Of a stretch of DNA of 64,000 nt, positions 1 through 64,000 are shown one piece after another. A program made the translations under genes and the position numbers. The notes under the pieces are model-generated. The model saw only the letters and a program-made list of their open reading frames with translations, ran no database searches and had not been told where the DNA came from. Positions within the stretch are counted from its first letter, which is position 1, and each line of letters begins with the position of its first letter. Source of the DNA: Polytrichum commune (Eukaryota > Streptophyta > Polytrichopsida > Polytrichales > Polytrichaceae); assembly GCA_950295325.1 (NCBI GenBank), contig OX485808.1, positions 13,580,501-13,644,500 on the forward strand. Direction: 5' to 3'.

Positions 1-795
1 TGTTACTTACTTTCATAGGGTTAGTGATATTTAGTGTAGTGTTCGTATTTAGTGTATCTAACACTAAATATCATATTTTGTGTAGTTGAATTTCAATAAT
101 TCACGAAAATTATCAATCGTTTTAGAGGAATCTATGGAATATACTTCAATATAATAAAGAATAACCAAAAGTGGTCAACATGTAACCGGTTGGACTTGGA
201 AACATTAGGATCTTGGTTGATTATGCCCAAATGTCTTCTTGGACACTAAAGTGATCCTTAAAACGAACCGGATGCCGGGTCATACACATGGTTTTACCCT
301 GGGTTTAGGCTCCCGATCTGAATTTGACAACACGATACCCATGTGTTAGGCCTCTAAACATGAACATGATGTCCAACTCTAGGTAGCCTGAGTTTAGGAT
401 CATTTGAGCATTTCGACATGTCTCCAGGGTTTTGATGGGGACCTAACCCCCCTTCTCCTCTCGAAAGGCATCTCTTTGACGTAGAGATAAATACATCTTA
501 ATTCCGATCTTGAAACCTAGATGAAAATCTTTGTGATCCAAGGGCCAATCTTGGTGTGGAGTTAGAAGTACTCACAATAGGGTCACATACCTTAACACAT
601 ATCACCACACTTAATTTGTGTGTGAATGTCAACCTCACTACAAGTACAAGTATAACAATATTAAACATGTGATTCAGTGTGGCCCATACTCTTCGTCATC
701 AACCCATATTAATTGTCTTGTAATCACTAGATGCCAACTATAAAAAAAAGTCACATGGCACTTAATGTTACATGACAAGTCACAAACACCATTCT
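1..795. other. Gene-free stretch, repeat-like
   Basis: No coding region is supported. The first 110 bases contain several TTTAGTGT / ACACTAAA words, the core of repeats seen again near 3.2, 52.9 and 59.3 kb. Bases about 110-220, read on the minus strand, resemble 52370-52560. Confidence 0.5.
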
Positions 796-1058
796 CACTA
801 GAAGAAAACATGTCCATTACAACCATCCATTACGACTCGCCTTCGACTTGGCCATTGCGACTGATGGCGAGAAAAGGCATAAAATCAAACATTTTGGTAG
901 TCAACTAAAGGTCAAGTTTTGGTTGTGAATTTTGAAAAATCGACAACCAAAACCCTCTGGTTGACATCCAAAATGATTTGTTTATGCATTGTCTCGCCAC
1001 GAGTCGCAATGACCAAAGTTGCAACGGACAGTTGTAACAGACAAGTGTCCTTCTAGTG
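796..1058. mobile_element. CACTA-like MITE, 263 bp
   Basis: The left end starts CACTAGAAG and the right end is CTTCTAGTG. The inverted similarity runs about 70 bp inward, including CATTGCGACT on the left and its complement on the right, with mismatches. CACTA termini are known for the En/Spm superfamily, which makes 3-bp target duplications. Here the flanks are TCT and CCT, so the duplication is imperfect. There is no coding capacity, so it would be a non-autonomous, decayed copy. Confidence 0.65.
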
Positions 1059-1479
1059 CCTAATGAACACGGCACACCAAGTTGAGCACCACACTAAACC
1101 ATCATGTTTAGCAGCATACCACTATACTGTAAGCTGGCATCACTACAAGTGCGAGGGGGACTGCAAACCAGGAGGCCACTTTCATCATGCACGAACTATG
1201 TGGGGTTGGAACCGACAATTATGACAAGCTTCACTGAAAACAAGCCTTGTTTGGAGAAAGGATCCCTACAAAGTTCAAAACCTGGCTCTCAAGTCACTAT
1301 AATTATATCGTATGTCGGAAGCTTATGCGGCGTGGTCGTGAATGCTCCTAGCCAGTTAGTGTCTTGGATGAATTCCCTGCCTGTTACCGTGTGCCCGGGC
1401 CTCTTCTTAAGTTGAAAAGGCCAAAAGCGTTGAGGAGTTGCTCACTTCCGAGATTGAGGATCTGGTGGGATATCCATGG

Positions 1480-1605
1480 CGGCCACGTCCCCGATTTGGG
1501 CAAACTAACTCATACACTCGTTCCTTCTTGTTGGATGCCTAAACCCTGGCCTCCAAGTAACCACTGTACGGGCTGGTTCGCCCCAGCCCCACCTCCCCTG
1601 GGTGG
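1480..1605 (+). repeat. Interspersed repeat, copy 1 (second at 43630)
   Basis: About 120 bp containing TTCTTGTTGGATGCCTAAAC is repeated with moderate divergence at 43630-43745 in the same orientation. Short ORFs run through it in several frames and none looks like a protein family. Confidence 0.55.
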
Positions 1606-2414
1606 ACTGAACAATATAAGCACCGCCTTGCAACTTGGGGGTAAAAAATAATGCACCAAGGTGGATTGGAAAGCTTATACCATCAACACAAAATCATGTG
1701 CTTCAACTTCCACGATTATGTCCAAGGGTGATGGTTTCTTCAAGGTTGCTTTCTCGGAGTACACTAAGTATTGCATTTTATGTCGTTGTGGTAACTTTTT
1801 CTAATGACATTTTGTATAAATGAGCTTACGAATATTGTCATTCCAACTGTTTGTTTAGCTCATCCATTTTTGGTATGTTTTGTGTCTTAACATTTTTGTG
1901 ATGGAGTGTTGTCATGAATGATTGGAATTAAGGTGAATAATCACTTAGTAAGTGGGTGCAAGCATGGTGAAGTGGACAACTCTTGTTCCTTGCGTAGGTT
2001 TAAGTGAAAGTGATTCATAGTAATATACCAACTTTGCATTTTGTGGAAAAAAGAATTCATAAACATTTAGAAAAAGATTGATCTACAAAGCCAAGCAGTT
2101 TGTGTTGATTAAAAAAAAAATCTCATAAACGTCATATGACGGTGCATGTGGTCTCCATGTGATGATATTGAAGAAGTAGTTGTTATTTTTTTTAAATATG
2201 ATAAAATTACATTGAATTGATTATTTTCTAGAAAATAAATTGATGACGACCTCAAGTGTACAATGAATTCAAGAAATCTAAAGAAAAAAAATCAAGCTCA
2301 AAATAGTTAAGGTCATGAATTTACGTCCAAAACTAGATCTAGCCATTTGCTTTTGAGACTTACTTTTAGTGATAAGTTTTGAAGGTCCCATCTTGGTATT
2401 CTACATATGAGTAC
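1606..2414. other. Gene-free stretch
   Basis: AT-rich sequence without long ORFs, splice-framed exons or recognisable RNA genes. I see nothing to annotate. Confidence 0.5.
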
Positions 2415-2417
2415 TTA

Positions 2418-2980
2418 GGGCCGCTTTATATTAGGGCCCATTTGGAGGAGAGCCCACTTGGACTTGAAGTGGGCCTTACTTTACTCTAACTTTAGCCCTA
2501 CTTTACAAAGTGGGCCGTTGAGTGGGCCTTGCAATATAAAGTCCATAGGCCCACTTGTAGGGGCCAAATTGGAAATTCCGCTATAAAGTGGGCCTTCCAA
2601 ATGGGCCTAGGGACTTTATATTGTAAGTCCCAATCCACGGCCCACTTTGTCTTAAAATGAATTATGCCCTTTCTTGAACTAAAGTCATAAAGTCATAAAG
2701 TCATAAATGACTATATGACGGAATTTGGGTGAAGTGGGCCGTAGATGCGAAGTGGGTCTCCATAAACCCTCGACCCATTTTTTTGCCTTCAGCCCACTTT
2801 TTTCCCTCCAAAACGCCGCCATGTCACCCGCCACGCAAGCTTTAGGAGAAGTGGGCCGACTCTCAATATAAAGCCCTCGGGACCAATTAGGGCCCATTTG
2901 GGCAATCTAAGCACTCTCATTGGTTGATGCCTAGGGTTTGGAAATGGGCCCTAGAAATGGGCCCTAATATAAAGCGGCCC
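2418..2980. mobile_element. PIF/Harbinger (Tourist-like) MITE, 563 bp
   Basis: The ends are near-perfect inverted repeats of about 26 bp starting GGGCCGCTTTATATTAGGG. TTA stands directly outside both ends (2415-2417 and 2981-2983), the classic 3-bp duplication of the PIF/Harbinger superfamily. The interior repeats GTGGGCC and AATATAAAG words in both orientations, which gives dense subterminal repeats. No transposase is encoded, so it must have been moved in trans. Confidence 0.88.
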
Positions 2981-3079
2981 TTAACACAACAATAGATATC
3001 ACCATAAAAAAATATTCAATTTAAGCGACACTTTGCTACTACTTTTATGCGTTTGACCAAAATATTATGGTTTTAGGAT

Positions 3080-3290
3080 ATTGGAACATGTTTGGTCCAC
3101 TTCACCATGCTTGCATCTAAGTGAAAATAGTTATAAATTTGTAAATCTATAGTGCCCACATATTTTTTACAAGGAAGGACAAATAATGTTAGGGTTACAT
3201 TTAGTGTCGGTGACACTGCACGGGCGGTTTACAATAAGTATTAAGCAAGACAAATAGAATTGGTGACACTAAATACAAAATTTAGTGTAG
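3080..3290 (-). repeat. Interspersed repeat with TTTAGTGT core, copy 1
   Basis: Read on the minus strand, this matches 52905-53110 over about 200 bp. Shared words include TTTAGTGT, TTGTCTTGCT and GTAAACCG. The unit is non-coding and its exact ends are unclear. Confidence 0.65.
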
Positions 3291-3309
3291 ACCACTCCTC
3301 CTAGGATTT

Positions 3310-3480
3310 GAAATACATAATTTGTACAAGATCAATAGCAAATCCAAATCGAGGTCGTAGTCACTTTCCTCATAATATCCAAAGCCCATATGAATTTCTT
3401 GTTCATTATCAAAGTGAAGATTCTCATGTTCATTAAATGATCATATAGGTTCTCCCCCACTTATCTTGTCTAATGAGATT
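3310..3480 (+). repeat. Interspersed repeat family with TTCATTATCAAAGTGAAG, copy 1
   Basis: About 150 bp that recurs at 8790-8935 (inverted) and 19370-19540 (same strand, intron 1 of the RDR gene). The best conserved part is TTCATTATCAAAGTGAAG followed by an AT-rich run. No ends or duplications could be fixed. Confidence 0.65.
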
Positions 3481-3900
3481 AGAATGGCTACCATGTTCAG
3501 TTACAAAGACATATACAACAAAGAACATAAATGCTTCTGAACCACCTGCAATGGGTCCCATACCACTAGACCAACCCATATTAAAAGCTAAAGTGAAGGA
3601 GAAGGTAAAAGAGAAACAAGCAAAGACCATGAAGATTTAAAACAAAGTAATCTAAATTAAAAAGACTTTAAAGACAACGGAAATGATTTGGTAATTGGTA
3701 CCCCTCTTGGGACATACGTATTAAAAAACAAAGAATACTAAAGAGAATAAGGATCCTCACCCTCCGGAAGGAGAAACCCCAAACAAAGGAGAAACTTCTT
3801 AGTAAAACTTGTACAACAAACAACCTTTGAACAAAGAAGATTTGGAAGAACTTGTATAACATAAATTACGATTGGAACCAAATTATTACCATTTGAAGAA

Positions 3901-4690
3901 GTGAAAAAAATGTTGATTGCCACACCCATATTGGTAACTCCTAATTGTTCATTGGAGTTTCATGTGCATTGTGATGCCTCCAACAAAGCCATTGGGGCAA
4001 AAGTAGCTCAAAACATACATGGGGATAGAGACTCCCCTATTTGTTATGCTAGTAGACTTTGAAACAATACCGAGAAAAATTACAATACCACAGAGCCCGA
4101 AGCTTTCGCAATGATCTACTATGTGGGAAAATTCAAGCACTACCTCTTAGCCAATCACTTTGTCTTTTATGTGGATCATCAAGCCTTACTCTATTTGGTT
4201 AATTGATTTATAGTATCCAGGAGGATACCTAGAAGGATGTTTTTACTCCAAGAGTGTGACTTTGAGGTTGTTTACAAGCGTGGTAGAAGACACATGATGA
4301 CTCACCATCTATCAGGAATTGATAGTACAGAAAGACCCTCAAAGGTGAAAGATCATTTCCCATATGCAAGTCTTTTCATGGTGCACGTGCAACCTTTCAA
4401 AGATTGGAGGGCATTTATTGAATACCTCACACATGGGAAATTGTTGTCAGTCACATCAACTCCTCAAGAGCAAGATAAAGTCTGACACCTCAACGAACCA
4501 ATTGTTTTGGGACAATAGCAAGTTAAAGTGAGTGGGCCGGGTATCACCGGGAAAATACACGAGTGCACAATTGGTGACATCATCAAGGAAATCCTTAGTG
4601 AAGCCCACGATCATGAGGGTATGCATTTCAATCCAAAGGGTGGATTTTTCACTAGAAACCTAAATGACGTGCATGGGTCATTATGAAATT
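3901..4690 (+). pseudogene. Ty3/gypsy pol remnant (RNase H to start of integrase)
   Basis: In one plus-strand frame the sequence reads an RNase H of the Ty3/gypsy (Metaviridae-type) class: FHVHCDASNKAIGA near 3957, then YNTTEPEAFAMIYYVGKFKH, HFVFYVDHQALLYLVN, and the linker motif RRMFLLQECDFEVVYKRGRR near 4230, followed by HLSGI. These are the usual landmarks between reverse transcriptase and integrase in plant gypsy elements. Stop codons interrupt the frame near 4060 and 4204 and just after 4480, and neither the upstream reverse transcriptase nor the downstream integrase core could be followed. Neither LTR was identified. It is a decayed internal fragment without function. Confidence 0.85.
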
Positions 4691-6210
4691 AAACCCCCTT
4701 TATACAAGAAGCTTATGTAGGAAAACAAATGTATACATATTAACAGCATGTTAGAAACGGAATCATGTGTTTATTCTAAGCTTTTCAATTTAATGTGATA
4801 AATTAGTCCACTAAATATACAAAGTATAAATTATTAATTCATTATGCATTTATTACATGTGAAATCCATGTTCACTTTTTAGTGGGGAAGTCATTGAATA
4901 TTATTTTCATTCGTAGCATGTAGCTCAATGATTGCATCAAATAAACAAAGTCAAGAGCATAATAATATAGCCACATTATGGAGAACAACTCAAACGAGCC
5001 CATGAGCACTCCAACAACCTCTAGCTTGTCCTAGAACCCAAATGCAGACTCTAAGGTACTCAGGCCTTAAAGTAACACCCTCCATATGGTGACACCTATT
5101 TATAATTCTTAAGTTGTCAACAAATGAATTACATTATTCAGCCGTGTGTGTCAGTTCCATGACCCTGGAATATGTCAATTATATTCCATGGGCCCTCAAA
5201 CAAACTCAAATATTCGTTTAGTGTTCATACATTCAAGTTGAACTTGGAAATTTGGGTGGAGTTATACTCCCGGCACTATGTACAAGAATTATTATTCATC
5301 CTATGAATATTTATAGGGCACACTATTCACCTCAATATTATTCCCCATAGTTCCTATTAATAGAAACACAATCATTGAAAAAGTGACACTATTCACACTA
5401 TTCTTATTATTCAAACCGGCACAATTCACATCTTTACTAGCATCAATTTCTTCCTATTTCCTAAGTTTTTCCCCACAAAGGTAAGATAATGGAGGCCCAT
5501 GTTAGATGCTAAATATAGAATGGAACACAACCATGCGGCTGAATAATATTATGTGCAACAATGCCATCAAGGAAGTCATTGTTTAATGCAATTAACCATG
5601 TCGACATTAAGTATAAAATAGCACCACTTTGGCCATTCACAATAGCAATGTAAGAAGAATGCAAGAACGCTTTTAGAAGAACAACCTCAAGTATAATTAT
5701 TCCCACATCTTACAATTTTTTTTGGACTCAATAATGATTTCATTGCCAAGGAGTAAAACTACAACCATGGCAACACTCAACACAGTGTGCCAAACCCAGA
5801 AAGGGGAGCCTAGAGAATAAGGTATAAATGAGAGAGCAACCACAAAAGTGCCAAAGGCCACCACCACCAACATCACGGCACTTTCAATTACCCAAACTAC
5901 GTGCCTACCTAAAATGCAAAATGAGAGTGGGTAGATTTAGCTTCATATGATAAGCCATGTGCATGTTAGTTCAACATGGTGAATACAAACGAAGATTAAC
6001 AATGCAACATTTGCGCCACCTTCAAAGGTCGGGAGAGCAACATCCCAAAGCATTGTTTCTCCATTACATTGGCACAACACCCTATGAGATCCCCATGTCT
6101 TGTCGAAGCATTCCATGTGTTACTCTTTGGCAATCAAAGTGTTGCAACAATCAATAAGTCTCTTTCCATGCAACTCTAGCATTATTCCTGCATGTTATCC
6201 CAAGGAGTGA
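4691..6210. other. Gene-free stretch
   Basis: AT-rich, with only short unrelated ORFs. No motif, splice-framed exon or terminal inverted repeat was recognised. Confidence 0.45.
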
Positions 6211-6218
6211 GGTCCAGT

Positions 6219-6610
6219 CAGTGTTCAAGATTGAAGTCTTCAATGCCCTTCAAACGCGATTTGGCCCTTCAAAATATACCTCTCTCAAAATAACCCTTCA
6301 AAATGCAACCCCAAATTGAAAAAGAAGACATCACTTGAAGTCCTCAGTATAATCTGCCTGTCACAAGAATCAACAAGCATAGGGCATTGTCACTACAAGA
6401 AGCGGAGTTAGATGGTTGATTCTTGATTCTTCACATTTTACTGAAAACATGTACCATATAATTCATGCACAACTTTAATTTGAGTTATGTATTTCATTTC
6501 TATATTCTTGGATTGACGTCTTGGATTTGAACCAGTTGTTGAATTGAAACACTGAAATTTGAGAGCCCTTCAAAATGAAACTCATATGAGGGCTTCAATC
6601 TTGAACACTG
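6219..6610. mobile_element. hAT-like MITE, 392 bp
   Basis: The ends are inverted repeats beginning CAGTGTTCAAGATTGAAG on both sides. They are flanked by GGTCCAGT (6211-6218) and GGTCTAGT (6611-6618), an 8-bp target duplication with one difference. Eight-base duplications and CA-starting ends are typical of the hAT superfamily. The interior has no transposase. A close relative, inverted and missing the far end, lies at 58748-59018. Confidence 0.82.
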
Positions 6611-6618
6611 GGTCTAGT

Positions 6619-7239
6619 TGTGCAATAGGCTAGAGGGTTTGGGAGAAACCATATCATTGTATGCTATCCAAATGGTCCAAAAGGCAACCCCTCACATCAA
6701 GTGCCATGTGGTTTTAGTTGGTGACAAATATGCATTGGGCCCAATTATTGAGATGCTTCCAAGGCCTATATGTGATGGGTTTGTTGGCCATGCAATTCAC
6801 AACGTGGATGGTCCATTTCCGGATAATGAGAGCTTGTTCGCAATACACACCTTAAGTAGCTCACCATGAATGATTGCATTTGGCCAAAGAGGGCATACTT
6901 GATCAATTCCGAGAGTAAACTTTCCACACCATTGCTTGGCTTCAATGGCACAATGCCACAAGGTTCAAATGAATGCATTTTCCATGCCACATCAATTCTT
7001 AGCCCAAACTTGTGACCAAGGTAAAAGAGTTACATTAATTTGTCTTATCAATTTTCAAGAACAATTGGTGACCTTCAACCTCTAAATGCTCAAGCCATCT
7101 TATGGTATTTCCAACACTAGTGCTAAAAATTTATGTTGTGTAGCAAAATAAAGTATGTTTTCTTAAAATCCAATTATACAAATGTGAACTAGACTACTAT
7201 GTATTCTTGCCGTGAAATTCTGAAGTCGGTCAGACCACA
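6619..7239. other. Gene-free stretch
   Basis: Short ORFs only. The plus-strand ORF at 6618-6869 overlaps the MITE's target duplication and matches no family I recognise. Confidence 0.4.
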
Positions 7240-7890
7240 TTTGCAAGGTCAGATTGACATATGAACAGGGTCTTCATCCAGGGGGCAGCTAGAGAAAACT
7301 CTGAAATTATTCGTTTCATGACCATTTCAGTTATGCCACAATTTGGAGAAAGTTGACAACTTTGCCATAACATGTTATGTGGATAACAAATGAGCTACTC
7401 CCAAAAAATTGGATTTTTTTGAAAGAAAATTTAGATGAAGTCCGTCACCCTCATGATGACCATATGAGGCCATAAGAGGCCATTTTTTGGAGATTTCCCT
7501 GATTTCATGGAGCAAGCAACATGTGCAATAATTTTTTTACCAAATCCATCCAATCAAGTTGTGCACAATCGTCACTTAGTCCTAAGGGAAAAAAAAACCC
7601 CCCACCCAAATTGGGCATCATATGTGAAAGATTATTGGCTCCTAAATTTGGCTCCTACATGGTCAACTCATGGGACCGCCTCCCAAAACAAGCAATGCCA
7701 ACCTAACAAAAAATCCTACATGGTTGGAGTGAGGTTTTTATATGTTATTTTGGGCCACATGGTAGTGGCCACCACCTTACGTCGGTGGATACCTTCCATC
7801 CAGGTAGAATGCCACCTAGTGAGTTGCAAACCCATCATATTATTGGGTGGCAACCCATTTCAAGTTGCATGAGCGCTCAAGGGTTAAAAG
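7240..7890 (+). repeat. Interspersed repeat, copy 1 (inverted partner at 62605)
   Basis: This stretch resembles the reverse complement of 62605-63110. Shared landmarks are ACTCCCAAAAAATTGG / GCTCCTCCCAAAAATTTGG, a GCCACCTAGTGA segment and the closing GGCAACCCATTT...GTTGCATGAGC. A 121-codon ORF (7507-7872) and its 118-codon counterpart both cross it, but substitutions look non-coding. It is probably an uncharacterised mobile element. No target duplication was found. Confidence 0.6.
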
Positions 7891-9374
7891 GTTAAGAACA
7901 TACACCTAGAAAAAGAATGTGTAACAATGGGACTAACAATGTGCTAGAAATATGTCAACTCTAAATCACTTCCACATTCCATACTTAACATAATTGGGAG
8001 GTTTTAAGAATGAGGTTGATTAAAGATAAAGAAAATCTTCCCCTTGACCTCTTATACCTTTTGCATCTCAACTTTGAATTTAAAAATTGAAAAGACAATC
8101 TTTGTCAACTACAACTAACAAACTGTATGAGAGAGCCCAATCTAATCCAACAGCCAAAATTGTCTGTGGAGTTGGAAGTATCCGCAATAACGCCACTTCA
8201 CTCAGACGACTTTTTCAATGTGTTCAAATATCACGGAAAGAATTATGTAGGCTGGTGAAATCTATGGTATAAATATGTAATCTGCACATTTAACATATTA
8301 TTGAAGCCTTTGTGGATGTTGTATGGTGAATTTAGCTCAAGAAGGTGCCACTTGATAAACATGAAGACCTCATGGAAATACAGGTGATTGGAGGTAAGCA
8401 ATGACCACATTGAGTCGACTTATTGTTTGGGGTCTGTGACTCGGGATTCAGTTTCCAGGTCTCACCCTGCACAGTATGATACTCACTTGAATATTTAAGG
8501 ATTAAAACCAATATCATGTGCTAAGCATGAAAGCATGAAAGCATGAAATATGTCTCATAACTTGGTCATGATCTGCTTAATAGATTTAAATTATGCAGAT
8601 GCAACTCAAAGGTGGACTTGATGAAGTAGGGCATGCAGGTCTTTCACCTGTTTTTTATCAGATAGCTATATTTGAGTGATGTGTGGTTAGGTGCGGATCT
8701 AAGAACAGACAACAAAAAGACATCGTGTGCCAATAAGAGATTGGGCTACGTGCTCAAAATTTGTTAAAGCATTCTAGGTTCAATAGTCAACATAATTGGG
8801 TGGACCTACATGACCATTTAATGAGCTCGAAAATCTTCACTTTGATAATGAATTGAGATATTCATAGGAGCTCCAGAAATTATAAGGAAAATGGCTATGG
8901 GCACGATTTGGATTTGCTAATCATCTCACACTAGCATTCTCCACATCTTACAATAAGTGGATGCAGAGCTAGAAGTGTCCATTGAAGGTCCACTTACCTT
9001 AAGTGAAGAGCTGACATATAAGACACTCAAGCTCAGAGTGGTAGCTCCTCAGAATATAATATACAAATACTTTTAAAGATTATATAAGTATTACATGATT
9101 AGGTTCCAAATTTAAAATATGTTTGCCATCAAAATCATTCTGTCTTCTCAACCATAAGAAAAGACTTAGAGTTCTACCAAATTGTTGTCCTAAAGTTATC
9201 CTTATGCCTCAAGTGTTCACCTGAATCATGTTTTCAGGGCCTGGGGCATGAGACCAACAGAGTGCAAAACTAGTCCTGCAGCTGAACATCAAGCCCACCT
9301 AAGCATACAAAACAAGACTGGAACGTTTCCACAGGAAGCGTGGCACCATTCGGAGTAAAGAGAAATGCTTACCT
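7891..9374. other. Intergenic region downstream of the RDR gene
   Basis: This is the 3' side of the minus-strand RDR gene. Apart from the repeat at 8790-8935 I see no gene. No clear polyadenylation signal could be assigned. Confidence 0.5.
8790..8935 (-). repeat. TTCATTATCAAAGTGAAG repeat family, copy 2
   Basis: The reverse complement of this stretch matches 3310-3480 and 19370-19540. It lies about 450 bp past the RDR stop codon. Confidence 0.6.
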
Positions 9375-9611
9375 TCAAAACATGTCTTGCTCATTTAACT
9401 CTTGGAAAACATCTGTGGACATGGCATAAAAGGATTTTGACCCCTGCTGTTCAGCGAACATTTGACACAGTTCCTTGCCAGCCACTTTCCATGCAAACTG
9501 CAGAGATGGAGATTCTTTGTGGCTGTCCCTCTCCAAAGAATACACTACAGTGTAGATTGCTGATGCCTCCAAAAAAAGCTGCTCCCTAGGCTTCCCCTCT
9601 CCATAGAAGAC
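9375..9611 (-). CDS. RDR exon 18 (residues 1206-1283, stop)
   Basis: The last exon begins VFYGEGKPREQLFLEASAIY after TTCTAG, contains SLQFAWKVAGKELCQMFAEQ and ends NEQDMF before the stop at 9375-9377. It matches the C-terminal helical region of RDR3/4/5-type proteins. Confidence 0.9.
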   Translation of the reverse strand, partial: VFYGEGKPREQLFLEASAIYTVVYSLERDSHKESPSLQFAWKVAGKELCQMFAEQQGSKSFYAMSTDVFQELNEQDMF

Positions 9612-12600
9612 CTAGAAAATGACACTTGGGAACAAAATAAGCAACCTCATTGTAACTCCACAAATTATGGGGGAGTATCATGGTGAATGGAATATTTTCA
9701 TCCAAGTATGTGGGAACCTAGGGGCTTGCCCTTGGGGACAATAGGCACAAGGCATCTTGTTTGCACCAGTTCAAGGGGTTCGCCTTTGAAAGAAGGCAAT
9801 AGCCTTCAGAGGCCCTCTAATTCTTGTGATGTCCATTTCATACTAAAATATAGACTTCAACCAACTCGAAGATGAAGCAACACCATAATTCACATGGGTG
9901 GCAACATCGAAGTCATCTTTCTTTTTGTCTTTTTATTCATGGAACAATCATGTAGAGTTACAATGAGGTGTAACTCACGACTGGACTCTTGATAGAAATG
10001 TTGACTAATTACAAGATTGCCAACCACAACCAATAACAACATAGATTTGATTTTCAGGAGAGGGTCATTTACTGCTCGTGAAATTCACACATTCCTAAAC
10101 AAGTCGCATTGATTTTTCTGTCTCTACTTCAAGATCTGCATGTGACCCTACAAGTATACATCCTAAAATATTAAACAAGAACGAAAAACATACAGCACAC
10201 TTGTCCCTCATACAAAGAGAAGTTTAGAAACAGGTTTAAAAGGTGAAATGTGTACCTTCCTGTATTCTGCAATAAGCTTATCTGATAAGCAGTTTTTGAA
10301 GTCGTGGTTGTCAGATTTCGACAGACCATCCCTCGTCTTCCGTTTATAAGCAAGGAAATGTGCATTCCATTGATTATAATATGTCTCGTAGCCTTCACAG
10401 GCAAAGGTTCTATCCAACACTATTTCCACTGCATCAACAGCCCAAAAGCCATGCACAACATGTCAGAGCCACGTGTAACCCATGTGGCAAGTGTTAAATC
10501 TGTAAATAAAGTTGAATGTAGCTTGGATCTTGTTCATCTTATTCATCAACGTCAAGAAAATAAGTAGCCCATCCATGTGCAATATACCTTTGTGCACTGA
10601 AATGTGATTTTACAACAACTAAAATGCACCAATAAAAATCTGTACTGAAGTTCCACTACAATGCAAGGTTAAAAGACAATTTGAAATTCTATCACACAAA
10701 CGTTCAGAAGCTCTAGGTGACTGAAACACACCATGGGAATGCAAGTTGTGGTCCTCCGACTTTACCAAATCATACAATTTCCCAAGTATGGAATCTGAGA
10801 TATATTCCTCATGCTTCTCCTGTTTAATTTTCAACCCACAATAACTAGATCTGCTCAACTTTGACCATGGTTTCCCAGATTCTTGGTCGGCTTCATCCTT
10901 GTTCTTTTCCATGTAGTGAGGATACTGTCTACACTGCAAATGTGAGAGCCATCTGACCTGTTGCAAGAACAAAAACACATTCAGTCACAAATATCGACTG
11001 CCAAATTCATTTGTAGCCCATAACAGATATTATCGGTCTTGAGCAGAACAATTCTGCAAGATTTTGCTTCAACCTACATCAGCGCTCAATTTTGAGAACA
11101 CAAAGCTTTCTGAAATTAAACTTTCTCCACTAAGTTTTTCTTGAAGGATGTAAGGTAACAGGATACTGATGCAAAAGTAATAGTTTAGGCTATATATATG
11201 TATATATATGATACAAATAAAAATACAAATAGTATAGGAATATATGATACAAATATGGTCCTATTGTGCTATTTGGGGAAAATTTTCGGTATTTTTGGCA
11301 CTCAAAGGACCAAAATGATCACAACAGTCAAATTTTCTAGAACAGTGAATATCTCACATGCTTGGTGCCAAAACTATTATATGTCATTTGACTACGTTTA
11401 ACTATTTCAGAGGTTCTTGCTTGAATTTCATTAAGGATTTGCTTTATGGATTATTATGTTATAAAATGTGAGTATGATAGAGAATTACTCATAATATTTC
11501 AACAAGCAAGAATAGACTAACCTTCTCTCCAGACTTGTCCGCATCCACGGCCTTATAAAATAGGTCCACAAGCTGTGAGATCCGTTCCATCACTGATGCT
11601 TTTTCCTTTTCGTCCACATGACTGGTCATTACATAATCTGCCTGAGCCAACCAACTGTTTGCCGCCATACCCTTGATGGAGCTGCCACAAAAAACAAGAC
11701 AGAATCAAAATGTATGACAAGATGAATACCACAGGTGATAACCAGGTTAGACACAGATTATTCCAAATATGAGCAAAGTGGCACATGCCACTTTTCTATC
11801 AATGAGAACCTCTACAAAATCCCATGTGTCAACTCAAAAAATTTGCATTTCAGCACCAAAGTGCTGAGCGTGCTTATCACCTACATCACTGAAACTCGAT
11901 TGTATGAACTCAAAAACACCCTGTGATAAAAGAGAATCCTAAGCACCTTGCATCCTTGATAGATTTAGTCATACCTTGGGTTGAATCTAGCTTCTAAATA
12001 CTTGTCCAAATGCTTCCTTTCAAACTCATCTTCATCCAATGGCCTTTTGGGCGCCGGAGCTGAAGTAGGCTCATTTGGAGCCTCCCATGGTGCACTAGGT
12101 GTAAAGTTGTCTACTATCTGCATCGCCAAAAGGACAAGCATCACCTTTCTGTAACTTCAATACCAGGTAATTTTGTTTGATTTTGGGCTCAAGTTGGGAG
12201 CTCGAACTTGCAATGGTTTTTGGGAGTTTGATACTTAAAGTTGACAAGCTTTCATCCAAAACTCAAGATATTGACAACTTGTTGACCAATCCTGAAGCTC
12301 ATGATACTTTGAGCAAGTGTAAAGTGGCCATGCTCAAAGTGAGATATCAAGGGGGGAATGATACTAAACAATTTAGCATTTATGGCAAGCCGAAGAATGC
12401 TTGAAAGCCCATTGGCTTGCTGCCCAAAATTTGAGACCATGAACACCATCTGAGCGTTGTAAGCTCAATAAGTTCAAGCTCTCAAGTGGAAAGCTCAAGT
12501 GGATTTGAGTGAACAAGCATGTGTAAGAGGCTCCTTTCAACCAATGAGAAGGCTCCTCTCTCAACCCCTCTAGTGTAAAGGGGGCCTTGTTTGACTTCCA

Positions 12601-15600
12601 GAATCAGAGTCTTGAACAACAAATGACAAGTTTCCAGAGGGTGGGTACTATAAAACTACTACCTTAGAATTATACCTAGTGGTGTATAGTGTAATCATCT
12701 TATAATACATGCATTATTCTTATGTAACTATTACTAATGTGGGACATATTTAGGGGGGGGAGAAAAAAACCCATGCAATTATTACCATGTTATTTCAACA
12801 TTTTATTGAATCTGCATGATAATTTTGCCTCAGAAAGTTTTTGATGTATACCTCCGGATGCCAGCACACCCAATACTGGTCCCCATCAAGGTCACTGCCA
12901 GCCATTTCATCAGTGACGGAGCGTGGCCCTTGAGTCGAAAATACAATTCCATACGTGCCTTTGCCAACCACAGCTTCAATTGCCCTATTCCATACTGCTT
13001 CAAAAATATGGACGTCACCTGGATGAAGGCCAGGTGGCTTATACACCAATACTTTTGATCTGCAAATAGCACCATCCTCTCTGCAAGCAAACACAAAACT
13101 TTTGGGTTCATGTTGGAACAAAATAAGGGCCATTATACACTAAAGATTGAGGGCCCATGACATCCAAAAGCTCTCATTGGTGAAAAGTGCCAAGATTGTC
13201 CACTTCACTTCACACTAGCGCTCCAGGACCTAAAGGACCAAAGATGTTTGAATGGTAGAAACACCTATATGGATTCCTACATGGAATGCAATGGATAATG
13301 TTTCACGGTCTACCGGAATTTGCGTCAAACTCACCTCTTTGAGGTAGACGTACCACAAACCAAGAGACCATGACACTTCAAAATTTCACAACCCTTGATT
13401 TATTATGATTTATTTTGTGGAGGGGCCCACATTAATAGGACAGTAATGAAATAGCATTCGGTTGAGAGCCCAATCACATATATCTTTACACCACTCTTGA
13501 AGGCCCGTAACCACACAAATTTCAATCTCAATTTTCCTTGATACAGCCTTCGAATGACTTTCAAGGGCCTGCAATATATCACGGTAACAGCCCTTGGCCA
13601 TAGAGTAAAGTAGCCCCAACTACATGGCAAGTAGAAAATCAACAATTCATGGAATCGTAAGTTCTGGGACTCTTACAGAATTACAGCCACCTGGTTTCGT
13701 TGTAGCAATCCACTGGGGTCTGAACAGCCCATAAGGTACATTGATTTGCTTACTGGGACCTTTCCTTTTGCATACTCATGTAAACGGCCTTTCACCATAT
13801 CCCACAAAACTTTCTGCAGAAAGGGCTCATTTTTGGGCATCAACCCTGCCATTAGCATTTGACATGCCAGCTCTCCATTTGGGTTGTTCTCCTTGTTCTT
13901 TATGGCCACTTGCAGCCCACAATCCAATGAAAAATTGTCATAGATAGATAGGCTCACAAAAAACTTTTTGGATCCCACTAGCTCTGGTGAGGCTTGACTT
14001 CCTAACTAGGATACCACAATTTCTAAAAATGGGCCACGAGGAAAAGGCTGTATAGAAATGTATAACATTTTTATTCATTCACCTTCAAGGAGTATAAGAA
14101 ATGTTCTTAGCGAACCGTACTCTTCTCTCTGTTTCTATCACCCGTATAAAAATGAAATGAAATGAAATGTTCATTACAATTGATATGTCCAGTCACCTTT
14201 AAAGAATTACAAGTGAGAAAGATCTATATTGCACATGCTGAATCTAGTTTAAAACCAGTGTTGGACAGGTGTCTCATTTTTTCTGATACCATTTGGTTAT
14301 ATAAAATAAGGTTCTTTTTTTTAATACCAGTAGCGTACAGGTATTTGATGATATTTTTGCTTATTCTATAATTTGGGTCTATATACAATGCACGAACATT
14401 CATATCTAGGTAAAATTATCCTACTGTCAATATAATAGTAGAATGCCACTAAACCAAATAATAACTCGGGTATAGCAAGATTATCTCATCATGGGACTCC
14501 CACCAAGTATCAATATTTGACTGGTGCTACAATTTTAATACCGGTCAAGTAGGTTCTTTGATACCAATATAATTACTGTGTATTGATACCAGTCGTTCAC
14601 CTACATACCAGTCCAACATATCTAAAACCCAGACATTGGTTACATGATTAAGAAATTATTATACGTACCTTTGAATGCTGCCTTAACATTTGTAAAGCAA
14701 GTCCTGATCTTGTCCAGAGCAGATTCAGCAAACTGCATAAAAACCTCATCCTGTATCCCTCCTTGCTTCAAAAGGATAATAAGATGTTGAAACAGTTTCC
14801 CAGGTCTGGGCTTTCGACTGCCCAAACACCACACATAGAGATAAATGTGTAAGGTAATATGGGCCTCTCCATGCATAAATACATGTACATGAGCTACATA
14901 CTTTCATTTTGAGCTAATTGTGTGAAAGTGATCTTATCTAAAATCAACTTATTCTTCAAGTGCACTTTTTGAATTGGTTGGATATCTTAATGTTATTGAA
15001 GATTACGGTTCACATCCGCAGACTGAGTGCCCTTGGATGCAAATATATGCTTAGTGTATTGATCATCAATGTCACACTTGAGTATGATTTTATTTTTTCC
15101 TTGACATAAGATAATAAACTAAATAAAGTTTCAAACCTCCAAATATGAAAAGCATGAATTTAAGGCTTGGTGGGGCTCGTAGAATTGTGTATGCCTGTTG
15201 TACATTGAGCCCCTACATCCTTTTAAGGGTTAGCATGAACCTCGTTTGTGACTTTGCAAGCAGAACAAGAATCCCCAAGTGCATATTATCAACCACAACC
15301 TTGAAAATACTAAATTGATAAACCAGGTACCACAATACTACAAGTTTCAAAAAGCTCACCTTGTATTGCAAAGTTCCAAAGAGTTAAAGGTGGGAGATTT
15401 GAGTGCATCATCTCGCTTGACTTTTAGCATAGAATCTCGAACTTGGATGGTGTTCTCCGGAAGCTTAAGATTGAAGTCACAACACAGCCACCAAGAGCCA
15501 AAGAAGAAATCTTAGGATCAACTACTAGAATAGCATGGTAAGATATAATCATATTGTAGGGATGTGCAAACCAAGCAATAGTGTCAAGAAAGTGAAATGC

Positions 15601-18600
15601 TTTTTAAGTAAAGAAATATCTAAAAGCATAAGGCATACCAGGCAGTTCACTAGAAGGACACCTTTCCAGACATTTCCGTTGTAAAATAAGCGCTTTTGCA
15701 TCATCAACGGGTACTCCTGCAACATCAAAAGTGCAAATCCTTTATTGTAACCTCTTAATAAGAATTAAAAATCTTATCCATGAACTCTAAAATCAAACAA
15801 CTCAGATAGGTATAGAAGAAGCACCTGTTTGTCCTTCTCTGGCCGCTTGACACCCTTTATAACAATCTCTTGACAAAGCATAGCCAGGTTTTTTGAAATG
15901 TAACCAACACCATCAGTGTGGATTAATGGCTTTCCATTTACATCCCGTACAATATCACCTTTCTCATCCTGAGATATTCAAGAAATTTCAGGAAATTGTC
16001 ATAATCAGAAATCAAGAGAAATACTATGAACGCTTAAAGGTCTGAAAGGCCAATCTGGGCGTCAAGATGTCATACAAAGGGGTTTAAGAATACTTCTTGA
16101 TAGTTTCAGCTTAAAGTGTCAAAAGTAAATAAATTATAGGGAAATCTTAATTCCTACTTATGAGCTAGATTCAAATACAGACCATGTATAACTAATCACC
16201 ATTGTCGCATTTGACTTTATTTTCACTTTCTTTCTATCTTACATAGGTTGTGCTAAATATGGATCAATACCATAGACCAAATAGAAAAATATTTGAACAC
16301 TTGTTGGGGTTTGTACAGATCATCACGTATATATATAAACACACTCCAGTCCTTTAAGGGTTGATGACTGATGATTCTAGTGGCTTGCATACTTTTGATA
16401 TGTTTCATAGTTTTCTAGTTCACTGCACTAGTTTCAAACATGAACTCCAATTGCACAAGATGAAAGTAAGAAATTTGCATCCGCAAAAAGAGGGGGCGAC
16501 ATTTACCAGGCAGTAGATATCCTCAATTTCCTCCACCTTGATATTCTTGAAATTGGTGATAATTTGAGATGTTTCTGACAACGCAAGTTGATATCTGTAC
16601 ATGCACAAAAATCTAATAATAAATCATACCAGCCTAGCAGTATAAGCACACAAACTCAAGAAGGCTACCTGTGAGTTTATAATCAATATTTTATCAAACT
16701 AAAGAGGTATGAAGCACTCTTTTTCAAGATGATGAAATAAATACCTTGAAATAGATTTAGCCAATGTCGGCACTGTTGCATGCATTAAAAATGCACGTGC
16801 TTCAGCGATATTTTTGAAGCTTCGGTATCTTTCATTGTGTATGTCAAAAGAAGCGCAAGATTCTAAGCTTATAAATATACACTTCACCCCATAAGTGTGG
16901 TTTTTTGTTACACCCTGCTTCTTCTTCGCTTGTGCATCCTTGTATCCTGTATACCAAAAACCATCCAACCAAAATTAACCGAGAAGATTCAGATATTCCT
17001 AAGCTAAAATGAAATTTCGTGAACAAAATTTAAAGGCATATTGACTCTTGCATCTTGCAGAACAGAAGTGGAAAGATTAGCGTACCATAAAAAACGAATC
17101 TCTTTAATCCACATAGGATTCCACCTTTCGCCAATGCACAATACCTGTCCCGAATGACATGGTCATTCTTACCAATGTCTTCAAAATTAACTCTCAAAAC
17201 ATTCTCTTCATTAAATGCTCGCTGGAGTGGAGTACTCCCAGGTTCCATGAGAGGCCCCTGTTCCACGCCAAATAACAACTGAGGTTCCAAATACCAAGTA
17301 CACTAAATAGTCCTATTAGTGTGTGTGAAAAATTAATGTGGACCACTCTAATTGTCTAGTCGGGTTGGAGTCAGGTTGGAAATAACATGGGTCCAAGTTA
17401 GGGTGTGCATATTACACACCTCTCATTTCATGTTGCAACTCTAAATTTGGACCTTTGGCTGAAGACACAATGATGTGTGGGAATATGGAGGACACAGAGT
17501 GATGATACCGAAAATTTACAATCTCCATTGCGGTTGACATCACAATTGAATACCAAGTGACATTCTTCTGCCTTGGACCAATCTCTCTGCATGGAAAACA
17601 AGATCCATAAGTTCAAGCTGGCAAAAGGTACAAAATATCTACTAGCAAGCCTGATCTAATTTAGCAGATTTAAACTGGCAATGCTCACAATGTTAGATCA
17701 TAACAGTACATTGTACCATAGACTCCATCGTGCACCTTAAGAGTGTGAGGCGAACGATCGACTTGATGAAATAGTCGATTGTCAATTTCTCTTCCTGACA
17801 TGTCCTTCAGCTCTTTTAGCTCCGACACTGCGGGCAATGCTTGTGATCTGCAAAAAAAAAAACACCCAATTAATTGACTTCCATGCTCCCAAAATTGTAA
17901 AACACTACTAATTATGATTTTGGGAAGAGCAACCTGCAATGACATGACACGGGCTTTTAAAAACATTAAACAAAGGGCTTCAGCAGAAAACATTTATTAC
18001 TCAAGAATCAAAAATTGCTTGACAAAAGAAAGGTCTTCAAACAATTGTATCTGGTCAGTCATTTCAGGCCAATTTATTAACTACCATATTCCCAAAATCA
18101 TAACCCTACTGATAATGATATCGGGATAGCAACCCACAATGAAATGACACAGGCTTCTGAGAACGTTAAACACAAGCCTTCAGCAGAAGCATTTCTTACT
18201 CTGCTGCATGATCATGGATCAAAAATCACTCTCCAAGCAATTTTACTTGGTCAGTCATTTCAGGCCAATTGATTAACTTTCATGTTCCAAAATCATAACC
18301 CTACTAATTATGATGTTGGGAACAACAAACCGCAAAGAAATGACACAGGCTTTTGAAAACATGAAGCAGAAGCCTTCAGCAGAGACATATCTTACTCTGT
18401 CGCATGATCAAGGATCAAAAATCGCTTGACAAAAGATAGTTCTCCAAACATTTGTACTTGCTCAGTCATTTCAGGCCAGATGAACTCAGATTTCCCTCCA
18501 CTTAAGGCTGAAGGTTGAAAGTGATGCACTTGCTGATCAAGTTTTCCCTCTTGCATTTGCGGCTCGGATTTAGGAACCAAGATATCAGATATACTTGTGT

Positions 18601-20147
18601 GTGCAGCTGCCATAGAACCATCAGAGGTTCGACACCATGAAGGCTGAAAGTGATGCACATGCTGATCAAGTTTACCCTCTTGAATTTGCGGCTCAGTTTT
18701 AGGAACAAGCAAATCAGATCTACTTGTATGTGCAGCAGCCATAGAACCACCAGATGTTTGACACCGTGAAGGCTGAAAGTGTTGCACATGCTGATCAAGT
18801 TTACCCTCTTGAATTTGCGGCTCAGTTTTAGGAACAAGCAAAACAGATCTACTTGTATGTGCAGCAGCCATAGAACCACCAGATGTTTGACACCGCAAGG
18901 CTTGTGGACTTGAAGGCACGTCACAAGTTGAGTTGAAAAGCACATCAAGCTTTCGAGGAATAATAACGGGCAGTACATTATTATTCATCTCCAAATTTAC
19001 AGCAGCCTTGCCTACACAATTTCCTTCACTTCTTGGAGTACTCGTGATTTTGACACACTTCTTTTGTGCACTTGATGGCGTATTCGCACGTGACGGTGTG
19101 TCAGGAATATGTTCTGGAGAGAACATTCCTTCATTTGAAGGACCTGTATTACTGATACTTGTGCCAGGGGCACTCCCTTGACTAGATTTTGGGAGTGATG
19201 ACATTGCAACTAATTTCTCGGTATCTTGAAACACAAAGGCTCCCGATCTACTTGTGAGTTGTGGTACATTTAAAGTATTATCACCCTGCACAGAATTAAG
19301 GTAAACAAGTCTCAAACAGCCACTTTTAGCTCTGCACCCACTTCTTATACGACATGACACACATTGCAATTAGTGCAAGATGATTAGCAAATACAAATCA
19401 TGTCCATGGCCACTTTCCTCATAATTGTTTGGAGCTCATATGAATGATCTTATTCATTATCAAAGTGAAGTTTCTCTTTCTCATTAAACTATCATATAGC
19501 CATCACCCCCCACCCCACCCCATTTATGTTGAGCCTAGAAATGGTTAACTTCCTTTGAGTATGTATTCGAGCACGTAATCCAATATCTTTTAAATAAGTG
19601 AAACCTTTTTGGTTCTATTCTTACATCACCTAATCACACACCACTCAAATATAGATGTCCATTTAAGATTTGTAAACAAATTGGGCCTGCTTACCTTACG
19701 TTTTGCTGGAGTGATGATATTCTCGATATCAATCGACAATAACGCCTCGTCGCACAAATCATTAATTCCATTAGCCCCACCCCTCAATCTTACTTCTCCA
19801 ATTGCAAGTGGTTGCAAAGGTGATTGCTGCAAATTCGCAGCACTTTGGCACGGCGACTTCGACCCACTGATGACTACACCTGCAGAGCTTGAGATTTTGG
19901 TGCTTGGAGACTCCTCAAAACTCATCATTTCTTTATTCACCATGTATGTGATAAATGCGTTTAGATTATGGATTTTGTGGATCTTTGTGAGATTTGCAAG
20001 TACCCGCACCGACTTCTCTTCCCCTAAATCTCTCAACTTCGACCGGGCGATGGCGTCGATTGGCCTCAACATGTGACGTTGGTAGAGCTCCATCAGGCGA
20101 TTCTCGACACTCGGAGGCAGTTGAATATCCCCCCTTGTTGAGTTCAT
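9375..20147 (-). CDS. RNA-dependent RNA polymerase, RDR gamma (RDR3/4/5)-like, 18 exons
   Basis: Cellular RNA-dependent RNA polymerase, the enzyme that makes double-stranded RNA from single-stranded templates in plant RNA silencing. Hand-joined exons (5' to 3'): 20147-19695, 19285-18396, 17847-17736, 17586-17509, 17257-17086, 16946-16745, 16594-16507, 15968-15825, 15716-15639, 15463-15360, 14817-14669, 13908-13691, 13076-12852, 12117-11975, 11681-11522, 10957-10732, 10428-10256, 9611-9375. Every junction is GT-AG, phases match, and the total is 3852 bases (1283 codons plus stop) with no internal stop. The N-terminal helical region, the IHTDGVGYIS motif (about 681-690), the catalytic DLDGD (958-962) and the YPHYMEK segment follow the family order. 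The ends look like RDR3/4/5 of angiosperms, but that class normally carries DFDGD. Exon 2 adds about 250 residues of Ser/Pro/Thr-rich, repeat-bearing sequence. The family call is secure; subclass and exact junctions of exons 3, 13 and 16 are less so. Confidence 0.93.
10256..10428 (-). CDS. RDR exon 17 (residues 1148-1205)
   Basis: It reads VEIVLDRTFACEGYETYYNQ, WNAHFLAYKRKTRDGLSKSD and SDKLIAEYRK, from GATGCAG to GTACAC. Confidence 0.87.
10732..10957 (-). CDS. RDR exon 16 (residues 1073-1148)
   Basis: It contains CRQYPHYMEKNKDEADQESG and ISDSILGKLYDLVKSEDHN. The acceptor CAACAG/GTCAGA was preferred over a second one 24 bases downstream because spacing to YPHYMEK then fits the family. The donor ATG/GTGTGT keeps phase with exon 17. 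Confidence 0.8.
11522..11681 (-). CDS. RDR exon 15 (residues 1019-1072)
   Basis: It encodes SIKGMAANSWLAQADYVMTS, EKEKASVMERISQLVDLFYK and AVDADKSGEK, from GTGGCAG to GTTAGT. Confidence 0.87.
11975..12117 (-). CDS. RDR exon 14 (residues 972-1019)
   Basis: It starts IVDNFTPSAPWEAPNEPTSA after GATGCAG and runs on through KRPLDEDEFERKHLDKYLEA and RFNP to GTATGA. The NFxPSxPW motif follows the catalytic block in this family. Confidence 0.88.
12118..12851. other. RDR intron 13
   Basis: A 734-base intron with short ORFs on both strands, none resembling a protein family. A G-run lies near 12750. Confidence 0.5.
12852..13076 (-). CDS. RDR exon 13 (residues 897-971, catalytic DLDGD)
   Basis: It encodes VLVYKPPGLHPGDVHIFEAV, YGIVFSTQGPRSVTDEMAG and the catalytic SDLDGDQYWVCWHPE; the three aspartates of DLDGD (12879-12893) bind the metal ions. 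The acceptor was set at AGAG before GATGGT because only this keeps phase with exon 12. The donor is GTATAC. Confidence 0.93.
13140..13340 (+). repeat. Repeat in RDR intron 12, related to 43745-43930
   Basis: Shared words include CTCATTGGTG, AGATTGTCCA, CACTTCACA and CCGGAATT in the same order and orientation as at 43745-43930. A separate ORF at 13403-13645 in this intron has no recognised relatives and is probably not coding. Confidence 0.55.
13691..13908 (-). CDS. RDR exon 12 (residues 824-896)
   Basis: It starts AIKNKENNPNGELACQMLMA after CTGCAAG and includes LHEYAKGKVPVSKSMYLMGC and SDPSGLLQRNQ, ending before GTGGCT. The YLMG-DP-G-L-RNQ block leads into the catalytic exon. Confidence 0.92.
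14669..14817 (-). CDS. RDR exon 11 (residues 774-824)
   Basis: It reads RKPRPGKLFQHLIILLKQGG and IQDEVFMQFAESALDKIRTC then FTNVKAAFK, from GGGCAG to GTACGT. Confidence 0.87.
15360..15463 (-). CDS. RDR exon 10 (residues 740-774)
   Basis: It encodes LPENTIQVRDSMLKVKRDDA and LKSPTFNSLELCNT, from a TTAAG acceptor to GTGAGC. The TIQVRDSMLKV and FNSLE segments fit the family core. Confidence 0.87.
15639..15716 (-). CDS. RDR exon 9 (residues 714-739)
   Basis: A 26-codon exon reads EYPLMMQKRLFYNGNVWKGV and LLVNCL, bounded by TTGCAG and GTATGC; the QxRLFYxG...KGxxLV pattern is typical of the core. Confidence 0.88.
15825..15968 (-). CDS. RDR exon 8 (residues 666-713, IHTDGVGYIS motif)
   Basis: It reads DEKGDIVRDVNGKPLIHTDG and VGYISKNLAMLCQEIVIKGV. 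The HTDG-GYIS motif is one of the most conserved blocks of cellular RNA-dependent RNA polymerases. The borders are TCTCAG and GTGCTT. Confidence 0.93.
16507..16594 (-). CDS. RDR exon 7 (residues 636-665)
   Basis: An 88-base exon encodes YQLALSETSQIITNFKNIKV and EEIEDIYCL, bounded by GTACAG and GTAAAT. Confidence 0.86.
16745..16946 (-). CDS. RDR exon 6 (residues 569-636)
   Basis: It begins YKDAQAKKKQGVTKNHTYGV after TATACAG and contains IFISLESCASFDIHNERYRS, then LAKSIS before GTATTT. Confidence 0.88.
17086..17257 (-). CDS. RDR exon 5 (residues 512-569)
   Basis: The exon starts GPLMEPGSTPLQRAFNEENV after AACAG, includes LRVNFEDIGKNDHVIRDRY, and ends at KRFVFYG in phase 1 before GTACGC. Confidence 0.88.
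17258..17508. other. RDR intron 4 with MITE-like fragment
   Basis: Around 17295-17400 the intron holds TACACTAAATAGTCC and ATTAATGTGGACCAC, words shared with the inverted-repeat element at 59206-59572. Ends could not be fixed, so it is a probable fragment of that family. Confidence 0.45.
17509..17586 (-). CDS. RDR exon 4 (residues 486-511)
   Basis: A 26-codon exon reads RDWSKAEECHLVFNCDVNRN and GDCKFS, between CATGCAG and GTATCA. It corresponds to the conserved segment just before the GPL...LQR motif of plant RDR proteins. Confidence 0.82.
17736..17847 (-). CDS. RDR exon 3 (residues 448-485)
   Basis: The acceptor TTTGCAG precedes ATCACAAGC; the exon reads SQALPAVSELKELKDMSGRE then VDRSPHTLK and stops at the donor AAG/GTGCAC. 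This donor was chosen because it alone keeps phase 0 with exon 4. An open frame continues to about 17689. Confidence 0.75.
17860..18490 (-). repeat. About 200-bp tandem repeats spanning the 3' end of RDR exon 2 and intron 2
   Basis: Three diverged copies with a period near 200 bp repeat the block TCAGTCATTTCAGGCCA (exon 2 on the complementary strand), the donor-site region and the following intron sequence (TAACCCTACTAATTATGAT). Copies start near 17866, 18069 and 18268. The copy used as exon 2 is the 18400-18490 one. The middle copy keeps a donor-like TCTTAC (GTAAGA) near 18197. Confidence 0.8.
18396..19285 (-). CDS. RDR exon 2 (residues 152-448, low-complexity insert with repeats)
   Basis: The acceptor is CTGTGCAG before GGTGATAAT and the donor is GTAAGA after GCGACAGA. 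Most of the exon is Ser/Thr/Pro-rich and probably disordered. Residues equivalent to 18506-18892 are three tandem 43-residue units (SGGSMAAAHTSRS, LVPKTEPQIQEGKLDQH, HHFQPS). The final part, EFIWPEMTEQVQMFGELSF and KRFLILDHATE, rejoins the conserved RDR core. Confidence 0.88.
18506..18892 (-). repeat. Three in-frame 129-bp tandem repeats in RDR exon 2
   Basis: Each 129-bp unit encodes 43 residues with core LVPKTEPQIQEGKLDQ. The two upstream units are nearly identical and the third is more diverged (LVPKSEPQMQEGKLDQ). The repeat length is a multiple of three, so copy-number change keeps the frame. Confidence 0.92.
19370..19540 (+). repeat. TTCATTATCAAAGTGAAG repeat family, copy 3 (RDR intron 1)
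   Basis: This copy sits inside intron 1 (19286-19694), antisense to the gene. It is followed by a C-rich run near 19505. It matches 3310-3480 in the same orientation. Confidence 0.62.
19695..20147 (-). CDS. RDR exon 1 (residues 1-151, start codon)
   Basis: The ATG at 20147 opens MNSTRGDIQLPPSVENRL. The exon continues with RSKLRDLGEEKSVRVLANL and FITYMVNKEM, the alpha-helical N-terminal domain found in RDR3/4/5-type proteins. It ends in phase 0 at AAG before GTAAGC. The next in-frame upstream codons do not extend this family similarity, so this start was chosen. Confidence 0.88.
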
Positions 20148-22640
20148 GATACAAAGATATGTGCCGCAACACTAACGACAAAATCCCACAAAATTGGTCT
20201 TCACAAACCCCTACCTATCCTCACATTCTAGCCTCCTCCATTATGTGTTTCTATCCAAGTGTGCTGAAAACAGCCTGAGACAGTCCTTTTGTGAACCCCA
20301 ATCGGACCATCACCCCACTACAATAATTGGGCATACATAATCGAACATAGGTAGCCATCACAATAATATCTGCAACTTACTCTCTCTTTTCTTGGGTTGA
20401 ACTCGCACAAGCTCGTCCCGAGTGCGATGCTTGAAGGCCACAACTTCAGGTGTGACATATCTGTAAGTCCAAAAAATTAGACACTGATCACTTAACTTGA
20501 ACATCAGTCTGGACATTGAGGCCACTGCATCCACAACGTGGGCCACTTCATGATGATCAATACCAAACCCAAGGATCAATTTAACATAGTATTCTTCACA
20601 ATCAAAGAAATCCTCAAATATCTGGCCCCAGGGTAGTCCTATGAACCTTACCCAGAAAAGCATGATATCAAGTATAACATAACATATTTAAGTAGCCTAT
20701 TTAGGTTCCAATGCAAATGGCATAATTCTAAGGTAATCCGGATAACCAGAGAATGATTCCATTGGGGATGCATCTCTTCATTCGATTTTACATTAAAGAA
20801 GGATTTGTGTCCAAAGATAAGCAACAACGAGGTGTCGACTACTGAGAGATTAATGTTACTTGATTATGCAAGTACTCAAGGACCTTGATTCTTGAGATAT
20901 ATTCTTGCAGCTAGCATAGAATGAGAACATCCTTTCACATGCTTAAGAATACTATTGAGGTGCACATAAGTACCTAAGTAGAATATCAGGTGAAGGTGGT
21001 GATGTAACCCAGGATATAGACGTGAAATCCACTAATACCACTATTTTGACAAAGTCCAATTTTATCGTCAAATCCTTGCTTTTATCATGGATCCACATCA
21101 TATGCTTTGTTAGCACTCCAAGCTCGTTTGAAGAAAACATTAGGATGAAGCTTGCAACGATTGGGAACATCTTGTTGTTTGAAGTGGGAAGGCTGAGCAC
21201 TCGAGATTAACTAGTCATAAGGCAATTATTAATTGTTGTTTTATCAGTGTGTCCAATGGTCAATACTTTGAGGTTTGTGAACTAACCAATGGTGTTTGCA
21301 AGAATTGTCTTGCATTGCGTCTCTGAAAAGTCTGAGTTCATCTTTATCAAACTCAACCTTATTAAAAAACAATAGCAAACCGCGTCAGGACCAAATCTTG
21401 ACACCAGATCCCTGGGCTCTTGTGTCACCCAAAGACTTTCCGATTTTCAAGCCATCCTGCAATTACAAGTTCCATCATTCAGTCCCTGCGTATAATAAAC
21501 ATAAACTTTGAGAATTTTTGTTTCAAGTTGCACGATTCCGGGTCCGCTCCAAAGGTGATTATGACTGAATCTGCAATTCTAGCACATATAAATTCTATTG
21601 AAGTATTTCAGCGTGTATTTAAACCTTGTACACGCGGAAGGGAGATCGCACAAAATTGGGCTTGGAAAACCTTGCACCCTGTGTGGTCTCCCAACTCATC
21701 CTGCCAGGAATTTAGGAACAGCATTCTACTGACAATTCCCGGATTATGGCCGAACATGTGACCATAGTCAAAGCTGAAACCTAAATTCTTTAACCATCTT
21801 TGCAGCAGGATTTCCTCATTGAGAGCTCGCCTAATTCATAGCATTCTTAGCATGTTTATGAATTCAAGAATAACTTTAAGAATCAAGGTCTTTGCTTACG
21901 TGGATGAATGCCAAGCATGATCAAGTGGCAGTCTCTCACTAGTGAACACCTTATTGTTCCATATCTTCGGACAAAGCCAAAAATAATCCCACCGAGTATA
22001 TAAAAACTCTTCAAGATGCTTATCTAGGGAGACACCCACTACACCACTTCAAAATGCTGTGTTAATAATGAGCAAACATCAACATCCAGCTTGCAATTGA
22101 TTCATAAATCACTAAATCCTAAACCCTAAACCGCATCAACTCATGGAACTGGCACAAAGGTTTCCATCAAACAAAAGCTGGAGTACATTTTGAATTATAA
22201 GCGATGATGAGGAGATCTACCTTACAAAACCATAAATGCGGCCTTTGAGAAGAATCTCCATGATTGCAAGAATGTAAAGTCTGCTGTGACATTCATCAAC
22301 AATCTTACAAATGAGGTTTGGCTATGGAGGACACATCGTGGTCGACCAGATTGCTTCCCACAGTTTTGCATTAAGATCAGAAATCCACAACAACAATGGT
22401 TGGATAATTTGTGACGATGAACTTGAGGTGGTGGTGATCATCATCATCTCCGGCCCCATATGAATGGAATCGTGAGCATCGACCAAGTCCAAACCCTCTT
22501 GTCGGAACTTATTGAAAAAATCCTATCATCTTCTGGCAATCACTCGACATTACTAAGCGATCAGGATTGTCCGGTGACACTTGTGACATTAGATAACATT
22601 TCCTAACATTTGGAACCTTCTGTAAGTACTATAAGTACAG
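20148..22640 (-). pseudogene. Upstream region of RDR; possible exons of an unrecognised, broken gene (about 20358-21780)
   Basis: Two minus-strand segments look coding. 20358-20663 reads GQIFEDFFDCEEYYVKLIL and VVDAVASMSRLMFKLSDQC. Near 21457 a strong acceptor (TTGTAATTGCAG) opens a frame reading DGLKIGKSLGDTRAQGSG, then after one stop NKVEFDKDELRLFRDAMQ. A further open stretch at 20952-21200 could be another exon. I do not recognise the family. The internal stop suggests a decayed gene, though a missed intron is possible. The RDR promoter must lie in the 5' part of this interval; no clear TATA box was chosen. Confidence 0.3.
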
Positions 22641-22647
22641 ATAGATA

Positions 22648-23433
22648 CAGTCTAACCTTGATAATGTCACACCATCCGTTTCACCAAAAAGAGTGATATA
22701 AACAAGGTGTGACATATTTGATAATGTCACATTTTGAAGATTTGTGCATAATGTGATATTATCAAAAAAATAGGTAGAAAATAAAAATAAAATTACAATG
22801 TAAAAAAGAAAATAACAAATACTTCAATGTTTTTTAATGTAAAATCTAATTCAAAATTGTGAATAACAACAAGAGCACATCATAATGTGTCATTGAGATC
22901 AGGTAAAGACCTCTCACTAGAGACAATTGAAAGAAGCTTCTAATGTCACATTGTTTTGTTGATGTTAAATGTGCAACACCAATTCTAATGAGTTTGTCAT
23001 GGATTTTTTCCATTCCTAACAAGTCCAAAGTGTTGAAAATATGAGAGCCTTGGCTAGCCATAAAATTCAAAACATCTTTAGCATATTTTTGTGCATCGCT
23101 TAGCTTCACTACTTTAGACTCATCATCACTGTTATCAACAATCAATGGGTCTACTTCCATGGAATCAAGAACCTGTTCGCCATCTTGCACTAATTGCACA
23201 AGCTCCTCAGTAGAATATTCCACCTCAAAATCATCTTCACCTTCCATGTTTATGTACTCCATACTTGGTATTATCACATTTATACTACGGATTTTGGAAA
23301 AAAATAGTGACATTACCAAGGGTGATAGGGATAATAACGAGGGAGTTTTACACTATGAAAATCGGTTTCAAACTTTTAGGTGACAATATCAAGGTGTTAT
23401 ATTAACAAGGGTGACATTATCAAGGTTAGACTG
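22648..23433 (-). mobile_element. pogo-like (Tc1/mariner) DNA transposon, 786 bp, internally deleted
   Basis: Perfect 23-bp inverted ends start CAGTCTAACCTTGATAATG, and TA stands outside both ends (22646-22647, 23434-23435). TA duplication and CAGT-AACCT ends are typical of pogo/Tigger/Lemi-type elements. The element is too short for a full transposase but keeps the coding tail of one (22846-23319). Confidence 0.88.
22846..23319 (-). pseudogene. C-terminal part of a pogo-like transposase
   Basis: A 157-codon frame reads EYSTEELVQLVQDGEQVLDS, VVKLSDAQKYAKDVLNFMAS and further helical sequence. Acidic stretches followed by an A-L-x-x-F-type helix are usual at the C-terminus of pogo/jerky-like transposases. 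The HTH DNA-binding and DDE parts are missing. Being enclosed by pogo-type ends supports the call more than the protein similarity does. Confidence 0.6.
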
Positions 23434-23684
23434 TAGATAGATAGAAACTCCGGTCCCTATTTAAAGGGGCCGGCGTGAATGAAGTGTCCGTTCGTATTGT
23501 CAAATGACCCGATGCCCTCCGGACAAAGGGAAATTTGGACAATACTACTCTCCCCTTCCGGGGATGGACACTATAGTAACCGGAAAACAAAATAAAGGTA
23601 ACCCTTCTTAGTTGTGTAGCCCGTAATTGCATCTATAGTATAAGTTGTGATTTGATGTGTTTGGTGGTTGCCAAGTCATGTTTC

Positions 23685-23885
23685 CTTGGCTGGTTGAGGG
23701 AGGGTGTTTAACTTACATGTAGGCGGTCCGGGTTCGACTCCCGTTGAGTCCGTCTGAGCGTTTAGTGTGTTATTCATGACTTGGTGCTGCTAGTGATTTA
23801 AAGGCAGGAAAATTGTACCAACCAGCCGGTTTCTACCCATCTTCCTGAGCTATTGGAGTTTATATTATTCAATAAATATAGGACT
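23685..23885 (+). mobile_element. tRNA-derived SINE (A and B boxes)
   Basis: An A-box-like TGGTTGAGGGA (23691-23701) and a perfect B box GGTTCGACTCC (23731-23741) stand 29 bases apart, the spacing of an internal pol III promoter. The tRNA-like head is followed by about 130 bp of unrelated body and an AT-rich tail. A TTCCTT direct repeat at each side is the only duplication candidate, so the ends are approximate. It lies just beyond the 3' end of the large LINE. Confidence 0.6.
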
Positions 23886-23943
23886 TCCTTATGATCCTTT
23901 TCTTATTCTTGTTATTCTATTTGTTTGTTTAGTTATTTATTTA

Positions 23944-24450
23944 TTATTTTGTTGGTATTGCTTGGTTATTTTCAATACGTCTTTTATGTAGAAGGATTGA
24001 ACTAGCATATTGTATGGCAATGGTGTTTATTTCTTTGAATGTATGGTTTATAGAATTTTGAGGTAGTTTAAATGTTTTTTCAAGTTGTTTCATTGACGGG
24101 GTGTGCGTGGTTCCTCTAGCTCCAGCCGAGATGACTATAAATGGGTCTACTTTCCAGCCTTGTTGGGTGATGTCATTAATTAGAGGTTGATATTTTTGAA
24201 TTTTATTGTCTATTGTATCTTGTGGAAATATGTCATTTATGTATGTGAACTCAATAAATTGTACTGTGAGGTTGTCTGTTGGGTGCGGTGGTGGGGTGGT
24301 GGGGTGGTGGGGTGGGAGTTCTTTGATACATAGGAGGTCGGGTTTAAATCTTGCGTTGCAGTGGCATCTTTGTTGTTCACATGTACATGGTAGGAGCCAT
24401 GTGGGGACTGTATTCTCTTGTGGGTTGTTGTCGAATGTCCTTGCATTCAT
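23944..24450 (-). CDS. LINE ORF2 C-terminus: restriction-like endonuclease
   Basis: The frame contains FKPDLLCIKE, then QFIEFTYINDIFPQ, a lysine-rich segment NKIQKYQPLI, and GWKVDPFIVISAGARGTTH. This is the PD...E...K--KY pattern of the PD-(D/E)XK nuclease found at the C-terminus of R2-, RandI- and Dualen-type elements, where it nicks target DNA to prime reverse transcription. Catalytic candidates are the Asp of KPD, the Glu of IEF and the Lys of KIQKY. A P/H-rich low-complexity insert (PPHHPTTPPPHPT) separates the PD from the IEF part. The reading frame is open from about 24450 to the stop near 23944, making it one of the best preserved parts of the element. Confidence 0.75.
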   Translation of the reverse strand: MNARTFDNNPQENTVPTWLLPCTCEQQRCHCNARFKPDLLCIKELPPHHPTTPPPHPTDNLTVQFIEFTYINDIFPQDTIDNKIQKYQPLINDITQQGWKVDPFIVISAGARGTTHTPSMKQLEKTFKLPQNSINHTFKEINTIAIQYASSILLHKRRIENNQAIPTK

Positions 24451-24501
24451 GAGGATGTAGCATCTTGATTTTTGCGATGATAGGATTAGTTTCCTTAGTT
24501 C

Positions 24502-24810
24502 TCATACTGCTTTGTTATGTCTTTTTATTCTTAGGGCGTGTATATGGTGTTGGTTGCATTTTAACAGTACGTGTAACCATGTATCTGCATCAGAGGAATT
24601 GCATATTGGGCATATGATGGATGGGAATCTTTCTCTGCCAAAAAATAGTTGTTTTCTGGCATTACCCATGTATTGTCCAGTTCGGAATTTTAATATGCAT
24701 GTTTTTTGTGAATTTGTTATTACCGGGTTAGACCAGAAATTGTTAGATAATTCGTTATCAATGTCAGGGTTTATTGTCCATTTGCTAATGTTGGGAAATT
24801 GTTCTGACAT
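24502..24810 (-). CDS. LINE ORF2: zinc-finger segment before the C-terminal nuclease
   Basis: It reads KTCILKFRTGQYMGNARKQL, then CPICNSSDADTWLHVLLKCN followed by HHIHALRIKRHNKAV. The C-x2-C...H-x4-C-type finger followed by a RHN block sits between RNase H and the nuclease, as in elements with restriction-like endonucleases. It would contact target DNA or element RNA. The frame is separated from the next ORF by a stop near 24500. Confidence 0.72.
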   Translation of the reverse strand: MSEQFPNISKWTINPDIDNELSNNFWSNPVITNSQKTCILKFRTGQYMGNARKQLFFGRERFPSIICPICNSSDADTWLHVLLKCNQHHIHALRIKRHNKAV

Positions 24811-25065
24811 GGTTTTTAGGTTGTTAACTTGGTCATGTTTAGTTATGTATGTTTCGAGGCATCTTACAGGGCCTTTATCAGGTCGCTTGTTTGGTCTCGG
24901 CCAGTTGTCTTTTTGGAAGTAGTATGGTGTGGTGTGTGCAAATTCATATGATTTGGCAGCGAATCTGTATCGTTTTTTGGCGCCTTGTTTTGCTAATTGG
25001 TCTACTTGTTCATTCCCATCAATGTTTGTGTGTGCTCTTACCTTATATATCGTAGTAGGTTGCGT

Positions 25066-25443
25066 TCAGTTTTTTAGCATTTCTACCATAGATGTTAATA
25101 TAGTTTTGTCAGCGTGGTTGTTATGTTGGGTAGGGTGTTTTATTTGTGTGTTAAGTACATATAGACAATTGAGGCAGTCTGTGAATATGTGTGCTGGTTC
25201 ATTTGGGTATTTGGTAGTAATTAATCTGAGTGTTTTGTGTATGGCCATTAGCTCGGCCCTAAAGCTGGTTTGTAGACCAGGCAGCCTTTTTGATATGTGT
25301 ATTTTTGTTTTTGTTGGGTTGTAAATTCTGTAGCCAGCTTTTTCTTTCTTCCAATGTCTGTCATTGGTTTGTATGGGTGGGACAAACGAGCCGTCTGTGT
25401 AATAGCTGTATTGTGGTGGGAATTTTAATATCGTGTTTTTCAC
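25066..25443 (-). CDS. LINE ORF2: RNase H domain
   Basis: YSYYTDGSFVPP, TSFRAELMAIHKTLRLI and HIFTDCLNCLYVL give the first Asp, the Glu and the second Asp of the RNase H active site in the right order and spacing. The domain removes RNA from the RNA/DNA hybrid. It starts shortly after ORF 25510-25761 and precedes the zinc finger. The final conserved Asp of the family was not assigned. Confidence 0.85.
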   Translation of the reverse strand: MKNTILKFPPQYSYYTDGSFVPPIQTNDRHWKKEKAGYRIYNPTKTKIHISKRLPGLQTSFRAELMAIHKTLRLITTKYPNEPAHIFTDCLNCLYVLNTQIKHPTQHNNHADKTILTSMVEMLKN

Positions 25444-25509
25444 GAAGTTTGGTAAGGGTGGTGTGTTTGTGATTGTTGGATTGATATGGGGTGGGTAGAG
25501 TAATTTATT

Positions 25510-26992
25510 TCATTTAGCGTTTTTGTTTACTATAGTATTGTGGGGTGTGGGTGAAGCCTTTTGTATGTGATATTGTGTTATTTGTAAATTTTCGATTGCT
25601 GTTTTAATTGTGTTGATTTGGTCGGATGTGCCAATGTTCTGGTTTTGGTGGTGGATACAGAAGATGTATATTGCTAATGGTTCTATACATGATTTGTTTA
25701 TGTTTTGGGGGGTTGTTGGTTCGACATATGCAATGGTGTCTGCATTGAAATGGGCTAACACGTGTGTGTCCGGGAATGGTCCGATATGTGGTGAGTAGTT
25801 TTGGTATCAGTTGATGTCCGGTGTGATTAGTAGTGTGATGGTGTTTGGGTCATTTTTAGCTGCTAGTCGTGTCCAGTGTATTGCTTGTTGGGTTGTTTCT
25901 TCATTATGTGGATGTTCTACAGATATTACTAAAATTTACTTTCCATTTGCAAGAGACAAAATATTTGGATCACTAGGTATTGCTTGTTGGGTTGTTTCTT
26001 CATTATGTGGAAAATAAATTTTAGTAATATGTGTAGAACATGTTATTGGTGAGGAGAAGTATGAGTGTGTGATGTTGAATGTTTTAGTGATGGAGTCGAG
26101 GAGATTTTTTGGGAAAATGTATTGTGATGTTTTTAGTGGGTTTTTTTTCGGTTTTTTAGAGTTATATCTTTGGTAGAGCCATACTACTTCTATTTCAAAT
26201 GAGTGTGGGGGGTACTAGACCGTGTGTGTTGTATTTGTCTTTGTTGTATTGTTGTCATAGCCATGTTAGTCTTGTAGTTGGGATGATAATGAGGTGTCTT
26301 CCAGTGTCTTCATATATATGTGTTAATTCATTTTGTGTTTGTATAGTGTTTTCTACAGTGGCAATGTCTTTTTATGGGTTGTATTCTATTACTGATATTT
26401 GAGTGTATGATATTATCGTAGGTGGTGGTATAAATCTTGGATCTTTGGTTTGTATAGGGTCTAGGTGTGTATGTATGATATTTTTATAGTGGTTGTGTTG
26501 ATGTTTTGTGTAGTATTCTTTTAGTAATTTGGTATTGTGTTCGATTACTGTGGGTTGGTGTAGTGGGAAGAGTTCGCATTGTGGCATCCATTTGTTATAT
26601 GTGATGTTGTTTTCGAGTGACCATTGGCATAGGTATGTGTTGAATTTTTTGGTTATTTTGTACTTATCTTTGATTTCGTTTGATTTGTGGTTCAGTATAA
26701 TGTGGATGGGGAATTTAAGTGGGTTATTTTTTACGTTGGAGAATGGATTGGGTTGTTGGGGTTGTTGTGGTAGTGGTGGGTGTAAGGGGTTTTCTTGCAT
26801 TCTGGGTGTTAGTTCTCTATTTTCTGATATATATCTTGTTTTGAATGTGCGGGCTTGTGGGTGTTTGTTACATGGATTTGGGCAATTTTGGTTGCACCTT
26901 TGTTGGCAAAAAAATTGTTCCTCTATACGTATGGCCGTTTTTTCAAGTTTTGTTGGTGTTTTATAATATATTTGGAAGTCTTTTGGTGACAT
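25510..26992 (-). CDS. LINE ORF2: unassigned module between reverse transcriptase and RNase H
   Basis: About 480 residues in broken frames. The best preserved parts read EIKDKYKITKKFNTYLCQWS, MPQCELFPLHQPTVIEHNTK, YFPHNEETTQQAIHWTRLAA, ITLLITPDINWYQN and GPFPDTHVLAHFNADTIAYV. I do not recognise the domain. Dualen is reported to carry a cysteine protease in addition to its nucleases, but I could not place a Cys-His pair here. Cysteine pairs (CNQNCPNPCNKH) near 26880 could be a metal site. A stop and an internal rearrangement (25880-26035) interrupt it. Confidence 0.5.
25880..26035. repeat. Inverted and duplicated patch inside the LINE
   Basis: A direct repeat of about 33 bp (ATTGCTTGTTGGGTTG...) stands at about 25878-25912 and 25977-26011. 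Between the copies lies a piece that is inverted relative to its neighbour: TGTTCTACAGATATTACTAA against TTAGTAATATGTGTAGAACA near 26017-26037. Removing about 98 bp restores a simple order. Confidence 0.8.
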
Positions 26993-27351
26993 TAAGATTG
27001 TGCCATTGGAGAGGGAGATGTGTTTTACTTTTTGTATGTTGTGAGTTAGGAGTTTATGAAGTAGTTTTAGGGATAGCTCGGGGTTTAGTTGTGGTAGTTT
27101 GGTTGTGGCTTGTGTTCTCCATTCATATTCTAATTCTGTTGTGTGGAATTGGAAGTTTGCTTCTATACTTTTGAGGTGAGCTCCTCCTTCTTTTTCATTA
27201 GGAATAATGTTTGTGTTGTAGGTGATCTTATACAGTCTTGGTATTTGATTCTATGTATGTCATTTGCCCCACCATGTTTGGCTAGTATATGTTGTGTGAG
27301 CCCTTTGTATATTATTCCTAATCTTCCGGGGTCATTTAATGCGTTTCTGAG

Positions 27352-27576
27352 TTATTCACTAATACATCTTAAGTAGGCATTTTTTAATGAAAATGTTTTT
27401 AGTCCAAATAGGTTATGTGGTAGTTGGGTTATTATATTTGCTGGGCATTTTGGTAGACCACAGATTATTTTTTGGATTCCAATTATTTTTTTGTCTAATT
27501 TTTTTATGGTTGGTAATGAGTATGGGACTACGTAGAAGCTATAAGCTATACCAGCTCTGATGACAGTATCCACCAT
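27352..27576 (-). CDS. LINE ORF2: reverse transcriptase thumb region
   Basis: The frame reads VIRAGIAYSFYVVPYSLPTI, KKIIGIQKIICGLPK and HNLFGLKTFSLKNAYLR, which continues directly from the palm domain and resembles the region after the catalytic core in Jockey/I-type reverse transcriptases. A stop precedes the next open stretch, which reads DPGRLGIIYKGLTQHILAKH near 27280-27340. Confidence 0.72.
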   Translation of the reverse strand: MVDTVIRAGIAYSFYVVPYSLPTIKKLDKKIIGIQKIICGLPKCPANIITQLPHNLFGLKTFSLKNAYLRCISE

Positions 27577-27585
27577 GCTTATTTT

Positions 27586-28288
27586 TTATTTGGTTGTAGC
27601 TGGGCATTTTGTTAGTTCTTTGCATTGGTTTATTATTTTGGTCAAAGTGATATGTGTTTGGAGTTTCCATTTTAGTGAGGGGACCAGTTGTATGCCTAAA
27701 TAAACATAGGGTTCGTTTTGGTGTAAGATAGGTAGTGATTGATTTTTATAGTTGATGTTTTGGGTTTGAAGTTTTGTTTTGAATGATTCAGATTTTGTTT
27801 TTGATTTGTTTGGGCATCCTGTGATGGTACATTTTGGTACTCCTAAGTCCATTCCGGCCCAATCGCAGTATTTATCTAGCTTATTTAGTTGGGTTTGTAT
27901 GGATTGTAGGTTGCTTGTGATAGCTGCCAGATCGTCTGCATATGCTGCCGAGGTGATTGTTAGTTTGGATGTGCCAAATGTGTATCCGTTTTTACCTCTT
28001 TGTAGCCATCTTAGAAGAGGTTCTAAGTTCATCAAGAAGAGGTATGGGCTGAGTGTGTCGCCTTGTATTGTTCCTCTTTGTATTGGTATAGGTTTTGTTT
28101 TTCCGAAGTGTTTGCCTGTAAATATGGTATTGGAGTTTGAGTAGATGTTCCTATTAAAGTCACAGCGTCTTCTGGATATCCTAAGTCTTTGGTTATAGCC
28201 AGTAGTCTTGCATGGTCGAGAGAGCCGAAGGCGTTCTTAAAGTCTATATATAGTAGGTATATATCTTGGTTTGTAAACCTTGCGTCTT
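27586..28288 (-). CDS. LINE ORF2: reverse transcriptase palm with YADD
   Basis: Reading on the minus strand: IYLLYIDFKNAFGSLDHARL (first catalytic Asp, near 28240), RGTIQGDTLSPYLFLMNLEP (near 28050) and ITSAAYADDLAAITSNLQ (YADD at 27931-27942), followed by GVPKCTITG and ILHQNEPYVYLGIQL. These are the standard non-LTR reverse transcriptase blocks. A frameshift lies between the first and second blocks near 28100-28140. Upstream the frame runs into the MITE at 28297-28627 and resumes beyond it. Confidence 0.9.
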
Positions 28289-28296
28289 CTAGTGCT

Positions 28297-28627
28297 CTTG
28301 GGGGGGCAGTGTGTTAAAAAGTTAAGGATATAGGTGCGAACAACCACTATTTTATATAGGAGTATTACTTTCAATATATTTTTTTTCACATGCTATCATT
28401 ATGTAAATTTCTACTTTGGGTTAATAGAAAAATGCCTTGCATTACTTATAATTTCAAATTACCTATTATTCCATACCCTATAGTACTTTAAAGATGTCCA
28501 GTGCCATTTTTGATACCCTATATTACTCTTAAGCCCAATTATAAATTTTTGCTCCCATGTTTTTAAAATACCCTATCATTTGTTCGCACGTATATTGCTA
28601 CTCCAACCAATGACTACCCCGCCCGAG
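28297..28627. mobile_element. hAT-like MITE inserted in LINE reverse transcriptase, 331 bp
   Basis: The ends are inverted repeats of about 47 bp with mismatches: CTTGGGGGGGCAGTG on the left, CTCGGGCGGGGTAGT from the right, both reaching GTGCGAACAA inside. CTAGTGCT stands on both sides (28289-28296, 28628-28635), an 8-bp duplication as in the hAT superfamily. Deleting the element and one duplication rejoins the reverse transcriptase frame (LLIAAL to EDARF). Confidence 0.88.
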
Positions 28628-28635
28628 CTAGTGCT

Positions 28636-29860
28636 GCTATAAGGAGTTGGAGTTGTCTAGACGTGTTTCTTTCTGCTCTGAATCATTCTTGGCTGTCGTA
28701 TAAAATTTGGTGTTTTTCTCCATATGCTGACAGTATGAATGTCAAAGTACTTGTGAAGAATTTGTATATTGTGTTTGCGTGTACGATTGGTCTATGGTTA
28801 GATAGTTTTGATGGATCTTTTTTTATATATAATAATATAGTTAGACTTATTTTCCATGATGTTGGAATTTGTTTTTGTTTATAGCAGTGGAAGAAAAATA
28901 AAAAAAATAGCTTGTGGAAGCTTTCAGGCATATTTTTTAGGATTGTGTTAGGAATTTTGTCTGGGCCGGGTGTTTTGTTGTTGGCTAGGTTTTTAAGGCA
29001 GATATCATATGTTTCTCTGTCAAAGTATTCATGTAGTGGGGTTTGTGGGTTTCCTCTTTTGTCGATAACAAAACCGTCAAGGTCATGCCAAGGGTATTGT
29101 CTTACTCCACAAGTACAGTGTGTTGTGTGTTCTGGTTGGTGGTGGCATGTTGGTACTGTGGGTCTATTACTAAGTGATTATTGTTTATGAATTTCATTGG
29201 CTATGTCTTTAGGGTTTGTGAGTATGTTATTATATTCATCTGTAATGCAGTCAAGTGGAAAGTTTCTTGATTTTTGAAGATTTTTTTATTGATTTTTTTC
29301 GGATTTTTTTCATATAGTTGTCTATATTTGGATATCTCTTTTTTGATACATTCTTGGGTGTACTTTGTGGTGATTTTTCGGGCATGTTTGTTTGCGGTTT
29401 TGGCTATTTGTGCTATTATTTTTATCCATTCATGTTGGATAGGTTCAAAATTGGGGGGGGGGGGGATGGAATAGCGACTTGAGTGTGGTTTTTTAGCTCA
29501 TCTATTATTGGGTGTGTTGGCCAGTTTGGTGAATTTTTTATGAGATATATCGCTTTTCTGATCAGATGGTAGGTGGAGAGATGATTTTTCCATTTTTTTG
29601 GGAGTTTTTTGGTAGGAAGCCTCCTCGTAGTGATGTGCGGCTTGTGAGAGCTGGGAGAGGTGGTGCACTGCATGTGTCTTGTATTTTGTCAGAAATCTTT
29701 TGTATTAAGTAGTCTAGTTTTGTACAAGATGATTGCCATTGTTCTTCTGTTATTTGTTCGTTTTTTAGTGTGTTTGTGAGTTCATTTAGTTGAGGTGCAT
29801 TTTCTTCAAAAAACTGTATTTTAAATGTTTCAATATTTTCTTGTGGGATAGGGTTTAATA
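28636..29860 (-). CDS. LINE ORF2: linker and N-terminal reverse transcriptase blocks
   Basis: From 29100 down it reads NNKTPGPDKIPNTILK (shortly before 28931), PTSWKISLTILLYIKKDPSK, LSNHRPIVHANTIYKFFTS and ERNTSRQLQLLIAAL, the fingers blocks of a non-LTR reverse transcriptase. Upstream (29150-29860) is a less conserved linker with several stops, including EENAPQLNELTNTLKNEQIT near 29780 and a G-run at 29452-29465 that probably shifts the frame. Confidence 0.78.
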
Positions 29861-29861
29861 T

Positions 29862-32188
29862 TCATGTGGGTTTATCTGTTACTGGTGGCATGCAACGGGC
29901 TAGTAGTGTATTTGATGGTATGTGTATTGTTACTGGGGAGTGGTCTGAGTTAAGGCTGTGGGCATTGTTTGTGGTTGATGTATACAGAGCATTGTTAGGT
30001 GTTTTGATGTAGTAGCCATCTATTAAACTGGTTTGGTTATAGTTTTGACCGCCTTGTCTAGAGCATAAGCTATTCGTGGGGACGTATGTGAGCTGTAGGT
30101 TGTCCATAAATGTACGCCATTCTATGTCTTCTGCCTGTGGTGGTGTTGTGATGTATTCATTTTGTCGTCCTATTAGGGCTATGTCTCTGTTAAAATCTCC
30201 GCATATAATGTGTATGTGGTTTGGGTGGTTGGTGGTTTGTTGTGTTATATTTTGTTGTATTATGGGTATAAGTCTTATATATTCTTCGTGTGATGACATG
30301 TAGATGTGTATTATTAACCATGGTTGTAGAGGTTGGTTATTTATTTCTATTATTTGTAAGTATGGTGATATTGCGGTTGGGGTGGGGATTTTAGTGATAT
30401 TACCGGGGTATGCGTAGGTTTTATTTATGAGTGTAAGGAGTCCTCCTCTTGTGGGTGTATATGGCATTCTTTGTTGTATGCATCTTGTTAGTGTGTGTGT
30501 ATTGTTAAATATTAGTTTATATTGTGGGAATAGATTTTGTATGTACTTTGTGGATTTTGTTGCGGTTATTTTGGTTTCTTGTATAGTAATAATTGCCGGG
30601 TTGATTGATGTGTTTGTTATGAGTTTATGGAGGTTTGGTAATGTTGTGTTTAGTGAGGAGGCGTTCCAAGTGATTATGTGTGTATTATGGTTTGTTGTTT
30701 GTATTACTTGGGGGTGTAGTCTGGGTGTGTTGGGTATTGGTGGGGGGTGGGAGTATTCAGGTAGTGGGTCTTTGCATTTTAATGATTCACTAAACAATTC
30801 TTCTGGTAAAAAAGGAAATTTATCTGTCATTAGTTGTATGGTTAGTGGTATGGTACTTTGTTTGATGAAGTCATATAGTTCTTTGTGGATGGTGTTGGGT
30901 GGGTTGATGATGTCTTGATTTGTCTCTAGGAATTGTGTGTATGGATGCATGGTTATGATGTGTCTTTCAGGTGGGTTTGGGAGCGAGGCCATTCGTTCTA
31001 AGACTTTTGTTGTCCAATTTGGTTTTGGGGTTCGTATTAGTATGTGGTTGCATGATTCTATTACTAGACTAATCGTGGTGATAAGTGCATACAATATTCG
31101 TGGGGGTGGGTGGTGTTGGTTTTTATAAATGTATCTTGATAGGTATGGGTAATCTGTAATTGTGTCTTGGTGTTTTGGGTGTGTTAGGTTTATTATTGGA
31201 GAAAATTGTTTTGCGAGGTGTTGGTATTCAGGTTGTAATTTGATTGTGCATTCTATAAAGTATTTTTTGCATCTATTTCTATGTGTGGGTGGGTGTGTTT
31301 GTAGTATATTGGGCATGGGCCCCGGGTTGGATTCAATGTCTCCGTTGAGTAGTATTAGTAAGTGTAAGGAGAATGTTTGGATTATGAGGAGGTTTTTTTG
31401 GTTTTTGTATGTTGTGTGTCGTTGTGTACAACTTGTATTTAATAATTGTTGATCTAAGTTTGTTTTGTGACTTGGGAGGTTAGTGGATTTTTTTTGTGTG
31501 TTTGTTTGGGTGTATATGGTTTTGGATTGAGTTTTATTTCTCATTTTGTTTTTTTGGTTTAGGGCGAGGCCGGTAGGCCGAGCCCGTTTTAGGTGGTTTT
31601 TGTGGGTTATATGTTGTGTTTTGGTGTTTAGGTGTTTTGTCAAATTCTTTGTGAAGAGGGGGGTGATGTTGATGTGTTTTGTTTTGGGGGTGGGGTATGG
31701 TGTTTTTCTTATTGTTTTGTTTATTGGTTTTGTGTGTGTGTTTGGAGTTGTCCGAGGGTGATTTTTGGTTATGTTTATCTTTTTCTTGTGTTTGTTTGTT
31801 TTGTTTTTTGTTATTTGTTTGATGTGGTCAAAGGTATTAAGAGATGTTTTATTTGTTTTTATATGGTTTGGGTGTTTTATGTTCCTTATACGTGTTTGTT
31901 TGTTGGTGTGCTTTGTTTTGTGTTGGTACTTTTTACTTTTCTGTTTTGTTGTGGTTGCTTTGCTATGTGTGAGGTCGGTAAACCGAACATTTTTTAGGTG
32001 GTGTTGATTAGTTTTTTGTGTTTGGTGTTTTGGTTTGTTTTTGTTTAGGTGTTTTTGAGTACTTCTTGGAGGGGGTGTGATGGTGTTAGGATTTGTGTGT
32101 TTGTTTATGTTGTTTATTAATATAGTGTAGATTATGTTAGGTGGGTTAGGGTGTTGTTTTGTTCTTAGGATTTCGTTATTTGTGTGTG
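29862..32188 (-). CDS. LINE ORF2: leader, 2A motif and AP-type endonuclease
   Basis: The longest open frame of the window, 792 codons counted from an ATG at 32240. Its first 17 or so codons come from the inserted Harbinger end, so the genuine LINE part starts at 32188. Residues up to about 290 are K/N/T/H-rich low complexity. Residues 292-308 are the 2A-type sequence. From about 520 comes the endonuclease: ITWNASSL (525-526 W-N), ITIQETKI (Glu 555), CGDFNRDI (681-684), SLIDGYYI and SDHSPV (765-770). These are the expected catalytic residues of an exonuclease-endonuclease-phosphatase fold that nicks target DNA. The frame ends in a stop before the linker to reverse transcriptase. Confidence 0.88.
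31317..31367 (-). other. 2A-type ribosome-skipping sequence
   Basis: The peptide LHLLILLNGDIESNPGP fits the D-x-E-x-N-P-G-P consensus with the hydrophobic stretch that usually precedes it. Known 2A sequences make the ribosome skip the Gly-Pro bond, giving two proteins from one frame. Here the break would separate the low-complexity leader from the endonuclease-reverse transcriptase part, which would begin PMPNILQ. Confidence 0.9.
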
Positions 32189-32369
32189 TAATGGAGTTAT
32201 CCGTAAAGTAAGCTGGTGTTTTGACAGATTTTGAGTGCACTATTCACACAAACCCATGGAAACGCAAAGTAAGGCTCTTGAATTCCGGGGCATAATACAC
32301 AAGACCAGGGTTTAGGGTCAAAACTGGTCTGCTTGTTTTTGGATGAGAGAATCGGGGTCCGCCTATTCG

Positions 32370-32760
32370 TGGTTGAGGCCGTCATGCGTGCTTGCTGATT
32401 TTGGGCGTGCTTCACAAAAATCGTGTACAACTGTACATGCACCTGCAGTCCTTTAGTTTCTCCGGATTTAGGCTGCGACAAATTTGGGGTTGTCCCCGCG
32501 GACTTCCCCCCGCCTTGTCAGTGGATATTCTTTGTTGGCAGATCTTGCCGAGTCAGCCCCGCCATCCGCATCACCGCCGGAGCAGTGTTCGGGGAGATTT
32601 CTGGGCATCACCGGTTGAAATTCTAGTATTTACAAGTATTTCTATGGATTCCTCTAAACTGATCGGTAGTTTTCCTGCAGTCTTCAACTTCAACCGGTTA
32701 TTTCTCAAACTCAACCGGTTCATTTGTAACTAAGTGCCGGTTCTCCCCGATCATTGCGTC
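32370..32760 (+). repeat. Harbinger subterminal part shared with 52430-52560
   Basis: Around 32640-32760 the motif AACCGGTTATTTCTCAAACT and a second ACCGGTTCAT recur at 52495-52535 with few changes, together with preceding TTCCTCTAAA. Either a related element copy or a captured repeat. No gene is seen between 32215 and 33060. Confidence 0.6.
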
Positions 32761-33060
32761 GGAGTCAGGCAGTCAGCAGTCAAAGCATCCGATCACCAAG
32801 CCGCGCTGGTCCTATGGAAACTTGGTCATGGAGAGCTGGTCATGGAGGGCTGGTCCTATGCTACAAAATGGATCCTCCAGTTCGAAAGGGCCAGGGAGTG
32901 TGTAGCGGTGTGTTCACTGGTGATGTTGAGTACAGGGCAGCTTCATGAACATTCAGTCATTGGATTGAGTAGAAGGAGTGGGAGGAGTAGTTTAGAGCTT
33001 GTCTAGATCGTGGCACTAGTTGTTATTTGTGTTGTGCAGGTGATTTAGGGATTTGGTACC

Positions 33061-33864
33061 ATGGACGACTCTTCCGATAGTGACATGGAGTTGTTTATGT
33101 CTTTGTCAAGTAGTAGTACCGATGACAATTTCATGGAAGAGATGGAAGAGGAGGCTTCGATGATGTTCCATTGTGCATTGGCGGCATCAAGTTCGTTCAA
33201 TTTGTTCCATGGAAATGAATGGGAAGAAGGGGGGTTTCAATCGGTAAATCCCCACGAAGGTGTGAGAGACGTGCTCGCGACCATGCGTTCTACACCATCG
33301 CTCTTTAAGGATAACACGAATTTCACACTCCAAGAATTTGACGAACTTTGTTTGCTCGTAGTGCCCGTTATTGTTGCCAATGCACGTAGTACTGGTCAAA
33401 ATCGCATTTTGCCCGGTCGGCCCTCAAAATTGTCACCTGAGCAACGCATTCTCAACCTTTTGCTCTACCTCAAGCATGACAACATTACGATTTTGGACAC
33501 ATTCATGTGGAATTGGTCCAAAAGTGCCATCAATGATGATACTATTTTTTTATTATCGTGCATTAACGAGGCGTTGCGTAATGAAATCAAGTGGCCAAGT
33601 GTAGATGAGAGAATAGAGGCGGCGTCACATGTACATGAGTTACCGGGGTGCATTGGCATCATTGATGGCACATTGGTCAAAATCCGACGTCCATGGAGGG
33701 ACGAGAATCATGGTCGTTACTTCAACGGTCGAAAAAAGATGTATTGCATGAACAATTTGGTCGTGGTAGATCATTTTGGTCTTTTCATCTATGTGGAGGC
33801 CGGGTTCCCAGGTGCATACCATGACATCAACGTGTTGCGGCGTTATGATTTGGCAGCTAATTGA
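33061..33864 (+). pseudogene. PIF/Harbinger transposase, truncated (DDE_4 type, HARBI1-like)
   Basis: A 267-codon frame with an acidic Ser-rich N-terminus, the HTH-like segment LSPEQRILNLLLYLKH (124-139), IGIIDGTLVKIRRP with the first catalytic Asp (202), the FNGRKKMYCMNNLVVVDHFG block, and VEAGFPGAYHDINVLRR with the second Asp (255). The frame stops at TGA where the family normally has a Trp, then continues for about a dozen plausible residues (RDFFTHR). The C-terminal part with the catalytic Glu is missing, so the enzyme is inactive. Family members are about 400 residues. The ATG at 33061 follows a plausible leader; a start further downstream is possible. Confidence 0.9.
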
Positions 33865-34925
33865 CGTGATTTTTTTACTCACCGTCCCTCACTATTTTCG
33901 CCATGGGTCACACTAAATAAGAATTTATGTTTACGATACAAGCATGTAATATTTACCAATTGCAATAAATATGTATGCCTTTGGAAGAAAAGGTAGTTAT
34001 AGCAGTTTTATAAGTATGTTTGCATATGGATGTTATAGGAACCGTAGATCTACCCTACATAGTCACATTAGGGTGTCCCTCATTAAATTCTCCATGTTCC
34101 ATAATCTTCATTCACATGTAAATTTTTAGGTTAGAACTAAAAAATTCTCCTTTCTTTCTAAGCGAAGTGAAAAACATTTAAGGGTTGAATTTAACCCTTA
34201 AGCATCCACAATTGTTTTAGCCGGTCAATTCTCGTTAATTCTTCCTGATTTAACTACCAATATACAAAATTTTAAACCATTTTCCTATGACATTTGTCTA
34301 GTTTTGATAACATAAATTAACACTTTAAGATATCCGAGATTGTCTTTTAATTATAAAAATTATAGTAAGTACATACATGTTTAACCCCTAAACGTAACAA
34401 TCCTTTGAACAAAAGTACATTCTAGCCTCAAAAGTAGATATTAGCATGGCTCAAATGGACATGAGGTGTACATGAGAAGATCCTAGAAAGCATAAAATCT
34501 ACCCACCAAATTAGACATACTTGTAGTTGGAGGCCTCTTCAATTTTATCAATAGTCCCCCACCACAAGAGCTTTATTGTAATTTGTAGAGAATTTAATGG
34601 GCTTTCAAAGGTGTATTGGATGAATATCATCCCATGGATGTATTAGAAAGTTACAAGGCTTTGAATTTGTTCGTCACTAAGTTCCTGGACGCTGGAACGT
34701 TTAGGGGTTAAACATGTATGTATCAATTTCATGCTCTTGTTCTATGCTATAAGATCAACATTCATCTCTTGAATTTGAGTTATTTTTCTATATCCTATAA
34801 TCAAATTACGATTGAGGTACATTAATGAGGCCACTAAAGAACCCGTGATGAAGACATGATTGCAATAGTACACACAGGAGATGTAAAGAGAAGTGTCAAG
34901 TGATTTATTTATAAACATAGGGCAT
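33865..34925. other. Harbinger interior without recognised coding sequence
   Basis: AT-rich sequence between the two convergent genes. The missing C-terminal half of the transposase is not found here on either strand, so it has probably been replaced or deleted. Confidence 0.5.
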
Positions 34926-35936
34926 TTACATATGCTCAAAGCTTTGTATGATCTTCTTACTCTCAGCCCTAAACTCCTCTTCTGAATAAACCCCGGCATC
35001 CCTCAACTTTAGAAGATCTCCAAGCATGACACTTTTTGCCTTAGCGGTAAAAAACATGGCTTTCCTTCTCTCCGAGTCTACTTTGGCCATAGAAGATTCA
35101 CTTCTAGCACTCATGAACGATTCACGATGCCCTTTTCCGTGTGCATAGCTTGTGGCCATAGTGACGATGCCCTTTGCTTGCTCAGCCAAAATTTCTGCCT
35201 TCGACAACATTTTCTTTTTTTCTTGAGTGGTTGCACTCACACACCGAGAATTGCTACCCCCGGGTGATTGCTGCCCAGTAGTTGCAACCGGCGCTGCCCG
35301 GCCAGTAGTACCCAAAGCACGCAACCTTTGACTGGCAGCACCTCCTCCTGCCCTTGGTGGGATTTGAGCTTGCTCAGAGGACACAAACTCGGGACTTGTG
35401 GGAGGGCCCGATTCCGATGATCCCAAACTCAGGCTTCTAGCGTCAATCATAGATTGACGTACTCGCAAGACATTTCGCGTTGCGTGCCCATCAATTGCTC
35501 GTATTGCATCGATAACATCTTCCGGTTGAATGGCAGCGCGGTCACTATCCTCTTCATTGGATGTGCCGGTTTTCAGCTCTCGCAACGTGTCCTGTAATCT
35601 TTCCTTCAAGGTGTCTTCTTGGAACAAGTTATCTTCAAAGCGTTGAAGAAAATCAGCATACACAAGCTTCCATACAGCATTGGGAATCAATTGCAATACT
35701 TGTTTTCGTCCATTGCTGTACTTACCAAAATGTTGATGGTATGATGCTACCATAACACTAAGTTGCTCAGACTCTACCACTGACCTATTATGGCGAATTC
35801 TACCATTTACAACAAGAGGTGGATGTGGTTTTTTCCTAGGTGGCTTTGTTGTCCTAACTACCTCGCAATCCTCATCTTCAGGCAATTCTTGAATAGACCC
35901 AAAAACTGCCTCTGGCGGAGGGGCTGGCCTATGCTC
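34926..35936 (-). CDS. Second gene of the Harbinger element, last exon
   Basis: The open frame starts inside an intron; a strong acceptor (TTTTGGTTGCAG before GAGCATAGG) places the exon start at 35936. It encodes EHRPAPPPEAVFGSIQ, QLIPNAVWKLVYADFLQRFE, a Gly/Ser/Ala-rich middle and the C-terminal LGDLLKLRDAGVYSEEEFRA, which resembles the short SHOCT-type helical motif. PIF/Harbinger elements usually carry a Myb/SANT-like partner that brings the transposase to the nucleus and DNA ends. No Myb helix is visible in this exon, so it could be in an upstream exon (36000-37400) that I could not place. About 337 codons, no stops, ending at 34926. Confidence 0.65.
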   Translation of the reverse strand, partial: EHRPAPPPEAVFGSIQELPEDEDCEVVRTTKPPRKKPHPPLVVNGRIRHNRSVVESEQLSVMVASYHQHFGKYSNGRKQVLQLIPNAVWKLVYADFLQRFEDNLFQEDTLKERLQDTLRELKTGTSNEEDSDRAAIQPEDVIDAIRAIDGHATRNVLRVRQSMIDARSLSLGSSESGPPTSPEFVSSEQAQIPPRAGGGAASQRLRALGTTGRAAPVATTGQQSPGGSNSRCVSATTQEKKKMLSKAEILAEQAKGIVTMATSYAHGKGHRESFMSARSESSMAKVDSERRKAMFFTAKAKSVMLGDLLKLRDAGVYSEEEFRAESKKIIQSFEHM

Positions 35937-36334
35937 CTGCAACCAAAACAACAAACCCTAATGTCAATAGCAAACCCGAAACTGCACGAAGAACCTAAAC
36001 ACCCACAACATTGAGCACTGATCACTCTTAAACCCTGATCTACACAAATTCAGCCCATCTACTAATTCATGAAACCCTAACACGACAAAAAATTATAAAA
36101 CCGCCCGTATGGTTGAAAATTCAGCCCTGATCTGCCATTCGATTCCTGCTTGCAAATTCGCACATGGTAGTAGCCAAAAGTTTCGCATGTGTCCTTTCCT
36201 CGGCGATAATCGACCACCATTACCAGCAAAAGCTTTCCTTACCAAACCTACTCCTGAACCTAAACCTAAACCTTCAATGCTCTGTCTATCTGGTAAAGAG
36301 GCAAACTATCCGCAAAGACGACCGGATTGCACAT

Positions 36335-36925
36335 AAGTTATCAGTGTAGTTTCGAAGGACACGAGGTGTTCTAGCAAAACAAGAACTGTGTGTGCAGAGA
36401 GAATCTTCTCGAGAACAGATAGAGGAAATTGCAAAGAAAATCTGAGTTACTATTACTGAGGGAGTGAAACACAAGAACCTTGAAGCTTATCGCCTCTGTT
36501 TAGTATCTAGAATCTGTGTAGATGGTACCATCGATGAAAGAGGAACATCTACTTAACACTATCTCGGACAGAGGTGCTCAAGTGATTTAGCAACCACCAA
36601 GTTCTAACTGATTAATACCCTGGCGATCAACCAAAATCACCTTCTCAGGCTCCGGTATCGCAGATTTGAGGAGGATGATCGAAAGGTCAGGAAGGATGAT
36701 AAGTTAGTTAGTTTCGAAGGACATGAGGTCATCTTCTTGGAACAAAATCCATCTTTGTATATCCAGAGAGAGTATTCTGGAGTACAGATGGAGGAAATTT
36801 GGCACAGAAAATCTGAGTTACTAACTTGTTACCGAGTGAGTGAAATATCATCACAAGAATCCTGATGCTCGTCTTCACCTCTGTCTAGTATCTAGGATCC
36901 ATGTAAATGGTAGCACTGGTGAAAG
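36335..36925. repeat. Diverged tandem duplication in the Harbinger element
   Basis: About 215 bp at 36335-36545 recurs at 36702-36925 (AGTTTCGAAGGACA, AGAAAATCTGAGTTACTA, TCTAGTATCTAG in the same order), period near 367 bp. It lies upstream of the minus-strand gene and may represent duplicated leader or promoter sequence. Confidence 0.75.
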
Positions 36926-37099
36926 TGAAACATGTGTGCTGCTTCTAGATTCTTACACACAAGGATTGACGCAACCTTGAGGGCCTATAACATGTGCCAG
37001 TTTGGCCCTGATCTGCTGATTGAGTAAACCCTACTGGAGCAAAAAAATATCACAAAGAACCTCACACCCGCAACATTCAGCCTTGATCCCCGTGGAAGC

Positions 37100-37620
37100 C
37101 CTGATCTATGAACATTCAACTGACCCTCGTCTAGTGATTCTTACATGTTGAGATTGGTGGTATGGCTGCACCCCCACAGTTGCTTGCACTCGCGATCTGA
37201 GCATGTCGAATCCTGGCGGTGCAGCACTTGAACTTGGGAGCCCTCTCCACAAATCTGCCTCACCATCCCGACCCAAGTGCGGGAACTGACTTCCGGCCTC
37301 TGCGCTCCACCACGCCCCCGTGCCTGCTCCTGCCATAGCTCGATCTGCAATGCGTTTACACGATCTGCCCTCATTTACTTGATCTGCTCCCGCGCCTCCT
37401 CCCCTTTGCCACAAGCCACGCCTTCATCCTTGATCCCCCACAAAGATGAGAGAGAGCCACTTGTTTTTCCTTTGCTTTGCTTTGCATCGCCGCCTTCCCC
37501 CCTTCCCCTGTCCACCATCACCTCACCCCACCATCACCATCGCCATCATGCGCGTCTTGTCTGCACCCCTAACAGAATTAGCGAAACAGGAGAGGGCCCT
37601 CTGACAAAGCAACGCTAAAT
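37100..37620 (-). other. GC-rich segment upstream of the Harbinger second gene, possible first exon
   Basis: GC content rises sharply here compared with the flanks. Minus-strand frames of 102 and 77 codons overlap (37106-37414, 37141-37374), but neither matches a family I know and no donor joined in phase to 35936 could be chosen. It may be the promoter and 5' exon of the second gene. Confidence 0.35.
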
Positions 37621-37804
37621 TCCCGGGGCGCGCTCGCAACACAGGAGCAAATTTTTTTTTTTTTCATCATTTCCGGTCCCTCAAAAGATCTGTGCCTGTG
37701 TTTTTTTATAGCTACAGACACCTGCTCCACTTTTAGGGCCTGTCACACAATTTTCTCAAATCCAGGCCCAAAACCCTCTCTTCAGCTCACTTTACGGATA
37801 ACTC

Positions 37805-39075
37805 TAATGTTAGGAGGGTATTTTTTTGTTATGTTTTTAATTTCTTTTTGCGGTTTTGTTTTAGGTCTTTGTTTGTCTTTTGAGGTTTTTTGTGTTCTTT
37901 TGTCTTTTAGTTTTGGGAGGGTATTAGAAAGTGTTTTTATTTTAGTATGTTTTATATTTTTGTGTGTTTGATTGTTTGGTAGTTTTTGGATTTTGTTTGT
38001 TGTTAGATGTTTGTGGTTATTTATTAATATTTTTTGTTTTGTTTGTGTGGTAACATTAGGGATTGCTTCCTCTTTGTTTTTATTTGGGGTTTTTGTTTGC
38101 TTTAGTTTTGTTGGGCTTGTTTTTGGCATGCCTTTCTTTTTGATTTTTTGTTGTATTATTGTTTTGATTTTATTGTCTTTACTTACTCTAATTAGAAGGG
38201 GTTGTGGGTGTGGTGTGGGGTGGGGTTTAGTTTTCTTATATTGTGCATGTACATTCTTACTTTTGGTTTCTATGAGTTTATTTTTGTATTTTTTGTGGGT
38301 AGGGTAGGTATGTTGGGCTTTCTTTAAGTTCTTGTTTTTTGTTTTTTGTTTTATTTTTTAGGTTTATTTGTCTTTTTGTTTGATGTGTGTTATATGAGGG
38401 TGGAGTGTTTGCCCTTTTGTTTTTAGTTGTGGGTTTTGTTTGTTTAGGTGTGATGGCTACATACTTTCTTAGTATGCATTTTGTATATGTTTTAGTATGG
38501 TTTTTATTATTATTTCTTTGTTTGGTTGTTGTTTTATTTGGGTTTATGTTTTGAGTATTTGGGTTTTTATGTTTGTGTTTGCGTTGTTTTTGGGTGAGGC
38601 CGGTAGGCCGAGCTCGTTTGTGCAATTTTTTCTTAGCTTTCTTTTGGTGTGTGCTTTGGTGTTTTGTAGTTGATATTTTGTTTCTTTCTATGTGTAGGGT
38701 TGGTATTAATATGTTGCATTTGTTTATTGTTATGATTTTGTGAGTTTTTAGGTGCTTTATTTTTGCTTGGTTATTTTTTGTTGTTTGGGTTGGTATGTTT
38801 TGTTTTTGTTGGTTTAGATGTATTAGTTTATGTATTTGTGTGAGAGCATTTATAAATGCTTTGGTTTTATTTTTTATTATTATTCTTTTTCTTTTTCTTT
38901 TTCTTTGTTGTTGTTTTGGTTTTTGTGTTTGTGTGGAAGCATTTAAGAATGCTTTGGTTTTATTTGTTGTTTTATTTGTTTTTTGTTTTGTTTCTCTAGC
39001 ATTTCCAAATGCTATTGGGTTGTTTGTTTTTTTGTTTTTTTTTGTTTTTGCTTTGTGTTTTGTGTGAATACACAT
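37805..39075 (-). CDS. LINE ORF2 N-terminal leader, low complexity
   Basis: Two open stretches (39075-38278 and 38129-37805) of K/N/T/Q-rich sequence precede the Harbinger insertion, and the composition continues on its other side in ORF 29862-32188. The only recognisable block is KRARPTGLTQKQRK near 38600, repeated after the insertion as KRARPTGLALNQKN near 31570. The start at 39075 is 36 bases after the end of ORF1. Function is unknown; a basic, disordered nucleic-acid-binding leader is possible. Confidence 0.6.
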
Positions 39076-39110
39076 TTTTTGTGGGTGGGCTATGTGGTTG
39101 TTTTTCCCTC

Positions 39111-39659
39111 CTAGTTTTCCAATTGTGGTTGTGTTGGGGCTAGAATGGAATCTAGCGCTTTGGTTGTCATATTAACCGCTTGTGATGTTAGTGCTAGTTG
39201 CTTTCTTATTTCGGTCAATTGTAATTTGACATGTGTTGTCAAGTTACGGGTGATTCTTTCTTCACGTACATCGGCTTCCAAAGACACCTCTTTTTTGAAT
39301 TCTCTCATTTCCTTGTGTATTTCTGCTGTGAGCTCTGTTTTGAGCTCAATTATGGGTTGTCCATTCCTTTTGTCCATGGCCGTCCCAACTAGTGCATCAA
39401 GGTCATCATGTGTGATTGTGGTTTTTATCCCTTTGTTTTGTGGTGCATTGCGAGTTGCCTCAAGTGTATCCGCAATTGCCGTGGATATGTCACAAAACCC
39501 AAGTTTTTCTTGCTCCTCCTTGGTTGGTGGTATCGCTCCTTGTAAGCTTTTTAGATGAGGTGCGAAGCTCACATGTTTGCCAAAGATTTCTACGGTCTTG
39601 CCTACCCATTGTCTATAGACAATGGCATTGAACATTGGCCGTGCCTTTGTGGAGATCAC
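39111..39659 (-). CDS. LINE ORF1, C-terminal part with coiled coil
   Basis: The frame opens at YRQWVGKTVEIFGKHVSFAP and continues to a long helical, heptad-like segment (IELKTELTAEIHKEMREFKK through ERITRNLTTHVKLQLTEIRK), ending QPQLEN. A coiled coil in an ORF1 protein would support multimer formation, as in L1 ORF1 proteins. The upstream ORF (to 39613) reads GDLHKGTANVQC across the same DNA in another frame, so a one- or two-base indel near 39613-39659 separates the two parts. Confidence 0.65.
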   Translation of the reverse strand: MISTKARPMFNAIVYRQWVGKTVEIFGKHVSFAPHLKSLQGAIPPTKEEQEKLGFCDISTAIADTLEATRNAPQNKGIKTTITHDDLDALVGTAMDKRNGQPIIELKTELTAEIHKEMREFKKEVSLEADVREERITRNLTTHVKLQLTEIRKQLALTSQAVNMTTKALDSILAPTQPQLEN

Positions 39660-40240
39660 CTACTTGTCCCGGACAGTAGAAGGATGCCACATCAAGCTCT
39701 CCTATGACTGCTTTGATGGAGTCCTTTGTGTCTTCTATATTCTTCATTTTGTGAAGACCATAGAGGCATAGCATGGTGGCATTCTTCTTCTTGATCTCAT
39801 CTTCGGTGAGTCCCTCACCTCGGCTTCTTCTCTCTGCTTTGGCTGCTTGTGGTGTGATTACCTGCATGAGTTCAAGTTTGTATGGGACAAGATATTGAAT
39901 GATTCTATTTGCTTGTGTTGGCGTGGTTGAGATGAGCCATCCCCATGTTTCCTCTTTGACCTTTTGCACACTAGCAATCTCATAGTCATAACCACGCCTA
40001 AAACTCTCAATTAGAACGTCTCTCTGTAGCTCACTGGAAGAGATGAGGTGTAGTTTGGGGTTCTCAATTTTTGTAGATAGCAAAGTGTTTCTAGCTATCG
40101 AATCATAACACTTACAATTTTTTCCCAAAGTTTGAGATTTGTCTAGTGTCAAGATAAAGGGGCGTAGCCCCTTAAGCATGTCAATGCCATCATTTCTAGG
40201 ATTTTTGAGATGAATCTTGATGGTCCCCGTCCAAAACTTT
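39613..40240 (-). CDS. LINE ORF1, middle part
   Basis: About 200 codons reading GIDMLKGLRPFILTLDKSQT, YDYEIASVQKVKEETWGWLI and KKNATMLCLYGLHKMKNIED, followed by DVASFYCPG. The sequence looks like an orderly folded protein, not low complexity, but I do not recognise a named domain. Position directly upstream of ORF2 suggests a nucleocapsid-like RNA-binding ORF1 product. Confidence 0.6.
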
Positions 40241-40246
40241 ACTTTG

Positions 40247-40885
40247 CTATTTTTTTTCCTTTTCTTTGCATGGGATGTAAATGGGTTCCGCTAGTCCTAT
40301 CCCCATTTCGATGTTCATACATACGAGTCTAGTTGTTGCCATAGTGAGTATTTCATTGTGAGTATAGTCAGTTGATGGTCTTTCAAAGTAGACTGCTATG
40401 TGGTAATCAAAGGAAAGCCCAGTGCCTGGGTCTACTTCTGTTTTGATGGGGAGTTGTGTTAAGTTGAAATGTTGCCCACCTTTCCCATCCGGCCTCTCTA
40501 GCGGGTAGAGTAGTTGTTTCACATGAGGAAATGCGATTTTGTAAGTTTGGCTCATCTCCTCTGCTTCTCCCTTGGCTATGCCCATATCGATGAGGTCCTC
40601 TTTCTTCATTGATGGCCTACAATCTTTGGTTTTGACTCCTTCCTCGATAGCGAGCTTCTCCATAGCCACAATCCCAAGCCAAAAGTCCTTCGGTGTCTCC
40701 TTCAATCCGGTTGTGAGTTCCGTGCTTTTCTTCCTCTTGCTTGAGCTGCTTCCTTTCTTTGCTTCTTGTGTCCTCTTGGCGTGAGTGGACTCGATCACCA
40801 TCGTGTCTTCGGTCTCTCCATGTTGGTGTCCGTGGGGCTCTTCATGATGGCATCATGCACCGCTTTGCCTCTGCTTGCCATCTGT
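40247..40885 (-). CDS. LINE ORF1, N-terminal part
   Basis: The 184-codon frame from 40801 contains GLKETPKDFWLGIVAMEKLA, QTYKIAFPHVKQLLYPLERP and CMNIEMGIGLAEPIYIPC. Directly upstream, a second frame reads MASRGKAVHDAIMKSPTDTN from 40885 and ends in a stop at 40795; an indel near 40800 would join them. That ATG follows CCAACAG, a possible 3' splice site, so the leader may be spliced. Confidence 0.55.
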
Positions 40886-41250
40886 TGGACATAATGTTTG
40901 TTAGTATTTTGGTAGTTTTTTAGGTTAGTGCTTTTATCTCCTCCTCCTTTTTGCGCGTGCAATCGGGCTTTGTAGAGGAGATTCAAGCTTTTATTTGCTT
41001 GTTTAGTTTGTCTTATTATTTAGTTTGTGCAAGTTATGATTTTAGTTTTGGTTGTTATTTTGGTTTTAGTGTGGGGTTTTGGACATAATGTTTTGGTTGT
41101 TTTAATGAAACTATTTGATTGTTTTAGTTTTGCCACTCTACTTTCCACTAGCGCGTGTAGTGGGGCTTTGTAGTAGAGGGGTTTGTGACTTATGCGGGTG
41201 TTTACATGTTTGTTGTTTAATGTGAAATGGCGTTTCCTATCTATGGGTAG
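40885..41250 (-). repeat. Tandem duplication in the LINE leader, period about 194 bp
   Basis: TTGGACATAATG begins at 40885 and again at 41079; both are followed by GGTAGTTTT/GGTTGTTTT, GCGCGTG and GGGCTTTGTAG in order. A donor-like AAAG/GTACGT lies just upstream on the minus strand near 41297. Confidence 0.72.
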
Positions 41251-41869
41251 TAGAAAGAAATGCAAAAACATTGAATGCAAAGGGGGAAGTAACGTACCTT
41301 TGTGAGGTGGGTTACCTCTAGTACCTCCTGGTGGTGTTGTGTTTGTTGAGTGTTGTTGATGCCCTGCCGCTACAAGTGTTGTTGGTGCTATGTTGGTATT
41401 TGTCTAGTTTGGTGTGATTTGTGGGGCGAGTGGGCTCTGTCCGCTTGCTTCGAAGGGGTAGAGCAAGTGATTGAGGCCGGTCTTGATTGGTGTGTGATCC
41501 CGGCTATTACCTTCCTCTTGGCCTGCCAAAACACTCAAGCCAAGCCCTCCCAGCTCTTCTCAGTTTAAGGGCTCTGTGAATCCGAGATTCACACACCTTT
41601 CGTTACCCGGTTCTTGATTCCACTTCTCTGCATGGGTTAGGAGTGTAAATGCCTAGCAGGACTTAGTTTGTTAGGTGGTAATGTAGATCCAAATGCTGGA
41701 GCCCAGTTTTTGTTTCCAACACCAAAGATACAATCCCCCCCAACATGCTCAGTTCGGGTTTTGGGTACCTTGCATTTGGAGCTACACTTCTACCTGACAA
41801 CGCAGTCACTGATTCGGCGTTTGGGACACTTCCCGTGAGGTTTATTCGAGCATAATGGAATCACCCATG
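41251..41869. other. LINE leader between monomers and ORF1
   Basis: No ORF or motif is convincing. It connects the GC-rich monomers to the duplicated leader and is assigned to the element by position only. Confidence 0.4.
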
Positions 41870-43330
41870 TTGCTCAAGGTGTGGCCCTTGCAGTTTTGGT
41901 TGAGTTGTCTGGGTCGATGCAGGTTGGTGGTATCCGCAGGTTGGTGGTGGATCGGCTGGGCTCCTGTATGTTCTGGTGTCGTCTCGGTGCAGTCTCCGTC
42001 CATGGGGGCACCGACCTCAGTGTCGGCTTTGGTTTTGGGGGGCGGGCTATGGATGCGGGACTTTGTTGCAGATTACTCTGTGGGGGCGTTTCTTCTGTCT
42101 CGGGGTAGACTCGGCTATCTCTTGGTGAAGATTACGCCCCTTTGTAGTCTGCAGTCCGTGGGTATACGTCCACCGCGCCCCTGTTCTTACCTCGGCCTTT
42201 TTACTGTCTCTTTGGGAGCCATCCCCCAATGTTGTGGGCTTAATCCCCTCAGCAAGGCTCTGTGTTCGGAACCAGCGCCGTTACCTTTACCTGGAAAAGA
42301 CCACTCGGAGGGGAGATGTTTACCAGGAGATCGGCGACAGTTGCCGATCCAGATAGTTGTAGCGGTGTCCCATTGTCCGCCGATGCCTAGGTTGAGACGG
42401 TCTCGTGCTTGGTTTATCCGCCTCAGGCGGTTTTTACCTTTCACGATTTGCCTTCCGCAACCCGTTGATGGCGATCAGGGGTGTTTCGGTGATTGCCGCT
42501 GCACAACGATCTTGTGGATTCAGCATGTGTCCTCCTCCGGCAGGTGCCCCCCGATAATGGCTTCCTGTCCTTTTTGGCAGTCTTCTCCACGGTGTTGTGG
42601 GCAGAATCTTTTTAACAGAGCTCTGCGTCCAAAATCGACGCAGCTCCCTGCACCCAGGAAAAAGATCACACAGGGGGGGGTGCTTACCTTGGGATCAGTG
42701 GCACCTTTACCTTGGTTTAGATCCAAGCTGCTGCAGCAATGTCTCGTTTACCTCCACTACCCCGATTGAGAGGATCTCGAGCTCGGTTGTCCGCTTCAGA
42801 CGGCGGTCACTTCCTCACCCTCGATCTGTCCTCCGTATTCAGTTCTGAGGTGTTACGGTGGTTGCTACTGCTGCTACGGCCTTGAGATCTGCCGTCCGTG
42901 AGTGTCCACCTTCTGTCGTTACCTTTCCTTTTCGGCAGCCGTCCCGCGGTAGTGTGGCAGAGTTTTCTTGGTAGAGCCCTGCGTTCAGAACTAACGCAGC
43001 TACTTTTACCGAATAACAACCCACACAAGAGGGAGGTGCGTACCTTGGGGCTAGTGATGAGCAGACCTCGGTGATTGCCGGTCCGAGCTGTTGTAGCGAT
43101 GTCCTGTCACCCTCCGCAGCACAGATCGAGAGGGTCTCGAACACGGTTAGCCGCCTTGTGCAGTAGCCGCTTCTCCCCGCCCGATCTGTCCTCCGCCCTT
43201 AGTTGATGTCGATGCGAAGTTGCCACGGTTGCGGTGATCTACGATCCTTCGGGTTGGGGACGTTCCACTGCTCCAGGTCGATTTGCAGCGGAATCGCTCC
43301 GATCTGCGAAGTCCTTAGATCTTACACCTA
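41870..43330 (-). promoter_or_regulatory. GC-rich tandem monomers, probable LINE promoter
   Basis: At least three diverged copies of a roughly 360-bp unit. Landmarks GTTGTGGG (42231, 42594) and its relative (42950), GAGCTCTGCGT/GAGCCCTGCGT, and CTTACCTT/GTACCTTGG recur in the same order. GC content is far above the surroundings. Tandem 5' monomers act as promoters in some LINEs such as mouse L1; the position upstream of ORF1 suggests the same here. A plus-strand ORF of 304 codons runs through them because of base composition. Confidence 0.62.
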
Positions 43331-43629
43331 ACCACCTATATCTCCATGTGCTCAACTATAACTCAAACAAGTTTGCTACTACCCATATGGAGCTTCGATC
43401 TACAATACGTGCATCGGAGTTTTGCGGAGTTGGAATCACCCTTTGCTCAAAAACACTGATCACGATTTGCTACAAGCGGCCATCACTCAGTCTTCCTACC
43501 GCACAACTCTCAAAGCTCTCTCTTCATGCCTTTCCCATGGTGGGTACAATCCTAAGTACAGACATATGCACGGCCTCTGAAATCTCGTTGGGAATTGTTA
43601 CTTAGAGTAACTTCACACACAAGACTCAA

Positions 43630-43930
43630 GACCCCATGCCCATGATTTGGGCGAACCAACCCACACACTCATTCTTGTTGGATGCCTAAACCCTTGTCTC
43701 CAAGGAATCACTATACGTGTTGTTTCACCCCAACCCATGTCCATGACCATTGTAATGTAAGAGGTCTCATTGGTGGAAAAGGCAGAGATTGTCCAAGTTC
43801 ACTTCACATTAGGAGACGAAGGCCTAAAGGCTAAAAAAAAAGCTCGTAGATGAAAAGTCAGCATGGCAGGTTGTGGATAAGGGTGCATGATTTGCCGGAA
43901 TTGGCGTCATGCCCACCTCCAAGAAGTAAG
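43630..43930 (+). repeat. Composite repeat: relatives at 1480 and 13140
   Basis: The first 115 bp match 1480-1605 and the next 185 bp match 13140-13340 in the same orientation. This copy therefore shows that the two short pieces belong to one longer element. No termini or duplications were identified. Confidence 0.6.
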
Positions 43931-45350
43931 CCTGACGCAAATTCCATAAGATCATGGCAATGAACTAGTTGTTAATGATTGTTATGGTTATTTTAATGTT
44001 TTTTTCTAACACTAACTTTTCCAAGAAGAATTAGTTTTAAAAAATGGGCAGAGGGTCATCTCTTCCAACAACCCACAACTCCAAGTGTTTGGAGCTTGTT
44101 AGTATGCGTGATTATAGTAAACAAATTTTTTTATTGAAATTTTTTTGACAATTTTTTTCATCGATGTCATGTTTTTTGCAAGATAACAATGGTTCCAAAA
44201 TCTAGCAATTCTCTATGCATGCCATGGAATCAATCACAAATTGGGTTGCATGGACCCTCATTAAGATATAGGAATCTCAATAATTTTCAGTTGTTCAATG
44301 ATGCAAATATAAAAATGATTGGATCACAAATGTCGAAGGTAGTAGAGATGTGAACATAAGAGGAAAGACAAGAGACTACCAGGAAAAAAAATGATTATTG
44401 TAATAAGAAGAAAGGTAGGACATCAATTTTAAAAGCGAAAAGAACACCAAATAAGAAAAAAAAATTGATGAAATTGAGTTGCAAGAATCAAAAGGTGGAA
44501 AAGAAACCCTTATTAAATAGCGAGATTATGATATTGAAACCCTCATAACCATTTGCAGTGAGATGGAACAAAGATTTGAAAATCATCAAGAATATAAGGT
44601 ATGAAATAGTTTGATTGAAAATTTGATGTTGAAAATATAAAAGATTATATTTAATTTCAGCCAACTGGGCCTTACCTCTTGGCTTGGGCCCCCTGCCTTT
44701 TCTTTTCCCATTGAAGAAATATCGGTAGTACATGTGTCGGGAATCGATCGCTATATGTCACAACCATTGCTAGGTCCCTTTAACTTATCTTGACTACTTC
44801 TTAACTCTTTTTAGTGCCACGAGCGTTAACCTACACATCCCACGCACGTACATGATTAGCTCCCCATACCGCGGACCTTCAAGCTCATGGCTTGATCACC
44901 AAACCCTCATACACATGCATTTGGAACTCTCCCCTCAGTAGGTAGCCAATGGTTAAATGTGGATTTCCATCCATGGAAGTCCACTTTTGAGTTGCTCATT
45001 GTTATGACATGTGCTAGCTCCCCTTAACTATATTGACAATTTTCATTTCTAGTAAGGGTCACAAGCGTTAACCCTTCGCATTCCGCCATGCTAATGGTTA
45101 GCTCCTCCTACCCCATACCTTATAGTTCATAGGAGGGGAACCAACCCTCTTACTTTGTTTTCGGGACTCACCCCTTAATCAATAACCAATTTTTAGATAT
45201 GGACCTCCGATATCATTCTTATGTTGATCATCACGTTGCCGGAGCAACACTACAACAACCTGAACCATACTAGGTAACTATGCCCTCGCATTGGGCCAAA
45301 GCCCATGAAGGCCATGCCATTCGGCCTTGGGTGGGTGAGGCCACACCACC
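43931..45350. other. Gene-free stretch
   Basis: AT-rich with short ORFs. The portion 44750-45240 resembles itself loosely (AGCGTTAACC at 44821 and 45065; TTAGCTCC at 44855 and 45095), suggesting an old duplication. No gene seen. Confidence 0.45.
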
Positions 45351-45354
45351 ACAC

Positions 45355-45970
45355 CCATATAAGCCTCTAGGACTTTTAGCAGGGCCCCTACCCCATCATC
45401 AAGAAACCTTTTGTTTTTCAACCAAGAATTAGGGCCAAGTAGACATTTTCCCTTAGCCGTTGGGCCTAGAAGCCCCTAGCAACTTCACACCATCATAACT
45501 TCCTTATTTGATATCTGATGCTAACAAAGCGATCACTCCATCTACGCTTCACGTAGATACCGATGGACTCCTCACTTGCCCCATTTAGGCAAGTATTGAG
45601 GAAGTTATGTCTGTTCAAACCTTGGCAGTCCCGGGAGCCACTCCCAGGCCACTGTTGTATCAAGGCGCTGTCCCAGGACAACACCCCACTCAAATTGCCA
45701 TATCTCCTAGCTCACACCTCCGATTGAGGTGTTCTTGAGCATTCTATAATCACCATGCCATAAGCTACTCATAGCTTATGGCTTTACCCTCATGCCTCCT
45801 AGTCTCTATAGGTGGGATGCGTTCCCAACACCCGGGCCCTCACCCACACTAGGATCACTTGGGCCCTCTCACCAACGGTGCCACATGTCTCGGCTGTTAC
45901 TCTTGGGTCCCCCTTGTGCCCATGATGTTTCGGGCACTCCTCATGGAGATGTGCACGACAATCATCGTGT
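45355..45970 (+). repeat. Long direct repeat, copy 1 (LTR-like)
   Basis: About 610 bp starting near CATATAAGCCTCTAGGACTTT recur at 47128-47730 with moderate divergence, same orientation, 1.77 kb apart. Shared blocks include TTTGCCCCATT/TTGCCCCATTT, GGCAAGTATTGAGGAAGTTA and GCGCTGTCCC. The pair could be diverged LTRs or a segmental duplication; no coding sequence lies between. Confidence 0.72.
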
Positions 45971-46048
45971 TGCCAAAGCAACACTACAACAACCTAAAGC
46001 GCAGTTGCCAAATATGCTCCAGGTGGGGTGTAAGCCCAAAATTGATGC

Positions 46049-46800
46049 CCACATTGGTTGTTAACACTTGTAAAACATTACAAGTGGTGTTTTGGTGATT
46101 TATGATTATTCACAAAAATATAAAAAGAGTGAAGCTTGAAGAAAGCTTAGTTTGAATCATTAGGCTTTTGTGGAGTGGATTTAAGTAGGAGAAGGACAAA
46201 CCTTGGTAAAGTGTGGTAGGTAGAAAGCCAAGGTTAGTTAAATGTTTGAATTAGGATCCTTGTTGATCATTTGAGGGAGGAAGGCTTAGGAGATAGGATA
46301 AGAGCCTACAAAGTAGGAGGAAATCTCGAGGGCTTATCGTGAGCCTTGAGGGTGCTCACCCCCTCAAACTCACTATATAATCCCTCATTTTTCCCTCACT
46401 CATCATCTATTTCCTTCGTGCTCCTTGGCACTCCACGTGTTATAAGTGTAGGTGCGTGGGAAGCAAGATAGGAGCACGTGTGTGTACATGGATATAAGGT
46501 TAGGAGCCAAGGCTAGTTGGCCTTGAAGAGGGCTTGACCTCTTGTTAGTAATAGTTGGGCGTGAATGATTTAAAATTCAATTTATGGCTTTGTTTGAATA
46601 CTTGGATTTACATTGATTAGCCTTATACTTATGCGGATGTGCAAAGTCTCTTATTGGAGCATTTAGTTTTGTTGGACTTCATATGAATTTTTGAAAGCCA
46701 AAAAACCGAGACTATGTCCAAACTTCCAAAAACTAGTAAAAAAATATAGGTTCAAAGGGAACAGCGTAGAATTGCGACCATATACTTTGTGGCAGTAGAA
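46049..46800 (+). repeat. Possible solo LTR or LTR fragment with TATA box
   Basis: The stretch starts near TGTTAACACTTG and contains CTCACTATATAATCCCTC at about 46368, a layout like an LTR promoter. The end and a matching second LTR were not found. A 58-bp block (TTGGACTTCATATGAATTTT...) at 46673 is repeated at 46863. Confidence 0.35.
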
Positions 46801-47127
46801 ATATTATTACATATTCATGTAGAGGACTTCATTACCTATCCATAGATACCAAGAACTCATTTTTTGGACTTCATATGAATTTTTGAGAGCCAAAAAACCG
46901 AGACTATGTCCAAACTTCCAAACTTCGAGATTAAGGAGTGTAAGAAGACATAATATAGACTTGGCTAAGTTGTGTATATTCCAACGATAGATTGGAATCA
47001 TACATTGTGTTACAAAGAGAGAAATCTCTACATGTCATTATAAACTTCTCCATTCGGGCTAGGACGAAATTGAAGGGTGGAGGCTTTTTGGTGACATGGG
47101 GTCGGTAAGAAAAGTCACCTCTTTCAT

Positions 47128-47730
47128 ATAAGCCTTTAGGACTTTAGGCAGGGCTCCTATCCCTAACCTTTTGCCTCTCTCCTAAAAGACAAGGCCAAGT
47201 GGGCATTTTCCCTTAGCCGCTGGGGTTAGAAATCCCCAACAACTTCAGACCACCATAATTTTTTCTTATGATCTCTGATGCTATCAATTGACCATTCTAT
47301 TGACATATACTCTTCACGTAGATGCCGATGGACCCCTCATTTGCCCCATTCAGGCAAGTATTGAGGAAGTTATGGCTATTCAAACCTAGGCAATCCCAGG
47401 CGCCACTCCCAGGTCAATTATGTCCCAGGGCGCTGTCCCTAGGCAATGCCCCACTCAAATTGTCATATCTCCTAGCTTACACCTCCGATTGAGGTCTTCT
47501 TGAGCATCTTAGAAGTTGGACGCTATAAGCTGCTCATAACTCATGGCCTTGCCCTCGTGACTCCTAGTCTCCGTGGGTGGGAGGCGTTTTCAATGCCCAA
47601 GGCCCTCAGCCACACTAGGATCATTTGGGCCCTTTCACCAATGGCGTCACAAGTCCGGAGCATCACTCCGGGGTCCCCCTTGTGCCAATGGTGTTGCGGG
47701 CACTCCTCATGAAGAGGTGCGCGACACTAC
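47128..47730 (+). repeat. Long direct repeat, copy 2 (LTR-like)
   Basis: Partner of 45355-45970. Open frames across both copies (for example 45792-46064 and 47500-47712) differ by indels, so the sequence is not maintained as protein-coding. Confidence 0.72.
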
Positions 47731-48479
47731 ATCTCTTGATTATGGTCCAATGCCTTAAAGGTGCTTTAGACCACGAAATTGTTTCCATCAAGTTCATAGA
47801 ATTTAGGACATATTGTACTTAACCCAATAGTACTCTATGCTAAATTTGTGATTGTTTATGAATAGGAATAAATGCTTCAAATAAACTTCATTCTCATATG
47901 ATTTAAGTTTGCGCAGTTTTGGATGAACTTAACTAGCCTACAAGAAAAAATATAAGATTTTTTCTAAATGGAATACAAAAATCATAAACATTTAAATGAA
48001 ATTTCAAATCAAGATAGACATACATGTTAATACTATAAGCAAATGGATATATGGAGTAAACAATGTGCAAGTAATATCAATCAAATGTCAGCAAGTGCTC
48101 AAGAGGATGATGAACACTACAGTTTTTAAAATACACAACAAAATTAAACTCCAAGTACTATAAAATATTTTTTAATATTAATAATAATAATCAAAATAAT
48201 TTAAAAAATCAAAAGACGATAGAAGGATTTTTTTAAATAGCAATTCTTCTAGTTTGATTGTATCTTAGTAGGCTACAATAAGTTTACTAAATAATATGGA
48301 TACTCGTATGATAGATTAAATATAGAATTTGTAATCACTTACCTATATCAGATTTAGTATTTATAAAGCTTCATTCGCTACAATGATCTGGCTATTCTTT
48401 CACGCATTTTGTAGCTTCCAATTATAAAAAAAAATTAAATCTTTTAATCAAAAAAAAATTTAGCCAACCTCTTTTGTTT
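47731..48479. other. Gene-free AT-rich stretch
   Basis: Very AT-rich (poly-A/T runs near 48180 and 48430); nothing recognised. Confidence 0.5.
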
Positions 48480-49165
48480 ATTCTGCATTGTGTTCTATCC
48501 CAATGATATTTCTTACTTCACTTATAGTTGCTATTTCAGCCCTCATTTCTTATGTTTCTCACGATGACCTATTCTCTATTTGTCTTTCTAATTTTCTCTC
48601 TACTTCTTCTATCAATTTTGTATCAAATTTGTCCTTGCCAATTGTATACATATTGTGTATTACAATGTATGTAGCAATTATTTTAGACATATGTCATAAT
48701 GATGTTTCAACCCTCCTCATAATAATTCACCATCTTCCCTTTAGAATCCTAAAAGTACATTCTATACCCATACGAATTAGACTTTGAATAAAATAAAATT
48801 TTGTTTTATAACCTTTTAAACCCTTTGTACAACCTTTGAATGGGTTGTAAATCCATGGCCATTCTAGATATGCACATTCTCTGATCGGCTTATAAGATAA
48901 GAAATTACCTTTAATACAATTTCTTCCAACTTTTGTTAATTGAAATGATGTTCAATCGTACATACTTCACACCCATCCAAATTCGTAATCCCAAAGTACA
49001 CATTTTGTTCAACTATACCTTGTAATAAAGATGAATGAAATGACTTTCAATAGGATAAATTTTCTTCTCCAATGACAAGTACAAGCATTGGAATGTGTAA
49101 TCCATCGATTGCTCCTATAATGTGAGAAATCTCATGAAAGGCCTCAAATTCTTGTGCTAAAAATT
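48480..49165 (-). pseudogene. Second PIF/Harbinger transposase, heavily decayed
   Basis: On the minus strand near 49140-49090 the frame reads HEISHIIGAIDGLHIPM, the first catalytic Asp block of the family. After stops and frame changes it continues FHSSLLQGIVEQNVYFGITN, LEWPWIYNPFKG and finally RMGIECTFRILKGRW (near 48750), the C-terminal block with the catalytic Glu region, and ATYIVIHNMY. At least four stops and a frameshift make it non-functional. It differs clearly from the transposase at 33061, so it represents another lineage. Confidence 0.78.
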
Positions 49166-50253
49166 TAAACCAAGCCAGACTTGAAAATTACACAAAATCC
49201 ATTGCAAACAAACCCTTACCAATCTACCCAATAAAAGTATTATCATTGAAATTATATTTTCAGCCACCTTATATGCCTCTCTTACAATACACACACATGG
49301 TATTTCCAGTTTCAAGCCTTTGTAGTGATATTGCAACTCTACTCTCAATTGAAATTGTCTCTCTCATATGTGTATTTTTTAACTACAAATACAAACCTAA
49401 TATTTCACAAAGAGACTTGAATATAGTATGACATACATGAGTTCTTTGCTTAAACATTGTTTTCGTGAAAGAACCTAATAATAACATATCGGTGAAGCCT
49501 GCATTTATTTCAAATGCCCTTACACTATGATTACTCAATTTCATACTCTCAAAGCAAATGCTCAAAATCATGGTGCCAATTTCATTCTCCATTGAGTGCT
49601 AATACTTGCAAATCTAGCACATGTTGCACAATCATGTGCAAACACCAATATAAAGTCAATGCAACAAGATTTATTTCTATTTTTTTCTCAAGATGATCCA
49701 TCATGCTTTCCTTTCTTGCTCACCAATGTAGAACTTAAAAAATAAAAAAATAAAAAATAAAAAACAGAGAGAATGAAGACATGTAACTAGTGAGGTAGGG
49801 TTGCCCCTCTTTTCCCACCAATAAAATATGCAATGTTCCCTCAATATGGTCCATTCTCACTTCACACTATATTCAAGGGTCCGTCACTACACAAATTGGT
49901 TTTTCCAACACCTATGGTATGGCCTTTGGATGATAGCCAGGGGACCTCACCATTTCATGGTCATGGCCTTTGGCACGTGTGTGAAGTGGCCATTCTGGCC
50001 TTTCTTCAATGCACTCATCAAATGTAGCAACGTTGGTAATACTTAATCCTTACAAGAAGACTAGAGTTAAGGTATTTACACTCTAAACTTTGTAGTATCA
50101 CACCTAAGGCAACCAAAGTGCACATGATATTACGATGTTCTATAGTGTTAATATGGATGCATGATAAAAGAGGATTAGTGTAGCATGTGACATTATGGAA
50201 TAACACAAAATGCAATATTGTATTATTGAAATTGATGATTTCGTACTAAGGAC
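49166..50253. other. Gene-free stretch with repeat copy near 50000-50110
   Basis: The segment around 50000-50110 (CTTCAATGCACTCATCAAATG) belongs to a repeat family also present at 52580-52800 and 53396-53600. No gene recognised. Confidence 0.5.
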
Positions 50254-50556
50254 ATGGATAATCTCCCAAAATTGCACATATATGCAAAGCTTATGTATGA
50301 TTGGGGAGTCCAAAAACTCATGAAACACTTTGTACATGACCTTGGTGCAAGACCCCAACATGGAGCAGATCAAAAATATTATGAAGAGGATGGTGGGGAG
50401 AATGATATAGTTATGGATCCACAAAACTTTGGAGATGATGAAAAATGGTTAGGTTCTCTAGTGGGTGGACAACCAAATGATCTTGATTTTGGGTTAAGTG
50501 AAGCTATGGAAGCTTTGGATGTAGGAGGGAGGCATTTGGGATGCCAGGGCATTTAG
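50254..50556 (+). CDS. Unrecognised 100-codon ORF
   Basis: The ORF reads MDNLPKLHIYAKLMYDWGVQ, then acidic KYYEEDGGENDIVMDPQNFG and GGQPNDLDFGLSEAMEALDV. The composition is protein-like and unlike the AT-rich surroundings, but I know no family. It could be a single exon, a fragment of a transposon gene, or chance. Confidence 0.25.
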   Translation: MDNLPKLHIYAKLMYDWGVQKLMKHFVHDLGARPQHGADQKYYEEDGGENDIVMDPQNFGDDEKWLGSLVGGQPNDLDFGLSEAMEALDVGGRHLGCQGI

Positions 50557-51520
50557 TGTGGGTTTCATGAAGATGATGAGGGGAATCAACCTTGATGATT
50601 TTTTGGTGAAAATATTTGTGCAATGAACTCCTAGTGTGTATATGTCTGCATAAGTGAACATTTTTGACAAGATGAATCTTATTTTTTTGCCTTCAAGCAA
50701 AACACTTTGTGGATTTTATTTTAGTAGAAAATTGCTATTGTTTGTTGGTGAAAAGGGAATTTGCTAGCACTGTTAATTTATGTCATATGTAGACTAGGAT
50801 GAAGTGATGATACTGAAATTTGTGCAAGAATCAGACATTGAAGACAAGAACCTCTAGGTTTAGTAGTTCCAAGTTAAGAGGAGAAGGACTTTACATCAAT
50901 CTAAACCATTAATATTAATTTATAAAATAATCCTCAATTTAGCAAAGAAAACCTGAAAGATGCCAACATGGAACCAGATGATCTTGGAAACACTAGGATC
51001 TTGACTAATGATGCCCAAAATCCTCTTTAGACACTGACAACCCTATGTGCAGAATCATTGAAACTCAAACTCATTTGTCTCCCTATAATGAGCCTATAAT
51101 TTGGCACCACATCAACCCTTGGGCGAAAAAGATCCACTCTTTTCACATACTGATCAACAATTACGAGGGACATACATTATGAACATTTGAGCTCACTTGA
51201 AATTCATCTCAAGAAACATACATGAAACAAAATATTAGTATAAGGGACCTCATCCAAATGCAAACATGAATGTAGGTCACCTCGTATGCACTTTCAAATT
51301 CAAAGAGATGGTGTTGCAAAGGTTAATAAATTCTTCCCTATTGATTTGGAGACAACCAGCACGTCAAATTCCCAACATGGACAAAACCCCGAACATTTGA
51401 TAAAGGATTTCACTATATGGCAATGTCCATGGAGATTTTTGGACATACAACCCACTCTCAATATTTGTTAACACTTTGGAGCAAGGAAATTTATAACGCT
51501 TATGTGGTGTTGACACTTTA

Positions 51521-51657
51521 ACACTTATCAGGGGTAGTATAGACAATTTCTAACACTTATCAGGGGTAGTATAGACAATTTCTAACACTTATCAGGGGTA
51601 GTATAGACAATTTCTAACACTTATCAGGGGTAGTATAGACAATTTCTAACACTTATG
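51521..51657 (+). repeat. Tandem array, four 32-bp units
   Basis: Units starting ACACTTATCAGGGGTAGTAT are perfect copies at 51521, 51553, 51585 and 51617, followed by a partial unit. Degenerate relatives of ACACTTATC occur at 51502 and at about 52190, 52255 and 52325, so the array arose inside a looser repeat. Confidence 0.95.
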
Positions 51658-52369
51658 TGATTTTGGAATTAAAAACAGTGACACTTATATAAACAAGGAT
51701 GAAAATACGTAAGATATGAATGTCATCATACATCTAAGCATAATGGAAGAATGAATTTATAGTAGTTTTATGAGATTCTTGTGCACATCAAGATCCTATT
51801 TCCTTATGAAGTGTTCGAAAGTTTTGGATGAGATGTGTAACATCAATAGGTCTTTGTTCCAAAAAATTGTTTCAAGGTCGCTCATGCACTTTCAACATCT
51901 TAGAATCCTACTCTATCTACCACCATATCACCAATTTGCACATTGTCAACTTCTTCAATGGATTCATTAACATTTGCATCGTCTCCTTCATCTAGCATAC
52001 CTATAATTTCCTCCTCAATAGGTATGTAGGGATTGTTTATAATGCATTCATAGTGGGTCTAGTTTCACCCTTTGCAAATACCAATGCCAGTTGTTCTAGT
52101 AAGGTAGTAGGATTTACTAGGGTTTAGAGTTAGAGTTTTCGTCAATTTCATTCAAGTTATAAAAGTTCATAGCCTCACTTTCATCCAAAGTAACACTTAT
52201 CGAGGTGTATCTATGGAAGAGGGGAACATACATTTTATTAAATCTCTTAACAATTGACACTTACTGGTGCATTTTTGGAATTTTTTTGGGGGAGCGCAAT
52301 TTTCCTTAACACATATGCGATTTTGACACTCATTGGGGTAACATATATCAAAAAATGGACTATAATCAG

Positions 52370-52560
52370 TCGAGATCCTAGTCTTTCCAAGTCCAACCAG
52401 TTACATGTTGACATCTTTTGATTTTCTTTTTTTGATTTGAGATATATTCTATAAATTCCTCTAAAATGATCGACAAATCTCCTGAATTCTTGAACTCCAA
52501 CCGGTTATTCCTCAAACTCAACCGGTTCATCAGGAAGTAGCGGTCAGTCCTCTCCGTTCA
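52370..52560 (+). repeat. Repeat related to window start and to Harbinger left part
   Basis: AACCGGTTATTCCTCAAACT at about 52500 matches 32690. The part before it, read on the minus strand, matches about 110-220. Confidence 0.6.
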
Positions 52561-52579
52561 TCAAAATACGGACATGTAA

Positions 52580-52800
52580 CCTTTCTTCAATGCACTCCTC
52601 AAATGATGCAACCTCGGTTCCTTGGTAAGTACTAAGTACAAGAAGACTGTGAGCAAGGTATTTAACACCCAATTCTCCATATTCAGAAGTACCCCTACTG
52701 ATCTGAACTTAGGTGTAGTACTAAACTTGATATATTATACAATAACTAAACCTCAAGGCTTATCTGATGATGATTGAGAATCAAGCCTCTTCAATATCAT
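52580..52800 (+). repeat. Repeat family with CAATGCACTC, copies at 50000, 52580 and 53396
   Basis: Shared landmarks in order: CAATGCACTC, CAAATG, GCAACCT/GCGACCT, AAGAAG, TTAGGT, GATGATGATT. The third copy (53396-53600) ends just before the LINE insertion at 53625. Confidence 0.62.
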
Positions 52801-52904
52801 CATGGTTTGTCACTCTTCTCGTTCTCATTTGTGTAATTCAGCTGAATGACTGACAACAATATTGTAACTGTAATTTCTCGCCCAAGCACCTCCTTTGAAA
52901 TTGG

Positions 52905-53110
52905 AATTGTACACTAAAATGTGGTATTTAGTGTTACCAATTCTAATTGTCTTGCTCAATACTAATCGTAAACCGTGGTGTAGTGTCACCAACACTAAAT
53001 GTAAACCCAACATTGTTTGTCATTCCTTATAAATTTTTGGGGGATTTATAGATTTACAGTGTTGCAATTACTATCACTTACCAAGTGATTTTTAATCCAA
53101 ATTTCAATCA
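52905..53110 (+). repeat. TTTAGTGT-core repeat, copy 2
   Basis: Same family as 3080-3290, in inverted orientation relative to it. Confidence 0.65.
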
Positions 53111-53759
53111 TCCATGACAATGTTTCATCACAAGTTGCTGACAAGAGAAGGTAGGGTTCTGGCCAATGGACGAACTCATCCATCATCTGTGACAATATTT
53201 GTTCACTTATTCGTAAGAAGTGTCATCCAAAAAGTTACCATAGTGACAATGAACACCACATGACACTTAATAACATATTTAGTGTTAGTGTTTCCCAACA
53301 ATTTGATACTCGTGTTTGAAGTACATACATACATACATGCAAGGCCCGAAATCTTGGTGTATTGATATATTGTGGGCACGATGTGGCCGTCCTAAATTAG
53401 TGCACTCATCAAATGGTGCGACCTAGGTAACTAGTCCAAGAAGTCGGCTGCAAGTACTTGCCTAATTAAGTTAGGCCCAAATTTTAATATTCCCCCCTAG
53501 TTTTAAGACTTGCGGTACTGCTCTATACTTAGGTCTTGTATTAGACCTGAAGGCTAATTTGATGATGATTCAACCTATTCAACATCATCATCAAGCATGC
53601 GCCAAATAACTTACTCCCTTTGATGGTCTCAAGTCTTAAAACTAGTCGGATTGTACATCGACGGAGAGGAGGATCCCGCCCTCGTCCTGGAATGTGTCGC
53701 TAATTTTGCTCCTCCATGTATGCAACTTCATCACTTCTACCCTCCAGTTCAATGCTTTA

Positions 53760-53948
53760 TTTTTAAATTTTTTTTGAGACAGAAGGCCGACAGGCCAGCG
53801 CCAAAGCACATGAGGCAGTTCACCACATGGCAAGTTTTCCGTCAAGTAGAGAGGAGATTTCACAGCCGGGATTCGAACCGCCTTCCTCTTCCTTGAGATT
53901 TGGGTATCTCTCCACCATCATCCGGTAGTTTAAGGTCATCTCGGACCA
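53760..53948 (-). mobile_element. tRNA-derived SINE inserted in the LINE, 189 bp
   Basis: A perfect 17-bp duplication, TCCAGTTCAATGCTTTA, flanks it (53743-53759 and 53949-53965). On the minus strand there is an A-box-like TGGTGGAGAGA (53907-53917), a B box GGTTCGAATCC (53869-53879), then a body and a tail TGGCCTGTCGGCCTTCTGTC with A-run. The tail resembles the 3' end of the host LINE. Confidence 0.93.
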
Positions 53949-54018
53949 TCCAGTTCAATGCTTTAAGGTTGGCATCCACTCTTGATGCCTTAGAGAATGG
54001 AAAAACCCCACTGGTGAG

Positions 54019-54780
54019 TTGGTTGGTTTTTTCCACAAGGTGGAAATTATCCACACCACCAAAGGGCCCAAAAAGGAAGGCGAAAAGGAAGAAATAACTT
54101 TCTTCTATGGTAAAACGACCACTCTTAGTTGGGACCTGGATGGGTGGCGGCGGGTGGATGGTTACCACTTCCTTAACTACACCATTAAGTTCGGTAGAGA
54201 TTCGATCATTAACAAGAACCCTGGAATTACTAGCGCATCAAATAAATGGCAAGGCTATCTCCCCAAAAACTACAAGTTCTATTGGTCCAAGGTATGGGAT
54301 CCACTGCGGTCGGGTAAAGAAATTGCTTTTATGTGGTTCATTTGGCACAAAGCAGTGGCAATCAATGAGTGGAGAGCTCGTATTGCACCGGCATCGATTT
54401 CCAAGCAATGTCCATTTTGCCTCCCAAACACAAGCAAATCAGTTCAACACAAATTTTGGGACTGCATTCAAGTGAGGAGAGCGTGGAGATGGACCAGGTT
54501 TATTATGCATGATTTGTGTGGGGTGAGAAATGGTAATTATGATATTTTAAACTGGAAGCAAGCCTTGATTGGGGAAAGGATTCCTAAGAAATTTGGCAAG
54601 AAGATCAACATTTGGCATCTCCTTCGTGGCATCACGCTTTGGACCATTTGGATCGAACGCAATGACCATGTTTTCAACCATGAACAGTGGCACGAGTCCA
54701 AGGTCAAACATCGGATTTGGGATGAACTCATCATCTACGCCAAGGCGGCGAGGGAACCGGTGGGTGATCAAGCAAATTAA
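54019..54780 (+). pseudogene. C-terminal region of LINE reverse transcriptase (zf-RVT type)
   Basis: A 253-codon open frame. KNYKFYWSKVWDPLRSGKEI, FMWFIWHKAVAINEWRARI, CPFCLPNTSKSVQHKFWDC and GITLWTIWIERNDHVFNHE follow the order of the zinc-binding domain at the C-terminus of plant L1-type reverse transcriptases (W-K-x-P...FxWxxxHxA...CPxC...H-x-F-x-C...W-x-I-W-x-x-R-N). It ends at a stop at 54778-54780, leaving about 360 bp of 3' untranslated sequence. The upstream domains are absent, so this is a fragment. Confidence 0.88.
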
Positions 54781-55156
54781 GATTAGTACCTTCTCTGCTA
54801 TGGCCATGCTTATAGGTTTTGACCAAACATGGGGCTCTAGGAATGTCCTTTGTAAAAGGAACAACTTACATATTGAGTGGAATTGGAGGTGGCAACATAG
54901 GTAGGTAGCGTTGGTCCTTGAGAGATGACTTTGGTGGCCCGGGGGTTAACCTTGGCAAGTGGGGTGGGGGTGGTCCTTGGCTTGGTGGGTTCAAGGGGTT
55001 GTCCGTGGTGGGGTGGGTGGGTGTTACTTTTACATGGCGGTGTTTTGCATTTGAGGGGTCCTGCCTCCCCTCGTTGTGGGCGCGTTCTCTTGATTCTTAG
55101 TTCATTTGGCGTTGGTTGTGTTGGCCTTTTGTCTCAAAAAAAACACTCCCTTTGAT

Positions 55157-56431
55157 TCATTTGAATGTAACCACCCTAATCTCCACAAAAATCTCACCGT
55201 GACTGCTTCTACATTCAGCATGGAGCCAAACCTACTACTTTTCAAACAAACACATGATAAGGGTTGATCATCAATATTATTCATGTTCCCATTCACGTTC
55301 GCATAAAGCACGATGATTAACAACTTGAACGTGTATTTCTCCCACAACTACACCTTCTACAACTACTATTATGGCTCACTATAATTTTGTCATACCATAA
55401 TAATTTTGATCATGGTAACTTCTTTTGACCCACGCCATTCTTGATTCATTGTATCATATGATCAAAACTAGGAATACGGAATCAAATATTTTCTACAAAA
55501 CATGAATCATTGCAGGTTGAAAATATATAATATCAATACCGTAGTATGTTTACGACATTGGCTATTTATAATAAAAGAATCGTTATAAATTCTATTTTAG
55601 ATTTGGCAATCCTGAATTAGAAGGGAAACCCTCTTTCAATGTATTAAAATTTGATAATATTAAAATACAATTTCCAAATATTTTGGTTTTCCTCAAAGTA
55701 GTCTAATTAGTGTCAAAGTGGTAAAGGTACTACAACATATGACTTAAAATAAAAACATCGTACTAAAAACATCCATTTTGGTTGATATTCTATCATTTGA
55801 TATTAGTATATTATTAACATTGAATCCATCCTAGTTTTCAACTTACACATAGAATATAGTGGGCCATGGTATTTCCTACCCACGCCAACTTGCAGCGCAC
55901 AATAAACATTGTAGCACAAAACCTAAACAAGTGTAAGCCTTTAGCAACTTGCAAATTTCAATACATGATCACACACATTTGAGTCATAAGTCCACAAGAA
56001 TGTTGGAGATTCCTAAAAACAAATTGAATTGAATTGACTCATGATGAGCATAACTACTATAACCTTGATATCACCTAACATCATTCAATTGAGTTTGTAC
56101 GTTGGGTGGGGTTGGCATTAAGCCAAATTCTATTTGGAATTATACTCTATTTGTTCTCTCATTGGAGCAGATTAAGCCTGATATATTTGGGTGAAGCATT
56201 GTCATTGATATTATTAGAATGGAATGTTGATAGCAATTGAATAATGTTATGTACAATATAAATTATTGAGGATTTAGAATACTAACATAAGTATTGTAGT
56301 TGTTTGCTTTCATAATGAAATGGTAAAAAATGTGCAAAGCATGGGAATTTTGTTCGTCCATATGCATGATACTAGAGATTATAATACATCACCCATAAGT
56401 ACTCAAATCACTCTCGGGATCAATAATGTTG
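55157..56431. other. Gene-free stretch
   Basis: AT-rich; no ORF, RNA gene or inverted repeat convincing enough to annotate. Confidence 0.5.
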
Positions 56432-56628
56432 CACTACTAGGATTGTGAGGCCTAGAACACACTTCCCATTTAACAATGGTGATTATCATGACATAACCCC
56501 ATTTACATGTGTCAAGTTAATTTATGATAATTGTAGATTGGACTCAAACACATGTAAATGGGGTCATGTCGCACTGACTAATTATGTCAAATGGGAAGTG
56601 TATTCTAAGACCACATTTTCTAGCAGTG
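56432..56628. mobile_element. CACTA-like foldback MITE, 197 bp
   Basis: The left end is CACTACTAGGA and the right end TCTAGCAGTG. The two halves are inverted copies over most of their length (ACACTTCCCATTT and CCCCATTTACATGTG on the left, complements on the right). Flanking triplets TTG and TTA differ by one base. Confidence 0.65.
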
Positions 56629-58747
56629 TTAAGGAAAGTTGTAATTTGTGAATCGCATGGATCTAGGGGAGCATGCTCTTGCAACGATGTTCTTCAAAAA
56701 TTTATGCTATAACTAATCCTTCACAAATCCTATACATATACGATTTCCAACATTTTATTGGTCGAATGTTTTATAAAGTAAATGCCCACATCACCTACCA
56801 ATGCCAAAAGTGGAACTAATGGTTCACATTTATGTAAATTTTGGGGGTTTTTACTTTTAGACAAATTTCGCACCTAATATGGGCTCAAAGACCCCAAATT
56901 AGTATAGTGGGATTGAATTAGGATGAACAAGCAACAAACCTATGGGGGGAGGTCTTTACTAGTGTTGGGTGGGTTTCTGATTTGTTACTAACCTCCAATT
57001 ATGGTTTTTGAAGAAACATTAGAAGTAAAGAACCTTTGGTTCTAAGACTTTGAGAGTTTTTATGATAAAAGAATCTCAAGTCCCAGTTATTTTTTTAATC
57101 AAATATCTGGCAATTTTCATGAAAGAACCAACACTTTTTAGAAGGTCATTTTGTTTGGGTTTTGATTTTTTGAGAACCACAATTACAAATCAAGTCCAAT
57201 TATTGGAAACTTTGAGAACCATGGTTATAAAATTAAACAACCACCTTGATAATTGGTAGGGGTTTGATGCCAATTTTAATATCCATCCAACACTAGTTTT
57301 TGCTGCCCCCCCCCCATAGTAGGTGTTGCAAACAAAATTTATTTTTTGAAAAGGGGGGGGGGTGGGTCACAATACATGAAGACAACATTAATTTGTACAT
57401 GGGGGTGGACTCCTTATACCACATGTGAACTAACATGAGTATAAGAAGGGGTTTTATTTGAAGTTATACATACATAGTATACATAAGGGAGAGATATTAT
57501 ATTTCTTCAATGTGTATGTTTAAAAAGGCTATTAAGAATTTTGATGTAAAGAAAGATGTACAAAAGGTATAGAGAAAAATCAACAATAGAGTTTGTTAGT
57601 TTAACCCAATTCATGTTTTTATCCATTGTTGTCATATGGTAATAGTCCTCGATGACTACCTTGTCCATTCTTGTTGGGGTTTGCATTTGGGTTATAGGTT
57701 TTAACAAACTGGACGCTCTTGGAATGCTCAAGCTCCTTTAAGTTTTTCTCTCTAGATTGTGGCCATGTTATTGTGTTATTTTCTTTGTTTGATTGATGCT
57801 ATAATTGAGTTACATGCTATGGACAAAAAAATGTTCAATGGACAATTTCATTGGAAAATGAAATTGTATTTTATATGAATAATATGTAACCTATTCAATT
57901 CACGATTTATAATGTGCATATGTAGTGGAGGCATTTATCACATTAAATTGAAAAACTTAATATAATTACATGAGTCCATTTCTAGTATGCCATAAGAACA
58001 TGTGCATTTTCTTGTATACATGTTTTCATTGTGACCCCACGCACGTCATTTAGGTTTCCAATGAAGAGTTCACTCCCTCTGGAAAAGTGACAATTGTTTT
58101 GATTTGATTTTCACTATTCAACATTTATTCATATAGATTCAACATCATAAAATAGATATTCAACTTTTCCATCATAACAACATAACATTCAAGTGGTCAC
58201 TTAGGATTCACATATCTCCCATAAAATCTAGAAGTGTATCGACCAATCCACTCTTAGCATTAAAGCAACCAAAAAGTCCAGATTTTGAAAAACATCAGGA
58301 TTTTCTTAAATATATTATGTTGGCATGACCATGTGGAATTTGAATAAAGGCCAACATCCGTAATGATCAAGTTGGACTACAAGTGCCAAATCAAATTGAA
58401 TTGTATGCGTTGAAATTTGTGTTTGCTTCTCTCTCTAAGTTCGGTGCCAAGTGATATGCAGCAAAATTGATGAGATTCATTCTCGAGGACATATATGCAG
58501 TATGATTGAACATTAAAAGCAGGGCATGAATGCTTATATTACCATTTACACTTCACAGTGAAAGTTATAGACGCACATCAACACTAGTTTGTGATTGAAT
58601 TGGATGTGCACTATGTTTGTAAATACACCACAAAACGGGATCGGATGAACAAATAATGCCGATTAACAAAACTGGGATCGGATGAAAGCATGTCGATAGA
58701 TATAAGCCAAGGGTGAATACCGGTAAAGAAATTGAGGATCAGATGGA
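56629..58747. other. Gene-free stretch
   Basis: AT-rich with C- and G-runs near 57305 and 57350. No gene or element recognised. Confidence 0.5.
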
Positions 58748-59018
58748 TACAAAACTCATATTAAACTTGTGCATGAATTGTATGGTACATGTTTTCAGTA
58801 CAATGTGAAGAATTGAGAATCAACCATCTAACTCCACTTCTTGTAGTGACAATGCCCTACACTTGTTGGTTTTTGTGGCGGGTAGAGTATATTGAGGGCT
58901 TCAAGTGACGTCTTCATTCTCAATTTGGGGTTGCACTTTGAAGGGTTGTTTTGAGAGGTATATTTTGAAGGACCAAATCGTGTTTGAAGGGCATTGAAGA
59001 CTTCAATCTTGAACACTG
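58748..59018 (-). mobile_element. hAT-like MITE, second copy, one end missing
   Basis: On the minus strand it starts CAGTGTTCAAGATTGAAG at 59018 and follows the element at 6219 for about 270 bp at high identity, then diverges. The distal inverted end is not found, so no duplication can be checked. Confidence 0.75.
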
Positions 59019-59205
59019 ATGCATGAGCCAAACCAACAACATCAACGAGTGTGTCCAATGCAAAAACCAAGCGACCACGAGTACAAAGTTGCCCCTTTAA
59101 TGTAGCGTATACGTCCACCCCCTTGACCCTAATGGCCAACTGGGTATTGACAAGCCACTCGGCAACCCAACTTGAATCAACTCGAGATTAGAGTAGGGTT
59201 GCTAG

Positions 59206-59572
59206 AGCTACACTAAATAGTCCACTGTTGGCCACAATAATTTTCTAGAGCTCCGAACAATTTTCATAATAAGAATTAATGTGGTCTACATGACTTTTCA
59301 ACCCACGCTAAATCTCTACTAGAAAATTAATGTGGGCCATATTAACTGTTTTTTCTAGGAAATTGTTGTGGGTGATTATTTTTATTTTGTGCTACTTTTG
59401 TCCTATAAATAATATTTAATGTGTTGGTCGAAAGTCTTCATGCAGGGTTAGGGAAGACCCGGGATATTGGACCCACAGTAATTCCACCTTGACTAGAAAA
59501 TTAGTGTGGCCCATGCTAATTATTTCCATACTTATTTTTCCACCCACACTAATAGGGCTATTTAGTGTAGCT
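59206..59572. mobile_element. MITE with AGCTACACTAAATAG ends, 367 bp
   Basis: Inverted ends of 18 bp with one difference (AGCTACACTAAATAGTCC and AGCTACACTAAATAGCCC). Internal words TTAATGTGG and CTAGAAAATTA recur. Because AGCT is palindromic it may be target duplication and not part of the element. Superfamily not assigned. Confidence 0.72.
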
Positions 59573-59919
59573 ACCAAAACCTACATGTTGAAAGCCATTA
59601 ACCCCCTAAACCAATGCGAGGTAATGAAGGCCGGGGTATGAGGTGGTGCCATTGACGGCAACCTGACTCATCAATCTGCATGCCTAGGCATGTGAAGACC
59701 ATGGGAACCAGTTTGAGGTAAGTAGAGGTGACAATTGGAAGACATGTATAGGTGTGGGTTTAGGGTGGGATAACGGGATTAGCATCCTCTAACTTAACCC
59801 GGTTTTATGACAACTTGAAGCATCATGACACTACGTCGCAGTGCAAAATAAGCTCATGGCCAAGTTTCTAGCAAGGAGCTCATTTTAAATTTACACAAAT
59901 AGAAAGATATGTCGTTAAA

Positions 59920-60003
59920 GTTGGGACTCCTATGCTTTGGCGTTGGTCTGTTGGCCTTCTGTCTCCAAAACAAAAGAAAAAAAGAAAAGAAAAAGAAAAA
60001 GAA
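59920..60003 (+). repeat. LINE/SINE 3' tail fragment
   Basis: TTTGGCGTTGGTCTGTTGG followed by CCTTCTGTCTCCAAAACAAA and an A/G-rich tail is the same 3' end as at 55107 and, inverted, at 53767. Only about 60 bp are present. GGGAC on both sides is a weak duplication candidate. Confidence 0.7.
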
Positions 60004-61020
60004 GGGACAAATTTTAGTGTGGCCAGAAAAGTGCTTTCAGGAATGTACTCATCCTATATTCAAGCTCCTCCATGCTCAACGTTTTTGTTGATTGTTGCAT
60101 GCACCGCCGCAACAATCAACATTCCCCATCCAGCCATTCCTTATTTAGGTTGAAGCAAGAGTAAATTTATGGTTTAGGCACCTGTGACCGATAAAATAAG
60201 AGAGTTTGCATATGTTTAGGAGGAGCACTAGCGAGGCGAAGCGAAACAAATTCTAAGGAGAATGCAATTATTTAAATCATGATATGGAAATTGCTACAAA
60301 TTTTGGAACGTATATTTTAGGGTTACACATAGTTGATCTATAGGTTAATTCATAACTGCTCATCTCAATGCTACTTCTTGGCTACGAGGCTGCTAGCGCG
60401 GGATTGCAAATATTCTCCATATGGCTAAACAATAACTGTAGGTGACGCGAACGGTCGCCCTAAATTCCACTGCAATAGTCCCATGAATTCAAAAAGTTAT
60501 AACTATAATGGCCAACCCAATAGCGGATTCCGCAACTGCCACCGTTTAAACAAATAAAGTGGGGCAAGCACGCATGTGCCACGCGGCGTTAGCTCCGCAC
60601 TGCTCAAGTGCGCAACATTAGATGTCAAAAGTCATATGGGGGTAATCAATCATAAGCCGCCACCACATAACCTTTGATTTTGTTCCCCTAAAAACCATAG
60701 ATCTCCACTATGCTAGCATTACATGACCCTAGTGAGCGGTCAAATGGACCTGGTTGACTATGGATGACTCTACTTTATACGCATGTATGTAGACGTGTAG
60801 GTTGCAGCTTGAAATGAGGTGAGAAACCTTGATTCCCATTTGAAATGCTTGGGGGTTTGGTAACTGACATAATAAGTTAAGGTATAGGGTGGTAGAGTCG
60901 AATTGCCTATTCCCAAACAAGGCCCCATTGGAAATCTATAGGGTTAGGCTAGGACTGATTTCGGTGATTTCTTTTTGTGGGTGGTTAAAATAAGGTTCCA
61001 TGTTTCACTGTTGGTTTCTA
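60004..61020. other. Gene-free stretch
   Basis: Nothing recognised. Confidence 0.5.
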
Positions 61021-61145
61021 AGGGTTAGTTTCCATATAGGCCATTTCGCCCACTAGATTATAGTGGAAATGTATATTCCACTTGGTGGCATCTACATTTT
61101 CACTATAATTTGGTGGGCAAGGCGACCCACATGGAAACTAACCCT
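61021..61145. mobile_element. Small foldback MITE, 125 bp
   Basis: The left half AGGGTTAGTTTCCATATAGG and right half CCACATGGAAACTAACCCT are inverted, and a second inner pair (CCCACTAGATTATAGTG / CACTATAATTTGGTGGG) extends the stem almost to the centre. The flanking duplication is unclear. Confidence 0.72.
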
Positions 61146-62604
61146 ATGTCTCCAACTTCAGCTATGGTATCATCTTGAAACAATAGTGCCAGGATAAATA
61201 TCCATGGTTTTGCGTGCTAAAGTGAGGAGGATTTTGTCTCAAAATGAGCGGTTATGGTGGACTCTGGACATTGGCAATGAGTTTGGGCCAACTTTTGGCT
61301 TCAAAATTTCACACATGTTTCAATGTAAGGAACAAAATTACCGAAAATTTGCAGTCCTCTTGATTTCTATCTTCCTACAAGGGAAAAATTTGCACCACCT
61401 TGTACTTCTCCAAATTTGGCGCATAATCTCTTAAGTGATCGGTTACAGGCACCTATACTCTAAATCCAACATCTCACCCAAAATAAACACCTATAAATGC
61501 CTCCTAATCATGTACATGGAACACACCTTAAACCATCCAAATGTCTCCGATGCAAAGTGGAGGCGGATTCAGGTGAAAATTGGGGTGGTTGTGGGAAAAT
61601 ACGGGGTTGCTTTGGGGTGAAAGTGGGATTGGATTTGAGCAAGCATCGGAATGTAGCTAGGAGTGGCTCACTTATAGGTACATTTGTTAAGATCCCACAT
61701 GCAAAAGTTATAAAAGCTCAATTTTCTTGTTGGGTGGAAAGTTGGTTTTAGCGCGGGGGCCTTTTGGGCAAAAGGTGGGGGCGGTTTTGGGAGGAAATGA
61801 GGTTGGTTTTGGGAGAAAATGAGGTTGGTTTTGGGTGGAAAATGAGAGCGTCTTGGGCGAGTGCCGGGACGAATATGGGAACCGTTTGCAATGGAAAAGT
61901 GGTAGTTTAGGGATGGATTTGGGAAGCTAGAGGTAAGTGTCTTCAAAAATTTGTAGTGCATTCATATGATGTGGGCCAAAACATGGTGAAGTGAACAAGA
62001 AAAGTGGTATGCCCTTTCCACTATGATACAATTTTCACACACTGTAAGGGAAGTAGGCGCACTTCTGTACAAAATGACATTTCAAGACCATGAAGCCCTC
62101 CAATGGGTTTGAACCAAACATAGTACACAATTTGTGCCTATTTAGTAGATCCTAAATTGGGTGGTGGATTTGAGCTAAAACCTACTTCATTTCAAAATTT
62201 GTTATGATTTGTGTGTATAGTTTAGGTACTTGGCAAGATCATATTGTATGTTAATGTGCCACAAACTTTGAAGCAAAATACATTTTCTTAAGGTCTACTT
62301 CACCCTTATTGTCCCAAAGCGACAATTATGAAAGTAGATTCTACAAACTATAGAATCTACTATGGATCTACATCATATAATATGGAAACATCATGACCCA
62401 TCTTATTAGTAACTTCAATATGAATCATTATTATTGTTTTGATTCTAATAACTAGTAAATGTGGCTACTTGCGCCTCTAAACTGACAGGGTACCACTTTT
62501 GTTCACTTTACCATGCTTGGTCCATGTGCAATTTATATTAGTTTTGTTTCTACTATATCTAGGCCAAACGTGGATACCACTAATCTAAAGGGACTTCAAA
62601 AATA
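61146..62604. other. Gene-free stretch
   Basis: Short ORFs only. A G-rich repetitive patch at 61780-61850 repeats GGTTGGTTTTGGG. Confidence 0.5.
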
Positions 62605-63110
62605 GGCTAAATTGCTTAAGCCTAAGTGCTCATGCAACCCAAAATGGGTTGCCACCTATTATTTTCATGGGGTTTGCGATTCACTAGGTGGCAATCTATG
62701 TGAATGGAAGTTATGTATTGGTTGAGGGTGTTACCCACTATCACGTAGGGATTTTTGAGGGTTTGGAACAACCTATTTTGGGAGGTGGTCCCATAAGCTA
62801 CCCAATGTGTGTCAACTGCAAATACAACCACATGTGACCTTTCTAGTTTGTAGCCCATATATTTCAGATAAGATGTCCAAATTGGGTGAGGTTTTTTCCC
62901 ACTAGACAAGGTCATGGATGTGCATGACTCCACTGGACAAATTTGGCAAACTTTGAGTGTGCATATTGAAGACCTCAATCAAAGGTCAAATCTCCCAAAA
63001 TCTCATGATTTGGCCCTTCAACTTTGAGTGTGACAAACTTGATATAGATTTAATAGATAAACCCAAATTTTTGGGAGGAGCTCACTTGACAACCATATAG
63101 TATATTATGG
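62605..63110 (-). repeat. Interspersed repeat, copy 2 (partner at 7240)
   Basis: Reverse complement of a diverged relative of 7240-7890; see that entry. Confidence 0.6.
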
Positions 63111-64000
63111 CCAAATTTCCAGCCTGCAAAAAATTATGCCCTGAGGTAGATGAGGCTAACAAGGCTAGCTTCTTGAATTGGACACCTGTTTTTGGCTCCT
63201 AATCAACAATATAATTGCTTAAATTCAGTGAGTTATATGGTGATTTAGTCGTTGCCTTCATGATATTTGGGTTAGTCAACTTTGCGAAAGTCAAACTACA
63301 CCCACCATCCTCCATAACAAGGAGTGCTATCCACCGACTTATGACACTCTTGATTTTTGTGCCCGAAGTGGGCAAATTAGGAGGCGGCATGTGACTATGA
63401 GGTGTGGACGAACTTGTATCGTGGGTGTTCTATAATGAAAAAAATGATTTGACAACATTTTAAATTACGTGTGACCACTTTAGAGACATGACACAACCAA
63501 TATTGGTATTGAACTTGGTTTTCATTCGCAAATGACCCATGTAAAATCTACTAATGATGTTTTCCACTTTCACAACATTGAACACTAAACAAGTTGCCCC
63601 CTATAACATCACATTAGGAAGTAGACCATCTTTGATTATGGAGTCTAGATCAACCACTTCCTCAACTTAAATTTCAGCAATGTCAAAATCTTTGGTCTTG
63701 ATTCGCAATGGCTAACATGCTCAAGCTTCCTATGCTTGAATCCATCGGGCCAGATGATTCCACAGAGCTTGAGGTGTCCACATTAGCCTCATCTACCTTA
63801 GTTACAATGCAGCCAGTACGAGAACGAGTGAGGCTCATCAGCATAGGATTCGCAAGTATTGGTCCCTGAAAAATGGGGCATGTAAAGCCTGCTGTATTGT
63901 TCAACAATGTACAAGTGGACACTAATGTAGTGCCATTCGATCCTTTGATCTCAAACAAAAGGTAAAGCAGACATCTGTGTTGGCCTGCATGTTCACTGAA
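63111..64000. other. Gene-free stretch, possible minus-strand exon near 63683-63958
   Basis: A 91-codon minus-strand frame reads NNTAGFTCPIFQGPILANPM then LTRSRTGCIVTKVDEANVDT and SSSVESSGPMDSSIGSLSML. Near 63867 the sequence TTTTTCAGGGACC gives an acceptor before it. It may be an exon of a gene extending past the window, but I recognise no family. Confidence 0.3.

Follow-up and report, generated by a model that had tools for sequence, protein, structure and literature searches.

Dualen and RandI are non-LTR retrotransposons reportedly described by Kojima and Fujiwara in 2005, and Dualen encodes a cysteine protease. The available parts of the cited sources (i) place an AP endonuclease (APE) and a restriction-like endonuclease (RLE) in a single Dualen element (PMC4640811, PMC3636483), (ii) report Dualen/RandI from green algae (PMC8226300), one table giving them under green algae only (PMC4438587), and Dualen beyond green algae from cryptophytes (PMC12747079), (iii) describe green-algal RandI 3' tails as (ATT)n or (CTATTT)n in eight of eight families (PMC3747384), and (iv) take the position of Dualen as a sign that APE-encoding LINEs arose by an APE replacing the RLE (PMC4640811). 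LINEs bearing 2A motifs are known from Trypanosoma and sea urchin, according to the available part of PMC4981915.

The window analysed here, a 64,000-nucleotide stretch of Polytrichum commune DNA, holds a minus-strand LINE (Table 1) that is very probably a degenerate copy from a land-plant lineage of the Dualen/RandI kind, compared with Dualen/RandI by description, and comprises ORF1 and a giant ORF2 in about 12-13 kb. An earlier note on this DNA proposed a lineage new to streptophytes; the openly licensed literature, among the matches listed, yielded nothing contrary and no report of a Dualen-kind LINE in streptophytes. Its assignment to a plant-like genome agrees with the RDR gene of the window, nearest to that of the moss Ceratodon (48% identity), then lycophyte and fern, among which the RDR tree places it without separation. 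Contigs C1 to C7 make up 406 of 408 Mb of the assembly, which suggests seven chromosomes.

Architecture in the window and in other genome copies

Table 1. Features of the LINE copy and of the DNA inserted into it (window positions).
Feature	Position	Strand	Evidence
3' UTR and (CTAT)n tail	23434..23945	-	terminal 158 bp 82% identical to 3' end of copy at C1 6.09 Mb, tail in common
C-terminal zinc finger and RLE (PD-(D/E)xK, R2-type)	23971..24615	-	alignment and structure comparison
RNase H	24991..25404	-	Pfam RNase_H 3.5e-4 on fragment, below curated cut-off; own HMM 4.4e-24, 5e-7
PCIF1/CAPAM-like domain with methyltransferase fold (damaged here)	25816..26208	-	fold and PF12237 profile in relatives
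Conserved segment YLCQW...YNKW	26375..26716	-	own HMM 4.9e-40
Reverse transcriptase (RT), C-terminal part (YADD)	27691..28295	-	Pfam RVT_1 5.3e-12; own HMM 8.5e-57
MITE inside RT, not LINE	28297..28628		8-bp duplication AGCACTAG on both sides
RT, N-terminal part (NKTPGPDKIPN)	28686..28982	-	own HMM 3.3e-33
APE (WNASS, QETK, GDFN, SDHSPV)	29931..30674	-	Pfam Exo_endo_phos 3.1e-7; own HMM 5.9e-61
A+C-rich N-terminal part of ORF2	30675..32190	-	ORF 29862-32243
2A-like ribosome-skipping motif DIESNPGP	31317..31340	-	fits D[V/I]ExNPGP
Nested PIF/Harbinger transposon, not LINE	32191..37805		Pfam DDE_Tnp_4 4.6e-11
A+C-rich spacer, LINE continued	37806..39110	-	plus-strand G+T 0.81-0.83 over 37900-39099
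ORF1, frameshifted, no known domain	39111..40852	-	homologs 5' of ORF2 in other copies

The APE, YADD RT, RNase H, zinc finger and C-terminal nuclease motifs named in the earlier note all lie on the minus strand in the order it gave. Its single element at 23930..43330 stands as a minus-strand LINE, in a copy that stops and frameshifts interrupt; its 3' limit moves to near 23440, and 32191-37805 is foreign DNA. The 3' UTR contains a hairpin, GCCGGCCCC..GGGACCGG, followed by CTATCTAT, and the tail is interrupted by a pogo-like DNA transposon with inverted arms (22646-23435); neither ARAGORN (22000-24500) nor Rfam (whole window, gathering threshold) gave a hit. On the 5' side, ORF1 extends to about 40852 and the plus-strand G+T richness declines near 41500; the missing DNA match of 41500-43330 to the copies examined is no evidence either way, because 40501-41500 is unmatched too. 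The PIF/Harbinger transposon, with a transposase (33049-33864, plus strand) and a second ORF (34926-35957, minus strand), is bordered by inverted ends GAGTTATCCGTAAAGT with TAATG on either side, and G+T returns to 0.50 there.

The two endonuclease types claimed for one element occur together in a single ORF2: one open frame spans all domains in five of five intact copies read from the same genome, ordered as 2A-like motif, APE, RT, PCIF1-like domain, RNase H, zinc finger and RLE. As expected of Dualen/RandI, the APE lies N-terminal and the RLE C-terminal to the RT in the same protein, and the RNase H is recognized in an intact ORF2 (Pfam 4.5e-13). The RLE is of the R2 type, a zinc finger followed by a PD-(D/E)xK fold like that of R2 in alignment and structure. 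In the window, the RLE occupies a separate short ORF past a stop, an arrangement that would suit an ordinary single-endonuclease (APE) LINE adjoining an unrelated R2-like remnant as the source of the C-terminal nuclease. Such an adjacent origin, the earlier note's own point of possible failure, is ruled out by the intact frames and by five of five older genome copies, in which RT, RNase H and RLE keep this order along a single strand (the APE is present in four of five, the fifth lacking its 5' side); given also 12 of 82 database proteins that unite APE, RT, RNase H and RLE, four of the 12 with a partial APE, it is barely conceivable. Homolog-derived profiles run against the window read-through gave 7.7e-61 (APE), 1.4e-121 (RT), 3.5e-36 (RNase H) and 2e-54 (RLE), values that are not independent because the homologs were found with that same read-through; for 200 shuffled read-throughs, searched with the same profiles in the same file, none was reported at E<=10.

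In the RT tree, whose references are R2 and L1 (human L1) and in which no row is labelled Dualen or RandI, the window element and a Pleodorina (volvocine) protein fall within one 47-row clade (100/99), which excludes the R2 and L1 references and all remaining rows. The APE tree lacks resolution in its deep branches and does not unite the APEs of the clade. A viral_contigs scan with P0003 found no relative. A chromodomain label for 26375-26716, based on likeness by eye only, was rejected and is unproven because Pfam gives no match.

ORF1, the 2A-like motif and the PCIF1-like domain go beyond the first account of the locus. ORF1 has no Pfam domain, and its homologs lie upstream of ORF2 in four of five older copies (E 4e-18 to 2e-88) and in all five intact ones. 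Plus-strand G+T reaches 0.73 over 28629-32190, compared with 0.47-0.50 outside, and the spacer between ORF1 and the transposon shares a GGCCTACCGGCC repeat with 31567. The 2A-like motif recurs in three of five older and three of five intact copies, the remaining two intact copies showing DIKPNPGP. Most of the 82 homologs do not extend to this end; two carry the motif, P0010 and, as DIQPNPGP with Q in place of E, P0007.

A PCIF1-like domain within ORF2

The domain between RT and RNase H matches the PCIF1 fold over 229 residues, and PF12237 scores above the Pfam cut-off in several homologs (P0044, 5.1e-16) and in moss ORF2 (2.9e-10), so that fold and profile both agree with PCIF1/CAPAM. PCIF1 shares only 18% sequence identity with the domain, as a generic Rossmann-type resemblance of an unrelated domain would have it; the profile matches argue against that reading, as does a search of PDB sequences using the P0041 segment, in which PCIF1 chains were the only entries at E<=1, with FASPLN and NPEY/NPPF as aligned sites, and it is very improbable. 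The domain is present in 27 of 27 RT-clade members of sufficient length and in none of 28 proteins outside the clade, a weak control because only P0055 (804 aa) runs at least 764 aa past the RT.

The catalytic motif NPPF ([DNS]PP[FYW]) is retained in one of 30 aligned homologs, P0023 (SPPF), and in none of the 22 genome copies read, where motif IV is HPHN, HPNN, HPHT, HLHN or FPTD; the window copy is damaged there. With the canonical motif gone in 29 of 30 homologs and in these 22 copies, any function has to be deduced from fold and selection. Since NPPF is lost, the most likely reading is that the domain probably binds RNA, perhaps a capped 5' end, rather than methylating it. A domain still active as an adenine methyltransferase despite its altered motif IV, with the element's cap or DNA at the target as substrate, would account for the long fold match, the low dN/dS and the SPPF of P0023; the non-canonical motif IV in nearly all homologs and all copies read speaks against it, making it rather improbable.

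No report of a PCIF1 domain within a LINE, nor of a PCIF1-like domain in Dualen, was found in the openly licensed literature, among the matches listed, and the domain seems to be an addition to known LINE anatomy. In the moss genome, at least 150 PF12237 matches, within LINEs or elsewhere, exceed the curated cut-off (150 scored among 697 candidates), and LINE-borne domains of this kind could confuse PCIF1 gene annotation.

Recent spread, selection and a proposed mechanism

The element spread recently in the genome: copies are 99.0-99.7% identical, two of the five intact ones are flanked by target-site duplications of 11-12 bp, which bound copies of 12.0 and 13.3 kb, and the copies end in (CTAT)n, a short-repeat rather than poly(A) tail, as in Dualen/RandI. 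In the one pair compared, dN/dS is low across the six conserved segments, among them the two nucleases, with 0.05 for RT, 0.04 for RNase H, 0.10 for RLE and 0.12 for the PCIF1-like domain, against 0.35 for the leader.

The element RNA would be translated, with a 2A skip detaching the A+C-rich leader from the enzymatic domains, and ORF1 may bind the RNA. One nuclease would nick the target and the RT prime cDNA at the nick, RNase H would remove the RNA, and the other nuclease would cut the second strand, producing the short duplications. The likeliest division of labour would assign the first cut to the APE and the second to the RLE. One nuclease might instead be vestigial, kept for DNA binding or structure while the other does all the cutting, as single-nuclease LINEs function elsewhere and the RLE and PCIF1-like values exceed those of RT and RNase H in that single pair; the motif residues of both nucleases look intact by eye in the youngest copies, and APE and RLE lie far under the leader value, so this alternative is unlikely, if one to be taken seriously. 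A tentative reading, possible but less likely than not, takes in the whole Dualen clade: its elements would carry a PCIF1/CAPAM-derived pseudo-methyltransferase that recognizes the capped 5' end of their own RNA and, by way of RNase H and the second nuclease, links it to completion of the insertion. This two-cutter, cap-reading LINE design would be of ancient origin in green plants, with recent activity in moss. Because intact, near-identical copies exist in the same land-plant genome, the reason for keeping two cutters is testable in moss.

Comparison with known systems

Compared to R2 and other RLE-only LINEs, the moss element additionally has an APE and an RNase H. With plant L1 LINEs it shares APE, RT and RNase H, whereas its RT lies apart from the human L1 reference; L1 is not known to have an RLE or a PCIF1-like domain. 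The PCIF1/CAPAM cap-specific adenosine methyltransferase differs in that the moss version lies inside a LINE and has lost NPPF in nearly all examples examined. The 2A-bearing LINEs of Trypanosoma and sea urchin share D(V/I)ExNPGP, which in moss sits upstream of the APE; they are described as APE-type, going by a title in the reference list of PMC4981915, whereas the moss element combines APE and RLE.

Josephin was identified in P0033 and P0047, and Pfam found no cysteine protease in the intact moss ORF2. Dualen/RandI have in common with the moss element the APE and RLE in one element and the RNase H, and the volvocine protein P0047 belongs to the same RT clade; the 3' tails are short repeats in both, (ATT)n or (CTATTT)n in the available part of the RandI source and (CTAT)n in moss. 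On the other hand, the moss element differs from Dualen/RandI in its land-plant host, its ORF1 and its 2A-like motif.

Organization of the LINE copy and its surroundings

The minus-strand motifs in which the earlier note had read an AP endonuclease (APE), a YADD reverse transcriptase (RT), RNase H, a zinc finger and a C-terminal nuclease (the restriction-like endonuclease, RLE) are all present, in that order. The copy is interrupted by stops and frameshifts, with Exo_endo_phos (3.1e-7) and RVT_1 (5.3e-12) detected by Pfam on separate ORFs and RNase H as a sub-threshold trace only, and its RT is split by a 332-bp MITE with the duplication AGCACTAG. The plus-strand G+T content is 0.69-0.73 over 23946-32190 (MITE excluded), 0.50 over 32191-37805, 0.69 over 37806-40900, and 0.47-0.50 in the outer flanks. 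Because the neutral segment corresponds to a PIF/Harbinger insertion, the LINE extends upstream, comprising an A+C-rich spacer and then ORF1. The 3' UTR ends near 23440 with a hairpin and (CTAT)n, an end shared by another genome copy; its tRNA-like segment gave no match with ARAGORN or Rfam. A self-complementary GGCCTACCGGCC repeat occurs at 31567 and 38597, either side of the Harbinger insertion, and beside it we note that the leader of the intact copies encodes SAYRPRH-like repeats.

Features located in the window
Feature	Position	Strand	Remarks
RNA-dependent RNA polymerase (RDR) gene	10200-20200 (exons 10.2-20.2 kb)	-	closest to moss; presumably RDR3/4/5 type
DNA transposon	22646-23435		25-bp perfect inverted ends (CAGTCTAACC...), TA at flanks; within LINE (CTAT)n tail; presumably pogo/mariner-like, from its appearance
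tRNA-like segment in LINE 3' UTR	23680-23760		A and B box by eye; perhaps a SINE
PIF/Harbinger transposon	32191-37805		DDE_Tnp_4 4.6e-11 (Pfam); inverted ends GAGTTATCCGTAAAGT; TAATG both sides
ORF1 of LINE	39111-40852	-	
Direct repeat pair	42564-42835, 42922-43195		68%; upstream of ORF1
Plant L1-type fragment	53986-54780	+	zinc-binding RT-associated region, by eye

The RDR exons display 48% identity to Ceratodon purpureus, 46% to Diphasiastrum and 38% to Adiantum, followed by seed plants; a small tree does not resolve the branching among the window, moss, lycophyte and fern sequences. The host is securely a land plant and probably a moss.

Copies across the genome

The genome comprises 407.8 Mb in 64 contigs, the window being C6:13580501-13644500. 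A YADD-type DNA pattern led to eight 3-kb loci, five of which encode older relatives; RT, a PCIF1/CAPAM-like methyltransferase-fold (PCIF1-like) domain, RNase H and RLE lie on one strand in the same order in all five, with APE and upstream ORF1 homologs each in four. A search with the database homolog P0002 scored 41 matches among 6,395 first-look candidates, all at 76-85% identity and several free of stops.

Five of these matches, intact copies with long open frames, attest to recent spread. Stop-to-stop, ORF2 spans 2,625 aa in the C1 17.95, C5 35.13 and C2 42.78 Mb copies (contig and position), which share a 747-aa ORF1 frame and 99.0-99.1% identity, and 2,924 and 2,663 aa in the C4 34.92 and C1 51.77 Mb copies, respectively, a pair 99.67% identical across 13.3 kb whose upstream ORF measures 1,833 or 1,400 aa. 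The 1,833-aa ORF of the C4 copy (locus L037, 3479-8977) matches ORF1 in its final third, and Pfam found no domain in it. Exact flanking duplications of 12 and 11 bp accompany two intact copies; the remaining three yielded none, the C1 17.95 Mb copy being shorter on its 5' side and the C4 test having been placed at the alignment limit, inside the upstream ORF, not at the true element end.

A 2A-like motif, D[VI]ExNPGP, occurs in three of the five intact copies, the C4 34.92/C1 51.77 Mb pair carrying DIKPNPGP, and the motif or its Q-for-E form at three of the five older loci; the leader may be separated through 2A. Loci L015-L018 (C1 0.757 and 3.80 Mb) belong to another, more remote lineage of this kind of LINE, with ~37-48% protein identity to the window and 95% identity between the two positions over 7.2 kb; the 0.757-Mb copy contains two 2A-like motifs.

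Nei-Gojobori comparison of the C1 17.95 and C4 34.92 Mb ORF2 gives a low overall dN/dS of 0.13, rough, like all these values, because one pair was compared: leader 0.35, PCIF1-like 0.12, RLE 0.10, APE 0.07, RT and YLCQW segment 0.05 each, and RNase H 0.04.

Phylogenetic placement and domain conservation

A read-through from RT to RLE retrieved 82 homologous proteins, and per-domain profiles made from them were run back against the set. APE, RT, PCIF1-like, RNase H and RLE coexist in a single protein in 12 (APE partial in four); the rest include many shorter proteins that may be fragments. Alignment of the RLE preserves the CxxC..H..C, RPD and E..Y plus later K/Q-H/Y pattern in most rows. Precomputed Pfam annotation also lists a Josephin protease (PF02099) in clade proteins P0033 and P0047 and a PHD finger (PF00628) in P0015 and P0024.

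The RT tree comprises 78 rows (73 proteins, the window and four PDB references), nine proteins being omitted with the RT stretch absent or below 270 aa. The window groups with P0003-P0006 (100/100), nested in a 47-row clade (100/99) that includes Pleodorina starrii P0047, and the R2 and L1 references fall outside; the deeper order is unsure because of long branches outside the clade. In the APE tree (37 rows), deep branches are unresolved and the clade's APEs do not form a single group.

By analogy with LINE biology, the element would move by target-primed reverse transcription, each nuclease cutting one strand and RNase H removing the template, and ORF1 and the PCIF1-like domain may bind RNA. 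The PCIF1-like domain is a constant part of this LINE clade, an added point more surprising than the Dualen-like reading of the earlier note, which itself stands, in a land plant.
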